This document shows, piece after piece, positions 1 through 64,000 of a stretch of 64,000 nucleotides of DNA (positions are counted from its first letter, which is position 1; each line of letters begins with the position of its first letter). The DNA is from Parietichytrium sp. I65-24A (taxonomy: Eukaryota > Sar > Bigyra > Thraustochytrida > Thraustochytriidae). The stretch is from the NCBI GenBank assembly GCA_012862575.1, contig BLSF01000063.1:62001-126000 (forward strand), written 5' to 3'. The notes under the pieces were generated by a model. It was not told the DNA's origin and ran no database searches. It was given only the letters and a program-made list of their open reading frames with translations. Position numbers and translations under genes: made by a program.

Positions 1-515
1 TACGGCGGAGACATTCATGGCTCTTAACCAAAAAGTGTCCAAAGAAGGCCCGTGGAAAGAATGTGATGTCGGAACAGATCAATTCAAGGAGTGGGTTCCT
101 GATCCGAGCTATCGTCTTCAAGTTGTGCATCATGCAGCAGTTCTGGACTTACCGTCTACGCTCCTTATCTTTGCAACTCCAGCTGAACCGGTTCAGGAGA
201 TCATGGTCAAAGTCTCTGAAGAGCAGCAAAGAGACTGAATCGAATTTTAAAGCTCCTGTCCGACCAATGGCTCTCCTTTGCATACAACCGCCTCGGTCCC
301 GGCTCATTTCCTAGGCTCGGACCCGATGGCTTATCAGCATATGGTTGTGCGGAAGAAAAAACCACACCGCTGAACAATACAATACCTCCACATAGGGTAT
401 GCACATTCGAAGGACGTGATTGCACATGGTACGCCGCCAACTTGTGTTCGCTTGCTTCCGGCAATGACAAGCATGGGCGGTCGAGACTTCGCCGGAAAAG
501 TGATTAGCAGCGCTG

Positions 516-1215
516 ATGCAAAGTATGGCAACTTTGATGTGGATGAGGTTCTTGGACTACACTTCGTTTAACGCATTCCGTCTTACTCAGCTGGTTCTTT
601 TGCGTATCAAGATGGACCAATTTGGGACGTGCAATCAGTTCGTTGCTGCTCGTCGGGATAGCTTGACGTACAAAGGTTTTATGGTTCAGCTAATACGCAT
701 CATATCGACAGATGCGCTGGCCCAGGCCATTCCCGGACTCGCTCATAAGGTCGATCACAAACAAAGTTACTCGCAAGCTTCGGGTACACCAGAAAGTGAC
801 GAAGACGTTTCGGATGCCCCAGTTTTGGTGACTCCAAGCGCAAAGAGAAGAAAAGTCGCAGAAAGTTTGAGTCCTCACCTTGACGCCCTTTGCTTTGATA
901 CTTCGAAGGGGACCCATCTCCGTGTGAAGATTCCGTCCGCATTGACTAACGCGAAACAGGGCCAACTGCGCTGTATTCTGTGCTGCAAAACTTGCGAGAA
1001 AATGTCCAATTCAGCAGCTCAAACCGAACCCATGAACCCAAACGTTCCACTAAATATTGCCACATTTGCAAACAGGTTCTCTGCAAGGAATGCTTCACGA
1101 TCTACCATACTGAAGAGAAGTTGCCCATTCCGTCATGCAGACAGGGTTATAATGTATGAATTGGAAAAGAAGTTTAAATCCACGTTGTGCCAACAAACTC
1201 TCCTGAGGTCTTAAT
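516..1215 (+). mobile_element. Decayed PiggyBac-like transposase, C-terminal part
   Basis: The open frame at 516-1214 contains FLDYTSFNAFRL followed by TYKGFMVQLIR, which resembles the end of the PiggyBac (DDE_Tnp_1_7) transposase core, where a W..F.D...NA pattern precedes the C-terminal region. It then reads GQLRCILCCKTCEK. In another frame, near 1045-1159, the sequence reads CHICKQVLCKECFTIYHTEEK before a stop. Together these give the C-x2-C ... C-x2-C-x4-C-x2-CF-x2-YH layout of the PiggyBac cysteine-rich domain. The change of frame between the two halves shows that the copy is broken. I could not assign bases 1-515, which should hold the catalytic core, and saw no terminal repeats or TTAA target sites. 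A host gene with an unrelated zinc finger is possible but less likely. Confidence 0.5.
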
Positions 1216-4200
1216 CCAGCGCGGGAGCGCAATCAAAGGAAGAGAACCCATGTTCCATTTCCACTGGTTCTCTTTGAAGGTTATTAAGTTCGATAGATAA
1301 TGGAGCTCATGCCATCTCTACTAACTTTCATGCCAGCTTTCACGTGGTTTCCCTCAAATTCTCAGTGAAAAACACAGCTTCCTTCCAATACAATTTTAAT
1401 GTTGAATCAAATTAATCTACCGGTGCCTTAAGATATACCGGCGAGGTAAGATATAACGAAGGCGTAGTGGCGCACAGCTGGCCAGTGAGCAGGACCGTCA
1501 AAACGCCCTCGACGCATCTCGACGCTCTCGATGCTCGACCCGACCTCGAACAAATGAAACTGCCGCGTCCTCGAGCGGACGACAAGATCTTCCCAATCGC
1601 CACGGGGTGTACCGGGGTGTAAGTCTCAAGGTGGAACGTCACGTGGGCCTAGTCTACCTAGTCCCTGTCCTCGCCGTCCCCATCCACATCCAGGATTCCC
1701 TGTGCTTGTGCGTTTGTGCTTGGCCAGGCCGGGCCATGAGCCAGGGCTTATAATTCTTACCTTACCTGCCCTACCCAAGATCGAAGATCGAAGATCGAAG
1801 ATCGGGGCGCTGCTGGCGCTGCTGGTACATATCTTCCGAGTCCGATTCAGTCATTCCGCCCGCCTGCCTATAAACCCAAACTCCACGCAATTCAGAGATG
1901 CATTCGAAATGGTAGAATTTGAATCATGAATTCAGAGCTTAGAATTTTTGAGCGGTGACGGCCGATGACGACCCCCTTGAGGAGCCTGGGAGACCGATAA
2001 GGGGGCTTGGTTGCCCCTTGTATCTCTGGTCCAATTACTGAGAATTCAGTGGAGCTGTAGAACTTGTAGAACAGAAGAAAGTGGACTTTGGGCCCCAAGT
2101 TTGGACGTCAGTGATGATGCATCATCGATCGCCTGTTCTGGGGCCTAGTAGCTCTAGAAAGGTGCTTCACAAAGTCGCTTCGATTGCACTCGGTTGAAGT
2201 GAAACCACAGTTGTGCAAGTGGCCCTGCTGGACCGTCTCGACGTGTTCCGACGCTGGCAGTCAGATCACAAATCGGTGTCATAAAGCCGGGAAGATGTTT
2301 TTACTTCAGGGAATGGGGAATCCAGATTCAGAATGGTTAGAATGGTCAGAATTCAGTATTCACAATTTACATTTCACATTTCACATTCAGTTCAGAACTC
2401 ACCGTCGCATTGGATCCACTGCAGTGATCGCTGTCATTTCGCATTCGCCGTCATTCACCCAGACAGAACTGAGACTTTTGAACCGACGGTGACTAAGACG
2501 CACAATCAGTACTCACAGTCAGTAACTCGTACTCAGTATACCGTCAGTGGTTATCTTGAAAACGTCCAACCTCTGTTCTAATCTCCCCAAATCGATCAAT
2601 GAATCAATCCAAGTTCAACTCGACTTGTGAAGTGAAAAGAGTGAAAAAAGGAAGGAAGAGGAAAAAGGTTGTGTTGTGCTCAGCTCTCAAAGAACTCAAT
2701 ACTCCCAAGTGCCCCCATACACTAAATTTATAGTTAGCCGAGGGGTATGTGGGCTCAAACAGGCCTTGTCAGATTCAGAAGTCGAATACTATCGGGGATA
2801 GGCGATTGAGCTAGCGCTGAATTCATGCATCTCGCACACACACAGCTCCACGTCTCCGAAACGAGCTTCTAATAAATTGCCCTAATAATAGCACGGATAA
2901 TTTATTATGGGTTGTCTACGTGGACAGTCTTGAATTAAAATAACAAGAACTTCTATGCATAGATACTCGCTCGCTTGTGTCGCTGTAGAAGGAGCTACCG
3001 CTCCTCACTATCGTTCGCTTCCACTGGAGCCTCAGGATTCAGTTATCTTTGACATAGCAGTAGTTATCGCTTCGAGTAGAGTGAAGGACGAGTACAGATC
3101 TTGTGCCAGCGTTTCACCCGGCGTCCTTGCCGCATCCCCAGGTGTTACATTTAGCTATGCACCCGGCTAAGTGGATTCTGAAGCGTACAGTGGTCCCTAC
3201 GTACAAGAGCGAAATTTGATATCCGATAAGTTAGAACTGTTGGAAGTTCCTCCTCCGCAGTCCTAGTGCCTCCTCTCTTCAGCTTTCGAAAGTTTACAGC
3301 CCTCGTTATCGGGCTCTTAGCGAACTCTTATGGATGTGCACCCATCGAAGCTGCAGTCAGTAGTCAGTCCAATGACAAGTTATGTGCATGCAACATTATA
3401 ATCTCGGCGCTCAAGTCCGCCTGAAAGGCGTTTTTCGAGGGCAGGGAACTGGCATGAAAACGCTTGAGAGCGTCTTTCGAGTACACCGTTGGCAAGGAGG
3501 TAGTCTCTGCGATAGGGACAATTGTGTCAGGGCGTCTATCGAGGAGGTTGTCTTTTGCACTCGGAAACAAAAGAGGGATGAGCGTCCCTCCCTCTTTCCT
3601 CTTTCCGAGAAGACTATCCCACTCTTATTACTTATAGAGGACCGTTGAATAAGTTATTTACTTGGAAGACTAGGACTTGAGCTGAAGGGCTTCGAACTCC
3701 TTATACTAGGAATTGAAAAAATCGACACCTCCACAAAAGTCCTCATTTTCGTCCGGCTTACAGTATATCGTAATTATTCGCTTAGGATACACAGTCGAAT
3801 TGACGAAGACAAGCTCCCGCAATGATAGTGATTACATAGCACACAAGCTATTGCCAAATGCGCATTTTCCACCTACCCAGCTCGTATTCGGCTCTGGAAA
3901 GATATTATCCAAAACAGTAGCACCTCGCACAAATATGGTTTACCATGTTTACCTTTCAATAGACACGGTTCATAGTCCGTGCAGGGATTCCTAAACATTC
4001 GTGTAATTCTCGCGGTAGTACAAATTGGCCACACTACATCCGCTACCTGGCCACTTAGCACTGCACTACTCCATACACACCCATCCGTCTCCCAAATCGC
4101 TCTCTTAAGCAGACTATAGCCTCCAATATCCGCAGCTTATGCTCCTCCATCCCCAAGCGCCTATAGGATGTACTATACAAGGCGCTAATGCCACTCGAGA

Positions 4201-4354
4201 CTCTCCTTCCCTTTCCCCCTCTGTGCAAGCTGGTCAGCTCGCTCGCATTCGAACGAGAGCACATTGGCGTTAGGAGACCGGTAGTGACCGCTAACGTTTT
4301 TTCCTTTCGAGCGCTCCCTCGTCTGTTGTGAGGCAGAGAAAAAAGGTGCATTAA

Positions 4355-4438
4355 GGAGAGAGAGAGAGAGAGAGAGAAAAGGGAAGAGAGCGAGTGAGGG
4401 AGAGAGAAAAAAAGAGAGAGAGAGAGAGAGAGAGAGTT
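4355..4438. repeat. Two (GA)n tracts
   Basis: Two GA dinucleotide runs of about 22-25 bases are separated by a mixed purine segment, so about 85 bases are almost pure purine on this strand. They lie about 430-510 bases upstream of the TATA-like element of the kinase gene. Polypurine runs of this sort can act as promoter elements or be neutral; nothing here decides. Confidence 0.85.
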
Positions 4439-4865
4439 GACGGGTTTTTTGATTTGTCTCTCTGTTTTTCTTCCCTCACAACCCGGTCTCCTCGTCCGCA
4501 GGCCATCCCCCGCGCGCGTACACTCAGCAGGTGTGGGGACGCGCACGTCCTCTCCCTCACCTCCTCACCTCCTCACTCCCTCACTCCCCCCTTTGTCCCG
4601 TTGCTCGCCTCCTCCCGTGCGTCTCTCGGTGCAGCGGCTGTGTGCGCCGGCGGTGCGTTTATTCGCAGACCCGACCCTCGCCTCTGTCAGAGTACATACA
4701 GGTGCACACCGCAAGCGTACGCGCGGCGACTAGGAGTGTACGCGCTACGGCGGCGTGCGAGGGTGTACATACGCGGTCCGCTCTGCCGTGCCTGCGTACA
4801 TTTGGCGTTTGGGGATCGGGGCTTGGGGCTGTCTGTGCACTCGGGAAGGCAGTTGGTGCTGGGGC

Positions 4866-4887
4866 GTATATAATATAATAAATATAC
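4866..4887 (+). promoter_or_regulatory. TATA-rich core promoter candidate for the kinase gene
   Basis: An isolated AT-only run (TATATAATATAATAAATATA) sits in otherwise GC-rich sequence, 60-80 bases before the first in-frame ATG of the kinase gene. The spacing leaves room for a short 5' leader. It is a candidate only, since no transcript start is visible. Confidence 0.4.
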
Positions 4888-4947
4888 AGGAGTGGGAGCT
4901 TTGGGTTGGCGCGTAGGTGCGCAAGGACACCGCGGAGAGTGAGCGGG

Positions 4948-7437
4948 ATGATGAAGCCACAACCGCCACCTTCGGCGGGGATAGGCAAGTTGAAGAGACA
5001 CGATTCGGCGCCACGGTTGCCAGTGGTGGCGGATGAGTATGGATACCCGTACATGTCACATTCGCCGTCGAACTCGCCGCTGGAGCACATGTACCCTAAG
5101 ACAAGAGCGCGGCACAACAGCGCGGTGACACAGGAGAGCGGAAAGGAGTACTCGCGCAGAGGAAGGGTTCTGAAACACCACCAATCGATCGAGAATTTGA
5201 CGTTGTATGATTCCTCGTTTGACAGCATCTCGCCGCCGCTGACTTCACCAATGGGGACACAGCATTTCTCTCCCAGCTTGCCGTCGGTTGACCACCATGA
5301 CAGGAACAGCGCCATGTCTCCTCGAAACCGCTCGCAAGCAAGAAGTCGTGCGCGAAGCACCAGTGTAACTATGTACTCTGACGAGAACGCCTCTGGGCGT
5401 GGAAATATTATATATAACGGAAACGGGATCAACAGGGAGCGCCACCTGGGGTATCGGAAAGCGAACGCGGAAACAGATTTTGACGGCGAGGCAGTCAATG
5501 TGACGGATACCGTTGGCCTCGATAATGTACTCGGGATTGGAAACGGCGACATGCGTGGGCAAGTGCAAAGGCTCGCTCAGCCGCAACAGCGCCGGCAATT
5601 TCAAAGAAGAAGCGCGTCTCAGGCGCTTCCTAGATTCGAGGCGGACACCGGCATTGATGAGAAGGACTCAAACAATGGTTACAAGTTCGAGAGGGTGTTC
5701 CACCGAGAGGAGACGTCATCTCTAGCTTTACGTCGAGAGAGGCGCATGCAGCGCTGCAAAACGGAACTCACTCTTCCACACGCCAAACCGGACTCGCCGC
5801 GTATGAGAGATTATGCAAAACAGTCTTTACCGACCCATAGCAGCACCCCTTCTGCTCCTGGCCATCGGCGGTCCAATTCGTCAAAGCCAATCTTCCGCTA
5901 CGAAGGGATTTCTTTGTATCAATACGATGAAGAGCAGACGCCACAGCGCGGTCTTACCAGGTCATCATCTGCCTACAATTGGAGCAAAAGGAAAGACTCG
6001 TTGTCTGAAGTTCCAGGAGAGCTGGTTCAGGACGATGGCCCCAAATCCCGTGGCGATGGCGATGTCAAAGGCAATGGCAATGGCAATCAGCGAGAGATGG
6101 GAGACTCCCTTGGTGCCGGTTCGGAGGCTTCCATCCATTCTGCGGAAGACAGAGGTGCGGACGTGGTATCCCGGAATAGCAAGGCCTCGCCAGTTGCCAT
6201 TCCACCGCCGATGCACTCTCCGAGTCCGTTGATGGAAGGCAGCGAGCGATCGACTTCGAGCTCCCGCGGGGACGACTCTCTCTTGAACTCGAGCTCCGGC
6301 TCTGCGAAGCGTGTTCCTCTCAGACCCAGTCATCGCCTTAGGTCCTTCAGCAGCTCTTCCCGACGAGGTAGCGTCTCAGAAATGGAAGAGAAGCTCCTGG
6401 ATTCGCGCGACAGTACGTTGGATGACGGTGATGGTCTCAACATTGGCAACATCCCTTCACCGCTGATTTCAAGCCCGATGAGCGGTCTAAGTAGCGTGAG
6501 TGCCATGCTCGGGTCCACGGTGTCTATCACTTCTCCACGCGCAGGGCGGAATGTCATTGAAAATCGCCATACCACCTCGGAACCCAACGTGCCTCGTTCC
6601 CCCAAAGAGGCAAGCCAGTCACCTCCCCGCAAAAGCAAGTGGTCCCGCGGCAAAGAGATCGGTTGCGGGAGTTTCGGCTCTGTGTTTCTCGTCTTGGACA
6701 CCACCAGCGGTTGCCAGTGCGCAGTGAAGCGCGAAAATTCCAGGGGCGATCCTCAGCGGGCTCGTCAAGTGGAAACGGAAATATCTGTGATGAAATCTTT
6801 GAAACACCCCAACATTGTGCAATATCTTGGTAGTGAAACCGACTCAGAGGGTGTTTTGGAAATTTATCTAGAGTACGTGTCTGGAGGCTCTCTGTCACAG
6901 CTCATCCAGCAGCACGGTGCTCTGCCGCATTCTCTCTGTGTGAGATTTGCGAAGCACATCACATTGGGCGTGGCATATCTGCACAAAAACTTCGTTATAC
7001 ACCGGGATATTAAGGCTGCAAATGTACTATTGACTCAAACCGGCGTTGCGAAACTGGCGGATTTTGGGTGCTCAAAGCAACTTCAGCTCCTCGATAACCA
7101 AGCGACACTCTTTCAAATCAGAGGTTCCATTCCATGGATGGCTCCGGAGATGATCAAGCAAGAGGGTACGAGCTACCCCGTGGACATTTGGTCATTGGGA
7201 TGCACCGTTCTCGAAATGGCTTCCGGCAAATTGCCATGGCCGGAGCTTCGAGAGCCGGTGCAAGCGTTGTTCCATATCGCCATCGCAGGCCGTGGACCGC
7301 CCATTCCGACGGGCCTCGAAAAGAACCTCGAAGATTTCATGCTCCAGTGCTTCAAAGTGGCTCCCGAGGATCGCCCTTCTGCGCAAGCGCTACTTGAACA
7401 CGAGATCTTTGCAGAATCGCTCGAGGACAAGGAGTGA
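4948..7437 (+). CDS. MAPKKK-like (STE-type) serine/threonine kinase with long disordered N-terminus
   Basis: The protein is 829 residues long. I start at the ATG at 4948 (MMKPQPPPS); the frame stays open upstream but has no ATG there. Residues 1-560 are low-complexity, rich in Ser, Pro, Arg and Asn, and look disordered. The kinase domain covers about 565-820. It has the glycine loop GCGSFGSVF, the ATP-binding lysine in CAVKRE, the catalytic loop HRDIKAANVLL, the DFG motif in LADFGCSK, GSIPWMAPEM at the activation-segment end, and VDIWSLGCTVLEM. GSIPWMAPE and the overall pattern place it with MEKK/STE11/ANP-type MAP kinase kinase kinases. Family members phosphorylate MAP kinase kinases in the cytosol. 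HRDIKAAN replaces the more common HRDIKGAN. The long N-terminus probably regulates or docks partners (inference). Confidence 0.92.
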   Translation: MMKPQPPPSAGIGKLKRHDSAPRLPVVADEYGYPYMSHSPSNSPLEHMYPKTRARHNSAVTQESGKEYSRRGRVLKHHQSIENLTLYDSSFDSISPPLTSPMGTQHFSPSLPSVDHHDRNSAMSPRNRSQARSRARSTSVTMYSDENASGRGNIIYNGNGINRERHLGYRKANAETDFDGEAVNVTDTVGLDNVLGIGNGDMRGQVQRLAQPQQRRQFQRRSASQALPRFEADTGIDEKDSNNGYKFERVFHREETSSLALRRERRMQRCKTELTLPHAKPDSPRMRDYAKQSLPTHSSTPSAPGHRRSNSSKPIFRYEGISLYQYDEEQTPQRGLTRSSSAYNWSKRKDSLSEVPGELVQDDGPKSRGDGDVKGNGNGNQREMGDSLGAGSEASIHSAEDRGADVVSRNSKASPVAIPPPMHSPSPLMEGSERSTSSSRGDDSLLNSSSGSAKRVPLRPSHRLRSFSSSSRRGSVSEMEEKLLDSRDSTLDDGDGLNIGNIPSPLISSPMSGLSSVSAMLGSTVSITSPRAGRNVIENRHTTSEPNVPRSPKEASQSPPRKSKWSRGKEIGCGSFGSVFLVLDTTSGCQCAVKRENSRGDPQRARQVETEISVMKSLKHPNIVQYLGSETDSEGVLEIYLEYVSGGSLSQLIQQHGALPHSLCVRFAKHITLGVAYLHKNFVIHRDIKAANVLLTQTGVAKLADFGCSKQLQLLDNQATLFQIRGSIPWMAPEMIKQEGTSYPVDIWSLGCTVLEMASGKLPWPELREPVQALFHIAIAGRGPPIPTGLEKNLEDFMLQCFKVAPEDRPSAQALLEHEIFAESLEDKE

Positions 7438-8943
7438 ACGAAAAGCACTCTGCCCCCGGGACCTCCTTTCTAACCAGAACGCCTCCCTTGTATTCAATAA
7501 TTATGTCTTTTTGTTTGTTTCAATTTCTTTTTGCTGTCCTAGTACTTTCTTCAAAACCGAATTTTCGATAAAGTGACCTCGCGGCACCCTACCTTTCACT
7601 TGAACTCGCGGCAGAGTGAAGCCACGAAGTGCTGCGTAAATAAATCCTTTCGGAAGGTGGGGTGGAATGGTGGAACTCGCGCTCGATTTACGTTTGCGGA
7701 ACGCATCCGGCTTTCTGAGGAACGCAAATTAGGTTAGGGTGCTACGCCATCGGTCAACTTTTTAGGGTTGGCAACGGTCATCTTCAGTCGCATTCGCATG
7801 TAGCATTTCCATCCAATCCCATCTGAAAGAGGAAGAGGGAGACGAATCATGCGAACGCTCTTTGCCGCTCGGAAGAAGCAACGCTTTGAAACCGAAACGT
7901 GGCATTTTCTTTTTCCTTTTCTTTCCATCTTCTCTGCGAATTGTAAGTATCCTATCCGATTGGCGTGCCCATGTCAAGTTGATTTTGAAGTAACTTTTGA
8001 AAAGCACATTGATCCCCGGACGAAAGCCTCGAGAATGCCACGAGCATCATGGCATGCCGCCGCGTGTAGTTGCGAAGAGCGCCAACTGACCGCGGCCAAA
8101 AAGCGAGTGTTAGGGAGAGCGAGAGATTGAGAGATTGAGAGGGAGGGGGAAAAGAGAGTTGGCTTAGTTGACTCATTGAAGAACAGCAAGGGAGGAAGGG
8201 AGAGGCGGGGTGGGTCGAACGAAGATGTAGTGTATGGACCATTGAGCAGCAGCCAGCCAATTCAGCTATTGTGAATCCTCTCTATACACCTGTCCGTCAT
8301 TCCAAAACAGGCGGAGTTAGTTGATTAAATGCCAAGTCGAGGTCCACGCTCCGCGCAAAAGTAACAAGTTCGCCACGAGTGCAGAGTTGAGTGAAGGAAA
8401 TGGAAATGCTCGTTTTTTTGTGTGTGCAGAAAACTTTTGTAGTACAAGAAAAAAGGAAGGGCGGGCAGACTCGTATAGCGATTCCGCCAATGCAACCACT
8501 GCACCTCGTTGTAAAGGTTTCCAGAGTTTAAATGTCTTTGCTATACCTGGAGCATTAAGCGCATGCATGCTCTCCGAGTCTGATGAGTGTAATTCACTGT
8601 CAATGAAAATTGGCAATAGAAAGTTGTTGAACTGAAGAGGCCGGCCACCTGCTCGAAGAAGTAAACAACAAGCCAAGCCAGGCGCAGCAGAGCAGAGCAA
8701 CTCGAACACCTTGGGCTGTTAGTGGCGGCGGTACGCTGTGCTCAGCGCTCCTTGCTTCCCCGAGGAAAACACATGGTGTTCTGACAGTTTGTTCTTTCCG
8801 AATTCCGAAAGTGAGAGCGGCGTTTGCGTTTCGAGAGGAGAGACAGCCCTTCGTTCCCAGCGAGTTCGGCGAGAAGAAGGAAAGCGAGCGACTAGAACGC
8901 TAGTTTGATTGCCTTTGGCAGCTGCTCGTTCCGCGGTGGAAGA
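7438..8943. other. Spacer between the kinase and Tubby-like genes
   Basis: No supported gene. It contains a short telomere-like TTAGGTTAGGG at 7729-7739 and GA-rich purine stretches around 8110-8160. The frame at 8719-9621 on the minus strand is a shadow of the Tubby-like gene running into the spacer. Confidence 0.55.
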
Positions 8944-10467
8944 ATGATGGAGCAGCAAGACGCTGACACTGCAACACGTAACGAGGATCTCTGGAGAATG
9001 CCGGAGCATGAAAAGACTTTGAAGGGCAGGATGAACGGCCTCAACCTCGATATACCGGGCACCCGCAGCGAAGATGGCATCGAGAAAGGATCCGAGGCCG
9101 CAAAGCTGGCGATAAGAAAGACACCAGGGGGCCAGATCAAGTATGCCGAAGACAGCGCGCAGGTGTCGCCATCGGTGGCCAAACATGGCCGGAAAAATGT
9201 ACGCTGGGAGAGCAACCAGGAGACAGAGAGCGCCGGGCCGGTGGAAAAGACCCGCCTTGCGGTGGAGACGCATCGCGAATATGTGGAGGATGTCAAGAAG
9301 TTTGTGTGCGAGCCGGTTCCGGTGAATCTCGGGCCGTGCCAATGCAGCCTGACCAAGTATAAAATGCAAGACAAGGGGCTCTTTGCGGGGGAGCACGAGG
9401 TTTGGGAGCTCCGCATCACAGACACTCGGGTAAAGTACACAGGACTCGCGCGGTTCACGAATGTAAATGATTGTAGCGCAACAGGCCATTCCAGCTCTGG
9501 GCCTAGCATGAGCGACTTGATCACAGACCGCCTGGTTTTGGTAGTCGAAAAGAAGGTGCGTGGGTTCATAAACAAGGTCTCCTCCTTCACATTCGCAATG
9601 GCAGACACGACGACGTTCCACCAGCGCGTGGACCCGAAGAAGGCCAATTACTTGGTGGGCAAGCTGGAAGGGCTCAACTGGTGGGGTACAGCTTTCAAAG
9701 GCTACGACCTCTCCACCAAGCTCAAGTCGAGCAACAAGACCGTGTCCCTGAAGCGGGAGACCTTGACTGTTCAGTACGAGTGCTCCTTGGGCCAGCCGCG
9801 GCAGCTCTTGGCAGGTATACCGTCACTGGACCCGCCTTCCGCCAGGTCTGAGCGCAGCTTGGCGAGCGAGCGATCCAGTTGCACAATTGGAACGAACGGT
9901 ATGAGCGCGGGCTATGACGCTGAAGATGAGGACTGCACGTCCCCTTTTGCCGTGCCCGAGTCCAACTCGGAGTGCGGGGAAGAGGAGCACGGGCTTTTAT
10001 GGCAGAACGAGAGCGCGCCGGAGATGGACAAGGACCTTGGCACGGAGGTGATTCCAGACGCGAGGAAGCGCGTGACGTTGGAGGAGAGCCGGGACCGTTA
10101 CGACGTGGCGCGGTGCGCGTGCTTCCATAACCGCAAACCGGTGTTTTCCGAGGAGCTGCAGACGCACATTCTCGACTTTGCTGGCCGCGTGACCCAGGCA
10201 AGCGTGAAGAATCTGCAGCTGGACCACACTCTCAGCGCGGCGCAGAACACCTTTGTAAATTATTCCGACGCCAGCGACGTCGCCCGCCACGAGGCCCTCG
10301 TCCCTGACGGCATCCACTCCAAGCGCCCCATCGTTCAGTTCGGCAAATGCAGCAGCGACTCTTCGCCCCAGGAGCACTACACTCTCGACGTGCAGTTCCC
10401 TTTCAGCATCTTGCAAGCCTTGCAGCTGGCAATGAGTTCCATCGAAAACAAAGTCGTCTACTACTAA
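8944..10467 (+). CDS. Tubby-like protein
   Basis: The protein is 507 residues long from the ATG at 8944 (MMEQQDADT); an upstream TTG in the same frame is unlikely to be used. Residues 1-120 are charged and probably disordered. The Tubby beta-barrel begins near 124. Recognisable pieces are LVLVVEKKVRGF, NYLVGKLEGLNWWGTAFKGYD (family: NTYVGKLRSNFLGTKFTIYD), and TLTVQYECSLGQPR (family: YEYNVLGTRGPR). After an acidic insert of about 90 residues come ILDFAGRVTQASVKNLQ, VQFGKC and the buried C-terminal helix FSILQALQLAMSSIENK. Tubby domains bind PI(4,5)P2 and can act in membrane trafficking or transcription. In mouse tubby two basic residues of GKLRS bind the lipid; here that site reads GKLEG, so one basic residue is replaced by Glu. 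No F-box, as found in plant Tubby-like proteins, was seen. Confidence 0.88.
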   Translation: MMEQQDADTATRNEDLWRMPEHEKTLKGRMNGLNLDIPGTRSEDGIEKGSEAAKLAIRKTPGGQIKYAEDSAQVSPSVAKHGRKNVRWESNQETESAGPVEKTRLAVETHREYVEDVKKFVCEPVPVNLGPCQCSLTKYKMQDKGLFAGEHEVWELRITDTRVKYTGLARFTNVNDCSATGHSSSGPSMSDLITDRLVLVVEKKVRGFINKVSSFTFAMADTTTFHQRVDPKKANYLVGKLEGLNWWGTAFKGYDLSTKLKSSNKTVSLKRETLTVQYECSLGQPRQLLAGIPSLDPPSARSERSLASERSSCTIGTNGMSAGYDAEDEDCTSPFAVPESNSECGEEEHGLLWQNESAPEMDKDLGTEVIPDARKRVTLEESRDRYDVARCACFHNRKPVFSEELQTHILDFAGRVTQASVKNLQLDHTLSAAQNTFVNYSDASDVARHEALVPDGIHSKRPIVQFGKCSSDSSPQEHYTLDVQFPFSILQALQLAMSSIENKVVYY

Positions 10468-10809
10468 CTTGCAATGTCAATCAACCAACAACCAAACCCC
10501 ACTACAAACCAACTCTCTCGCTTGCTCTACTCTGCTCTTCCAATTGCATCGCTCTGCTCTGCTCTGCTCTGCTTTAGATCGCATTGCATTGCATTGCATT
10601 GCATTGCATTGTTTAATCATCTCCGCCAACTCGTTCCTCCCCTTCGCTCCCTCACTTTGCGTCCACTTGCGCAGCTCTTCTTCCGCGTTCAGATACGAAC
10701 TACTCCCTTCCACGCGGGCCCTCACACTCGGTCTGTTTCTGTGTTTCTGTGTTTCTGCGTGGCGGCTGTCCGTCGGCGGCGTCGCTCTCCAGCGCCGTCG
10801 CAGCGCAGC
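10468..10809. repeat. Spacer with (GCTCT)n and (GCATT)n pentamers
   Basis: A 342-base gap separates the Tubby-like stop from the CCDC93 start. It holds a GCTCT pentamer run at about 10551-10573 followed at once by six GCATT units at 10581-10610. The frame stays open across the repeats, which makes a falsely long CCDC93 N-terminus; the translated repeats have no resemblance to CCDC93. Confidence 0.8.
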
Positions 10810-12726
10810 ATGTCTGCCCTTCCCATCTCCCCCTCTCCATCTGCGCCATCTGCGCCATCTGCTCCATCTGCTCCATGTGGATCTGGCGATGCGCTGGGCC
10901 CAGCGCTGCAGCTGCTCGCCGCCAGCGGTTACCCTCGCGCCCTGCGCGCGGACCTGCCCGCCTTCGACCGCCTCCTCGCCGGCCTCTGCTGGGCCGTCCT
11001 CGCCGCGCACGTCCCCGTCCCCGTCCCCGTCCCCAGCCCTGCGCCATCGGCGGGAGCGGCGGCCTCGGCGGGAGCGGCGGGAGCGGCGGAGGTGGCGCGC
11101 GGGGGCCTGGCGCTGGGGCGGCGTGTGCGCGTGGCGGAGCGGGTGTCCGCGGCGGCGGGCATACGTGTCCTCGCGCACGAGCTGCGCGCAGGGGACGCGG
11201 CGGCAGCGGCGCGCGCGGCGGCGTGGCTGCTCTCGGACAGAAGACCACTATGGCGAGAGAGATTCAGCGCTCGCGCAGCGGAACGCGCGAGAGCGGGGAC
11301 ACCCACACTCACACTCACACCCACAGTCAACCGCGTACCGCGGGAAGGGTACGCGCGCGAGCGTGGTCCGGCGCTGGCGGGAACGCGGCGCCGCAGGAGG
11401 GTGGCCGAGACGACCGAGAGGACGGCGACGGAGGAGCAACGCGTGCTGGCGGTGATGCTCGAGTTCGAGAGCGAGCTGGGCGAGGACACACAGGACACAC
11501 AGGACAGCGAGGTTGACGCAACGTTCCCGGAATGGCGCGATGATGGCGAAGGCGACGAGGCGCTCGGGGCCAAGTACGCCGCGATGGCCGCGACGGCGCG
11601 GGCCGAAGCGCTGGAGCGCAAGCGCAGGAACCATCAGCTGCGCCTAGCCATGCTCGACCGCGCCACCGCTGTGTCCGCCGTGTCCGCCGTGTCCACAGAC
11701 CAAGGCAGCAGGCTGGGGCGCGGCCTGGACCAGGCTCAGGTCAAGGCCGCGAGCAGGGAATTCAAGCAGCGCCAGGCCGCTCTGGGCTTAGGTGGCGGAG
11801 ATTTCCCATATCCCAGCGCCGCGGAGCAGCGCAGACTCGAGCGGAAGCGCGACAGGGCCAACGCCAAGCTCGCCGCTGCGGGGCAGATCAAGGCCGAGGC
11901 GGAGCGTGCGGCCCGGCAAGTGGAGCTCGAGCTGCGGCAAGAGTTGGAAAGAACCGCGGCCGCTCGCGAGGAGATCAGCGCCATGGAGGCGAGTCAGGAG
12001 GAAATGGATGTCCCCAGAGAGGTCCTGGAGCGACTGCGAGACCAAGCGGCCGCCGCCGAAGAGCACAGAGCCCAAGAGAAGGCTCTCAAGGCTGATTACA
12101 GGCAGCAAGCGTTTAGCATGGAGGCCGAGTTGGAGAAGGTCCGCTTCGAGGCAGAAGAAGTACGGCTGTCGCCAGAGGCCGAAGCGCGCAAGCTGGAGCA
12201 TGACCAGGTTTTTCAGCGCGTCAAAACGAAGCACGCAAAATATGCTCGCATTTTGGCAGAGTGCAACCAGAGTGCGTCCAAGCTGGCTTGGAAGCTCGAT
12301 GATATCCCCTCCAAAACTGAGCTCGTCCAGTTCGAGAAGCGTTTTGTTGAGCTGTATGAGCAGCTCGCGACCAAGCTCGATGAGAACCGAAAGTACGTCA
12401 CTACGTACAACGCCTTGGAAACAATGCTTGAACTTTTGGAGAAGGAGGCCTCCCTTCTGCAATCCATTGACGAGTCATTCAAGATTTCCATCCGCTCCCA
12501 GCGCGGCAAAGAGGAGTTCCTCGCAAAGTTTCAGGCCATCGTCCTTGGCCTCAAGTCTCGCCTTGATCAGTCCAAGAGCCGCTTTCGAGTCGCGCAACAG
12601 ACGGAGGCGGCTCGCGCAGGCGAGCATCGCGAGCTTGTCCTTCAGGAGCGCCATTATTTCGAGACTGTCAAGCGCTTTCAAGAGGCATGCTCTCTCAACG
12701 AGCGCCTCCACGCTGCCCAGATATAG
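10810..12726 (+). CDS. CCDC93: CCDC93 homolog, CCC complex subunit
   Basis: The protein is 638 residues long from the ATG at 10810 (MSALPISPSPS); animal CCDC93 is about 630. The N-terminal NN-CH-like domain is visible at about 26-62 as ALQLLAASGY..L.AFDRLLAGLCWAV, matching [28 protein letters not shown] of the animal protein. The C-terminal half is coiled coil and contains the diagnostic stretch LDDIPSKTELVQFEKRFVELY followed by YNALETMLELLEKEASLLQSI. In animals CCDC93 works with CCDC22 and COMMD proteins in the CCC complex, which acts with Retriever and WASH to recycle membrane proteins from endosomes. A Gly/Arg/Ala-rich, very GC-rich linker at about 11020-11450 is poorly conserved. The gene lies 342 bases after the Tubby-like gene on the same strand. 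Confidence 0.9.
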   Translation: MSALPISPSPSAPSAPSAPSAPCGSGDALGPALQLLAASGYPRALRADLPAFDRLLAGLCWAVLAAHVPVPVPVPSPAPSAGAAASAGAAGAAEVARGGLALGRRVRVAERVSAAAGIRVLAHELRAGDAAAAARAAAWLLSDRRPLWRERFSARAAERARAGTPTLTLTPTVNRVPREGYARERGPALAGTRRRRRVAETTERTATEEQRVLAVMLEFESELGEDTQDTQDSEVDATFPEWRDDGEGDEALGAKYAAMAATARAEALERKRRNHQLRLAMLDRATAVSAVSAVSTDQGSRLGRGLDQAQVKAASREFKQRQAALGLGGGDFPYPSAAEQRRLERKRDRANAKLAAAGQIKAEAERAARQVELELRQELERTAAAREEISAMEASQEEMDVPREVLERLRDQAAAAEEHRAQEKALKADYRQQAFSMEAELEKVRFEAEEVRLSPEAEARKLEHDQVFQRVKTKHAKYARILAECNQSASKLAWKLDDIPSKTELVQFEKRFVELYEQLATKLDENRKYVTTYNALETMLELLEKEASLLQSIDESFKISIRSQRGKEEFLAKFQAIVLGLKSRLDQSKSRFRVAQQTEAARAGEHRELVLQERHYFETVKRFQEACSLNERLHAAQI

Positions 12727-13488
12727 TTTTTCATCGTTTTCGGGAGTGTCATTTGTAAACTAAAAGTCTCATTTTGTGTTTGGACTCCCCATTTCAATTA
12801 TCTCGTCAGCCATCCCAGGCTATCCGAACTCTGACCATTTTATGACAGCTAGTATTGACTGCGAATTTTGATTCCTGGAACAAACAAACCCTCGATCAGT
12901 CAAGATCAAGACCAAAACCAAAACCAAGACAATAAACTCACAGTATCTCTCAATCAAATTACAACAGAGATCAACATAAGATCAACAGAATAACAGAATT
13001 CAACAAAGACAACCCACAGATGTGACAACAGAGTCAACAGAATCATACAGTATCATACACGTGGTATCATACAGTATCATCAAGGTGTCCGAGGTACCAA
13101 ACATTCGTTCCGCACCGCGTTCCGCTCTAACTATACTCCACTCCACCCATTCGCACTACCGCCTTGCCCGCGTTCCGCATTTCCCACCTCGCCTCTACCG
13201 CCAACCATAGCCCCCCGTCTCGCCCTTACTAAAACACCAAACCCATCTCGAATTGGTTGGCTCCAAAACCAAGCAATACACTCCAACACAACAACAACTA
13301 CAACAACTACAACACACCACACAACAGACACACAGAGACACAGAGACACTTAGAGAACATAGAGACGTCCGCGACGTATGCACGCGAGGACAGGGAGACA
13401 CACGGCCGAGTGTAGGTATAGCGGCGTTCAAGTTGGGAAGGCAGAAGGCAGAAGGCAGAAGGCTCCAAATAGAGAGGAAAGAGGGGAG
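12727..13488. other. Spacer between CCDC93 and NOC3L
   Basis: No gene. It contains an A/C-rich low-complexity stretch (about 12895-13080 and 13262-13340), a (GCAGAAG)n repeat at about 13440-13462, and one exact copy of the spacer motif TTGACTGCGAA at 12855. Confidence 0.6.
12855..12865 (+). promoter_or_regulatory. TTGACTGYGAA spacer motif, copy 1
   Basis: An exact match to an 11-base motif that recurs in spacers of this window (see also 19967, 43206 and 50817). It lies 130 bases after CCDC93 and about 630 before NOC3L. Function unknown; a shared regulatory site or a dispersed repeat relic are both possible. Confidence 0.3.
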
Positions 13489-15669
13489 ATGGTGAAGAGA
13501 GGCCGCGAGCAAGGCGGCGCGAAGAAAGGCGGGCAGAAGAAGAAGAATGCGTGGGCGGACATGAAGCACATGAAGAAGAAGGAGCCCGAGGAGTTTGAGG
13601 TTGTGGACTTTGACTCTGACGAAGAAGACGCAGGAGACGCCTTTGAGAAGAGGTACCGGGCGAAGAGCAACGCCACGGCAGCGAAGAAGCAGAAGAATGC
13701 GTCGAGACTACCGGTGAAGCGCGGCGGGGCACTAGAACTCCACGAAGGGATGGTGGATGACATGGCGAACGATCCTGAAGCGGACGATGGCCCGGATGCT
13801 AGTTTGGTGCTCGAAGATGAAGCGATCACCGACGCGGACATGGAGGAGGACGGAGATGCTGGCGCAGATCCAGAGGGGGATGCGGTTGCGACCAAGGCAA
13901 AGAAGAAGGAGAATGCCCCAAAGCCTGTCATCAACGCAGCAGGAAGACTGTTGATTAGGGAACAGAAAAAACTTGAAATCGCCAGGATCGCCCAGGAGAT
14001 TCTAGCCAACCCGGAGAAAGGAGTACAGCAGTCAAAAGAGGATGAAGGAAAGTGCCTGATTCGCAGCTTGGTCAAGTTTGTAGAGGACGAGGAAGACTCG
14101 TCGATCAGGAGACTTGCTATGCTTTCGCTGGTGGCCGTGTACAAGGATATCATCCCTAGCTTTCGTATTAAACTCATCGAGGCAGACAAAAAGGTGCTGC
14201 TGTCCAAGGAAGTTCGCGCGAGGCGGAGATTTGAAACTGGCCTCCTCACATCCTACCAGTCGTTTCTCAAGGTACTCCACCGCATCGTGAGCAGCGGGCT
14301 TGGCCCGCCGGACAGGAAAAGAGATCATAGAAAGCCGCCCGCCACTCCAAATGACATGCGCAAGTACAAAGAGGTTCTCGTAGCCGTACGCGCAATGTGC
14401 ACCTTGCTCGCATCCAAGCCTACCTTTAATTTTCGCGAGAATCTCTTGTCACAAGTCGTTCCAATGATGAATAGCCCGTTTGAACATATTCGCTCACAAG
14501 CGTGCGCCTGCGCAACTACCATGATTGATGAAGATGTGTCTGGAGAGATTACCTTAGAGCTTATTCTCTACATCAGCAAATACGTCAAAGGGCATGAGCA
14601 TGGAGTCAATGGTGCTGTGCACCCTGATATGTGCAAAGCATTACTGCGATGCAATCTGAAGGCTGATCTTAAGGACACCAAGCGCGCTGCGGAAGCAAAA
14701 GTGTCTCGCAAACAAAAGAAAAAGATGCGCAAGACGAAAGATGATGTCGCACTCGGGATAGAGGAGGCCGACGCAGAAGTGAATGCCCACGCAAAGCATG
14801 CAAAGAGCATCGAGGCTCTGCGAGAGCTCTTCACCATGTATCTTCGAGTGCTCAAGCGTGGCCCGCGGTCGATGCTCATGCCCGTTGTATTGCGAGGTGT
14901 AGCGCGGCACGTTCATCTGATCAATATGGAGATCGCACAATCTCTGGTTACGGTGTTGACGAATCTTGTGAAGGATTCTCAGCTGGACCTCTTGGCTGGC
15001 CTTCAGGCTGTTCAGACAATGGCTCTCACTCTCCGTGGGCCTGGCGCTGAACTCACAGTCGATGAAAGTGAATTTGTCATGTTTTTGATGTCTGGAATAC
15101 AAGCCATTATGGAAGATCCCGACAGAGACAACATGGTCATCACTTTGGTTCGCGCTGTAGAGGCAATGTTTCTTGGCCGCAAGCTGTACAACCACAACCG
15201 AGTCCCATCCATTGTCACCAGGCTCAGTGTGTTGGCCACTTACTGCTCTCCGCATGCTACCCTTGCGGTTCTAGCTCTCATCCGCGAGCTTCTGACTAGA
15301 TATTCTGCAGTGTGCCGCCCTCTATTGGAGAGCGAGGTTGAGGTGGGCGAAGGCGGGAATGCTGCGGCCCTGGGAATTCTACCTTCTGCAGATGAACACA
15401 TCAGCGATGTCCTTCTTCAGGAGGATTCCTCGGCCCTTTGGCCTCTGTCCCAACTAACTTTTCACTACCATCCCTTTGTTCGCGAATTCGCTCGAAAAGC
15501 TCTAACTATGGTCTACCTTCTGCCAAGCGAGAGACCCAACAAGCTTTACCAAGCCTATGACCCGTACAAGGACGGGGCATTCAACCCACCGGTCACTAAA
15601 ACTCTTGCCAATATCTCTGCCACAAAGAAGAAGGGTGGAAAATTCTTCAAGCCTCGAGGGAAAAAGTAG
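13489..15669 (+). CDS. NOC3L: Nucleolar complex protein 3 (NOC3) homolog
   Basis: The protein is 726 residues long from the ATG at 13489 (MVKRGREQGG). A further in-frame ATG at 13378 would add 37 residues encoded partly by a GCAGAAG repeat and is less likely. The first 150 residues are basic and acidic tracts typical of nucleolar proteins. Residues from about 160 follow the NOC3 pattern: KLEIARIAQEILANPEKGV, LAMLSLVAVYKDIIPSFRI, and FNFRENLLSQVVPMMNS. The C-terminal CBF/NOC domain includes FHYHPFVREFARKAL near 658. NOC3 acts with NOC2 in maturation and export of pre-60S ribosomal particles and in yeast also associates with replication origins. It is a helical-repeat protein of the expected size (human about 800, yeast about 660) with no intron. 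Confidence 0.93.
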   Translation: MVKRGREQGGAKKGGQKKKNAWADMKHMKKKEPEEFEVVDFDSDEEDAGDAFEKRYRAKSNATAAKKQKNASRLPVKRGGALELHEGMVDDMANDPEADDGPDASLVLEDEAITDADMEEDGDAGADPEGDAVATKAKKKENAPKPVINAAGRLLIREQKKLEIARIAQEILANPEKGVQQSKEDEGKCLIRSLVKFVEDEEDSSIRRLAMLSLVAVYKDIIPSFRIKLIEADKKVLLSKEVRARRRFETGLLTSYQSFLKVLHRIVSSGLGPPDRKRDHRKPPATPNDMRKYKEVLVAVRAMCTLLASKPTFNFRENLLSQVVPMMNSPFEHIRSQACACATTMIDEDVSGEITLELILYISKYVKGHEHGVNGAVHPDMCKALLRCNLKADLKDTKRAAEAKVSRKQKKKMRKTKDDVALGIEEADAEVNAHAKHAKSIEALRELFTMYLRVLKRGPRSMLMPVVLRGVARHVHLINMEIAQSLVTVLTNLVKDSQLDLLAGLQAVQTMALTLRGPGAELTVDESEFVMFLMSGIQAIMEDPDRDNMVITLVRAVEAMFLGRKLYNHNRVPSIVTRLSVLATYCSPHATLAVLALIRELLTRYSAVCRPLLESEVEVGEGGNAAALGILPSADEHISDVLLQEDSSALWPLSQLTFHYHPFVREFARKALTMVYLLPSERPNKLYQAYDPYKDGAFNPPVTKTLANISATKKKGGKFFKPRGKK

Positions 15670-15951
15670 AGGGTTAGGCACGAAGAAGGTCGAGATTCAG
15701 CAAACAGTGTGTCATAATTTTTCGTCCTTGGGCGTTCTTTTAGCTTTTCAATAATACTACCAAGTTACAGTCAACCTGCAACACAAAGCAATCTGTCCAC
15801 CGTGAAACAGAAATTAGGAAGGTGACATTGCATCGTCCGCTTCGATCACTGCTGCCAGAAGCCTTTTGTCGCATGGAGTGCGGTATTGTATTGCATGCAC
15901 TGGAGATCAAGAACATGCTGTCTGTCCGAGAGCGCTCGAACTTGGAGCGAG

Positions 15952-17457
15952 CTATCCTTTTGTATTTGTCGCAGCTGAAGACACGACGGCTTGAACCTTT
16001 GTTGGGTTGTCTGGCGCACAGAATTCACCATTTGCATAGGCATTCATGCCTCGCGCAATTATCAAAGCGATATTAAAAAGAATGTACACTGCAGGGTATT
16101 CCAGATAGAAGGTTCCAATCGTTGCAGCGGCATAGGTTACGAGCATGACCATCGAGGATATGATAGAGATCTTAACACACTTGACCAATCGTCTTAAAAA
16201 CCTTTTTTGAGCCTCTAAGAGGGCCTGTTTGGTCTTTGACAACTCAATCACCATGTCCACCTGATACATCATTGCTCGCGTGGACCTCCACAAGAAAATT
16301 ATGATGGATACCTGGGAGAGAAACATTAGTCCTGCCATAATCTGATAGCCCAGCTGGCCTTGCACTTTCAGGTCACTGGCAATCAAGGCCAAAGCGGGGT
16401 CGACCAAAATTAGGAAAACCGTACCGACGGCCAGAAGAATCTGCGTGTTCCGCACCTTTCCTGCAGATAGACTGCGCAATTTGCTATGCTGGATCGCACT
16501 GACCCAGAGAGAACCAATCAAAAAGTCGCAAGCACAACTCACCCCGGCCAACAAAGACCGAAAACTCAACACCGTCACCGAGCTGAATTTTCCACGGGAG
16601 GCATAACCATCCAGAGATAGCATTACGGCGAGAAAGTACATCATGGCTATGTTCAAGATATACGCCGCCGCGACCCTGTGAATTGCGGCACTGTTACGCT
16701 TGCGTAGACGAAGCAACAAAACCAAATTTCTACTTCCAATCGCCACGTAGAAGAGCGGTGCGATGCCTTGAAAGAACATGCGATACCAGACAGTGTCGTA
16801 AATTTCGTTCATCACGTTCTCGTCAATGTCAACCTTCATCACAAAGGACGAGGTGTTCCCGCCTTGAGAGAGTGTCGAATTCAAGGAATTGACAAACTCC
16901 AGAAGCTCATCGGTCATTCCTGTGTGCAAGAACGCGGTAGTTACTTTAGGGAGGAGGAAATCCGAAACGTCGCCGCCAACTTGAAGGCGTGACCAGTATT
17001 TGAGCTCGTGAGCTTGCATGGAGCCTTCCTCAAGCACAAATAGAAAGTCAGTGTCCCAGAACCAGAGAATGATCGGAATTTTCCACCGCCACGTCCAATA
17101 CGGATTCATCCCACAGGGATAATTTTGTACTGCCCCCCACATGATCACCACCTCGTCCTGGTGCCTCGAACGGAACGGCGTCTTGTCTTTCAGGGCAATC
17201 GTCTCCAGGTCGGCGTCCAACATGGTCTCATACAGTTCGCATAGCAGCTCCATGTCTTGTTCATCAAACAGCGCCGCTGACTTGTTAATCTGAACGCCCG
17301 GCCCAAGGCCGACATTCTCGTGCGTCTGCAGCACCACATCCCCATGTTCAACGCTGCTCCCATTCGGCCAGACCAGCGTAGCGCCGCTCTGCGCGCTCGG
17401 CACCGACCCTGCCAACGCCAACGCTGCCACCCCGAGCGCCGCGCTCACTCGCCGCAT
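15952..17457 (-). CDS. 7TM-A: signal peptide, ectodomain and seven-helix membrane protein
   Basis: The protein is 501 residues long and the family is not recognised. Residues 1-24 are a signal peptide. The ectodomain (25-225) carries the family motifs WPNGS (an N-glycosylation sequon), LQTHENVG, LFDEQD..LLCELYE and PCGMNPY.TWRW, ending in YRMFFQG at 225-231. Seven hydrophobic segments follow at about 228-250, 263-283, 298-320, 337-360, 368-389, 428-450 and 454-472. Landmarks are LDGYASRG after helix 2, SCACDFLIGSLW in helix 3, VDPALAL in helix 4, FLWRSTRAMM after helix 5 and NAYANGEFCAP after helix 7. With the N-terminus outside, the short tail is cytosolic. Its closest relative in the window looks like 7TM-E, on the other array: both share G.VQN.PC.MNP and DAQKRFL or EAQKRFL. 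First of four minus-strand copies. Confidence 0.87.
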   Translation of the reverse strand: MRRVSAALGVAALALAGSVPSAQSGATLVWPNGSSVEHGDVVLQTHENVGLGPGVQINKSAALFDEQDMELLCELYETMLDADLETIALKDKTPFRSRHQDEVVIMWGAVQNYPCGMNPYWTWRWKIPIILWFWDTDFLFVLEEGSMQAHELKYWSRLQVGGDVSDFLLPKVTTAFLHTGMTDELLEFVNSLNSTLSQGGNTSSFVMKVDIDENVMNEIYDTVWYRMFFQGIAPLFYVAIGSRNLVLLLRLRKRNSAAIHRVAAAYILNIAMMYFLAVMLSLDGYASRGKFSSVTVLSFRSLLAGVSCACDFLIGSLWVSAIQHSKLRSLSAGKVRNTQILLAVGTVFLILVDPALALIASDLKVQGQLGYQIMAGLMFLSQVSIIIFLWRSTRAMMYQVDMVIELSKTKQALLEAQKRFLRRLVKCVKISIISSMVMLVTYAAATIGTFYLEYPAVYILFNIALIIARGMNAYANGEFCAPDNPTKVQAVVSSAATNTKG

Positions 17458-17940
17458 CGCCAGGCCAATTTTCGCGCCTCCCAGACCTCACAAACCTGGC
17501 AAACGTTTGCCCTTCTTTCGCGCTGCACTCAGTTCCTTCAGCTCGGACCGAGCTAGGTGTCCTCGCGTGCGACTTGCTCCCTCACCCGTGCACGAAATGC
17601 TCCATCTTGCTACTTTATCATTTTCCCTAGCTACTCGCTACACCCCTCGTAGTCGAGCCAATAATCGCGATGTCTTCTGAGGTGCAGCAACCTGTCAGCA
17701 CTGTCAGCACCCGTCGCCTAGTGTTTGGAGTAGCTGACGCTATTGGGTCAACGGATAGTTTTGTATGTTGGTTGGAAAGGGAGATAGGGAGATAGGGAGA
17801 TTTGAGAAGAGAGTGAAGGAGAAGCGGGAGAGATGGGAATATGAAGGTGGGAAAGAGAAGAACGTGCTGGAAGGAGGAGCGAATGGCCACGCGAATCAGT
17901 GCTGTGCAAGCAGTTGCGAATGATGGTGGGGATTGGAGGT
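17458..17940. other. Spacer between 7TM-A and 7TM-B
   Basis: No gene. It should hold the promoter of 7TM-A near 17458 and the 3' end of 7TM-B. A purine-rich repeat (GGGAGATA units) lies at about 17780-17805. No TATA box or terminator stands out. Confidence 0.5.
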
Positions 17941-19491
17941 TTATGTGGAGTCTGTGGGCGATGCGAGCTTGCAATTGACCCATTTGTTGGTGGCTTGCCG
18001 AGTAGCTGATTTGTCCGTCACCGACTGGACCTTTCCGGAGGACTTCTCTGGAGCGCAGAACTCCCCGTTTGCGTAGGTGTTACACGCCCGGCTGAAAACC
18101 ATTACAGCATTAATGAGGATGTGTACGGTTGGGTGTGCCAAATAAAAAGTCCCCATGGCAGCGGATATGTAACTCAAGATCATCGTGACGGATGCAGCTA
18201 CCGAAATTCGAATACAGCGAATTAGTTTTCGGAAGAACTTCTGCTGTGCTGCTGCCATTGGCGTTGAAGACTGGCGAGCGCTCGACGTGTCCAGCGCCAA
18301 GTCGATGATCCTTAACAAGGCTTTGGTCGAGCGCCAAAGGAAAATGGACATGCCGGTCTGCGCAAGGACAAGAAAGCCTGCAATAAGTCTGTTGGCAAAT
18401 TGGGCATCCGCTTTCAGATGGCTTCCCACGAGAGCGAGAGCCGGGTCCACTAGCAATAATAGTCCGGTGAAAGTGGAAAGAACACCTTGTATAATTTCTT
18501 CTTTCTTCCCGTCAGTGTGTCCTTTCCTCCGAATACTTCCCACAGCAGTCAGCCAAATAGACCCGATTATAAAGTCGCATGCAGAACTAGTCCCCCCAAG
18601 CAATGGCCGAAACGCAAGAGTTGTCACGTCGCTGAAGTGATTCCTAGACGCGTATCCATCGTATGCAAGCACGGTCGCCAGCATAGTCATCATACCAAAG
18701 TTCAGAATATGGGTTAGTATGGCTCTGCTCTTGGCCGGACTGCGGCTCCTGAGTTGATGCCCGAGCAGATAAATATTGCGAAATCCAATCAATATATACA
18801 AGAACGGAGCAAACCCTTGAAAGTAAAAGCGATAAAGAACGGTGTCATACATCACTGTCACTGGATTTACGTCGATTGCGTCGATGAGAATTCGAAATTC
18901 TCCTGTTGGCGATCCAGATTCCAAGTCCTTCAAAAATTCAGGAATGTTTCCTTCCAAGACGGTTTGCAAATATGCTGAACGAAAATCTGGAAACGCATAC
19001 TCGGTGTATGTGCTGTGAGGCTTGATGCGGACCCAGTACTTGAATTCTCGTGACTCTGTCATATTAGTGTCAATCGCGAACAAAATGTCGGTGTCCCAGA
19101 AGTAAAGGAGCGCAGGAACAACCCATTTCCACGAGTAATACGGATTAATGCCACAAAGTGTCTTCAACTTTCCATAGGACAGAAGAACAAGAGACCCCTG
19201 ATGCCTGTTTCTCGTTTCGCTGACGTTGAGTGACTCGAAAGTGTCCAAGCCAGCCAAAACCGTGGCTTCGTAAATCTTGCATAAGAGATTTTCGTCTTCT
19301 TCGTCGAACGCTGCAACCGTCTTGTTAATCACGGACCCTGGCCCAAGGCCGAGGCCGTCGTGAGTCTGCAAAACCAACCCGTCGTGCTCCAGACTTGAGC
19401 CATTTGGCCAGGTGAGCCTCGTCCTGCCGCGCACTGGAGCAACTTGAGAAGCTGCAAGGAGCAAGCTTGCCTTCAGAGCTGGCAACCTCAT
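17941..19491 (-). CDS. 7TM-B: paralog of the seven-helix family
   Basis: The protein is 516 residues long. The signal peptide ends near residue 22 (VAPVRG). The ectodomain has WPNGS, LQTHDGLG, FDEEDENLLCKIYE, LCGINPYYSWKW and YFWDTDILFAI; YFQG falls at about 223-226, the same place as in the other copies. The membrane part keeps YDGYASR, SSACDFIIGSIW, LLLLVDPALAL, FLWRSTKALL, GTFYL and NTYANGEFCAP. The loop between helices 5 and 6 is longer than in 7TM-A and rich in Ser, Ala and Gln. The tail is Lys/Ser/Thr rich and ends in SPTDST. The two ectodomain cysteines (LLC, LCGIN) are kept and could form a disulphide (inference). The ATG at 19491 is the first codon of a good signal peptide. Confidence 0.86.
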   Translation of the reverse strand: MRLPALKASLLLAASQVAPVRGRTRLTWPNGSSLEHDGLVLQTHDGLGLGPGSVINKTVAAFDEEDENLLCKIYEATVLAGLDTFESLNVSETRNRHQGSLVLLSYGKLKTLCGINPYYSWKWVVPALLYFWDTDILFAIDTNMTESREFKYWVRIKPHSTYTEYAFPDFRSAYLQTVLEGNIPEFLKDLESGSPTGEFRILIDAIDVNPVTVMYDTVLYRFYFQGFAPFLYILIGFRNIYLLGHQLRSRSPAKSRAILTHILNFGMMTMLATVLAYDGYASRNHFSDVTTLAFRPLLGGTSSACDFIIGSIWLTAVGSIRRKGHTDGKKEEIIQGVLSTFTGLLLLVDPALALVGSHLKADAQFANRLIAGFLVLAQTGMSIFLWRSTKALLRIIDLALDTSSARQSSTPMAAAQQKFFRKLIRCIRISVAASVTMILSYISAAMGTFYLAHPTVHILINAVMVFSRACNTYANGEFCAPEKSSGKVQSVTDKSATRQATNKWVNCKLASPTDST

Positions 19492-20122
19492 CCCGTCGTC
19501 AAATTCCGATTACAAGTGCGCCTTTAGAGCAGGCAATTTCGCGCCGCCTCGCTGTGTGTCCCCGTCCACTTTGTCCGGACGAGTGGTACTTATGCCACCG
19601 TCTCACAATATAGTATTTCTCGCTGTTTCGACGCAATATTCTGGCAAGCTAAAACGACCCCCAATACGTACATGCTGTGCAGCGTAGGGAAGAATGCTCT
19701 TATCAACGTTCGACGCGACACTTCGGGCCTACACCTTCAACACCTCAACAAATTAATTATACACCTCATGATGTGCACAAGGGTTACCGGCATGGTACAA
19801 GTGTCAGCGCAAAGCGAAGCAAAGCCCGAGAGCCGTTAAAACTACTACGAACTTCGTTGAACGATTCTTACAACGTCACTGTTCTAACGGTGGATGTGAA
19901 TCTCTAAAACAGCAAACCAACAAACCTGAAGAGAAAGTGACGTGAGGGTTGAAACAGTTGAAAGTATTGACTGTGAATCGTTGTTCATGAGCATGTTCTG
20001 CCCCATGAGTGTGTAAAAGACTGTGACTTGAAACAACAAACCCAAATTAAATAACTTTTGAAGAAGAAAGGTTATTCCAGTGCCGCGCTACTAGTGGAGC
20101 GCTGGCGCAGTCCGCTAGTTAG
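19492..20122. other. Spacer between 7TM-B and 7TM-C
   Basis: No gene. It includes the likely 7TM-B promoter side and one exact TTGACTGTGAA motif at 19967. The open frame at 19677-19907 has no recognisable content. Confidence 0.5.
19967..19977 (+). promoter_or_regulatory. TTGACTGYGAA spacer motif, copy 2
   Basis: Exact 11-base match, about 475 bases upstream of the 7TM-B start (opposite orientation to the gene) and 146 bases past the 7TM-C stop. Its flank AAAGTATTGACTG resembles the flank of copy 1 (CTAGTATTGACTG), so the shared block is slightly longer between these two. Confidence 0.3.
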
Positions 20123-21661
20123 CTAGCGGTCGGCGTCGGATGTCTTGGTGACCCTAGACGCAGTGACCTTGGACGCAGTGGTCTTGGATGCAGCGCTGGA
20201 AACCAGGTTGTTACAGGTAACAACTTTCGCTTTCCTCCTGTCCGGAGCACAAAACTCGCCGTTTGCGTAGGTATTCAGTAAGCGCGAAGCGACCAACAGC
20301 GCGTTGAGCGAGACGTAGATGGGCGGATCCAAATAGAAGGTGTGCATGGCCGCCGCTCCGTAGAGGAACAAGAGTGTGACGGAGGAGAGCACCGAGAGAC
20401 GGAGACAGTAGATCAGGCGGTGTAAAAACGCCTTTTGCTTTTGCGCAATCCTTTCCACAGGTGCGTCAATGTCCAAAGTGTTCATCATGGCTTTGCTTGA
20501 CCTGTAAAGAAAAACCACTATAGCAGATTGGAACAAGAATAAAACCGCTCCAACAATGGAGTATGCAGTCGTTCCGCCAGCTCGCAACTGCGTGATGATG
20601 ACCGTCAATATAGGATCAACACACAGCAATAATACAACAGCTGCGTTCAGAACCCTTCGTGTTAGTGGAGAACTCTTCACCTTCCACTTGCTGACGCGGA
20701 TCCGCTCTAATGCGCTTAACCAGAGAGACCCAATGATAAAGTCGCCCGCGCAGCTCGTTCCTGCAAAAAGCGTTCTGAACACAAACGAAGAAACCAAGCC
20801 AAGAACACCACGCGACGCATATCCGTCAATAGCGAGGACCACCCCGAGCGACCACATCATGCACAGATTAATGCCTAACGATAAAAGCATCAATTTTCTA
20901 ACTCCAGAGGGGCTGCTGAAACGAAGGTACAGCAAATAAAAGTTTCGCGCTCCGACGGCGAAATAAGCAAACGGAAAGAGGCCTTGAAAGAAGATCCTGT
21001 ACACTGCCGAATCATACATTGCCGTCAGCACGTTCGAGTCTATAGGGTCTACGTTAACTTTGAAACCATCGGAATTCGTCTCGCTCACTCGAATGGCGTC
21101 AAGAAACTGGAGTAAAGGCTCGCTTTCGACGGTTCTTAAATAGGCTCTTGTGAAATTTGTGAATACCTGATTCATAAGGCTGGTGTCCATCCAAAGCCTC
21201 GCTTGAAACGGAATCTCTCTCGCTTGTGACGAATCTGCTGGTAAGTAGAAGATCACATCAGTATCCCAAAGATGAAAGATGACCGGTATTCTCCATCTCC
21301 AATTGTAATATGGATTCATCCCGCATGGCATATTGCGCTCGTCATCGCTAATCAGCAGAATCTTGCCTTTGTGCCGCTTGCGAGAGCTAGAGAGATCCAC
21401 CTGCGGGAGGCTCTTCAAATCCGTGCTGAAGAATTTGTCGTACATCTCGCACAGCAACAGCTCGTCTTCTTCATCAAATAACGCCACATTAGCAGAGAGC
21501 GTCGTCCCCTCTTGCGGCCCAACATCTTCGTGCGTTGCGAGTACCTGAAGTGAATGCTCGGCGGTACTTCCGTTCGGCCAGATCAAAGTCGTGGTTGCTT
21601 TCGATGCAACTCCGAGCGTGCTCGCCGTGGCGGCCAGCAGCAGCCATTGCGGAGCTGGCAT
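20123..21661 (-). CDS. 7TM-C: paralog of the seven-helix family
   Basis: The protein is 512 residues long with a signal peptide of about 22 residues (LGVASKA). The ectodomain reads WPNGS, LATHEDVG, LFDEEDELLLCEMYD, PCGMNPYYNWRWRIPVIFHLWDTD (listed in overlapping pieces of the same stretch) and DPIDSN. FFQG is at about 224-227. The helices keep IDGYASRG, TSCAGDFIIGSLW, LLCVDPIL, FLYRSSKAMM, HTFYL and NTYANGEFCAP. It is most like 7TM-D: both share DSSQAREIP in the ectodomain and AAAMHTFYL before helix 7. The tail is basic and Ser/Thr rich, with repeated TASKVTASRVTK. Role unknown; the layout suggests a surface receptor. Confidence 0.87.
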   Translation of the reverse strand: MPAPQWLLLAATASTLGVASKATTTLIWPNGSTAEHSLQVLATHEDVGPQEGTTLSANVALFDEEDELLLCEMYDKFFSTDLKSLPQVDLSSSRKRHKGKILLISDDERNMPCGMNPYYNWRWRIPVIFHLWDTDVIFYLPADSSQAREIPFQARLWMDTSLMNQVFTNFTRAYLRTVESEPLLQFLDAIRVSETNSDGFKVNVDPIDSNVLTAMYDSAVYRIFFQGLFPFAYFAVGARNFYLLYLRFSSPSGVRKLMLLSLGINLCMMWSLGVVLAIDGYASRGVLGLVSSFVFRTLFAGTSCAGDFIIGSLWLSALERIRVSKWKVKSSPLTRRVLNAAVVLLLCVDPILTVIITQLRAGGTTAYSIVGAVLFLFQSAIVVFLYRSSKAMMNTLDIDAPVERIAQKQKAFLHRLIYCLRLSVLSSVTLLFLYGAAAMHTFYLDPPIYVSLNALLVASRLLNTYANGEFCAPDRRKAKVVTCNNLVSSAASKTTASKVTASRVTKTSDADR

Positions 21662-22896
21662 CGCCCGGCACGTTCCACTTCGTCTGTGCTCAGTGGAAGC
21701 GGACCTGCCCTTGGTGTCTTCCCAATGGTCCTTGCGGCGAAACCTTTGTTGGCGTGAGAAATTTCCGAGACAGAGTATTGACCATTATGTCGATCGCCGG
21801 GTTTAGAAATCACTTTTAACCGAGAAGACCAGTAGGATAAGTAGCCGTTGCGCCTTGGCGCCCGAGCAGACTTAGACGGTCAATCGACATTAACGCCAGG
21901 TTCCACTCCACGACGGTAGCGCGGCAACTATTGAGCCACCCTGCGCTCACGTTTAGCAACACCTCAACAATGGAGGAAAGAAACCGCCAACAAGACGAGA
22001 GGGCACTCCCCGTCATTTCAACCCAAACGCCAAGTTCCAGCACGTTGCAGACGCTTACACACCTTTGCGAGCAGTCGTCGAGTGGTTGGACAACTTTCGA
22101 CATCCGTGCCCGATCTGCATGCGAGACCGCCTGCCCAACGACGAAGCCGGCGCCTTGTGCCAACTTCGCCTGCTTCAGAATGGACAGTCAGTTTGTGCGT
22201 CGATTCTCTTTCTTCTAATTTTCGATGAACATTTCTTTACTTTCTTCTGCATTTTTAATTAAAATCGACAGGGAAGAAGCATCTGCACAGACGAGAGAAA
22301 TGACTTCCCGTTGCCGCTCCACGGCTTTGGTCAGTATGCAAGTGGGAATAAAAATAGAAAAACAAGAAAAATGTTGATTAGAGCAAGTGGGAGTAATACT
22401 TGGAAACCTAAAGCTGAGCGAGCCGTTGAGTTTGAATGGCCTAGCGCAACGAGTACTGTCAGTGATTTTGTGGGAAGAGAATGCGTTGATGAGGGTCAAA
22501 TCCGGTGATCGCCGTTATGAGATCGCATATTTCATGTCGTATCATGAAACAAACCGGCTGCACACTATATCCTTGGGGCAGGAGTATACAGACACAGCTC
22601 ACACACTCACTCCACGAAGATGTGCCACAAGGTGTTTTGGTTTTGCCAACGGACTCTTTGACCGATGCCCCGCGTAGGTCGAACAAGTGCCCGAAGCACT
22701 AGTAGATGTCGCGGGGTTTCTCCAATAACTTTGTCCGATGGACGAATGGGGCAAAGCATCTTCGTGCAAAGGGACTCTCCAAACCGTTTAATTCACTCCT
22801 CTTGCGCTTCATGCTCCGCGTCAGTCGTGTTGAAAAGCGACCGGCCATCATCACTCATGGCCGACTGTCGCCAAATTTTCCTGTTTTACGTTTGAT
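21662..22896. other. Spacer between 7TM-C and 7TM-D
   Basis: This 1.2 kb gap has no supported gene. The frame around 22065-22262 contains HPCPICMRDRLPNDEAG, a single C-x2-C pair with protein-like neighbours. It is too short to assign and may be a relic of a zinc-binding gene. The rest is AT-richer and featureless. Confidence 0.5.
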
Positions 22897-24414
22897 CTAG
22901 CCGGGTTGAATCGCTTTGTTGGAAGATGAGGCTTTTGTTGTGCTCGTCAAGGCGACTACTGACCTCCTTGTCCGCGATACTTGCGGGGCGCAGAATTCGC
23001 CGTTGGCGAAGGTGTTAGTGGCCCTGCAAAACAAGAGCAAAACGTTAAAGAACACGTAAACTGGGAGGTGGAGGTAAAATGTGTGCATTGCAGCAGCAGC
23101 ATACATGAGAAGCATACACAGAGAAGATCCTATAGATATCCGCAGACAAAAAATAAGCCGTTTCATGAAGAGCTCTTGCACCTGTTTCCCCGAGCGCTCA
23201 TTGGCGTTGACAGAAATCTGTAGAAGCGACAACATTGCTTTGGTCGTTCTCCAGAGAAAGACTATTATCAGGCCTTGGAAAAGAAAAAGCACTCCTGCTA
23301 TTAGCATGTAGGCCATAGACCCCCCAGTCCGCAACGTTTTGACAACGAGTCCGAGCGCTGGGTCGACAAGAAGCAAAAGTACTGAGCAGACCAACAGAAA
23401 AAAATGAACGCTCCGCGAGTAGGACAGATCTTTTCGTGCACGCTTGACCCGCTTTATGGCACTCAGCCACAGAGACCCGATTAAGAAGTCGCCGGCGCAG
23501 CTGGTTCCGGCGAGCATTGATCGCAGAATGAGGGCATCTACGATATCAAAAGCTCCCCTTGACGCATAGGCGTCGAGAAACAAAAGTACTGCGAGCGTAA
23601 ACATCATCGAGACATTAATGATGTGCGAAAATACCACTCGGAGATTTCCCTCACCGTGCCCGCTGCGTCTCTTGACCAAAAGCTGCAGATTTCGAAGCCC
23701 TAAGCAGATGTACAAGACGGGAAAGAATCCCTGAAAGATCGCACGGTACCAAGCGGAGTCGAAAACTAAAATGGCCCCATTGACGTCAATTGGATCAATC
23801 GCGATGGTGTAGTTTCCTGCGCTGTGATTCGAGTGCGAGCGAATGGACTCGATGAAAGTCAAGAGGGAGTCTGAGTCCGGCGTCCTCAGATACGCCTTGG
23901 AAAAATTTGCAAGCACCCGAGTCATGAGCTCGGTTTTCATGCGCAGACGTGAAGAGTAGGGGATTTCACGAGCTTGTGATGAGTCCCTCGGGACATACAA
24001 GAGAAAGTGCGCGTTCCAAAAATGAAAGATGACTGGAAGTCTCCACCGCCAATTGTAAAATACATTCATTCCGCATGGAATGGCAAGGTCGTCGTCATTG
24101 AGAAGTACTAGTCCTTCCGGGTGCCGAGATCGGTATTTTGAAGTGTCCAGCGAGAGCAGCGTTTCCAAGTCTGCATCAAAATAATTCTCATAGAGGGCAC
24201 AAAAGAGCCTTGTGTCTTCTTCATCAAATAGGGAAACAGTCAAGTTCAACACTTCGCCAAACTGCGGGCCGATCCCTTCGTGCGCAGCGAGCACCTCACT
24301 GGGATGAAGCGCGAAGCTCCCATTCGGCCAGATGAACGCCGTGCTCGCTTCTCCTGACCGCTGGAGAAGTGAACACAGCACCAAGCCGAGTGCATATTTT
24401 GCCCGCCCACCCAT
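22897..24414 (-). CDS. 7TM-D: paralog of the seven-helix family
   Basis: The protein is 505 residues long with a signal peptide ending near SGEAS (residue 24). The ectodomain carries WPNGS, LAAHEGIG, LFDEEDTRLFCALYE, PCGMNVFYNWRWRLP and DPIDVN. IFQG is at about 226-229. In the membrane part it keeps LDAYASRG (Ala for the usual Gly), TSCAGDFLIGSLW, LLLVDPALGL, FLWRTTKAML, HTFYLHLP and NTFANGEFCAP. The loop between helices 3 and 4 is basic. The tail is about 30 residues, Ser/Thr rich. Last of the four minus-strand copies; about 750 bases separate it from the CoaE-Nudix gene on the same strand. Closest visible relative is 7TM-C. Confidence 0.87.
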   Translation of the reverse strand: MGGRAKYALGLVLCSLLQRSGEASTAFIWPNGSFALHPSEVLAAHEGIGPQFGEVLNLTVSLFDEEDTRLFCALYENYFDADLETLLSLDTSKYRSRHPEGLVLLNDDDLAIPCGMNVFYNWRWRLPVIFHFWNAHFLLYVPRDSSQAREIPYSSRLRMKTELMTRVLANFSKAYLRTPDSDSLLTFIESIRSHSNHSAGNYTIAIDPIDVNGAILVFDSAWYRAIFQGFFPVLYICLGLRNLQLLVKRRSGHGEGNLRVVFSHIINVSMMFTLAVLLFLDAYASRGAFDIVDALILRSMLAGTSCAGDFLIGSLWLSAIKRVKRARKDLSYSRSVHFFLLVCSVLLLLVDPALGLVVKTLRTGGSMAYMLIAGVLFLFQGLIIVFLWRTTKAMLSLLQISVNANERSGKQVQELFMKRLIFCLRISIGSSLCMLLMYAAAAMHTFYLHLPVYVFFNVLLLFCRATNTFANGEFCAPQVSRTRRSVVALTSTTKASSSNKAIQPG

Positions 24415-25167
24415 TCAGCCGCAGTCGCGAGGAGAATATCAGCTTGACCCCACGCGCCTATCGATGTGCGTTTGAACGCTTCGAGGTCCTCTTTCCATTG
24501 TATGCACGTTTAGTCTCGCGTATTCTTGGACGGATGTCTTGGCCAACTTTCATGTTTCGGAAATGTGAGAGAATTGTATTCACTTTTAATTGGCGACGTA
24601 AACAAAGGTTCGACACAGGACTCAAGAGCCGAGGGATGGCATTCCTAGTTGTTGAGAGGAGTGTCTACAACTTTATCTATAAAATCTCGGCACAAAAGCC
24701 AACTCTTGAATCTCGACTGGAAAGCCAGCTCTGGACGGATCCCGGAACTCTTCGATTGATACTCTCTCGAAAACATGTGCAAACGGAACTAGCCCCATCC
24801 GAAGGTCTGTTGAAATCGCATGGTGCTCTATCTCGACACCTCACACTCACTGACAGTGGGTCACTGTCACAGCGTCACAAGGACGGTCAGACGATGTTCA
24901 ACGGGCAAATTGCTGTAAGGTACTTTACGGGCCACTAGTACCGAATTGAGCTATTCTCCCGTCTTATTCGTTCAGACTGCATTTCCCTTTTCATGTTCAT
25001 TGAACAGTTCGAGAAACAAAAAGAAAAGGACGAGCGTACACATAGAGATAGAGAGATAGATGATGATAGATGGGGAAAGTGAAGACAGGACCACTTCTGC
25101 GCCGGTAACTCAAGACAACGCGCGTTATGGTGGTGGCTGTGTGTATTGAGTTGGATTTTTCACGATG
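24415..25167. other. Spacer between 7TM-D and the CoaE-Nudix gene
   Basis: No convincing gene. The plus-strand frame at 24369-24938 begins inside the antisense of 7TM-D and has no recognisable motif. A short hairpin-like stretch with CACTGACAGTG and CACTGTCAC lies near 24849-24872. Confidence 0.5.
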
Positions 25168-26472
25168 TTATAATTTGCCGTCGCCGGACTGAGAGAGGTA
25201 TGTCTTGAAAGCTGCCAAACCGCTTGGTAAGAAGTCTTTCTCTGGTGCTGTAAGAATTTCGGCTATTGTCATCAAGCGGACTTCAGCAACCTCTTCCTCC
25301 TGTAATTTCAATTCTTCGACCGGAGTAGCTATGTCTGCGGTAAACACTGCTCCCCAAGTCTTTCCCTCCAGTTTATTCTGGTGGTAAAACTTGCTTAGAT
25401 AGCGAGGCTGAAGTTTGAGACCCATCTCTTCTTCCATCTCACGGACAATGTTCTTCTCGTACTCTTCCCCTGCACCAACAACTCCTCCAGGCGCAGGGTC
25501 CCAGAGCCCTGGCCCGGTCGCTTTCCTGTCAGCACGGCGCTGAACGTAAACCCGACCACTGGGGGCGTTTATGATGACAACATAGCTAGTGCGACAGACT
25601 AGGTCGAAAGCGTTTGCCGTCCCACGTTTCGCGGTGTAGAGAACTGCGTCCTCCTTCTCACTCACGATGTCAATCGTCTCCAGAGCAGAGAGCTTGTTGT
25701 AGCGCTGCAAGAGCTCTGCGACGCAAGTCTCGAGCTTGGATTCGAACATTTCCTTGTCGCCGTCATTCACTACTTCAACATGCGCATGCTTACTTCTCTC
25801 TTCGTTCGTAAGCTGAGAGTCGATCCGCTTTAAAGCATCCTCTTCACTCAAGCTGTTCCGACTCATGAGCCTTTGCTTGGCAATTTCCCGTGGCGCGCTT
25901 AATATCCAGACCTCATCGACGAGATCCATCCATTTGGCCTCGATCATAACGGCAGCCTCTAGCACGACAATATTGAGTGACTCGGAGTCCTTCGGAAGGC
26001 CTTCGCAATACTCTTCGATTTTGACTTTAAGCAATGATCGAATTGCTGGCCAAACGATACTATTGAGCATCTGCATCTCCTTTGGATCCGAGAAAACAAT
26101 GCTGCCAAGCACCTTTCTGTCCACTGTCCCGTCCTCTTTATTTATAATCCGCTCGCCAAAGTGCTCGACCATCTTTTGGAGGCATTCTGTCCCAGGCTTG
26201 TAAGCTTCATGTCCAAAGAGATCCGCATTGAACACTTTTGAGCCAGCAGTCTTCTCAAGCAACTCTGTCGCAGTGGTCTTCCCCGCGCAGATTCCGCCTG
26301 CAACCATCTCACATTCTGTGTCAGCGGGCCCCCTTTCTCCCCCTTCCCCTTCGCCTCCTTCCCCAGCAGCAAAGAAACCCGCTTTGGCTGCTGTCTCTGT
26401 CCTTCACAGCCACTCACCGGAAAGGCCGACCACCACCGCATTCGCCGGAGTCCGGAATGCGCTGCTCGCCAT
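25168..26472 (-). CDS. Dephospho-CoA kinase fused to a Nudix hydrolase (one intron)
   Basis: Joining exon 1 (26472-26418) to exon 2 (26297-25168) gives 394 residues. Exon 1 encodes only MASSAFRTPANAVVVGLS plus one base. Exon 2 opens with GGICAGKTT, so the junction restores VVVGLSGGICAGKTT, the P-loop of CoaE. The intron is 120 nt, GTGAGT to TTGCAG. Residues 14-215 are dephospho-CoA kinase, which phosphorylates the ribose 3'-OH of dephospho-CoA, the last step of CoA synthesis. NADLFGHEAY and ILSAPREIAKQRLMSRN fit that family. Residues 250-385 are a Nudix domain with a perfect box at about 290-312 (G-x5-E-x7-REMEEEMGL) and VYVQRRADRK before it, as in YfcD-like or IPP-isomerase-like Nudix proteins. 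The Nudix part may trim CoA-type nucleotides or an unrelated diphosphate; this is inference. Confidence 0.88.
26298..26417 (-). other. Spliceosomal intron of the CoaE-Nudix gene
   Basis: The intron is 120 nt, with donor G|GTGAGTGGC and acceptor GGTTGCAG|GCGG on the minus strand. Splicing is in phase 1. The case rests on restoring the CoaE P-loop exactly and on the summed exon length being divisible by three. The unspliced frame lacks the first strand and start of the P-loop. Confidence 0.85.
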
Positions 26473-26932
26473 TTTTGGAAACGCGGCACTCAAAGTAGTC
26501 GCAGTACTCGCAGAGCGCGCCTGAGATCTCCGTTTGCTGCGTTGAACGAGTTGAACGCCTTACTTTTGCTTTGCTTTGGCGCTATTGTTGAGCTGGTTTG
26601 CTTGACATTCATGACCAATTTCCATTATCGGCTTACCGATACCGATACAAGTGCGCTACGATTTATACGATTTATGTCGGACCGAAAATGAGGGAAAGGA
26701 AAGCAACAATGCAGGACGCGAACTTGGACATGAGTTGAGTTTTAAGAACTGCCAGGGACGGCATATAGATAGAAGGAAGCGAGCCAACCGATGGACAGAA
26801 GCGGGCCGCGGAGCAGGGAAGGAACTGTGAAACTGTGTATGGTAACGTTTCTTTCAGGTTTGATGTTAGTTAATTTTTGGGCTTGCTTTTCATTCATGAT
26901 GTATATAGGAGAGAGAGAAGGAAGAAAGAAAT
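26473..26932. other. Spacer between CoaE-Nudix and PSMB3
   Basis: No gene. It holds the promoter side of CoaE-Nudix and the 3' flank of PSMB3. A small TTACCGATACCGATAC repeat lies at about 26634-26648. Confidence 0.5.
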
Positions 26933-27550
26933 TTAGTCGTGGCGACCCTTCAAGTGTTTGACTATGTACTTGTCCGGGGTGAGAATGTGCACTACGCCAC
27001 CCCATCCAGCGAGACAGTCGCGATCCACTGCTGCCAATAAGCACTGCGAGAGAGTCTCAAAAAGCTCGTCGACTTCTAAGTCTGGCTTGTAAAAGGCTTC
27101 GCAGGTTCCGAAGAGCTCCGCCTCGGAGGTACCACACACGACAAAGTCATCTGTAAAGACGGAAGCGCCCAAGAGATCCTGGCCGGAAATGAAAGGCTTG
27201 TTATCAGGCCCTTCCAACCCAGCCACGAGAGGCTCCACGAAATATGGCCCAAATCTGCGTGCATACAAGAAAGACGACAGCATATTGTTGAAAACGGAAG
27301 GCTTCATCTCGCGGTGCTCCTCGAGTTTGTACATGCTCGACTGCAGCTCGAGCTTTTGGTGCACGGTCATCACATCCGACGCCAGACCGGACAGTCCGAG
27401 CAGAGTCTTATCGTTCATCTTGAACACCCTCTTCATGTTGGTTCCCACCGTCAGCTGCTGCGCTCCAAACCTGCAATCGCTCGCAATACCAACGCAGTTT
27501 TTGCCCGTCATCGCCACAAGGGCGGACCCGTTGTACTCCATGATCGACAT
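26933..27550 (-). CDS. PSMB3: 20S proteasome subunit beta type 3
   Basis: The protein is 205 residues long, exactly the size of human PSMB3. It begins MSIMEYNGSALVAMTGKNC, and continues GIASDCRFGAQ, KTLLGLSGLASDV, SSFLYARRFGPYFVEPLVAGL and DRDCLAGWGGVVHILTPD, all typical of beta-3. The subunit forms part of the inner beta rings of the 20S core and is non-catalytic: it lacks the processed N-terminal Thr of beta-1, -2 and -5. It would act in cytosol and nucleus. No intron. It is transcribed in the same direction as the CoaE-Nudix gene, 460 bases upstream of it. Confidence 0.97.
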   Translation of the reverse strand: MSIMEYNGSALVAMTGKNCVGIASDCRFGAQQLTVGTNMKRVFKMNDKTLLGLSGLASDVMTVHQKLELQSSMYKLEEHREMKPSVFNNMLSSFLYARRFGPYFVEPLVAGLEGPDNKPFISGQDLLGASVFTDDFVVCGTSEAELFGTCEAFYKPDLEVDELFETLSQCLLAAVDRDCLAGWGGVVHILTPDKYIVKHLKGRHD

Positions 27551-27986
27551 CTTTCCTTTCGATAACTGATCTCCAATCCCCCAAAACTACCTTCGTCCAC
27601 CTGCAACCTCTGCAAACCAACTCCGACGCGCCGACTTTCAAACTCAGATGTCCCGCCCGCCCTCCGCTTCTAAACTATTCTCTAATCCCCGATCAGGCCT
27701 CCGAGTATGCGCGCTGTCCTCCGTGTTGGGTTTCTGCGCGGATACTTTGCCACCTCTAACTGTTTCGTAAGGATCCATAGGACTCTCCCTCTCTCACTGC
27801 GCGGCAAAAGTCCAAAAGGAACGTCAGTGAACGCTCGCCATGGTAGGCGTAGCTATGATGTGCCGGTAGCAGTGCGCCGAGGAGGTTGGAAGGCTTCGCT
27901 GCGGCTTCCTTGGTTCAACGGGGAAAATGCGTTCCGCGGAAGCGTTCGTGTGCTCGCGATTGTTCTTTTTCGCGAATCCCTTTTTT

Positions 27987-28039
27987 GGTACCGGTACCAG
28001 TATGACCTTACCGGTATGGGTAAATGTGGTACCGGTACA
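27987..28039. repeat. Cluster of three TACCGGTA palindromes
   Basis: GGTACCGGTACC at 27987-27998, TTACCGGTA at 28009-28017 and GGTACCGGTAC at 28029-28039 are spaced at about 21 bases, two helical turns. The same 8-base palindrome occurs alone at four other spacer or intron sites in the window. It lies about 440-490 bases upstream of PSMB3. Function unknown. Confidence 0.6.
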
Positions 28040-28054
28040 TACTAGGGAGTCACG

Positions 28055-28109
28055 GTTTTGAGTGTTTTGAGTGTTTTGAGTGTCTTGAGTGTTTTGAGTG
28101 TTTTGAGTT
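28055..28109. repeat. (GTTTTGAGT)n nonamer repeat
   Basis: Six units of a 9-base repeat with one base change (GTCTTGAGT in the third or fourth unit). It immediately follows the TACCGGTA cluster. Confidence 0.85.
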
Positions 28110-28635
28110 TGCGTTTGTTGCTTTCTCAAAGAGCTTGAAGCATTCGCATAAGAGAATCTGAGCTCACTGTCAAAAGGATTGTCGTCTCTTGCCAACTTGC
28201 GGCGTGATACTGTCGGACCTCGAGGCATTTTGGGCAAGGGTGAAGGAAAAAGCGACGAAAGTTACGTATTGGGGCATAGCAGTGAAAACATGTGGGTTTG
28301 CAACGCTCTCGTAGCCTTGCGCTCTGAATCTGAATTTCTGAATGTTCTGATGTCGAGGTCTGCCAAAAGGGAGTAGCCTGAAGCGCAATTGCTTGGTATG
28401 TTTAGAAATCATTACTGTTCAAACATCAGCTTGGAGAATCCCAACTTGATGCGCGCTTGCTTGACTCACGCAAGGCTCTTTAATGGCTGCAAAGAGTTGA
28501 TTTTGTGAACACGAGGGTCACGCGAAATGCAAATACAAAGCAGACGGAAATAGACTTCCTATCAACTCCTAAAGGATTGAGTTGTTGGCGTCACTTATTC
28601 ATTTTCTCAGCGGTGCCGTCTGTTCAACTTGGTGG

Positions 28636-31600
28636 CTAGCGACGAACGCGATGATGCCGTTTGCACCCGCACATCTCGCATTGGGGCAGGAATCGGATTC
28701 GATCGTTGTTGTGGTTGCAGACTCTGCACGTCCAGAGTCCAAATTTCTGGAACTCCACCTCAGGATCCAAAGCAGGTGTCGCGCTCGCCGAAGAAGCGGA
28801 AACCGATAGTGAAGGGGCGACTCTCGAATTGGCCGCTTGAGCAGTGAGTATGGGTTCTGCGCGGCCGAGGCCGCGAAGAAGATGAGTCAACTTTGCCTTC
28901 TCGCTGACAGAGACGGTAGACGACCCAAGCCATCGCTGGACATTTTGTGGGTTCCAGGTTTGATCGACACCCGGTCGCTGGGCGCTGGCGTACACTGGTT
29001 TGGCGAGTTTGGAGAAAATTCCTCCCGGTCCGCCAGAACGAACAATGTCACGAAGAAAGTCTTGGTAAACGACATTTCCGGCCAAAGTAATATAACCCAT
29101 ATAGTCGGCTAGTTGCAGTGCCTCGATCTGGCTGCACGGCAAGTACAGGTCGTACACAGCCTGCAAAAATTGTTTCACGGTGACTTTGCCATCTTTATTC
29201 TCATCGTACCTCTCAAAGACATGGGAGGGAGCTGATGGCGAGTTCAGCAGTCTATCGCGAACACCATTAGCGATTCGAGCGAGCTTTGAGAAATGTTCAT
29301 CGTTATTTGCAGCACCTTCCGAGTGGACACATGCGTTAAGCGACACATAATCGAAGGCGTCCCTGCCATCCAGGTCGAAGGCATCAAGAACTAGTTGCAA
29401 ATCTTTCTGACTCAAGACGCCAGGAACGATATCAGCGTCCTTCAGAGCTCGTATTGCATCTCTTCGGCTTACGTATCCAGTACCAAAAGCATCATGAGGG
29501 ACGAAGAGTGTCCGAACATCAAGTTGACCCCCGCCGACCGCAGAGCAGAGCCGCAAGTGTGAAGACAGCTTGGTGCCTAATTCGCCAAGTTGCTGAAACG
29601 ACGGTGCGATGCATTTGCAAAATCGCTCATAGTCAACCTCGCCTTGAACATCACTGGAAGCAAACCATCGAGCGATCAAATTGAATTCGGCTTCGGACAC
29701 CACCGCTCCAAGCTGCATTTCATCAAAGATGACGTTACGCATGCACTCCACCGAGATGGTTCCGTAGCCATGCTCATCCTTTTCACGAAACAACTCCCAG
29801 TAATGTCTCGTAGAGTCGGCACCGGAAACCTGCCTTTGTGCGACAATTCGGATTCTCTCCAGGATAGCGAAAATCTCGGCTAGCTCGACCTTTGGCCTCT
29901 GAACGAAAAGCTCCTGAAAGTCCCTGTCACAATACCGAACTGTGTTCTGCTCGGTTGCAAATCGCCTCATGAGAATCTCGCAGACAGCACTCCGAAGGCG
30001 TGGAAACTGGTGTTGAAATACTTTTCTAAATGTCGTTCGCGGAAGCTCGCCATTCCCATCCTCGTCGGCCAGCTTGAACGACTCCAGAGGCGCAGAGGCG
30101 CCTCCGGGAATGACCGGCTCGACCTGCTCCAGCAACACTTGATGAATTTCTTTTCTCGCTGCAAGAAACTCATCTTCGGTAACTCGGCTTCCCGCCACTC
30201 CAAAAAGAAAAGATCGGGTAGCCTCGAATAAAGTGTTAGATGGCGGTGCTCGGCTCCTCAAGAATACGCGATTCGCAAACTGCCTCGCAAGTTTGTCATC
30301 CCCACTGTCTACAGCCCTTGCCTCCTTTGTCAGTCGCTTAAGTGCACGGATCAGATCCCGAGGGCTGAAGCTAACTCTGTCCAGCTCCTCTCTGTATGTA
30401 TCGCAGTGCAAAAGAACATCTTCCTCAAGCCGCGTGGCGCTAACGCCTCGAGCGATTGCTTTTTGTGCAGATGCTCGGGCAAGATCCAGAAGGCAATCTG
30501 TAAAGTAATGCTCAGTTGTCGCGATGTCGCTGAGTGGCCAGAGTACCTGTAACAGCGAAGAGCGGCTGAGTAAATATTCGTGCCCGGCTGCACGAGCCGC
30601 AGAAAAGAGCGTCTCAAGCATCTCTTGGCTAAATTTAATCGCTGCCTGGGACAGTACATCCTGAAAGGTTTTGGGCGACACATCCTCGTCTTTGTAGGAA
30701 AGCAAAAATTGCCGAACTGGATGCGGGTTACGCTGCACCTCAGCCCTAATTCTCGACCAAACCGCTTTAACTTGGCCCGCAGCGCTGGGCATCATTGGGG
30801 TATTGACATGATTGACTTTGCGCCGTCTTGGGCTGGAAAGCCAGTTCGTCTCATCAAAGTCGTAGTCTTCATCGTCAGAATCCGAAGATGATGAGACTTC
30901 GTCCTTCGTCTCCACTTGCTTGCTTGCAATGCGCGAAGACTCGCTTTCCGAATCGGACTCACTCTCCGTGGTGCCCCCGCTCATCACATCATCTTTTTCG
31001 GCGATTAGTACTGGCGAATGAGCTTGAACGAGTTTGCGGCTTAAAGACTGTAGATCATTCGGGTAAATGAAGGCTTTGCCGGCAAATCCATGATCAGATA
31101 GAAACGAGTCTATCGCGCGATCATTCGCGATTCCAAATTTGCGAAGAGTGCTCTTGAGTCGAGCCCTGGAAACGCAAAATTTCTGTTTGTCCCTCGAGCC
31201 TTGCGGTAATCGTTTTCCAAAGAACTGAGCAAAATTCTTAACGGGGTCTCGATTGATCGGAAAGGCAGTTACAATTGCATCCACAATCGACTCTGCATTA
31301 TTCTGGACAGACGTTTGTTTTCTCTGTGCTTCTAATGTCTCTAATATGTGCTTGGTACTGCGCGTGAATCGGGAAACCTCGAAGGCCTCTTCGCCGTTTT
31401 TGTCTGTATGAAATGCCTCTGCAAACTGCTGAGAATCCCAACCGACTGATTCAAGAGCAGTGGCTGAAGCCAAAACATCCAATCGCTGCGCAAACCTTTT
31501 AGATCCTATCGTATGATTTGCACTTAGTTCGTCGCAAAAATCACTCAACTCCTTTGGCTTTTGCAGCGCGAGCTCAAGCAGGGCTCTATGCAAATCGGCT

Positions 31601-32931
31601 GGGTTTGGCTGCAAAATCTTGGCCAAGTCAACCGCCAGACCCCTTTCCTTTCTGGGCGGAAATATTTCGCGAAAAACGTACTTTAAAGTAGCCTTGTCGT
31701 CCGCTGTCAGCTGCAGCGTGCTTTCTAAAATCCACTTTGCTGAATCTCGTGAAATCCATGCACCGTGGCCTCCGAACGACTTGGTCTCAATGAGCTTTTG
31801 TAGATCAAGTATACCCTCTCGTGTGCAATCATCCGATGTGCAGTATAGTTCAAATATTTCTAGGAGCGTCTCTCGTATCTTGGCTTTCGCAGCTTCGATT
31901 TTGAGACGCTTTCTGTGTTCGTATCTGGTAAGGAGCTCTTTTCGCTGCTCTTTATGTTCAATCTGGTTAGAAAGATCCTCAAATTCTTTTGCCAGGGCCT
32001 CCAGACCAACTTCTTCTCCGCATACAAGTTTTCGAACGAAGAAAGCGTTTGGCTTCGAGGTGCCCCAATTCCAACGTGACTTGGAACCCAGATTTTGAGC
32101 AACCTGTTCCTCGAACCCGGCGCATGGAGGCTGAAGAGGTAAGTCAGAAGCTGAGCTCTCATTTGAGAAAAACACGTTTACTATTGCCCGTTTGTCGCTA
32201 GAGTCTCGCCTTTCCCACACCATCAATTTACTACTTCGACGGAAGGAATTATTCCGCCCATTGTTGTCTTCGTGGCTCACCATGGTGAACCCCTGTGCGA
32301 GCATGCTTTCATGTCCGCTTCGTCCGGCCCAACTGACAACGACATCGGTTACGCGTGCTCTTTGGAATTCGTCCGAGGATTGATAGTCTGACTTTCGCGC
32401 TCGACGAACCCACACCCCCACGTCGTGACCTAAAGCGCGCTCAAAACCAGCTTTGGCAAGACTCCGTTTCGCGGAAAGATCCTTCTTTCCTGAACCAACT
32501 GGAGCTACTTTAACTTCCACAATTACAAGAGGATCTTCTGCCGCGCAAAAGCCAGAATGCGCCGTCGCAGGCTCAAACATGGTGCGAAGTTTCTTTCTTG
32601 AGCAAAACCTGTTGAGCATACCAGCATTTACAACACCCACTCCAACAGTATCCAGGTACCTGAAAACGCCATGCTCAAGCACCCCGCGGGAAAGCTTCCT
32701 GTTATTCGCGTCATTAGACTCCGCAACATTCTCATCCGTCAACTCTTTTCGGAGTAAAGCCGCTGCCATTTTCGAGAAGTCCGCAGCGGTAAGATCTCCC
32801 GACTTTTTGTCCGAAGCGAACCTGGAAATGGTACGCTCGGCATTTCCCCCATCGAGTTCTACCAAACTGCGCACTTTCGCGCGGATGGCATACGCGAGGG
32901 CCTCCAGCCCTTCAGCTGCAAGGCTCTCCAT
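28636..32931 (-). CDS. Large MABP-like / degenerate EF-hand / RanBP2-type zinc finger protein
   Basis: The protein is 1431 residues long. About 132-262 resembles a MABP beta-prism: paired strands DPLVIVEVKVAP ... GVWVRRARK and RVTDVVVSWAGR ... LAQGFTMVS ... KLMVWERRD. MABP domains bind acidic membranes in ESCRT-I MVB12 and DENN proteins. About 300-345 is helical and charged. The rest is built of EF-hand-like helix pairs. The best calcium loops are DEDGNGELPRTT (about 955-966) and DENKDGKVTVKQ (about 1240-1251, with Gln instead of Glu at the last position); others are degenerate. Residues 650-700 are an acidic Ser/Asp-rich linker. The C-terminus has a RanBP2-type zinc finger, LWTCRVCNHNN...LPQCEMCG, usually a protein or ubiquitin or RNA binder. 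A calcium-responsive membrane adaptor is a guess. An upstream 82-codon frame (33160-32912) overlaps the start and could be a 5' exon or uORF. Confidence 0.82.
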   Translation of the reverse strand: MESLAAEGLEALAYAIRAKVRSLVELDGGNAERTISRFASDKKSGDLTAADFSKMAAALLRKELTDENVAESNDANNRKLSRGVLEHGVFRYLDTVGVGVVNAGMLNRFCSRKKLRTMFEPATAHSGFCAAEDPLVIVEVKVAPVGSGKKDLSAKRSLAKAGFERALGHDVGVWVRRARKSDYQSSDEFQRARVTDVVVSWAGRSGHESMLAQGFTMVSHEDNNGRNNSFRRSSKLMVWERRDSSDKRAIVNVFFSNESSASDLPLQPPCAGFEEQVAQNLGSKSRWNWGTSKPNAFFVRKLVCGEEVGLEALAKEFEDLSNQIEHKEQRKELLTRYEHRKRLKIEAAKAKIRETLLEIFELYCTSDDCTREGILDLQKLIETKSFGGHGAWISRDSAKWILESTLQLTADDKATLKYVFREIFPPRKERGLAVDLAKILQPNPADLHRALLELALQKPKELSDFCDELSANHTIGSKRFAQRLDVLASATALESVGWDSQQFAEAFHTDKNGEEAFEVSRFTRSTKHILETLEAQRKQTSVQNNAESIVDAIVTAFPINRDPVKNFAQFFGKRLPQGSRDKQKFCVSRARLKSTLRKFGIANDRAIDSFLSDHGFAGKAFIYPNDLQSLSRKLVQAHSPVLIAEKDDVMSGGTTESESDSESESSRIASKQVETKDEVSSSSDSDDEDYDFDETNWLSSPRRRKVNHVNTPMMPSAAGQVKAVWSRIRAEVQRNPHPVRQFLLSYKDEDVSPKTFQDVLSQAAIKFSQEMLETLFSAARAAGHEYLLSRSSLLQVLWPLSDIATTEHYFTDCLLDLARASAQKAIARGVSATRLEEDVLLHCDTYREELDRVSFSPRDLIRALKRLTKEARAVDSGDDKLARQFANRVFLRSRAPPSNTLFEATRSFLFGVAGSRVTEDEFLAARKEIHQVLLEQVEPVIPGGASAPLESFKLADEDGNGELPRTTFRKVFQHQFPRLRSAVCEILMRRFATEQNTVRYCDRDFQELFVQRPKVELAEIFAILERIRIVAQRQVSGADSTRHYWELFREKDEHGYGTISVECMRNVIFDEMQLGAVVSEAEFNLIARWFASSDVQGEVDYERFCKCIAPSFQQLGELGTKLSSHLRLCSAVGGGQLDVRTLFVPHDAFGTGYVSRRDAIRALKDADIVPGVLSQKDLQLVLDAFDLDGRDAFDYVSLNACVHSEGAANNDEHFSKLARIANGVRDRLLNSPSAPSHVFERYDENKDGKVTVKQFLQAVYDLYLPCSQIEALQLADYMGYITLAGNVVYQDFLRDIVRSGGPGGIFSKLAKPVYASAQRPGVDQTWNPQNVQRWLGSSTVSVSEKAKLTHLLRGLGRAEPILTAQAANSRVAPSLSVSASSASATPALDPEVEFQKFGLWTCRVCNHNNDRIRFLPQCEMCGCKRHHRVRR

Positions 32932-33816
32932 TCCTGCTTTGCAAAGTTGCTCGGGTGGTGCAAACGCAGTCTTCTTCCTTGACCTCTTTGAAAGTCGGGG
33001 TCATTGCCAAACTGGCAAGTCTCGCCGCATCCGCCTGCACCTGCTCTCGCTCCGCCGCTCTGTTCCGACTTTGCTTCAAGATGTATTCCCTCGCCAACAA
33101 GAGTGAGCCAAATCGAGCGTGCCACAGCTCACTCAGCATTGACACAAGACCATCAAGCAATGATCGATAATACTGACAATAATGATCAAAGAATGGACGA
33201 TTGCTCTCACTCCAACGTCTACATTCCCCATCACACTCCTCTTACGTCACAATAACTAAACTACCGCCTATAGTCAAATATGCTTATTTGTTCATGCATA
33301 GTCTTTCTTATCACGAATGGTTAAGAGCACTCGTAGTACCATGCATTTCAACATCTACTTCAAACTCCTAGTGAAGTACACCCAAAAATGTGTCCGGTAG
33401 AGAAGGGTTTTCCGAGTTCGAGTCGGAGTCTTGGACTTGAGTTTTTCCCAGGCTGGTGCAGCATTGCAGAGAGAGAGAGAGAGAGAGATTATTATTCTCT
33501 GCTCGAGCTCAAAGGGCTTGGCCACAGCGCTGGGAAGCACGTAGAGTACTTTAAATATTGCTGTGTTGAAATTGTGAACAAGGAAGGCTCCGAAACTTTC
33601 TTTTAGAACATTCAGAAAGGCAACCCCTTAACTGCTCGTCGATCGCGGGAGCCGACGCACGCGCTGGCTCGTGAGCTGTTGGAGCCACGAGGGAATTTTT
33701 TGGTTGGCCGCCTCGGATTTGAATCGACGCGGCAAACATTCCCTCAGGGACTTACCTCATTTACGAAGCTTTCGGGCGCGAGCAACAGCAGGGGACGCAG
33801 AGAGTGCCTCTGCGAA
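32932..33816. other. Divergent promoter region with an 82-codon upstream frame
   Basis: This gap lies between two divergently transcribed genes. On the minus strand, 33160-32912 encodes 82 protein-like residues (SMLSELWHARFGSLLLAREY and on) that overlap the EF-hand gene start in another frame. A GA run is at 33470-33488. AT-rich DNA at 33240-33370 is the likely promoter zone. Confidence 0.5.
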
Positions 33817-34959
33817 ATGGACGGTGTGGATGAACTGATTCGAGCAAGGGAGGCCCTTGGAGTTCTTCGGCAGGTATTTCCAGAGCTCTTGACGCGATGT
33901 CAACTCGTGATGAAATGGCGCGGTATCGCTGTGGAGGATGGCGGGAAGAGCCTTGACCGATTACGAAGGGCAGAAGAAGAACGTGATGCTCTTCGAGATC
34001 ACGCGTTGGCCGAGATTGATGAATGTGGAGAGGTTCTGCAAGAGCTGAAACTCTTGATTACTGCGTGTATCACTATGGATGACAAATTGACTGGAATGCC
34101 AGTTGCAAAAAGCGTTGACAAGTTTGTGAAGGAGTACTCTGCTCGACGAGCAGAGCTGTTGAAAAGTATTAAAGCCTGCAAGCACAGAGCGGCGAAATCT
34201 CAACGTACTGAAAGCCAAGAAAGTGGGAGCCCCGGGCTTTGCTCCAGCGAGTCTGTCACTTCAGTTGTGTCTGAGACAGAGGAGGCCAAGATGCTTCGAG
34301 ACTACCTGACATTTCTTGCAAAGCTTTTGGATCGTTTGCTTCATTGCGACAAAATGCTTGGCTCGGTTCGTGCAGCACAGTACATTTCAAAGTATGAGGA
34401 TGAGCGGGCTAGTATTCAGCTGGAGAAAAAGTCCCTTCTTCACATGATGGAGAGATGGTGTGAAAGAAACCGAGCAAATGAAAGTAACCTGTGGGAGGAG
34501 CAGCAAGAGCTTGTTGAGACTATCATGACTGCCTTGGAGGTGGACCTTGACGCGTCTCTCGTGACCGCAATTAAAGAAGACATCGATCGCTTCATCTTTG
34601 ACGCCAAATGGTTTCCAGAATATGCAAAATTAGCTCCCGCGAAAACACGTCGCGGGAGCTCCAAGTCAAGTCGAGTTTCTTCGAAGTCTTCGAAATCAAG
34701 TCGAGACCTCAGCCGCTGCATGAATGTGACAAACACTAAACATCGTAAAGACCCTAGTTTGCAGTCTGCGGATCACTTGGATTCGAGAGATGAAGACGAA
34801 GAAAGAATCGGTCTTGTTCAGCGCTCGCCACGCAAACTCCCGATCCGGAACGCCGGTTTCACCACACGAGCAACACCTAGTCGGGGCCATGTGAGCAGCC
34901 GGAGGGGCGCAGCAACTTTAGGGGCGGCGGGGCTTTCCATCTCTGGTTCCGGTATTTAG
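33817..34959 (+). CDS. Unknown helical protein with Ser/Lys-rich linker
   Basis: The protein is 380 residues long from the ATG at 33817 (MDGVDELIRAREALG); the longer upstream frame has no ATG. Residues 1-165 and 195-315 look almost wholly alpha-helical, with heptad-like leucines such as LTFLAKLLDRLLHCDKML and LAEIDECGEVLQELKLL. A Ser/Glu-rich linker joins them. About 318-345 is a striking Ser/Lys/Arg repeat (SSKSSRVSSKSSKSSRDLS), a likely phosphorylation or nucleic-acid-contact segment. The last 35 residues are Gly/Ala/Arg rich. No signal peptide or membrane helix was seen. I do not recognise a family. It is divergent from the EF-hand gene and convergent with the secreted protein gene, whose stop is only about 190 bases away. 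Confidence 0.7.
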   Translation: MDGVDELIRAREALGVLRQVFPELLTRCQLVMKWRGIAVEDGGKSLDRLRRAEEERDALRDHALAEIDECGEVLQELKLLITACITMDDKLTGMPVAKSVDKFVKEYSARRAELLKSIKACKHRAAKSQRTESQESGSPGLCSSESVTSVVSETEEAKMLRDYLTFLAKLLDRLLHCDKMLGSVRAAQYISKYEDERASIQLEKKSLLHMMERWCERNRANESNLWEEQQELVETIMTALEVDLDASLVTAIKEDIDRFIFDAKWFPEYAKLAPAKTRRGSSKSSRVSSKSSKSSRDLSRCMNVTNTKHRKDPSLQSADHLDSRDEDEERIGLVQRSPRKLPIRNAGFTTRATPSRGHVSSRRGAATLGAAGLSISGSGI

Positions 34960-35151
34960 TGACTTGTCTGCTTCTGCATGAACAAGAACAAATCGGTGAT
35001 TGAATAATCGATGAAGTTCAATGTGTGTTTGGAATTGGTTAAAGGTAATTGTGAAGCATCCATGTGGAAAAACTGTAGGAATCGGCAAATCTCTTCCATA
35101 AAACGAAAATAAACATAAAAAAAAAGTATCGAGTGCTCGCTTGGTTGGGAA

Positions 35152-36600
35152 TTATGCTTCCGAAATCGAGTCTCCAGCGTTGTCTGATCCGCGTAAGAAG
35201 AGCAATTTTGCGCCGGTCGAGTTGGTGCTGTTCTTCTGGATCTCATCCAGCTCCTTCTTAATATCTTTGAGCTTTTCTTCGGCGGCCTTCTTCTTGTCCA
35301 AAATTGCATTTTTCTCATCTTCTTTCTTCTTGTCCTCATTCTCTTTCTTCTTCTTCTCGTCGTCCTTCTTTTTGTTTTCCTCCTCCTCCTTTTTCTTCTT
35401 GTCCTCCTCCTCCTTTTTCTTGTCGTCATCCTTCTTTTTGTTTTCCTCCTCCTTTGTCTTCTTGCTTTGCTCCTCCTTCTTCTTCTCGTCGTCCTTCTTT
35501 TTGTTTTCCTCCTCCTCCTTTTTCTTCTTGTCGTCCTCCTCCTTCTTCTTCTTGTCCTCTTCCTCCTTCTTCTTGTCGTCCTTCTTCTTGTTTTCCTCCT
35601 CCTTTGTCTTCTTGCTTTGCTCCTCCTCCTTCTTCTTCTTGTCCTCCTCCTCCTTCTTCTTCTTCTTGTCTTCTTCACTCTTCTCGTCCGATTTCGGCGA
35701 TTGCTTTGGCGGAGCGCCAGCTCCACCTGGCGCCTTCGTCTGGTTCTTATTGGCCGCAGCGTGCGTGGAATTCCAAATGCCTCCTTCCGCAGCGCACGGC
35801 GCAATGCTGTCCTTCTTGAACATCTTGGTCTTCCCTGCAACCGTGCAATTCCACTCGCCCAAATCACGCTGGCCATCCGCGGCCAAGTCCAGTCCCTCGC
35901 ACATGTAGCACACGCCCAACAAGCCCCCATCTGGCGAATCCAACACAGCGCTGGACACGCACGCAGGACACCACTTGGCCTCGCACATTGCTGGCCCTGA
36001 GTCTTTCTCTCCTGCTTTGACATTGTTGCCAGCGTTGCCAGCGCTGCCAGTGGCGGTGGAGTTGTTTTTGTCCGCGCGCTTGCCGCATGTGGGCAGCATC
36101 CTGAGGTCCATGAAACTTCTCGCTGCGCCCTTCTTACAGGCCACGCGCACGTCGCTGTGATGCACGATCTCATCGCAGTTGTGGCACAAGTCCCCGCTGC
36201 GCGAGTACCCCCTGCCGCACGCGGCGCGCCCTTCTTCCGCCACGCACATCGCCGGCGACGCGATGTTCAAGGCGTCCACGTCGCGCACGGCCGCGTCGCA
36301 CGCGGGGACCATGTCCTCGGCGCTCTGCGTTTCGCCGCCGCGGAACGTCAGAACGTTCCCCGTGTTCCCCGTGTTCCCCGTGCTGTTCTCCGCGCCCTCG
36401 CAGCGGAGACCCTCGTCCACGACCGACAGCGTCGCGCACGTGTGGCACAGATTCCGGCCATGCGAAGTGCTGCCATCCGGGCAGGACTGCCCAGAAGTGA
36501 GCGCGCACACCCACAGGTGCGGGGCGTCGGTGGTGGAGGGGTCCCCGGAGAGGGCGGAGAGAATGCCCGAGAGGAGGCCCGACAGCGCGGACAGTCTCAT
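35152..36600 (-). CDS. Secreted Cys-module protein with long Lys/Glu single-helix region
   Basis: The protein is 482 residues long from the ATG at 36600, which begins a signal peptide (MRLSALSGLLSGILSALS). The frame is open further upstream but has no ATG. Residues 20-265 hold three related Cys modules, each with C, then G..LC-x2-C, then a later C: CALTSGQSC...GRNLCHTC, CVAEEGRAAC...SGDLCHNC, and CEAKWCPAC...LGVCYMC. Several N-glycosylation sequons (NST, NCT) are present. About 300-440 is a Lys/Glu/Asp run of the ER/K single-alpha-helix kind, in which blocks such as SKKTKEEENKKKDD recur twice at roughly 60-residue spacing. The end is NSTNSTGAKLLFLRG. Likely exported to the surface or extracellular matrix (inference). 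It sits between the two 7TM arrays. Family not recognised. Confidence 0.78.
   Translation of the reverse strand: MRLSALSGLLSGILSALSGDPSTTDAPHLWVCALTSGQSCPDGSTSHGRNLCHTCATLSVVDEGLRCEGAENSTGNTGNTGNVLTFRGGETQSAEDMVPACDAAVRDVDALNIASPAMCVAEEGRAACGRGYSRSGDLCHNCDEIVHHSDVRVACKKGAARSFMDLRMLPTCGKRADKNNSTATGSAGNAGNNVKAGEKDSGPAMCEAKWCPACVSSAVLDSPDGGLLGVCYMCEGLDLAADGQRDLGEWNCTVAGKTKMFKKDSIAPCAAEGGIWNSTHAAANKNQTKAPGGAGAPPKQSPKSDEKSEEDKKKKKEEEDKKKKEEEQSKKTKEEENKKKDDKKKEEEDKKKKEEDDKKKKEEEENKKKDDEKKKEEQSKKTKEEENKKKDDDKKKEEEDKKKKEEEENKKKDDEKKKKENEDKKKEDEKNAILDKKKAAEEKLKDIKKELDEIQKNSTNSTGAKLLFLRGSDNAGDSISEA
35330..35700. repeat. Coding minisatellite in the Lys/Glu region
   Basis: About 370 bases built of CTC/CTT triplet runs on the plus strand encode the Lys/Glu helix of the secreted protein on the minus strand. 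A longer block containing the SKKTKEEENKKKDD code occurs twice, so copy number probably varies by slippage or unequal exchange. The antisense and alternate frames give false poly-Ser, poly-Leu and poly-Arg open frames. Confidence 0.8.
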
Positions 36601-37002
36601 GGCTGAGGGTGGTCTTTGTGCTACTTGATGTGAGTGATGGAGGCTCGTGTGTGAGTGGCGCGAGGAACAAAGAGACAATGGAACAATGTTACAATGGAAC
36701 AAGTATGCTCCGAGGACTCTTTAGATTCGCCGATATTCGCCGAGAGGGGGGTACGCGCTGTATGCTTTCGGTTGTTGACAGACTGGGAAACAAACAACTC
36801 GCCAAACATCGCCAAACGGTCTGTAGTGTTGTTGTTGTGTCTGTGGGGAGCTATCTAGCTTAAACGTAGAGAGGTCTTACCGTTTGGAAAGCACCTTTTG
36901 GATGCGATCTTGCGATTCGCGTGAGGACTACTGTGACTTACTGCGGGGCACTACATCTCCACTAGGTCGTGCTACACGAATAGTTTGGTCAATTGATCTG
37001 TG

Positions 37003-37090
37003 AAATCAATCAATCAATCTATCCATCCGTCCAGCTATGTCCAGCTATCCATCTATTCATTCATCCGTCCATCTGTCGATCTATCTGTCT
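37003..37090. repeat. Mixed ATCC/ATCT/ATTC tetranucleotide tract
   Basis: Imperfect four-base repeats (ATCA, ATCC, ATCT, ATTC) over about 90 bases. Typical slippage-prone spacer DNA. Confidence 0.75.
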
Positions 37091-37593
37091 TGAATTCTGT
37101 TTGGAGGATGTGAATTTGGCTGTGAACTTTGAATTTTGTGTGGCAGAATAGACGGAGCACATCACGATCAAGTATCGTCAAGCCGATCTGGGACGCTACT
37201 GTGGAGTTGCGAAGAAATGAAGGCTAAGAAGAGTATAGATGCTGATATAGTATCTAAATATGCTACTGTTATCTGTTTCTCTGATCGCTTCTTCTACCAA
37301 ACACTCTCGTCAAGTCTCGCAAATCACAGGGCTTCGAAGAAATGTTTTGCGACTTGTGCTATCTTGTGCTTAGCTTATGTAGTTCACCGCACGTCGATAC
37401 TAGTGTATCACTTAATGAGTTAATGAAATTAGACAAACTATCATACTTGACTTTAGAAGCGGATTATGCCAGCTAGTAGCTGGCCCGCAGTTAGCGAAAC
37501 GTGGTAGCGAATACTATGTTTTGGAGATGTTCATCGATGTTCAATGGAAAAAGCCCGTGAGAAATTTTTCGCGGTAAATACGTGAAGCGCGGT

Positions 37594-37680
37594 CGGTTGA
37601 TTGATTGTTTGATTGAATGTTTGATTGAATGTTTGATTGAATGAATGAATGAATGAATGAATGAATGAATGAATGATTAA
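37594..37680. repeat. (GATT)n / (GAAT)n tract
   Basis: Starts as TTGATTGATTG, continues with three TTTGATTGAATG units, then about ten GAAT units. A compound microsatellite, about 480 bases before 7TM-E. Confidence 0.85.
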
Positions 37681-38161
37681 TTGATTTCAGGATACCTAAC
37701 ATGGTCAGGGTGGAGTGGCGAGAAGGCGGCAAGAGACAAAATCGGCCAAGTCAACGGAACTGACAGATGCGGGATTATTACCGTTGGAGTAGAGTTCTCG
37801 GAATGCATTGCAGTGCCAGTGCCAGTGCAGTGTCATTGATCATCATGGTTCATGTCCAGAGTGAAGGTTGGGCATAGATGTTTGGTAGTCGCAGGGGAAC
37901 TTGGGGCGACTGTGAAGGTTGCATCGAACGGAAACAGGATTTTGAAATGCTCTTCGTACACAAATAGTATGTGGAGCTCTATCGGCAACAAGTGTGCATC
38001 CCAATCGTTTACAAAGTCGGTGCTGACTGCGAATAATGCGTTAGTTAGCTTGACAACAGTCTGCCAAACGCGGACAGTCTGCTTCAGTGTTTCGTCAAAA
38101 GCACACAAGCAAACCTGTTTGACGAAGACCCCGCCCTCTGGGTTGGCTGCGCGAGCAAACG

Positions 38162-39658
38162 ATGGCCGCGAAGCTCGGCGCGACCATTCTTCTCGAGCTC
38201 CTTGCAGTCAGTGCGCTTCTTGCCCCCACAAGTGGCGCGACAACGCTGCTGTGGCCTGACGGTAACGAAACAACACACAACTGGATCGTTCAGCAAACGC
38301 ACGAGGCTGTCGGGTTGAAAGCTGGCGAAGCCCTTCGAAAAGAGGTGGCCCTTTTCAGCGAAGATGACGTCCAGCACCTGTGCAAGCTCTACGAAGAGAC
38401 AAAAGACGCGCCTTTGGAAGATATTTTAGCTCGAGACACGGAGCTCTATCGAGCTCGATACCAGGGAAAACTTTTGGTTATGTATGGGACGGTCCAAAAC
38501 TCTCCTTGCGATATGAACCCTTTTTACAATTGGCGTTGGAAGGTACCTGCAATCCTTCACTTTTGGTTGACGGATGTCCTCTTTGTCTTGGCACCTGGGT
38601 CTCGCCAGGAATATGAATTAAAACTCTGGGCCCGTTTGAGCGTCCGCAACGACTTTGCTGTTCACGCTTTCTCAGAATATAAGGACCTAGCCTATCTCCA
38701 CACTGTGTCAACTCCAGAACTGGAGCTTTTCTTAAACTCGGCGAACCAGAGTCTTGCAAATTACACGATGAACGTGAAGCCGATCGAAGCAAGCGAAATG
38801 ATCGCCATTTACGACTCAGTGCTGTACCGCATGCTGTTTCAAGGAATCTTCCCTCTGCTGTACTTTGCTATTGCCTTACGAAATTTGATTCTTTTCCTGC
38901 GCGGGTACCAAAGAAGTGATGGCGGGCCGCGAACGAGAGCTTTGCTGGCACACTCGATAAATTTTACCATGATGCTTGCGCTTGGCGTCATTCTGATGCT
39001 CGATGGCTACGCCTCCAGGGACTTCTTTGACAATGTTACGTCACTAACGTTTCGCACGCTTTTCGCTGGCGTCAGCTGCTCCTGTGATTTCCTAGTCGGA
39101 TCTTTGTGGATCAGCGCGCTAAGCCACACGAAGATGAGGCAAGATGAAAAGTCAGCGCGCAAGCTTCAGATCATTCTCCTCAGTGGAACTGTTGTACTCC
39201 TTTTCGTAGACCCTGCAATGGCTCTCGTTGCCTCGGACTTGAAAAGTCAAGGCCAAATCATATTTCAGGCAATTGCAGGATTTTTATTTATTTCGCAAGG
39301 ATTCATCATGATTTTTCTGTGGCGGTCAACGCGGGCAATGATGCACCGCTTGCAATTTGCCATTGAAATTTCGGCGACCGGAGCTCTCCTGGATGCACAA
39401 AAAAGATTTCTCATCAGACTTGTCAAATGCGCGAAACTATCGGTCGCTTCTTCGTTCGTAATGATGGTTTGCTATGCTATTGCAGCCACGGGGACGTTTT
39501 ATGTACGCTTCAATTGGCTATACATCAGCACCAACGCTCTCATGATCCTGTCCAGGGCCGTCAATACCTACGCAAACGGCGAGTTCTGCGCCCCAGAGCC
39601 GCCAAAGAAAGTTCATCCGGCGTCTGCCGTCCACTCCACCAAAATTTCTTCCGCATGA
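38162..39658 (+). CDS. 7TM-E: paralog of the seven-helix family
   Basis: The protein is 498 residues long with a signal peptide of about 26 (LLAPTSGA). The ectodomain has WPDGNET, where the sequon is shifted by two residues, then QQTHEAVG, LFSEDDVQHLCKLYE, PCDMNPFYNWRWKVP and DVLFVL. LFQG is at about 225-228. The membrane part reads LDGYASRD, VSCSCDFLVGSLW, LLFVDPAMAL, FLWRSTRAMM, GTFYV and NTYANGEFCAP. The tail is short. It is the closest visible relative of 7TM-A in the minus-strand array: G.VQN.PC.MNP, RSTRAMM, DAQKRFL.RLVKC and AATGTF are common to the two. First of five plus-strand copies. Confidence 0.87.
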   Translation: MAAKLGATILLELLAVSALLAPTSGATTLLWPDGNETTHNWIVQQTHEAVGLKAGEALRKEVALFSEDDVQHLCKLYEETKDAPLEDILARDTELYRARYQGKLLVMYGTVQNSPCDMNPFYNWRWKVPAILHFWLTDVLFVLAPGSRQEYELKLWARLSVRNDFAVHAFSEYKDLAYLHTVSTPELELFLNSANQSLANYTMNVKPIEASEMIAIYDSVLYRMLFQGIFPLLYFAIALRNLILFLRGYQRSDGGPRTRALLAHSINFTMMLALGVILMLDGYASRDFFDNVTSLTFRTLFAGVSCSCDFLVGSLWISALSHTKMRQDEKSARKLQIILLSGTVVLLFVDPAMALVASDLKSQGQIIFQAIAGFLFISQGFIMIFLWRSTRAMMHRLQFAIEISATGALLDAQKRFLIRLVKCAKLSVASSFVMMVCYAIAATGTFYVRFNWLYISTNALMILSRAVNTYANGEFCAPEPPKKVHPASAVHSTKISSA

Positions 39659-40556
39659 AGAAGCTTCATCTTGTCATGCCAACCTTGTGCAACGGCCGTT
39701 CGCATTTCTGACACCACAATTTCACTTTTATATTCATGCCCCGTGCCCTAATTCTAATTTATTGTCGAATTCTTCATTCATGTAGGAGTAATACACACGA
39801 TTGATTGGGCACATCTTCGCTACAAGCTCCAATACTCCTGATGCTGCAAATGCACCAGTATGCCAATTCGCCGTAAAAAGCCGTTGGGTCAGTTTTAGAC
39901 TCGGAGCTAGCCTTCGACCTGGGGTCCCCAAGTTGATGCCAGTAGTATGTTGTAGTACCGGTACCCTACACAATGGTGCAAAGTGGGCCGTCACATGAGC
40001 GATGGGCCGCGATGTTCTGGACCAGCGTTGAGACAGAAATAAGCACACCACGTCAATGCTCTCCTTTTACAAACGGGTTGTAGAATAGAAGGCGGGCATG
40101 GCATGGCCATGTGCGACCCTGTCGAAGCGGTGTCATGACAAGAAGTTGAGGATTTAGACACGGTCAGAACCTTTAGCTTCTCCAAATACTGGGGAAAGCT
40201 ATCCTTCCTGAGACGGTGAAATGAGCATCTGTGACGCTGCATCGGACTTGTTGTCTCACCAGTGTTGATAGCCCTTGCTAGCCACGAGTTGCATGTCGAC
40301 CCCAGCGAGAGTTTCTTGTCACCAGAAACAATCCTGACCCTCTCTCAACTCTGTTCTGAGGAGTAACTCTCCGAGTGGAGAAAGTTGCTTCGCTCTCAAG
40401 TCAAGACACGGTTGTTACATCAACAGATAGCGTGAAAGGGTCGCATATGTGCGTCAGCCTGAACTCTGTGTGTCTTCAGAAGAGCAGACCTCGGAAAACT
40501 TCCGAGCGCCGTGCCAGGTCTTGAGGAGAGGAATGAGGTGAAGCGCGCGGCTCAAT
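39659..40556. other. Spacer between 7TM-E and 7TM-F
   Basis: No gene. It holds one GTACCGGTACC palindrome at 39955-39965. Nothing else stands out. Confidence 0.5.
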
Positions 40557-42104
40557 ATGATCCGGATTGCGTCTGCCCTGGTGGTGTCTCTTGCCGCCCT
40601 TGGGGGCGCGGCAGAGGCGTCCACGTCTCTGGTCTGGCCGAATGGGACGGAGGTGAGCCACGCGCCTCTCGTTCTGCAGACTCACGAAGGCATTGGAACA
40701 GGTTCAGGCTCCCGGGTCGTACGCGAGGTGGCAGTCTTCGACGATGAAGACTATCAGCTACTCTGCGAGCTTTACAGCCTGACGTTGCACCAAGGTTTGG
40801 AAGAGTTTTTGTCTGTTAATGTGTCCAGATTCAGAGCAAGACACACGGGCAAACTCGTTATCGCGCGCGATTACGTTGATCCGCCTTGTGATATTCCTAC
40901 ATTTTACAACTGGAGATGGTCGATTCCAGCAATGCTGCACTTTTGGGGCACAGATCTTCTCATTGTGCTCGATGCTGGCTCGGCAAAAGCCAGCCAGCAG
41001 TTCGTATGGGTCCGCCAAATTGTGCGCAACGATTTGACTAACTACGTGTTTGCAAACCTCAACAAGGCATACCTTCATACAACCAGCACTCCGGTTCTGG
41101 AAAGTTTCATTGCAGAGGCCCAACATTCAAACAAGACAGATTCTGACGCTTATGTGATTGAGATTGAGTCAATCGATCACAATCCGTTTGTTGATTACTA
41201 TGATTCTATTTTTTACAGGATCTTCTTTCAAGGTATCGCGCCAGCGATCTACGCCTTTGTTGGGATTAGAGACTTGAGGTTGCTCGCAACGGTGTACGCC
41301 AGTCCAACACTTGCGCGAGCTAGAGTTTGCCTTGCACTGACACTCAACGTTTGCATGATGACCACTTTGAGCGTCATCTTGGCATGGGATGCGTACTTCA
41401 CAAGGCTTCGGCTCGACATCTCCCAAGCGCTTTGTTTCCGTCCACTTTTGGCAGGAACAAGCTGCGCATGTGACTTTTTGATTGGCTCATTATGGGTCAG
41501 CGCCGTTAAACATTACAAATTATCGCTGTGGAAACAAAGTGTCGCAAGAAGAACCCAGTTTTTACTTGGAGCTGGTACTGTTGTCTTGCTCTTGGTGGAT
41601 CCAGCGATGAGTATTTTGGCAACTCAAGCAGGAGCCTCTTACTATCAACTTGTGGCAGGACTGATGTTCATAGCGCAAATGTCCATCATAATATTTTTGT
41701 GGAGATCAGCGCGCTCAATTAGACTGCTCTTGAATGTTGCCGTCGTTCCTCAAGATCGAGGCGTGTCAACACGCCAAACTCAAAACATCTTCTTGAAGAG
41801 GCTAGTTTTTTACATGCGGATCTCGATTGCCTCTTCGTGTGTCTTGCTGGTCACATATGCCATTGGAGCTACGTTTCGGGTTTACTTGACTGAGCCCCTT
41901 TTGTACGTCTGCGGAAACGGGGTTCTGGTTCTCGCACGATTTGCAAATACCTATGCAAACGGAGAGTTTTGCCGACCGAACTCTGCGCTGCAACGTAGAC
42001 GTGAGAGCCAGAGCGTGGTGAGCAAAGTAATGAGCAAAGTGGTGAGCAAGTCCAGTGAGAGTACAAAGCGGGACTCCAAGAACAGTAGATGCAACATAAG
42101 CTGA
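40557..42104 (+). CDS. 7TM-F: paralog of the seven-helix family with C-terminal CNIS
   Basis: The protein is 515 residues long with a signal peptide of about 22 (LGGAAEAS). The ectodomain carries WPNGT, LQTHEGIG, FDDEDYQLLCELYS, PCDIPTFYNWRWSIP and HFWGTDLLIVL. FFQG is at 223-226. Helix landmarks are WDAYFTR in place of DGYASRG, TSCACDFLIGSLW, LLLVDPAMSI, FLWRSARSI, and NTYANGEFCRP. The tail is unusual: it has a repeat KVMSKVVSKSS and ends SRCNIS. CNIS fits a CaaX prenylation box with Ser at X, which favours farnesyl transfer. Prenylation of the tail would fit a cytosolic C-terminus (inference). The WrbA-like protein in this window has the same last four residues. Confidence 0.87.
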   Translation: MIRIASALVVSLAALGGAAEASTSLVWPNGTEVSHAPLVLQTHEGIGTGSGSRVVREVAVFDDEDYQLLCELYSLTLHQGLEEFLSVNVSRFRARHTGKLVIARDYVDPPCDIPTFYNWRWSIPAMLHFWGTDLLIVLDAGSAKASQQFVWVRQIVRNDLTNYVFANLNKAYLHTTSTPVLESFIAEAQHSNKTDSDAYVIEIESIDHNPFVDYYDSIFYRIFFQGIAPAIYAFVGIRDLRLLATVYASPTLARARVCLALTLNVCMMTTLSVILAWDAYFTRLRLDISQALCFRPLLAGTSCACDFLIGSLWVSAVKHYKLSLWKQSVARRTQFLLGAGTVVLLLVDPAMSILATQAGASYYQLVAGLMFIAQMSIIIFLWRSARSIRLLLNVAVVPQDRGVSTRQTQNIFLKRLVFYMRISIASSCVLLVTYAIGATFRVYLTEPLLYVCGNGVLVLARFANTYANGEFCRPNSALQRRRESQSVVSKVMSKVVSKSSESTKRDSKNSRCNIS

Positions 42105-43585
42105 TTCACGTGTTCTCTTGACACCCTTCCGCCCAGGGTTTTCCGACATGCTTCAATTTGAAGGCACAATTGGAACCCTGCCTCTCTTCCTTCCACAAGT
42201 CATTGATTCGGCACCAAACTATTGCATTTGCTTGATGATTATTATTCGGATGACATAACTTCGAAAGTAGATTGTATATCACAAGACAATATATATTGAA
42301 CAGTGAGTGGAACTGACTGTGAATGAATTACTCACAAAAAGCGGCAAAGATCTATTCACAAAATACAATGATTGAGAAAGTGAACTAAAGGTTGTTAACA
42401 TGTTGTCCGACGCTTAAAATCATTTCAATCGCCTACCTTATCGACTCCTCTCACCATCCCACGAGCAACGAGCAGATTTCGATTGCCCATCGATCAGTTT
42501 AAATCATCAAGCTGCTCTTTCGAGAATCCTTCTCGCGTCATGTCTTTGCACGATCCCGATAAAATACGCCAAAAAGAAAGTATTTTCACATTTTGTCCTA
42601 CCGGCGGAGCGTTTTCGCCTTGTCAATTGTGCGTTGCGTGAAGAGAGCCCACACATAAACACGACATCTTCCTTCGCAGTGTAGTTTATTACGCGCAGAA
42701 TGCCGCTGATAATTCCTCACTGCCAGCTCCATACTATTCTTTATAAAAAATCAAGAAGTTGTCAGCAGCAAAATACGAAGAAGGTCAATCAAGTGCCTTG
42801 CGAATGTACCGGTGTCAAAGTCATGCGAACTTAATCAAGCTGGCGGTGGTTGCTTGCCTCGGTGAAGAACGACTTTGACGAACATCAGACCTTTCGATAT
42901 TTCCTTACAATGCCGAAGACGCCGAGCAAGCCGAGAGATCATAATAATCTCCCTTCCGTTGGAGTACAGGTGCAACTCAAATCGTGAGCGCTTTGTGTGG
43001 AGGACGGTCAGCAATATTGTGCCAGAGCTCCGGCTCTGGTTTACGCTTAACGCTGGCCCAGGCCCGGCCGAGATGGTCTGCAACGGCTAGTTGGACAATT
43101 TGCTGGTATAACTCATTTTATTGCATGCTACTCCAAGTCTACCTTAGACTTATGCTTAGGACAGTGAGCGTTCTTTGAAACATTGATTGGGACTTTCTTG
43201 TTTCGTTCACAGTCAAAGCAAAGCTGTATGCGAGCAGTGGAACCTAAATGGCGATGAACACAACTTGGCGTGAAAGCGATCCATTCGATTCAAGACCACA
43301 AAGTGGGGAAGACTCTAATTTTGTCAATTGCTGGCACTCTAGCAGCAAGCCATTGTGACGATGTAGTTGTTGACAACGGAATTATGCTCCCGTCACCCTG
43401 CTCCCCGCGCCGATGAAAGCCGCGAATGTGCGCTGCAGTATAACAACTTGCCCGAATTACCAAGGTGTGGGCCCTTTAATCCTGTCCTTTCAAGACTCGG
43501 CACTGTAGCCTCTTACAAGACTGTGAGCAAAGCAGTTCTGCAATTGCGCCATGTGAGTGGGCGAGCGAGAAGCTCTTCCGGTGCT
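42105..43585. other. Spacer between 7TM-F and 7TM-G
   Basis: This 1.5 kb gap has no supported gene. It has a near copy of the spacer motif at 42313 and an exact copy on the minus strand at 43206-43216. The frame upstream of the 7TM-G ATG is open from 43367 but has no ATG and no signal peptide. Confidence 0.5.
43206..43216 (-). promoter_or_regulatory. TTGACTGYGAA spacer motif, copy 3
   Basis: Exact match on the minus strand (TTCACAGTCAA on the plus strand), 370 bases before the 7TM-G start. Confidence 0.3.
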
Positions 43586-45109
43586 ATGATCCTGCGAGCG
43601 TGGGCACTGCTGGCAGTGCTGGGAATCTGCGCACCGCCAGTGCCAGTAGATGCGAGAACAGTGCTTGTCTGGCCAGACGGAAGCGAGGCAACGCACATAC
43701 CACTGGTGCTCCCGACTCACGAGAGCGTTGGAACCAACTCCGGCTCTGTATTGACCCGCGAAGCAGCTTTATTCGGGGATGAGGACTGGGAGTTGCTTTG
43801 CGAGTTGTGGGAAACTGGTATTAATTCGCCTGACGCATTCCTTTCGCTGAACAGGAGCAAGTATCAGGAGAGATACCGCGGCAAGATCATTGTAGAAAGA
43901 GCGACGAGCACACATTTGCCCTGTGAAATAAATGAGTATTTTGGGTGGAGATGGAAGGTGCCGGCCTTGCTCTACTTCTGGGATACAGATTTCCTGTTCC
44001 TCTTGGACGAAGACTCTCTGTCAACCCATGAGTACTTTCTCTGGAGTAGGCAGCCTGTCAGGACCGAACTCTCAACGTTTGCGTTTGAAAGGTTTTCGAA
44101 GGCTTATTTGCACACGCCGGATAGTCAGCAGATGCAAGCATTTACACAAGCTCTGCTGAATCATACCAACGAAACGTTCTCCATCTCGTTTGACCCCATC
44201 GACACAAACCCACTTTTAGGGTACTACGACTCTCCGGTCTATCGGGTCTTCTTCCAGGGCATTGCACCCGTTGCATATTTGGCCGTGGCAAGTCGAAACA
44301 TGTATTTATTTCGATTTAACTGGTCGCGAAAAAGCCCGGCAAGATTCCGCACACTGCTAGCCCACGCTCTTAATTTCTCGATGATGTACACAATCGCTAT
44401 CCTTCTTTTCGTAGACGGATACTTCTCAAGGGGGGTGTTCGACGCACCAACTTCACTCACGTTCCGCCCTCTCTTCTCTGGCGTCAGCTGCGCTTCTGAT
44501 TTTCTCGTGGGGTCCTTGTGGATTAACGCGGTCCAGCACTCGAACTTTAATAGCTTGGGCACGAAGGCAAGTGGCTTCACGCAGAGATTGATGGGATTCG
44601 GAGCTTTCATGTGCTTACTGGTGGATCCGGCGATGGCGATCAATTCATTCGAGCTACGCACAGACGGGAGTGCTGTTTATAGGAGCGTAGGTGGCACTGT
44701 GTTTTTAGGGCAGATCTTCATAATGTCATTCTTCTTCACCTCGGCGTATCAAATAACAAAGATGCTGGCGCGGGGGGTGTACCTGACTTCAACTGAGTCT
44801 TCCCAAAGAAACAAGCCCAATAGAGTGCACGTCATGACAAAACTTTTTCTCATGAAGCTCGTGTTCTACATGAAGCTTTCTGCTTTCGCCTCATGTATCT
44901 TGCTCCTGGATTACTTGGTCGCCGCCACATCAGCGAATTATTTAAGTATTCCGGCTTTTCACATAGGCATTAATTTCAGCCTCGTTGTAGCTCGCTGCTT
45001 GAATACATTTGCAAACGGCGAATTTTGCGCGCCGCAATCCCCTTCAAAAGTCCAGTCTTTAGTTTCTACTAGAGACTCGGGATTGAGCGTGGAGAAGCCA
45101 GCGTGTTGA
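43586..45109 (+). CDS. 7TM-G: paralog of the seven-helix family
   Basis: The protein is 507 residues long from the ATG at 43586, which opens a signal peptide (MILRAWALLAVLGICAPPV, cleaved near VDA). The reading frame runs 73 codons further upstream without an ATG. The ectodomain has WPDGSEATH, so the usual sequon is lost, then LPTHESVG, LFGDEDWELLCELWE, PCEINEYFGWRWKVP and YFWDTDFLFLLDE. FFQG is at about 222-225. The membrane part has VDGYFSRG, VSCASDFLVGSLW, CLLVDPAMAI, a non-standard FFFTSAYQI in place of FLWRST, and NTFANGEFCAP. The tail ends SVEKPAC. The segment after helix 5 is the most changed of the array apart from 7TM-I. Confidence 0.86.
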   Translation: MILRAWALLAVLGICAPPVPVDARTVLVWPDGSEATHIPLVLPTHESVGTNSGSVLTREAALFGDEDWELLCELWETGINSPDAFLSLNRSKYQERYRGKIIVERATSTHLPCEINEYFGWRWKVPALLYFWDTDFLFLLDEDSLSTHEYFLWSRQPVRTELSTFAFERFSKAYLHTPDSQQMQAFTQALLNHTNETFSISFDPIDTNPLLGYYDSPVYRVFFQGIAPVAYLAVASRNMYLFRFNWSRKSPARFRTLLAHALNFSMMYTIAILLFVDGYFSRGVFDAPTSLTFRPLFSGVSCASDFLVGSLWINAVQHSNFNSLGTKASGFTQRLMGFGAFMCLLVDPAMAINSFELRTDGSAVYRSVGGTVFLGQIFIMSFFFTSAYQITKMLARGVYLTSTESSQRNKPNRVHVMTKLFLMKLVFYMKLSAFASCILLLDYLVAATSANYLSIPAFHIGINFSLVVARCLNTFANGEFCAPQSPSKVQSLVSTRDSGLSVEKPAC

Positions 45110-45967
45110 TTAAGCAAGTGCTTGTGCCACGATATCGTGGTTTAGCACAACCCTGTTCAGTGAATTACTGTTTGTTGCAACGCAAATAACAAAGAATATT
45201 TTTATAAAAGTCATCAACTTTGCCATCCGCATTGACTCTCGAGTAGTTGGGCGATCATCTGACGTTGACATCCGAGTCATTTGCGACCGTCGAAAGAGAA
45301 CAAATGTTGTCTCCTATTCTATAGCACCGGCGCGACCATGGTCCCAATCCGACTTTCCTCTCCATCTAATCAACAGTGAATGTTTTTCGCCATGCGTTTC
45401 TCCCGAACGTGACTTCCTTGACATCACCCGCTTGTTTACGCTGCACTTCGTGGCTTGCTTTGACATGCCGGCAAAACATCTTTCATTTCCAGTCCTAACT
45501 TGCTCTAGCCTTTTTGCTCTTCCAGTCTATTACGAGCTAGTACTTGTGCTGGTGTGTACCCTTTTTTTTTTTGTAGGCGGAAAAATGCAGTCGGACTCCG
45601 ATGTGCTTACTCGCGTCTGCTTTGTGCTTGCCCTTTCTTCCGCTTCTGACGAATTTGACAGTGATTAAAGTTCGATTACATCTTGAGAGCCGAAAGAGCG
45701 GAGAATGTACCACCAGGACATGTACTCCGGCCTCCTGTCGGCACTGGAGCACTAGCATTTACAATCGCAGAGTTGCGAGGGCGACGGGGTAAAAGGTGGC
45801 CATTTCTACCCGGTGTTCTAGCTCAGCCCATACAAACGAAGTTATGCAGCTATCGTGAGGCTGATTCTTGGGCAGAATGAAGCAGATCCCAAACGCGAGA
45901 GACCGGGTAACAGCGGAGAAGAAGTTCAAGAAGTTCAAGCAGTCGAAGAGGCAAGATAGCAGCCAAG
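45110..45967. other. Spacer between 7TM-G and the WrbA-like gene
   Basis: No gene supported. The frame at 45432-45668 is hydrophobic in part but lacks an ATG start and any recognisable motif. Confidence 0.5.
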
Positions 45968-46819
45968 ATGCCTTCCGTCGCAATCGTCTACTACTCCATG
46001 TATGGCCACATCCTCAAGATGGTGGAGGTCATCAAGGATGGGCTCGAGGCTAACGGCATCGAGGTGAGGGTCTTCCAGGTCCCAGAGACACTCCCAAGTG
46101 ACGTTCTCAAGAAGATGGGAGCTCCAAAGAAGGCTGACTACCCAATCGCCACCGCCGCTGATCTCACCGAGGTTGACGGCATCATGTTTGGAATTCCGAC
46201 CAGGTTTGGCCAGGCGTGCGCTCAGATGAAGAGCTTCTGGGACTCCACAGGATCCCTCTGGCAGACACAGGCCCTTGCTGGCAAGCCAGCAGGAATCTTC
46301 TTCTCCACCGCCACCCAGAACGGAGGCCAGGAGACCACCGCTCTCACTTGGGTCACCCAGCTCACTCACCACGGGATCATCTACGTACCACTTGGATATG
46401 CATCCCCACTCGCGTTCGACATGGATGGAGTACACGGCGGTGGCCCATACGGAGCTGGAACCCTCGCTGGACCAGACGGAAGTCGCATGCCAAGCGAGAT
46501 TGAGATGAATATGGGCACTAAGCAAGCCGAGGTCTTCGCAAAGGTAGTCAAGAAGCTCGTTGCAGGCGCAGACGCTCTCGATAGTGAGTAAAATAGACCT
46601 TTTCTCTTTGAACGCGTTATCGAAACTCACCAATTTTCAACAATTCTTGTGTGTAATTACCGGTAACCAGAGCCTTCCAAGAAAGCAAAGAGCCCAAAGC
46701 GTGAGAACAAGACAAAGGCAAGCGCCTCTAAGTCCGAGCCAAAAGTCGAGACTCCAGCCGCGGAGACTGCAGTAGCCTCCGATAAACAAAAAGCCAAAGC
46801 CTGCTGCAACATCAGCTAG
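45968..46819 (+). CDS. wrbA: WrbA-type NAD(P)H:quinone oxidoreductase with prenylation-type tail (one intron)
   Basis: Exon 1 (45968-46583) joined to exon 2 (46671-46819) gives 254 residues. Residues 1-203 are a type IV flavodoxin-like quinone reductase: AIVYYSMYGHILKMVEVI is the FMN phosphate loop, followed by FGIPTRFGQACAQMKSFWD, TATQNGGQETTAL and YGAGTLAGPDGSRMPSEIE. Such FMN enzymes reduce quinones by two electrons and limit oxidative stress. Exon 2 encodes a Lys/Ala-rich linker (PSKKAKSPKRENK and on) ending KACCNIS. CNIS fits a CaaX box and the Cys before it could be palmitoylated, so the enzyme may be held on a membrane; some yeast family members are also membrane-attached. Codon use is strongly biased (Pro almost always CCA, Leu mostly CTC), which suggests high expression. 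Without splicing the frame stops a few codons after the donor. Confidence 0.9.
46584..46670 (+). other. Spliceosomal intron of the WrbA-like gene
   Basis: The intron is 87 nt, with donor GATA|GTGAGTAAA and acceptor GTAACCAG|AGCC, phase 1. Splicing adds 49 codons and a CaaX-type end; total exon length is 765, divisible by three. The intron contains a TTACCGGTAA palindrome just before the acceptor. Reading through would instead end the protein at ALDSE. Confidence 0.82.
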
Positions 46820-48181
46820 AACGTGTCTATAAATTTGAAAACATTGCTTAAAGATTTATCTATAGAGAGACGGATCTACGAGCCCTTTAAACAAGCACAT
46901 GTGGCGCAGCCGCCATGTGCAAGCCGGTAGGCAAATGTTGAGTGTCAGTGAAAACGTCTATAAATTAACGCCAATTCTAAGGCGAACGGGTCACCGGTCA
47001 AACATGGCCTCGTCTCTTACGTTTTAAAAAATCAAGCCTTCCGGTAGGTAGCAGAGAGAAGTTTTCGCTGTCAGAGTCTGTCGAGCCGCATCGCGCTATG
47101 TTTGGCGTGTTCTTTTGCTGTGATTTGACTTGCAAGCAGTCTTTCACGTGAAGACAAGAGATGGTTTTTGGATGAGCGAGTTTGCTGTTTGGGTTTTTCG
47201 TTCTATCGGTTTTTATTGCTCGAGCCCTAGCAGCTAGCTGCTCGACGATAACGAAAAGGAGAGCTTCCTTTAATAACAACGAGTCAGGAGTTGCAACCCC
47301 AGGGACAAAAGTCGTCGAGGGAAAGAACAACCTTTTGCGTTACAAAAATACACCATTCTCAAGCCTCGCTACACAGTGATTCAGCCTCATCACCATATTC
47401 CAACTCACTGTTCAACATTTTCTTGTTCTTCTCTCTCCATCAAGATATGCCACGCAGTTTTCGCCGAGCTCTCCCTCACAAGCAGAGCGACGCGGGCAGA
47501 CTAAGATGGACAGTCAGAAGCACATATTTGCCGTTCCACTGTTCGTGCGGCGAATAGGTCGGTCGGACTATCTAATGTTACCGTTGCGGACTCTGACGTC
47601 ACGGATTGTCACGGTGACCGTACAATGAGTCGTCGGTTGCCATTCCTATCAGTGAGTGAACGTTGTATTTCGCACTCACAGTCAATTGCAGACGTGACGG
47701 ACGGATGACAATCATGAGGCGGAAAGTGGCACACAGTCAGTCCCACCAGAGCTTCGTGGGATGTAAAATCGTGCTCACAGGCACTCACAGTGAGTCCCGG
47801 TATCGAACTGTGCCGACTTACTAGGCTACGGCCAATGGTAACGGTTACCCGCGTCTTGTGATGAGTATGGCCTCTACAACGACAAAAAAACTTGTTGTGG
47901 ACTGTGATGTGTTCTCGACGCCACAAGCAACCGGTGTATGCATTTAAAGTGTGACGTACCAGTACTGAGTACTGATTACTGCGCTGTAGTCACGAAGCGT
48001 TATGGCGCCACCCACGTTGAGCGTTCTAGACGAACGAAAGTCTTGAATGACTTGGAACAAGAAGGACTCTTGGCACCTTGGCCACCAACGTGAAGCTTGC
48101 GATTTCAAACAAGCAATCGCGCAAGCATCTCAAATCGACACTTCAAAGTGGCACGGGCGCCACTGTCGCTCGTAGCTGACG
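46820..48181. other. Spacer between the WrbA-like gene and 7TM-H
   Basis: No gene. It has one near copy of the spacer motif on the minus strand at 47675-47685 and AGTACTGAGTACT at 47961-47973. A minus-strand stretch near 47793-47835 has tRNA-like A-box and B-box words but no tRNA fold. Confidence 0.5.
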
Positions 48182-49750
48182 ATGGAGCTGTGCATCGCAC
48201 GGGCCTTGTTTGTGATCATCATCATTGCGGCTGAGCTTGGGTGTGCTCAAGCAGAGAGGTCCTGGGTGTGGCCGAATGGCACCAAACTATCACACGAAAA
48301 GCTCGTGCTCCAAACCCACGAAGGAGTTGGACTAGGTACTGGCGAGACACTGGAAGGCACAGTGGCATGGTTTGACGATGAAGACAACCGGCTCCTCTGC
48401 GAGCTCTACGACTACGCATTCCATAAAGCTGACGACGAGGTAATCTTTGCGATTGACCCGAGCCCGTATCGCGCCCGCCATCCAGGAAAAATAATTGTGA
48501 AATATGATTTACATCCTTGCACGAAAGAGGCTGCATATGATCTGCGATGGGCGCCTTCCATGATCTTACACTTTTGGGGAAATAGCTTGGTGGTCCTTTC
48601 CAAGATGGACTCGCTCATGTCTCTGGAGTACAAGTTTTATGCCAGAGTGAGACTGAGCACCAGTTTCACCACCAAAGTGTTCCAAAGTCTAAATTCAAGC
48701 ACTGCTTATATTCGAACGCCTGAAACGTACGAAACAATCGAGTTCACGGATGCGCTGAGGAGCTCCAATGGCACAGAAGACTTCAATATAACGATGACGA
48801 TCGACGACAACCCTTTGGTGCTGATATACAACACTTGGTGGTACAACCTCGTATTCCGAGGAATATTTCCAGCATTCTACCTTTGCATTGCGTTCAGAAA
48901 TTTACAGCTTTTATGGAGGAGAAGGAGCAAAGCGGGAATGGCCAATACCCGTGTCATCATCGTTCATATCTTCAACACGGTCATGATGATCAGTCTAGCG
49001 ATCGTGTTGGTTGTGGAAGGTTACAACTCGCAGGGTGTGCTTGAGTCTCAGGTGGCCTACGTGATGCGGACAATGTTATCAGGAACGAGCTCTGGGAGCG
49101 ATTTCTTGATCGGATCTTTGTGGGTGAAGGTTTTGCATGATTCACGCATGCTGAAATGGTCAAAGAGAAAGTCAAAGCTTGTGCAGCTATACCTCATAGT
49201 GGTGGCGTCAACGCTGCCTCTTCTGGACCCCTTCTTGATCTATATGGCTGCGTCACAACGCTCAAGGAGTAACGCGTTGCTGTACCTTTCAACAGGGGCA
49301 CTTGGTGTCTTGGCGCAGACGTATATTCTCTTCTTTATGTGGTGGACAACAACGTTGTTTATGTCGGCGTTGCGAGAATCCGCTAAAGTCCTCAATGATC
49401 GCGTGCCAGAGCAGGAGAAAGTATTTCTCCGCCGCCTGGTTTTTTACTTGCGTATGTCAATGAGCTCCTCGGGTGTTCTGATCATAGCTTTTGCGTATGC
49501 TGGACTGTTGAGTCGGTACTATGTCACGTATGACGGGCTTTACATTTTTACAAACGTCTCGTTTGTCACTGCGAGGGGTTTGAACACGCTCGCGAACGGC
49601 GAATTCTGCGTCCCTTCCAGACCATCTGCCTCTGTTGCGCCACACAGCGGAAAGAAGAGCAGCTCGCAAACAGGACCTCGAAGCGCCAAGAAGTATGTCC
49701 ACAATGCATCTTCCCACGCCAGTTCTTCAAAGGCAAAAACAGACTCCTGA
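48182..49750 (+). CDS. 7TM-H: paralog of the seven-helix family
   Basis: The protein is 522 residues long with a signal peptide of about 24 (LFVIIIIAAELGCAQA). The ectodomain has WPNGT, LQTHEGVG, WFDDEDNRLLCELYD and RARHPGKIIV. PC.MN is replaced by HPCTKEAAYDLRW, and HFW.TD by HFWGNS. YDS..YR.FFQG becomes YNTWWYNLVFRG. The helices keep VEGYNSQG, TSSGSDFLIGSLW, STLPLLDPFLI, FFMWWTTTLF and NTLANGEFCVP. So it is clearly a member but has changed at several otherwise fixed sites. The tail is the longest typical one, about 50 residues, rich in Ser, Lys and His (GKKSSSQTGPRSAKK). Confidence 0.86.
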   Translation: MELCIARALFVIIIIAAELGCAQAERSWVWPNGTKLSHEKLVLQTHEGVGLGTGETLEGTVAWFDDEDNRLLCELYDYAFHKADDEVIFAIDPSPYRARHPGKIIVKYDLHPCTKEAAYDLRWAPSMILHFWGNSLVVLSKMDSLMSLEYKFYARVRLSTSFTTKVFQSLNSSTAYIRTPETYETIEFTDALRSSNGTEDFNITMTIDDNPLVLIYNTWWYNLVFRGIFPAFYLCIAFRNLQLLWRRRSKAGMANTRVIIVHIFNTVMMISLAIVLVVEGYNSQGVLESQVAYVMRTMLSGTSSGSDFLIGSLWVKVLHDSRMLKWSKRKSKLVQLYLIVVASTLPLLDPFLIYMAASQRSRSNALLYLSTGALGVLAQTYILFFMWWTTTLFMSALRESAKVLNDRVPEQEKVFLRRLVFYLRMSMSSSGVLIIAFAYAGLLSRYYVTYDGLYIFTNVSFVTARGLNTLANGEFCVPSRPSASVAPHSGKKSSSQTGPRSAKKYVHNASSHASSSKAKTDS

Positions 49751-50599
49751 CATTGCTGTAGACTTGCGTTGCACGTGACTTGGCCACCTTTCTGCGCTTT
49801 GGAAAGCACAAAAATCTTGCCCTACCATTTTGATGAAAAATAACAAAACATGTTCACAAGAATTATCTACAATGCTATTAATGACAAAGAGTGAGTTCAA
49901 GTCTTCCTCTTCAGCGTTCGGCTCGCGCCATGCTGCTCCAGACGCGTCACGACATGAACCAGCAGCACTTTCATTCAATTGGAGCACATCGACAAGCTGT
50001 TTCTCCCTTCGCCACCTTCGCCACTCTATCAGGACAGGAAATTTCCGCCTAGCTAGGCCTAAACAGATGGTGATCAAATCAGACGTACGTGTATCGTTTA
50101 CGGTATAAAACAACCATACCAACCCCACACCCGAGCAGCATGTCTGCCACACTTTCGCCATTGCGGCCTCTATCTATCTCCAGACAGCGTTCACAGCTAT
50201 TATCACCGTGACAGTCATCGCAATCATCGCAGCCACCCCGACCAACCAAATCGAAATCACTACACCGCTCTTCCGTGCCCCACGCTCCAAATTACCTTCA
50301 CAATCAGACACGACAAGAGCGCCCGACAGCTTCCGCAGAGCGGCCGAACGGAGCTCGGAATGACAAACGCCTGTCCAACCAACCATCTATCCAGCGCATA
50401 TCTTGGACCTGGATTGGGACAACTCAAAACTTGCAATTTACTGTCAAAGTTCTAACATTGAGTTCCAACTCCGAAGTGCAAAGTTTCATTCCATCATGAT
50501 CTATTCCATCGCAACGGATAGTTTCGAGGGAACAGTATACAAGTATATAGACAGAATCATAGCAAGACGGGACAAAATTTGGACGGGCTGATCAACCCA

Positions 50600-50621
50600 C
50601 GGACGGACGGACGGACGGACG
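50600..50621. repeat. (GGAC)n microsatellite
   Basis: Five to six GGAC units in the 7TM-H to 7TM-I spacer. Confidence 0.85.
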
Positions 50622-50816
50622 AAGGGAAAGACAGAGAGACAAAAGAGCGATTCGGTTGCGAGTAAGACGCAAAATGATATAAAACAACAAAATGATGACA
50701 TGAAGAATGAAGAATGAAGAGCAGGAACCAACATCCGTTTCGAGAGCGACTGGTCGATAGCCAGCTTGGTAAACTCTTTCACGGATTTGGAGGGCATTCT
50801 GCGAAGATTCGAGTTT

Positions 50817-50827
50817 TGACTGCGAAC
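50817..50827 (+). promoter_or_regulatory. TTGACTGYGAA spacer motif, copy 4
   Basis: Exact match (C variant), 418 bases before the 7TM-I start and in the same orientation as the gene. Confidence 0.3.
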
Positions 50828-51245
50828 TAGCAAAGCGGGAAATGGGAACTGTGCAATACGTCCAATCGGAGCGTAAAAGGCGATAGATCTCTAAAGCGGC
50901 ACTTGACTCGGTAAGTAATTTCTCGCAACAAGTTTCAACAATTTCAGGGTGAGCCCTTGCTCTCGCTGCTCAGATCGAACGTCGAAAGGGCCTAGAGAAG
51001 CGGAGAGGCGCTGCGCCTGAAAGCGAACTAGTTCATCTCGTGTGCAGCAATACTCTTCCATCGGCCACTGTTGAGCTTTGGAGCTTGGTGAGGTTGCTGC
51101 CGGTATCTGGTTGTGCAGAATCGCGCTCCAGGCGAATGGTGTGACTTGGGCAGCGATAGACAGCGAGAGAGGACACTTAGTTTTGTGAAAGTGCTAGAGC
51201 CGAGGGTCGAAGGGGAAAGCCGTCTCCAGCGGCAAGCAAACTGAG

Positions 51246-52874
51246 ATGGCGCGAAATAGAGGCCTCCTGACATGGCTTCTGGCTGCTAGCATGGCCGGCT
51301 CGGTGCAAGGAGAGACGAACCTGACGTGGTGGGACGGGAGCACCCTCGTGAGGGAGGCGCTACACAGTGAGCGGGTGTATCAAATCAGGGAAGGGGCTGG
51401 CCTGGGAGCAGGATTATCCATTACGCGAAAGCTGGAGACTTTTGATAAAGTCGACGGTGATTTGCTGTGCGAATTGTTTCGTAATAGGCCGGACACTGTC
51501 GAAGAGCTGCTGAGCTTGAATACCTCAGTATACAGGGCCAGGCACCAAGGCAACATGGTAATTCTCTATCTCACCTCTGATTTCTTTGGCTGTGGCCTGA
51601 CCAGTCATTATTTTTGGGACTGGACCGCACCAGTGATGGCTCATTTCTGGGATTCTGACATACTAATGGTTGCTCAGAGTAACGACACTAAATTTAAAAG
51701 GCTGATCCCGTACTACCCTCGATCAGCCTCCCAAGACGAGCTGCCAGTCACTGTGTTTGCGAACTATGCGCGAGCGTTTTTGCTTACGGAGGGCACCACC
51801 GAACTAGAAGAGATGATCTCCGATGCCCAAGCAGGTGTTTCGCAAGCGTTGTACATCTCAATCGATCCTATAGAAACCAGCGGGGTGGTGGACATTTTTG
51901 ACAATCCTGCACACGTACTCCTCGTGCAAGGATTAATCCCAATCTTCTATTTTCTCGTCGGACTTCGAAGTATCGCTTACACAGTCGTTCGCATAAGATG
52001 TCGAAGCCCAAGTCGCACCGCTTTATTTGCTTTGGTTTTGAATGCTCTGCTCATGCTGGTTCTTGGTGCTGTACTTGCTCTGGATGGCTATTCGTCACAG
52101 GGGAAAATGGACATTGACTTGCAGACATACTTTCGCTTTCTTTGTACAGGAATCAGCTGCGGTGTGAACTTCTTGGCGGGCTCGATGTGGCTTAGCATTT
52201 CGAGCAAAGTAAAGAAGGTTTCGTGGAGAGAAAAAAAGCAAAAGTGCTTTCATCTTGCCATGCATTCTGTCACAGTAACATTCGTCTTGGGCGACATATT
52301 TTCCTTCGCCGGATTCCTGGTATTCAAAGCTGGGTTCTCCTTCACCATAACGCTTTCAGGCTCGATTTATATGCTTGGCCAGCTATTCATCTCGGCATTT
52401 CTTCTGAAATCTACTGCGTCAGTAATGCATGCCATTCATGTCATGTCTTCAAACGCGAGCCAAAAAAGCAACGGTCCCGCCTCTTCCAGCTTTGTTCGGG
52501 ACCTCGTATTTTGGATTCGTGCATCGATTGCAAGTTCATTAATAGCGATGGGATGTTTGTGCTTGGCTATCTTTCGCGAAATCTATCTCATACCCGGGGT
52601 ATATTTTCCGACAAATTTCGTTTTTATAATCTCTCGCGGAATCAGCTCACTCGCAATTGGTGAATTTTTCGCCCCGCAATCTGTGTACTCAATAGCAAAT
52701 CCATGCGCAAGAAAATTGTGGGAGTATACTACCTTCAAGTCAGGCATGTCTATGAACGCGCGAGTCTCTGCAGCTCCAGCTCCCGTCCCAAACTTTGAGA
52801 AGCCGGCAGCTCAGGACACTATAGCGGGAACCTCAGAGTTTAAGCTTGGAGATGCCACTCCAATGTATACATAA
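51246..52874 (+). CDS. 7TM-I: divergent paralog of the seven-helix family
   Basis: The protein is 542 residues long with a signal peptide ending near AGSVQG (residue 22). It is the most divergent copy. WPNG is WWDGS, the THE motif is absent and replaced by QIREGAGLG, but FDKVDGDLLCELF, RARHQGNMVI and FWDSDIL survive, and LVQG is at about 226-229. Membrane landmarks are LDGYSSQG, ISCGVNFLAGSMW, a fourth helix without VDPA, FLLKSTASVM, and SLAIGEFFAPQ in place of NTYANGEFCAP. The tail is the longest of the family (about 65 residues), Ala/Pro/Ser rich, with KLWEYTTFKSG. It lies at the outer end of the plus-strand array. The extra divergence may mean relaxed constraint or a separate role. Confidence 0.83.
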   Translation: MARNRGLLTWLLAASMAGSVQGETNLTWWDGSTLVREALHSERVYQIREGAGLGAGLSITRKLETFDKVDGDLLCELFRNRPDTVEELLSLNTSVYRARHQGNMVILYLTSDFFGCGLTSHYFWDWTAPVMAHFWDSDILMVAQSNDTKFKRLIPYYPRSASQDELPVTVFANYARAFLLTEGTTELEEMISDAQAGVSQALYISIDPIETSGVVDIFDNPAHVLLVQGLIPIFYFLVGLRSIAYTVVRIRCRSPSRTALFALVLNALLMLVLGAVLALDGYSSQGKMDIDLQTYFRFLCTGISCGVNFLAGSMWLSISSKVKKVSWREKKQKCFHLAMHSVTVTFVLGDIFSFAGFLVFKAGFSFTITLSGSIYMLGQLFISAFLLKSTASVMHAIHVMSSNASQKSNGPASSSFVRDLVFWIRASIASSLIAMGCLCLAIFREIYLIPGVYFPTNFVFIISRGISSLAIGEFFAPQSVYSIANPCARKLWEYTTFKSGMSMNARVSAAPAPVPNFEKPAAQDTIAGTSEFKLGDATPMYT

Positions 52875-53195
52875 AAGCATTTTTGATCCTCAAGGAGTGA
52901 CGGTGAAGAAAAAATGTTTTTTAAGTTTGTAAAAAGAGAGAGTGCAATCAAACAGAAAATAGAATTGTGGTTGGTAATGTTGTTCAGTATGGTTCAGATA
53001 ATTTGTTCCTGAGCGGCTCGAAAGCTCACCCACACTCGCGCGAGGCAATACTTTCCAAGTAAATGCTGCGCGAAGTACTATTGTTCATTGAATCGATCAG
53101 TCAGAATGAAAACATGTGAAAGGAGGAAGCAAAAGAGCTCCCACAAAACGAGAGGCATGGATGGATGGATGGTTGGATGGATGAAAAGAGGCAAT
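52875..53195. other. Convergent spacer between 7TM-I and the Zn2Cys6 gene
   Basis: A 321-base gap between convergent genes. It contains a (GGAT)n run at about 53157-53181 just before the Zn2Cys6 stop. No terminator signal could be told apart. Confidence 0.6.
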
Positions 53196-55886
53196 CTACC
53201 CTGGAGGACAAACAGAGGATGGAGCTGAGTGATCTTTGCCTCCGATCAGTTGATTCATCATCAATCCGTTTTGATGGCCCCCAGGTCTCAGGTTTGCCAA
53301 CCGTGCTGACGCCTCCGAGCCCTTGAAAATGCGTTCGGCCGTAACACTGTGGCCGAGGCCAACGTCCGGCCTTTCCGAGGAGAGGTTTCTCGCCTCCTTC
53401 CTGGAGTTTGAGCTAAGACGGTCGGCTTCGGATGGAGGCTCCGCCTCGGTCTGACCCTCCTGTTTGGATTGGAGGTTGAGTTCCGCGACTCTGTCCTGCA
53501 AGCTGTTTGTTTCGCTCGAATCAATCTGCAATAGCTTGGGCTGCTTCAGATGCGGTTGGTCAAAAACAATCGAGTCGCGGCGGGAGCTGCGCTTGTTCTT
53601 GTCATTATTGTCACCCGAGTCCAGCGAAGAGGCGATGGTTTCGTCGGACGAAAGCAACCCACTGGACGTCTCGCTGATCTGCTGAAGAGTCGGGGGGCGA
53701 TCACCATCATCGGTAAGTGTTTTGTTCGGAGCCAGGACATATCTGCTTGGGACCGCAATGCGAGCAGATTGGGAAGAGACAGAGTCCTCGAGACGAATTG
53801 TCTTGGAGTCAGGGACGAGGACAGCGCGAAGGGTGATTCGCGCAGCAGCACCATCGTCACGCACGTAAAGGTGAGTGTCCACGAGTGCTGGTACAGTGCA
53901 AGTAGTGTTTTTGTAGTACATTCGAAGGAAGCGGCGTGAGGCGTGGCCGCCACCGACAAGCGACATGCCGAATGCAGTCAAGCTCCGGAACCACAGAGCC
54001 CCGTCCTGCTCTGGAAACAGTGAAGCGAGGCTGTGAGGAAACGTCTCTCTTTGTATCATCGCAGAGTCAGCGATGGTGGACTCCCACAACTGGTTGCAAA
54101 AGTAAGTGGCTTGGCCATCTACAATTGTGACCTCGAGGTAGGCTGCATCAGAGGTATCCCATCTCTCTCGTAGACCAAACTTGGAGCTGACAATCTCTAG
54201 ATCCTTTTTGGAATGCGCATTCGCGGCAGCGGAAAGAATTTCTCCGCCCAGATCAGTCTTGTAAAAATTTGAAATCTGGTCCACGACCTGTTGCATGGCT
54301 TGACGGCCATTCTGCTTCAAGAGGCGCCACCACAATCGACCAAAGGCAATCGTGCCAGCTCGGTCAAGATCGGCCAGTTTTGCCAGTTGACCAAACTTCT
54401 CCACAACAGCTGAACAAGGGTCGCAGTGTTTGCGCAGTTTCGGGGCCGGGGAGTCTTGGCGTGCGGGAAGGACGGGCGACGCAGCTCTGTTTTTCTTGGA
54501 TGGAGCAGGCTTGGCGCGTGAGCGCTTTTCTTTCTTTTGGAGTGGCTGCTGCCTTTGCTTTTGAGAATCCTCAACCCGCCGCAAATTTGCCAAAGAGTCG
54601 GCAACACGCTGTTCGATGGAGGGCGGGTTCGTGGAAGAAGGCTCTTGAAACTCCATCGTATTTGTGTGGTCCATCGGGACACGGGAGAGAGCGCTGAGAG
54701 GAGAATCGACACCATTTGGTTCCGAATAGGCTTGCGAGAGCAGACTCGACGAGCTCATGGTCTTTGTGAGTCCAAGCGGGGGCGGTACGGCAGTAGTCGG
54801 TGAGAAGTTGACGTTTGGAGATTGCACACGTGAGGTGTCCGGGTTAGGATTAGACGATGCACTGGACGAGTCAAGCATTGACCCAAAGAAGGATGCCGAG
54901 CGATTAAAGGCTGGAGGAGACGGGCTTTGTCCAGGAGACATCTTCCCGGACTGCATGCTGTTTGTGCCCCCGTTACCATTCATCATGAGGTGGTTTGCAA
55001 GGAGTGTAGTGAATGCAAAATCAACGTTGAGCGGCGACGACGGAAGCGGAGGAGAGTTTGCCGGGGAAGAGGCAGCTGAGCTCATCATGAACGGCAAAGA
55101 ACCACCCATTCCAGGATTTTGCTGATTGAGGAGCCTCATTAGGCTCGCAGTGTCGGTTTTCACACTAAGTCCAGAATGCCCTCCTTGCACGTTGCTGCCG
55201 AGTGAATTTGTGCTAGACGATTTCATCATGCCAGGGTGCATTTGATCTCTATTCCCGTGAAGATTCGACACGTCCGGTCCGCCGAGACCCGGCCCGAGCA
55301 AGTTGCCAGAAGAATTGGTGCGAAGCATCATATCAGATCCCGAGAGCTGGCTGTGTAGATACGCAGCTAATTCCTCGGACTGGTGGCTGTTGGGGGAAAA
55401 GAAGCCAGACATACTTTGTTGATTGCTGTTGTTGCTGTTGGGATTGAAGGAGCCGGCATTCATCGGGGTAGAACCGGTGGACTCGGATGAGGATCGCGAC
55501 ATCTCGGAGTTGTGTTTTCTGAACATTGCAGCGGGATCACCAGGAGACAATGTCTTGGCCTTTGCCTTTGGTTTCCCCCCCGTGATCCCAGACGGAGGTC
55601 TCCCACGGCCACGCAGCTGGGCTTTGCAAGGAATGTTGAGGCGACGGCATCGAGCGCAAGGAAGCATTTTCTCGCACTTGACTCTTGACTTGCGGCACCC
55701 TTGGCAAGCGCTTTGAACTACTCTTCGCCCATCCGGGGCGAACACCTGACTTGATCCGTCCGCGCCTTCGGAATGCAATTGATGGTCAGACCCATCCCCG
55801 GAGTCCTGATTTTCCTCGTCATCTGACCTCTCAGCGGTGTCTGATGGCGCGTCCTCCACAGGTCCCAGATCCATGGGGTGAGCCAT
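53196..55886 (-). CDS. Zn2Cys6 (fungal-type) transcription factor
   Basis: The protein is 896 residues long from the ATG at 55886. Residues about 60-86 form a canonical binuclear cluster: CQGCRKSRVKC, then EKMLPC, ARC and RRLNIPC (C-x2-C-x6-C-x5-C-x2-C-x6-C), which binds DNA through two zinc ions. RGRGRPPSG right after it resembles an AT-hook. Residues 115-430 are Ser/Asn/Gly/Pro rich and disordered. A folded region at about 485-690 includes CDPCSAVVEKFGQLAKLADLD, IAFGRLWWRLLK, ALWFRSLTAFGMSLVGGGHASRRF and THLYVRDDG; I do not recognise it, and no fungal Fungal_trans domain is visible. The C-terminal 200 residues are disordered and acidic. Zn2Cys6 factors are mainly fungal but occur in some algae and amoebae. 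Regulated targets cannot be told from the sequence. Confidence 0.88.
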   Translation of the reverse strand: MAHPMDLGPVEDAPSDTAERSDDEENQDSGDGSDHQLHSEGADGSSQVFAPDGRRVVQSACQGCRKSRVKCEKMLPCARCRRLNIPCKAQLRGRGRPPSGITGGKPKAKAKTLSPGDPAAMFRKHNSEMSRSSSESTGSTPMNAGSFNPNSNNSNQQSMSGFFSPNSHQSEELAAYLHSQLSGSDMMLRTNSSGNLLGPGLGGPDVSNLHGNRDQMHPGMMKSSSTNSLGSNVQGGHSGLSVKTDTASLMRLLNQQNPGMGGSLPFMMSSAASSPANSPPLPSSPLNVDFAFTTLLANHLMMNGNGGTNSMQSGKMSPGQSPSPPAFNRSASFFGSMLDSSSASSNPNPDTSRVQSPNVNFSPTTAVPPPLGLTKTMSSSSLLSQAYSEPNGVDSPLSALSRVPMDHTNTMEFQEPSSTNPPSIEQRVADSLANLRRVEDSQKQRQQPLQKKEKRSRAKPAPSKKNRAASPVLPARQDSPAPKLRKHCDPCSAVVEKFGQLAKLADLDRAGTIAFGRLWWRLLKQNGRQAMQQVVDQISNFYKTDLGGEILSAAANAHSKKDLEIVSSKFGLRERWDTSDAAYLEVTIVDGQATYFCNQLWESTIADSAMIQRETFPHSLASLFPEQDGALWFRSLTAFGMSLVGGGHASRRFLRMYYKNTTCTVPALVDTHLYVRDDGAAARITLRAVLVPDSKTIRLEDSVSSQSARIAVPSRYVLAPNKTLTDDGDRPPTLQQISETSSGLLSSDETIASSLDSGDNNDKNKRSSRRDSIVFDQPHLKQPKLLQIDSSETNSLQDRVAELNLQSKQEGQTEAEPPSEADRLSSNSRKEARNLSSERPDVGLGHSVTAERIFKGSEASARLANLRPGGHQNGLMMNQLIGGKDHSAPSSVCPPG

Positions 55887-56047
55887 GAAGAGAGGGCCTC
55901 AACTTTGCTTCGTTTCGCGGCACACAGCCAGCACCTGGCGACTCCAACAAGACGCCTGTCAGCAGCTAGAGAGGAAATGGCAGACGGATCTTAATGAAGT
56001 ACGGCCCGGAAGGACCGAACGGCCGAATGCCTGAAATTTCTGCGGCG

Positions 56048-56072
56048 TGTTTTGTTTGTTTGTTTGTTTGTT
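56048..56072. repeat. (GTTT)n microsatellite
   Basis: Six GTTT units upstream of the Zn2Cys6 gene start. Confidence 0.85.
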
Positions 56073-56386
56073 TTTACTTTCGCCGCAACCGCACCAGCAT
56101 TTCAGCCAAAGAGAGCCTTCGCGCACAGTCTTCCCACGGTGAGGAGAAACGAGAACGATCAGCAGACCAGATAGGAATCCGAAACCCCCAACCAAACAAG
56201 CTTGCGCCCGGCTTCACTGAAGCGTGGAGCGCGCAAAAGCAGGGACGACGGAGTGTCACTTCGCCTTCGCTTTCTCAGGACGCACGGCCGTCGCGATACG
56301 GGACAGCGCGAATCGTGCGTGCGCACACCGGCACGATCAACTTGCTGCAAACGACCCAGCGTGAACGCCCAACGCCCGTTCAATCA

Positions 56387-56430
56387 ATCAATCAATGAGC
56401 GAATGAATGAATGAATGAATGAATGAATGA
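56387..56430. repeat. (AATC)n and (GAAT)n microsatellite
   Basis: Four AATC units followed by about eight GAAT units. The same GAAT unit expands at 37594-37680. Confidence 0.85.
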
Positions 56431-56793
56431 AAAGTAAACGAAGCCAAGCGAGGAGCAGCGCTTTTTTCCCTGTCCTTCCCGTCGAGCAACGCGCTCTTAT
56501 TAATTCCGCTCTCCCTCTCTCTCTCACTCTCCTTTCTCGTTGCGCCAAGAGACAAGAGACAAGAGACAAGAGCCAGCCACCTCTCTCTCTCTCTGTGTGT
56601 GTGTGTGCAGTCAGTCCCTGGCGATATGAGTGAGGCTCTGTCTGCTCTCTCCTTTCTCTCTCTCTCTCTCTGTTGTCAATGGCCGAATGCTTGGTCTTTG
56701 GTCTGTCTCTCTCTCTGACTCTCTTCTCCTCCGCTGTAAGCTTTGAGCTGTGAGCTGTTTGCTGTTTGTTAGCTGTGAGCTGTGGCACTGTGA

Positions 56794-56824
56794 GTTGTTG
56801 TCGTTGTTGTTGTTGTTGTTGTAG
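56794..56824. repeat. (GTT)n microsatellite
   Basis: About nine GTT triplets with one GTC variant. Confidence 0.85.
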
Positions 56825-58562
56825 TTGCGAATTGCGAATTGCGAGACTGGGAGGGACCGAGAGAGCCTTTCTCAACTCTTGGTTGCAAACCAAGTACAGT
56901 ACTCTGAGTACCGGCGCTGCATGTATGATGATCAGAGATGATCAGAGAGAAGAAAAATGAAAAAAAGTTCAATGAATGAATGAAAAATGAAAAATGAAAT
57001 GCACGAACTTCGTTGTGGGCCACTGAGAGAGATCAGCGATGAGAGAACTTTACTCTGATGAGCAGTGAGCAGAAAGTGTGACTTTGTCTCTTTTCCTTAG
57101 TATTGCCTTAAATCAACGTAGGCGCTCCGCCAGAAACCCAAAAACGAGCGGGAAAAGGCGGAAGAGAGAGGAAGGAAGGCTGGGAGGAGCGAGAGATGTT
57201 GTGAGGGATGCGGAAAAGAGACAGGGCAAGACGCTATCCATATTGCTAGTGATCACACTGACGCCTGGGATTCTCCTCACTCTCTTTCCACTTTTTTGGG
57301 ACCTGCGAGTCTGGCTCGTCCTTCACTTCTACCCACTTCTTTAACTCGGACCATACCACCTTCTAGGAGCTCTCTCAGCCTCTCAGAAAGGAGAGAGGAG
57401 TGAGGAGAGAGAAAGTATCCTAAGACGAAATTTTGGGAGGAGGAAGGGTGGGCGGATGGCTGGCAGGAGAGTAGGCCTGGAAGAGAAAGGGAGGAAAGGA
57501 AGGACTACTGCCAATCCCCAATCATTCATATAGGGTCAAAGGTAGAGTGCGCACAGTAGCAGTATCGGAATGCCACGCTAGCAATTGATAATCTCACCTC
57601 TAGCTAGCCACCCAGGGAAAGAGACAGCCTTAGCGGAGCTAGTTGGTTGGCATAAGATTGCATAGTGTGAAGGTGTGCGACGAGGCAATTTAGGCAATTT
57701 CTCTTTCGTGCAAAAATAAGGGTACTAGGGACTTGTAATCAGCACTATCTTACTAGTTGGAGGTTGAACTTTTCAGAACAGAAGAATTCAGAACAGAGTT
57801 TTCATTTTTCACTTTTGACTGACAGATAAACCAACTCAACAACGGCAAGAACCAGGAAAGCGTACAACGTTGATTGAGGCTTCCGTGCCCGGTACTCACA
57901 GTCAGTACTGACACTGCATATTCTGCACATCTCCATTCTCCAGACCAGAGAGTTTTGCAGGGATCGAAAGATCGGAGAGAACGAAATTGTCGTGAATCAC
58001 ACTGTACTGAGCACTAAGATGTACTAAGTACCTCCTCTCGCATCGCTCCAAGCTCCTATGCGACCGCTACGTCGGAGTGGTACACAAGCATGCGTAGTCA
58101 ATGCGCTGTCCGAGGCTCGAGAACTTTTTTTGAAGTTGGTGAGAGCAAAGAGTTGTGATAAATATACGTCCGAGTGCTCTGAACAGAATTTCTGCAGGGA
58201 GAAAGGTTTTGCATTTGCCGGTGTTTGTCTGTGCTTAGTACTCACAGTCAAGGAGGAACATCACGCCGAGACAGCCGAGCAAGTGTTACAAGCTCGAAAT
58301 GCCACGGGATACGGGATGAAGGAAAGCACAAGAATTAGTGGAATAGTGGAATGCTGCTACCGGTAACATGTGAGTATTACTTATACAGCTTTTTGAGTCA
58401 AGTCTGGGCACAACAGGCACTGGTTTGTGCCAGTGAGACAGCTTAGCGCAAACACTGTGCATTGTCGTGCATTCTTTTCTTCCAATTCCACTTTTGAAAT
58501 AATTAATTTGCCCCAATCCACATCCCAATCCTGTTGAAGATCATGATGAATGGTGTTCTCCT

Positions 58563-58603
58563 AAATTCTGAATTCTGAATTCTGAATTCTGAATTCTGAA
58601 TTC
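58563..58603. repeat. (AATTCTG)n heptamer repeat
   Basis: Nearly six head-to-tail AATTCTG units; the last is altered to AATTCCG. Confidence 0.9.
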
Positions 58604-60332
58604 CGAAAAAGAATTTGATTGACAAATAATTCGCCTGAGATCTTCAGTGAACACAGACAATCCGCGCCGCTCTGAACTTTTGGTACTCGAGTAGCTGACC
58701 GTGAGTAGTACGAGAACGAAATAAATAAGGGAATCCGGCATAGCAGAGCCCAACGATCAACGATCAACGACCAACGATGACCTTTAGAAAGTTAATTTTA
58801 AATGAGCCGATCATGTTCACAGCTGTTGCATCTCCGGAACCAGGAACCTCAGGATCGATCAACCTCCACTCCGAAATTTCAAAGTTTCAATGACATTCGC
58901 CTATTTCACTTCCCCTACCTACTTGAGATAGTACTAGTACTGAGTAGTCATCCCCCCACATCGCCCAAAACCCCAACCAATTCTCTGCAGCGCACACTCC
59001 CGGCGAGCGTAGGCTCGGTTATAGCATGCCTATGTCGTTGGTCCAAATTTCCACACACCGACCCATCTACGGTTGCACTATGCTGAGTGGAAAAGAAGCT
59101 CGGGTCGCAAGACCGCGAGAGGCCTGCGAGAACTTGTCCACGACTTGAAGGACACTGCACATCACTGCACTCCGTGCATTCAGAGGCATTCAGAGGCATG
59201 CAGAGGGATTCGAGCTTTCCGTCAAATGGATTCCAATGGCAGCGGCCACGCCGTGGCCAACGGGTCGTGCCGCACACCTCTCACGAGACAATCAAGATGC
59301 CAAGAATGCCAAGTTTTGCACGCCTGGTCGCTAAGTGTGTACACAACACATATAGGTACTACAAGTAGGTACAGGTCCTCCTTCCTTCCTCAAATGGAGA
59401 AAGATAGAGAGAGAGCTGAGAAAGCCTCAGCTTCCATCATGCAACTTTGATATGTCCAAACGTCCAATTTGAATACGCCCAAATGTCCAAACGCGAGAAT
59501 CACTAAGCCACTCTGGTCTAAGATGGACCCACTGGCGGAATCTTCCGATCGCGGTGCGTGGATCATCATGCGTGAATAGCGCGGATGCGTAGCGGAGATC
59601 TTTGAGAATTCGGGTTTTCTCGAGAACACAGTTTGTTTGAATGATAAGTAAGCTCTTCAATAATTTTACAATCGCAATGAGTTAGATCCAATTGGTTAGA
59701 TCGAGTGAGTGCAAGAGCTCTCTGCTGCAGAGGCAATCAGATACTGAGTGCTACTGAGAAGAGTGCATTTGAGATCTTGGAGATCCACTCCGGACCCGAA
59801 GAAAGAGAGAGAGTTGATTTCAATCATTTTCAATCGATGCGATGTGTGCCAGTGATTCCGGCTTGCAACCATTGCAACCCCCGGGGCCCAGTCACGGCCT
59901 AACGGGCACCTTCTTGCTCGGCGCACTTTTTCACGCTTGTGGCATCATGCAAGAATTATGACTTATGCAAAACTGTGTGCTACTGAGCACTCGACGTTAG
60001 TCAATGTCCCCCACCAACTATCACCAACTTCACAAATACAAAAAGATTCAGGCACCCTGAATTTCATTGAACAAAGACTGGGTGCACGATCGCCCTAACT
60101 GTCGAGCCAGGCAGTGAGCTGACACCTTGCCTGAAACCAAGGATCATGTTGACAATGTAACCTGAATCTGGCCATCTTTCAAGCACTGTGCTGTTGTGCT
60201 GTGCGTTCGACTTGTGTGCTCACCGTGTGGATCGGCTTGTGAGCTTGCGACGACGACCACATGCTTGAACAGGACAGAGTTGACTAGACCTTCTTTCCTC
60301 TGTGAGTCCCACGAAAAAAAAAGAAAAAAAAG

Positions 60333-60356
60333 AGAAAGAAAGAAAGAAAGAAAGAA
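60333..60356. repeat. (GAAA)n microsatellite
   Basis: About six GAAA units after an A-rich run. Confidence 0.85.
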
Positions 60357-61675
60357 GATTTACAGTTCTACTTCCAAGGGCTGCTTTTCCTACAGTCGAC
60401 TTGCGGCGTGGAAAGTGGAAAAAGGAGCAGCGGGCGACGCAAGGTGAGCGAACCATTTCGAGGCGGAATCGCAAAATCCTTCTCTCCCATCGCTTGCTAC
60501 CTAGACCCGGCCTGCTGGCCTGCTGTGGCACGAACGCTTTTTCGCACTAGATGGATATATAACTTTCCGCACCAACCACACCCATGGGTGAGTTCTCACA
60601 GTACATGTACGCAGTGCGGCGAGCACTTTTTTCATTTTCTGAGGATTCCGAGGAAGAAATCGGAGGTCAATCATGGGCAAACATGCCATCACAATCTCAA
60701 AAGTCTAGAGTTGAATGGGGTACCGGTACAATGAATTGTCAGTCAGTCAATCACTATGCGTGGCCTGCGTTCCAATCTTTCTTACAACAAAGACCTCAAA
60801 GATTTTTACTCGAACAAGTCAGCTTGGTTTTGTCCCTGACTCTACGAGTAGCTGCTATTTATATCGGTGCCCAATTAACTCCTCTTCTTTTTACAGTTAG
60901 CTGCTAGATTTGCACTCCTTTTTAAATTCTCACAAGTGAGGCGAGGCAATGACTTTACCAAATCCACTCTAACTCGGTGCTTTCGCAAATACAGCGAGCG
61001 AGGAAGGAAAATGCTACTACTTATTTCTGCAGCAAGCTTCTCAGTACCAGTACACAACAGAAAAGCAATGGCATAGACAAATCAGAACAGACAGATTTGT
61101 TGCGCTGAGCTCAACTTGAAAGTACGAGCTCGAAGTAACTTCACTTACTTATCCTCAGAGAACTCCCGAAGATCGTCACGATCCACCCCTTCCAGCGTAG
61201 GTAGGGCCTGCTCAACCTCGAAGAACAAGACACTCTCAGAACTCTCAGAGCGTTTGACACTTTCGCGATTTTCCTGGCTGCCCTGCCTTCTTCCGGCGAT
61301 GTAGTTGCCACTCAGTAGCCACGGCGTGGGAGGCGCTAGCGTCAGTCGCGCTTTATTGGCGGCTGGAACTTGGAAGTCGCGCAAGTCAAGCTAACCAACT
61401 GGTGGCTGCGAGTTAGAGGACGTGAGTGTACCAGTAGGGAGAAGCGGTAGCCGCTCTTTTCTGTTTCTTTCTCTTTGGACTCTTTGGCATTTCTTCGCTC
61501 TGATTCGCTTCGCTTCATTGCGACTTGTGATGACTTGTGGTGGCCCGCTGGCGGAATGTGCGGAGGCTAAGTGGAAGGGAGGGAGGGTGGAAGAAAGGAA
61601 GGAAGCAGTGCTGGCCCTCTCCCATCCTCTCCCCCCCAAACTTGCGTTGACCTGTCCAACAACATGACATCATGT

Positions 61676-61701
61676 CATGATGATGATGATGATGATGATG
61701 T
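61676..61701. repeat. (GAT)n microsatellite
   Basis: About eight GAT triplets, preceded by the small palindrome ATCATGTCATGAT. Confidence 0.85.
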
Positions 61702-62675
61702 GATTTAACATGGCTGTTCGGCGGCTCTTGGCAACGATCAGCACATGTCAGCAGCCCAGGCACCGTGCACTGCGCACTGGCACTGCTTGCGATGAGCGGA
61801 TGGTTTTGTGCCGCTCTTTTTCGCGGTAATTTGCACCTATCTGTACATAGTGCTGAAGCGCTTGCGTCGTGAGCCACACGACAACAGCAAACGCGCAACC
61901 CATGCAAACCCACACAACATCGCACACAACACCACACAACCCACACACCGTGGGCAAGCCGAGAGCAGTGGCGCTTGGCTTAGTATGGCTTAAAAGGGAG
62001 CGACCATGCTCGGCCTACCAGCACCTAAGTTAACGCAGAGCCCAGAGAGGGGCCGTCAATGGCTGTCATGTCCCGTGGCAAGATGTGGCAAGTGAGAAAT
62101 TGGAGAAATTGGAAAATTGGCCACACCGCTGGGGGGGTGTGCACAGAGGCGAGAATCAGATCGAGCAGCTGCACTGAAAGCCCTGTGTAGATTTCGTAAT
62201 AGCTGGTTTGGAATCTCTCCGGCTGAGTCTTGCTCAATGTACGCCACTCCTCCGAGTCCGTGCCGTCCACACGGCCTGGTCTGCTCTGTCTGCTCCGTGG
62301 GCGCCATACTTTCTCTCGGTCTGATCAGTCGCAAAAAGATGAAATGAAGATAAGTGAAAAAGGAAAACTTTTCACCGGAGTGCCGAGGAGTGCGCTTCGT
62401 CTCTCATCCCTCGAGTGGTGTTTGAGAGCAATAATTATTTTTTCTGAGTAGCTGTTTCAGCTTTCTCATCATGACCTACTCCTCCTCCAAGTTCCGAAGA
62501 ACTGTTCGTGAATCGATCCCAGGAACTAGGAACTCGGAACCAGAACCCGAGGAACATTCGCGAGCGATCCGATTGATTGGTATTGATTTTTACGTGCGAG
62601 GACACATACATGCGGCGTATGTCCGCGGAAGGAGAGCACTTCTTGCTAGCTAGCGCGCCGCTTAGAACAGGTTAC

Positions 62676-62696
62676 TTAGGTTAGGTTAGGTTAGGT
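62676..62696. repeat. Interstitial (TTAGG)4
   Basis: Four perfect TTAGG units plus one base. This is the telomere unit of many arthropods and resembles other telomere repeats, but four units inside a spacer are as likely to be a simple repeat. A second short TTAGGTTAGGG is at 7729. Confidence 0.8.
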
Positions 62697-62752
62697 CACG
62701 AGGGGCAGAATAGTGTGGACAAACAGGCCAGAGCCGGTCAGCTGCGCGTCGA

Positions 62753-62766
62753 TAATATATATATTT
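62753..62766 (+). promoter_or_regulatory. AT-rich TATA-like element before the Kir gene
   Basis: AATATATATATTTT stands out in GC-richer sequence 365 bases before the Kir channel ATG; a second, AATATATATATTG, is at about 62918-62930. Either could be a core promoter. No transcript start is visible. Confidence 0.3.
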
Positions 62767-63129
62767 TACATACATCCGCCGTGGGAAACAGGAGCATCCG
62801 GAGTGTCACGGGAGCAAGAGTGACAGCTGCTGCATGTCTGGAGTCGTTTGAAGTGAGGCCTGCATTGTGCGATAATAAGCAGATAGCGCTGCTCTCGAGG
62901 CGGTTGCCGGGGATAGAATATATATATTGCTTGATTGATATTAGACGGTTGCAACACACGACGCAGTTGTTTGTTTGTGTGTGCGTGTGTGTGTATGCCC
63001 AGTGTGCCCCCTGCGTGGGCTGAGTACGGAGTACGGAGTACGGAGCAAGAGAGCATTGTACATTCTGTTTGGGCCTGGTGGTGTGCTTCCAGGTGCTCCG
63101 TGCCCCTCGAGTGATTTGCGTCTGGAAGG

Positions 63130-64000
63130 ATGGGGGATGATAGGAATTTGGAGATGACGGATAGAAACGCACTCCGTGGGCATGAGGATAAGGATACAGG
63201 CGCTCAAGAGCACTGGGACAGAGACTATATTGACCAGCCTGGACGGCCCCACTCCGAGCATTTTGAAGATCTTCTAGAGGAAGACGATGAAGACTATGAC
63301 GACGACAGCGATGTGGAGGACCGTCACCTAGAAGATTTAGAGAACGCGTCTCTGTGCATGAAACTCTACGGAAGCTGCAAAATGTCTTGCCGGTCCCTTC
63401 GTTGGTACGCCAGGACCAGCGGGAGAGCGAAAAAGCCTGGCAGACTCTTGCACAGAGACAACGCGTTCAATCAGTGCACTGGACGCCTGCACGTCAGCCA
63501 GCGAGCCAGTCGCAAGACACAGGGTGAAATTTTGTCACTCTATGGCGATGATTGGTTTCACGTAGTCCTAAGCTGGCCCACTTGGCAACTCGTGCTCATC
63601 ATGCTTACCATCTACACGCTAAATCTTCTCATTTTTGGAGGGGTTTATGTAGCCATTGATCGTCCTGGACAGGACTGTGGTCTCGCGGGCTCTGTTGAAG
63701 AAGGCATCAGCTACCAGACCGCCTTCGCTTTTAGTCTCATAACCTCTTCCACCATAGGCTACGGGTTTCCCGCTTCTGGGGACCCCTTCTTCCACACTTG
63801 TCCGGAACTCGTGGCGGTGGTGTACTTGCAGGTCGTGGTATCCCTGTTAATCAACGCCCTTGTCGTGGGTCTCGTCCTGCAGCGTCTCGGTCGTGCCGAT
63901 AACCGATCCCACCAGGTTCTCTTCAGCGATAAGGCATGCATTCGTTGCATTCACGGCCACTTTTATTTTATGTTTCAAGTGTATGATCTAGACCGACGCC
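63130..64000 (+). CDS. Inward-rectifier (Kir-type) potassium channel, 5' part only
   Basis: The open frame starts at the ATG at 63130 (MGDDRNLEMTDRN) and runs off the window, giving 290 residues. The first 85 residues are hydrophilic with an acidic block (LLEEDDEDYDDDSDVED). The slide-helix region reads LSLYGDDWFHVVLSWPTWQ. TM1 is about 152-175, the pore helix and filter are FAFSLITSSTIGYG (TIGYG at 208-212), and TM2 is about 226-250 (VVSLLINALVVGLVLQRL). After it come RADNRSHQVLFSDKACI, matching KKRAQTLLFSHNAVI of animal Kir channels. So it is a two-helix Kir channel subunit of the plasma or internal membrane; four make a pore. The cytoplasmic domain continues beyond the window. The acidic N-terminus is unusual for the family. 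TM2 has Asn at the site that tunes rectification in animal Kir channels (position inferred). Confidence 0.9.
   Translation, partial: MGDDRNLEMTDRNALRGHEDKDTGAQEHWDRDYIDQPGRPHSEHFEDLLEEDDEDYDDDSDVEDRHLEDLENASLCMKLYGSCKMSCRSLRWYARTSGRAKKPGRLLHRDNAFNQCTGRLHVSQRASRKTQGEILSLYGDDWFHVVLSWPTWQLVLIMLTIYTLNLLIFGGVYVAIDRPGQDCGLAGSVEEGISYQTAFAFSLITSSTIGYGFPASGDPFFHTCPELVAVVYLQVVVSLLINALVVGLVLQRLGRADNRSHQVLFSDKACIRCIHGHFYFMFQVYDLDRR

Follow-up and report, generated by a model that had tools for sequence, protein, structure and literature searches.

The window, as the whole stretch of 64,000 nucleotides analysed here will be called, harbours nine intact genes of a tandemly expanded family in which an ectodomain predicted to resemble the protease-associated (PA) fold and carrying a cysteine pair is followed by seven predicted helices, arranged like those of G-protein-coupled receptors (GPCRs), the largest receptor superfamily of eukaryotes. 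We lean towards the interpretation that these PA-7TM proteins are G-protein-coupled sensors of peptides or proteins. The family would reside at the cell surface, where its members may recognize a peptide or protein ligand, couple to G proteins and serve a sensing role.

Four genes lie on the minus strand: W1 (15952..17457, 501 aa), which is the only member modelled at full length, W2 (17941..19491, 516 aa), W3 (20123..21661, 512 aa) and W4 (22897..24414, 505 aa). Five are located on the plus strand: W5 (38162..39658, 498 aa), W6 (40557..42104, 515 aa), W7 (43586..45109, 507 aa counted from the ATG), W8 (48182..49750, 522 aa) and W9 (51246..52874, 542 aa), the most divergent of the nine. The W7 frame is open upstream of its ATG as far as a TTG at 43367. 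All nine are uninterrupted, ATG-initiated reading frames of 498–542 codons, which bears out the intron-free genes of the preliminary description. Pairwise identity among the proteins is 26–50%, and all begin with a hydrophobic N-terminus and an ectodomain, continue with seven predicted membrane helices and end in a short tail. The PA-like ectodomain comprises residues 24–221 of W1 (16795..17388, minus strand); alignment to W1 places it at 18844..19428 in W2, 21011..21598 in W3 and 23758..24348 in W4, all on the minus strand, and on the plus strand at 38234..38815 in W5, 40617..41204 in W6, 43652..44230 in W7, 48251..48832 in W8 and 51309..51902 in W9. Its length is nearly constant, as described before, at 193–198 residues in all nine proteins. 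The shared motifs listed in the same description hold as consensus strings but do not recur verbatim in all nine: the exact string LLCELYE is found in one protein, DGYASRG and FLWRST.AM in two each, NTYANGEFCAP in three, WPNG[ST] in six and ANGEFC in eight. The FQG assigned to a nearly fixed position is found at residues 223–229 in seven proteins and is absent from the last two, W8 and W9.

A count of nine proved too small for the family. Searches of the genome (42.54 Mb in 172 contigs) revealed approximately 31 places and at least 28 full-length members, several of them in tandem clusters; these 28 frames underlie the family counts given below. Gene style and genome size tentatively point to a labyrinthulomycete (thraustochytrid), with a PfaA model staying below its cut-off. 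Left aside were C42, whose frame by our reading ends around helix 3, C6, with a frame of 269 aa, and C14, where the match at 311319-311801 is weak (E 0.004). In a phylogenetic tree the nine window members and the five members on C111 are each confined to one side of a branch supported at 100/99. The ectodomains of distant members are homologous to those of the window group (hhalign probability 98). Mean column conservation across the 28 members is 0.30 in the ectodomain and 0.31–0.45 in the helices, so that the ectodomain is about as conserved as the least conserved helices.

A PA-like nature of the ectodomain was first suggested by the order of its strands and helices, ahead of the structural search with this domain. 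An ectodomain-only model of W1 reached a pLDDT of 93.6 and a pTM of 0.90. Compared with the PDB, this model gave 302 matches at E<=10, the best nine of which are VSR1 or ZNRF3 entries; for the ZNRF3 complexes the table shows titles only and the matched chain is taken as ZNRF3. The top match is 7f2i (E 1.8e-3, probability 0.99). The nine span E-values of 1.8e-3 to 4.3e-2 and probabilities of 0.44–0.99, with TM-scores of 0.31–0.44 by query and 0.36–0.55 by target length and rmsd values of 6.2–8.6 Å, and the tenth match drops to E 0.17. No PDB structural match reached E 0.001 or better with either the whole protein or the ectodomain. A pair of cysteines flanks strand 4, each of the two columns being occupied in 27 of the 28 members, and the window ectodomains contain exactly these two cysteines in all nine cases. 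In ZNRF3 a conserved disulphide links the beta3-beta4 and beta4-alphaA loops (PMC3905715); the family's pair, a putative disulphide, sits at the same places around strand 4. When the profile of all 28 ectodomains was compared by hhalign with 12 of this genome's own 17 PA-domain places, the probability was 24%, and it was 6.9% and 2.6% for the two halves of the set; PA halves compared with each other gave 99.8%. The modelled fold and the cysteine pair suggest that the ectodomain is a divergent PA domain placed directly before the seven-helix bundle.

The full-length AlphaFold model of W1 displays seven helices downstream of the ectodomain, as had been proposed, and not fewer. A crude hydropathy scan gave 5–8 peaks per window protein, counting the signal peptide where it passed, and hence misses helices in several of them. 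The 50 PDB matches listed for the full-length model, the best of 1440 at E<=10, all bear the titles of class A GPCRs; the best has an E-value of 1.8e-3 and a probability of 1.00. TM-scores reach 0.58 by target length, and values of 0.50 or more are attained by 18 of these 50 matches by target length and by none by query length. The inner loops are more basic than the outer ones in every one of the 28 members (mean of 11.0 versus 2.8 basic residues, or 0.20 versus 0.07 per residue), and sequons are more frequent in the N-terminal part (1.45 per 100 aa) than in the rest (0.42). The receptor-like plan, with an N-terminus predicted to lie outside, is upheld, and the tail averages 41 aa. The family has a signature of its own: TM2 carries an N, TM3 a W, TM4 a D, TM5 a Q and TM7 an R, with a proline just after TM7; the polar residues N269, D353, Q382 and R469 inside the helices are conserved in 23–26 of the 28 members. 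The DRY motif of TM3 and the NPxxY motif of TM7 occur within the helices of none of the 28. One NPxxY-type string, in C90, sits by our reading in the tail and not in TM7.

At the sequence level the family stays apart from known ones, as the preliminary description had stated, with respect to Pfam and PDB profiles. A Pfam search of the nine window proteins and of the 28 members returned no match above cut-off, including none to 7tm_1 or RING, and at E<=1 none of the 28 matched PF02225 (PA) or 7tm_3. PDB profile searches with the family profiles A1, A2 and A3 yielded no trusted match and no GPCR chain, and neither they nor the Pfam searches pointed to a transporter or enzyme. The sole PDB profile match below 0.01, the designed helical protein TMHC2_E (E 0.0079), covers 81 profile positions in the helices and was discounted as a helix match. 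Profile A1 picked up 15 pattern stretches in prokaryote genomes, and A1, A4, A5 and A6 picked up 33, 9, 225 and 25 in viral contigs; none was confirmed as a relative. An earlier hint of likeness to GpcrRhopsn4, GPR180 and TMEM145 was not sustained: neither the nine (at E<=5) nor the 28 (at E<=1) had a Pfam match of this kind, no GpcrRhopsn4/GOST protein is among the best 50 of the 1440 structural matches listed, and the ectodomain model is of the alternating alpha/beta type with PA matches.

At least 13 G-alpha loci occur in the same genome, along with 82 matches to class C receptors (7tm_3), 81 of them above cut-off. A class C origin of the family is not supported, hhalign against three of the 82 loci giving 8.9% with all 28 members and 1.7% with the 15 nearest. 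If these proteins are receptors, each would consist of an outside PA domain, a GPCR-like bundle and a short cytoplasmic tail. The PA domain might bind a peptide or protein from the surroundings, or present it to the helices; binding would change the shape of the bundle, which could then activate one or more of the many G-alpha proteins of the cell. As in other families of chemoreceptors, the strongly diverged tandem copies may together cover a range of ligand specificities. Low TM-scores, modest E-values, the 24% of the PA comparison, the lack of a Pfam PA match and the missing RGxC, DRY and NPxxY motifs count against this reading.

Seven-helix proteins with lumenal domains can also be trafficking factors, a role proposed for those of the GOST type, and this too weighs against a receptor. 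The family might instead sort cargo in the lumen of the secretory or endosomal pathway, with a PA domain that captures soluble cargo like plant VSR/RMR receptors and helices that serve trafficking. The best structural matches of the ectodomain, VSR1 as a vacuolar sorting receptor and ZNRF3 as a ubiquitin ligase, lend this some weight, as does the binding of cargo C-termini by the VSR1 PA domain (PMC12796998). However, the VSR1 cargo loop given there is RGDC, with the motif RGxC (PMC12796998), and none of the nine window proteins has an RG ahead of its second cysteine, so VSR1-like binding is not to be assumed; RMR sorting receptors have one membrane helix, and strongly diverged tandem arrays suit sensing better than housekeeping sorting. 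We consider cargo sorting unlikely.

The resemblance of the bundle to class A receptors and the conserved polar residues within it would also suit receptors that bind a small molecule or lipid among the helices, the PA domain acting as a structural cap or dimerization module; crystals of ZNRF3 ectodomains show a recurrent dimer (PMC3905715). Ectodomain variability (0.30 versus 0.31–0.45) argues neither way, and we regard this arrangement as improbable. Modest Foldseek E-values and TM-scores, together with the absence of both DRY and NPxxY, could even mean that the GPCR-like outline is incidental to a seven-helix transporter, channel or enzyme, but the best 50 of 1440 PDB matches are all GPCRs by title and Pfam gave no match above cut-off, making such an identity very improbable.

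A limited literature search found no named family or paper pairing a PA domain with seven membrane helices, and the available main text of GPCR surveys in choanoflagellates (PMC12716839) and social amoebae (PMC10445921) contains neither 'protease-associated' nor 'PA domain'; given that limit, the absence of the pairing from print is weakly supported. If the receptor reading is correct, this PA-GPCR family, with its dozens of copies in a genome that also has a large G-alpha set, would give GPCRs a further ectodomain type and offer a testable candidate for how microbial eukaryotes sense peptides in their environment. The Orpheovirus IHUMI-LCC2 protein A0A2I2L497 ('transmembrane domain-containing protein') is a structural match (E 2.1e-6, TM 0.54/0.61) over approximately full length, with 520 alignment columns for a query of 501 and a target of 437 aa. 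The PA-7TM plan may consequently not be lineage-specific: the receptor-like part of the earlier proposal stands, whereas its restriction to one lineage is doubtful. The match hints that the architecture is not confined to a single lineage and may have passed between viruses and their hosts. It is conceivable, as a tentative extension, that PA-7TM proteins represent an old, unrecognized GPCR class of eukaryotes whose PA domain reads peptides, strongly expanded in this protist and present also in giant viruses, which would tap host signalling with it.

PA domains occur in proteases, and on single-pass proteins they bind cargo or ligands. Among PA proteins, Arabidopsis VSR1 and vertebrate ZNRF3 above all are similar to the family in predicted ectodomain fold, strand and helix order and cysteine pair, and differ in that the family lacks the RGxC loop, has seven membrane helices instead of one and shows no RING match; PA-type sorting receptors and PA-TM-RING ligases, in which one membrane helix is joined to a RING or a sorting tail, thus have another layout than the family. 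ZNRF3 is described with a loop between strands 3 and 4, where the family model has helices. The Orpheovirus protein, from an amoeba virus, shares 11% sequence identity with W1 at an rmsd of 7.7 Å. GpcrRhopsn4/GOST proteins (GPR180, TMEM145, TMEM87) follow the same overall plan of signal peptide, ectodomain and seven helices, but the GOST ectodomain is a GOLD-like beta-sandwich. Class C GPCRs are likewise multi-copy seven-helix proteins of this organism, whereas the family ectodomain is PA-like. Class A GPCRs, although separated from the family by the lack of a sequence match to any GPCR family and of DRY and NPxxY, have the same predicted seven-helix arrangement with the N-terminus outside.

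The nine intron-free genes that had been described from sequence as a family of secreted-ectodomain seven-helix proteins are all present in the window, W1–W4 on the minus strand at 15952–24414 and W5–W9 on the plus strand at 38162–52874. The genes are real and more informative than that reading: the encoded proteins appear to combine a protease-associated (PA)-like ectodomain with seven membrane helices and are referred to here as PA-7TM. The motifs quoted in the preliminary description hold as consensus strings, most being kept letter for letter by few copies. The nine proteins can be aligned along their whole length, with pairwise identities of 26–50%, and their ectodomains measure 193–198 residues. 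The window (C63:62001–126000 in a genome of 42.54 Mb and 172 contigs) contains neighbours of eukaryotic kinds: CCDC93, Tubby, NOC3-like, a proteasome subunit, a dephospho-CoA kinase fused in a single protein to a NUDIX domain (25168–26307, minus strand), a Zn(2)Cys(6) protein and an EF-hand protein. The last, of 1431 aa (28636–32931, minus strand), sits between the two arrays, as does a gene at 35152–36600 (minus strand) that finds no match in Pfam. Its product is hydrophobic at the N-terminus and cysteine-rich in one part, and it carries a long Lys/Glu-rich repeat whose spacing is mostly 18–24 bases.

An AlphaFold2 model of full-length W1 (501 aa), built on a nine-row alignment, reached a pLDDT of 80.5 and a pTM of 0.78. 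It displays a signal peptide (helix 2–16) and membrane helices at 223–249, 257–283, 304–324, 332–362 (broken at 351), 367–405, 411–447 and 455–479. Inner loops carry 11.0 basic residues per protein vs 2.8 in outer loops, and the bias runs in the expected direction in all 28 members gathered; this test leans on one model, as loop positions were transferred by alignment from a single member. N-glycosylation sequons are ∼3.5 times denser upstream of helix 1 than downstream. When the model was compared with the PDB, all 50 matches listed, of 1440 with E ≤ 10, were class A GPCRs by title. The best had an E-value of 1.8e-3, none falling below 0.001; among those listed, TM-scores rose to 0.58 by target length (≥0.50 in 18 of 50) and were at most 0.37 by query length. 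Pfam and PDB profile searches recognized no GPCR family, and the DRY and NPxxY motifs are absent. The family has conserved marks of its own (W1 numbering, members out of 28): N269 (25), G305 (25), W318 (23), D353 (25), Q382 (23), R469 (26) and P482 (25).

The W1 ectodomain modelled alone, on a 28-row alignment, yielded a pLDDT of 93.6 and a pTM of 0.90. Labels were fitted by us to a published description of ZNRF3 (PMC3905715); in ectodomain numbering they place strands beta3 at 33–40, beta4 at 79–84, beta5 at 114–119, beta6 at 153–157 and beta7 at 183–187, and helices alphaA at 98–111 and alphaC at 160–174, with further helices between beta3 and beta4 and between beta5 and beta6. At E ≤ 10 this model gave 302 matches in the PDB, of which the top nine are by title entries for Arabidopsis vacuolar sorting receptor VSR1 or vertebrate ubiquitin ligase ZNRF3, with TM-scores of 0.31–0.44 by query and 0.36–0.55 by target length. 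The best has an E-value of 1.8e-3 and a probability of 0.99; no match lies below 0.001, and rank 10 is already at 0.17. Sequence support for a PA identity is weak: Pfam returned no PA match, and comparing the family's profile with that of 12 PA domains from the same genome gave 24% (6.9% and 2.6% for the family halves, vs 99.8% for the PA halves against each other), with the stretch C ... GKIVL in register with the fold.

Searching the genome with W1 located 19 places, on contigs C63 (nine), C111 (five), C87, C32, C33, C14 and C9. Queries with more distant members led to further places on C110, C90, C22, C42, C114, C16 and C6 and to second places on C33 and C14; one further family search of this genome added none. 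The 28 full-length frames range from 476 to 547 aa. Two other members, L018 (C42) and L023 (C6), have frames that stop early, by our reading around helix 3 and before helix 3, respectively; pseudogenes, introns and assembly errors are candidate readings. In a midpoint-rooted tree W1–W9 fall to one side of a branch (support 100/99), as do the five C111 members (100/99), and the C87 member adjoins the window group (95/90). Members group by contig: three from C16, two from C33 and two from C14. W3/W4 and W6/W7 are sister pairs, each inside its own array, and the highest identity among window genes, 50%, joins W1 of the first array to W5 of the second. By profile alignment (hhalign, 15 vs 13 members; probability 98 for the ectodomain, 99.9 for the 7TM part), each domain is homologous throughout the family.

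Outside this genome, the best of 223 matches in a viral protein model library was Orpheovirus IHUMI-LCC2 A0A2I2L497 (437 aa; E 2.1e-6, TM 0.54/0.61, rmsd 7.7 Å, identity 11%); since the alignment with the 501-aa query covers 520 columns, both domains are probably matched. Another protein from Orpheovirus, A0A2I2L434 (301 aa), gave a weak 7TM-sized match (E 0.08, TM 0.61 by its own length). The virus itself was isolated with the help of Vermamoeba vermiformis. No relative was confirmed among IMG/VR contigs with four family alignments as queries, nor among prokaryote genomes with one. In the libraries covered, this PA-plus-GPCR-like family could not be placed in any named group.

G-alpha searches of the genome gave 24 matches, 17 above cut-off, which we merged into at least 13 loci (L025–L027 among them), one with internal stops; two on C45 are split into several pieces by introns or breaks. 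Class C receptors (7tm_3) gave 82 matches, 81 above cut-off, or ∼79 loci after merging neighbours, partly clustered on C71, C19, C85 and C10 (for example L041–L043). In each control one of 14 genomes showed a signal, below cut-off. This class C repertoire is very large for a unicellular eukaryote and, with the G-alpha loci, makes G-protein signalling seem richly developed; PA-7TM would add another large group of receptors, and this richness is circumstantial support for coupling. Two long open frames (1965 and 5583 codons), at locus L028 and on contig C66, gave partial, sub-cut-off matches to the PfaA model; large synthases of the polyketide or fatty acid type are their probable products.

Computation gives the fold, the topology and the expansion; the ligand, the surface location and the coupling we infer. 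The reading we lean towards, by a modest degree, is that of receptors whose extracellular PA domain would recognize a peptide or protein and whose GPCR-type bundle would relay the signal to one of the many G-alpha proteins, tandem copies having perhaps diversified in specificity. One main rival keeps the receptor bundle and makes it respond to a small molecule, the PA domain being merely a cap. A seven-helix transporter is very improbable, the listed PDB matches of the full model all being class A GPCRs by title. The other main rival, an endomembrane cargo receptor, would accord with the VSR1 entries among the best ectodomain matches; the PA-7TM ectodomains differ from VSR1 in lacking its cargo loop, given in PMC12796998 as 95RGDCYF100. 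With ZNRF3 they share two cysteines on either side of beta4, each column being kept in 27 of 28 members.
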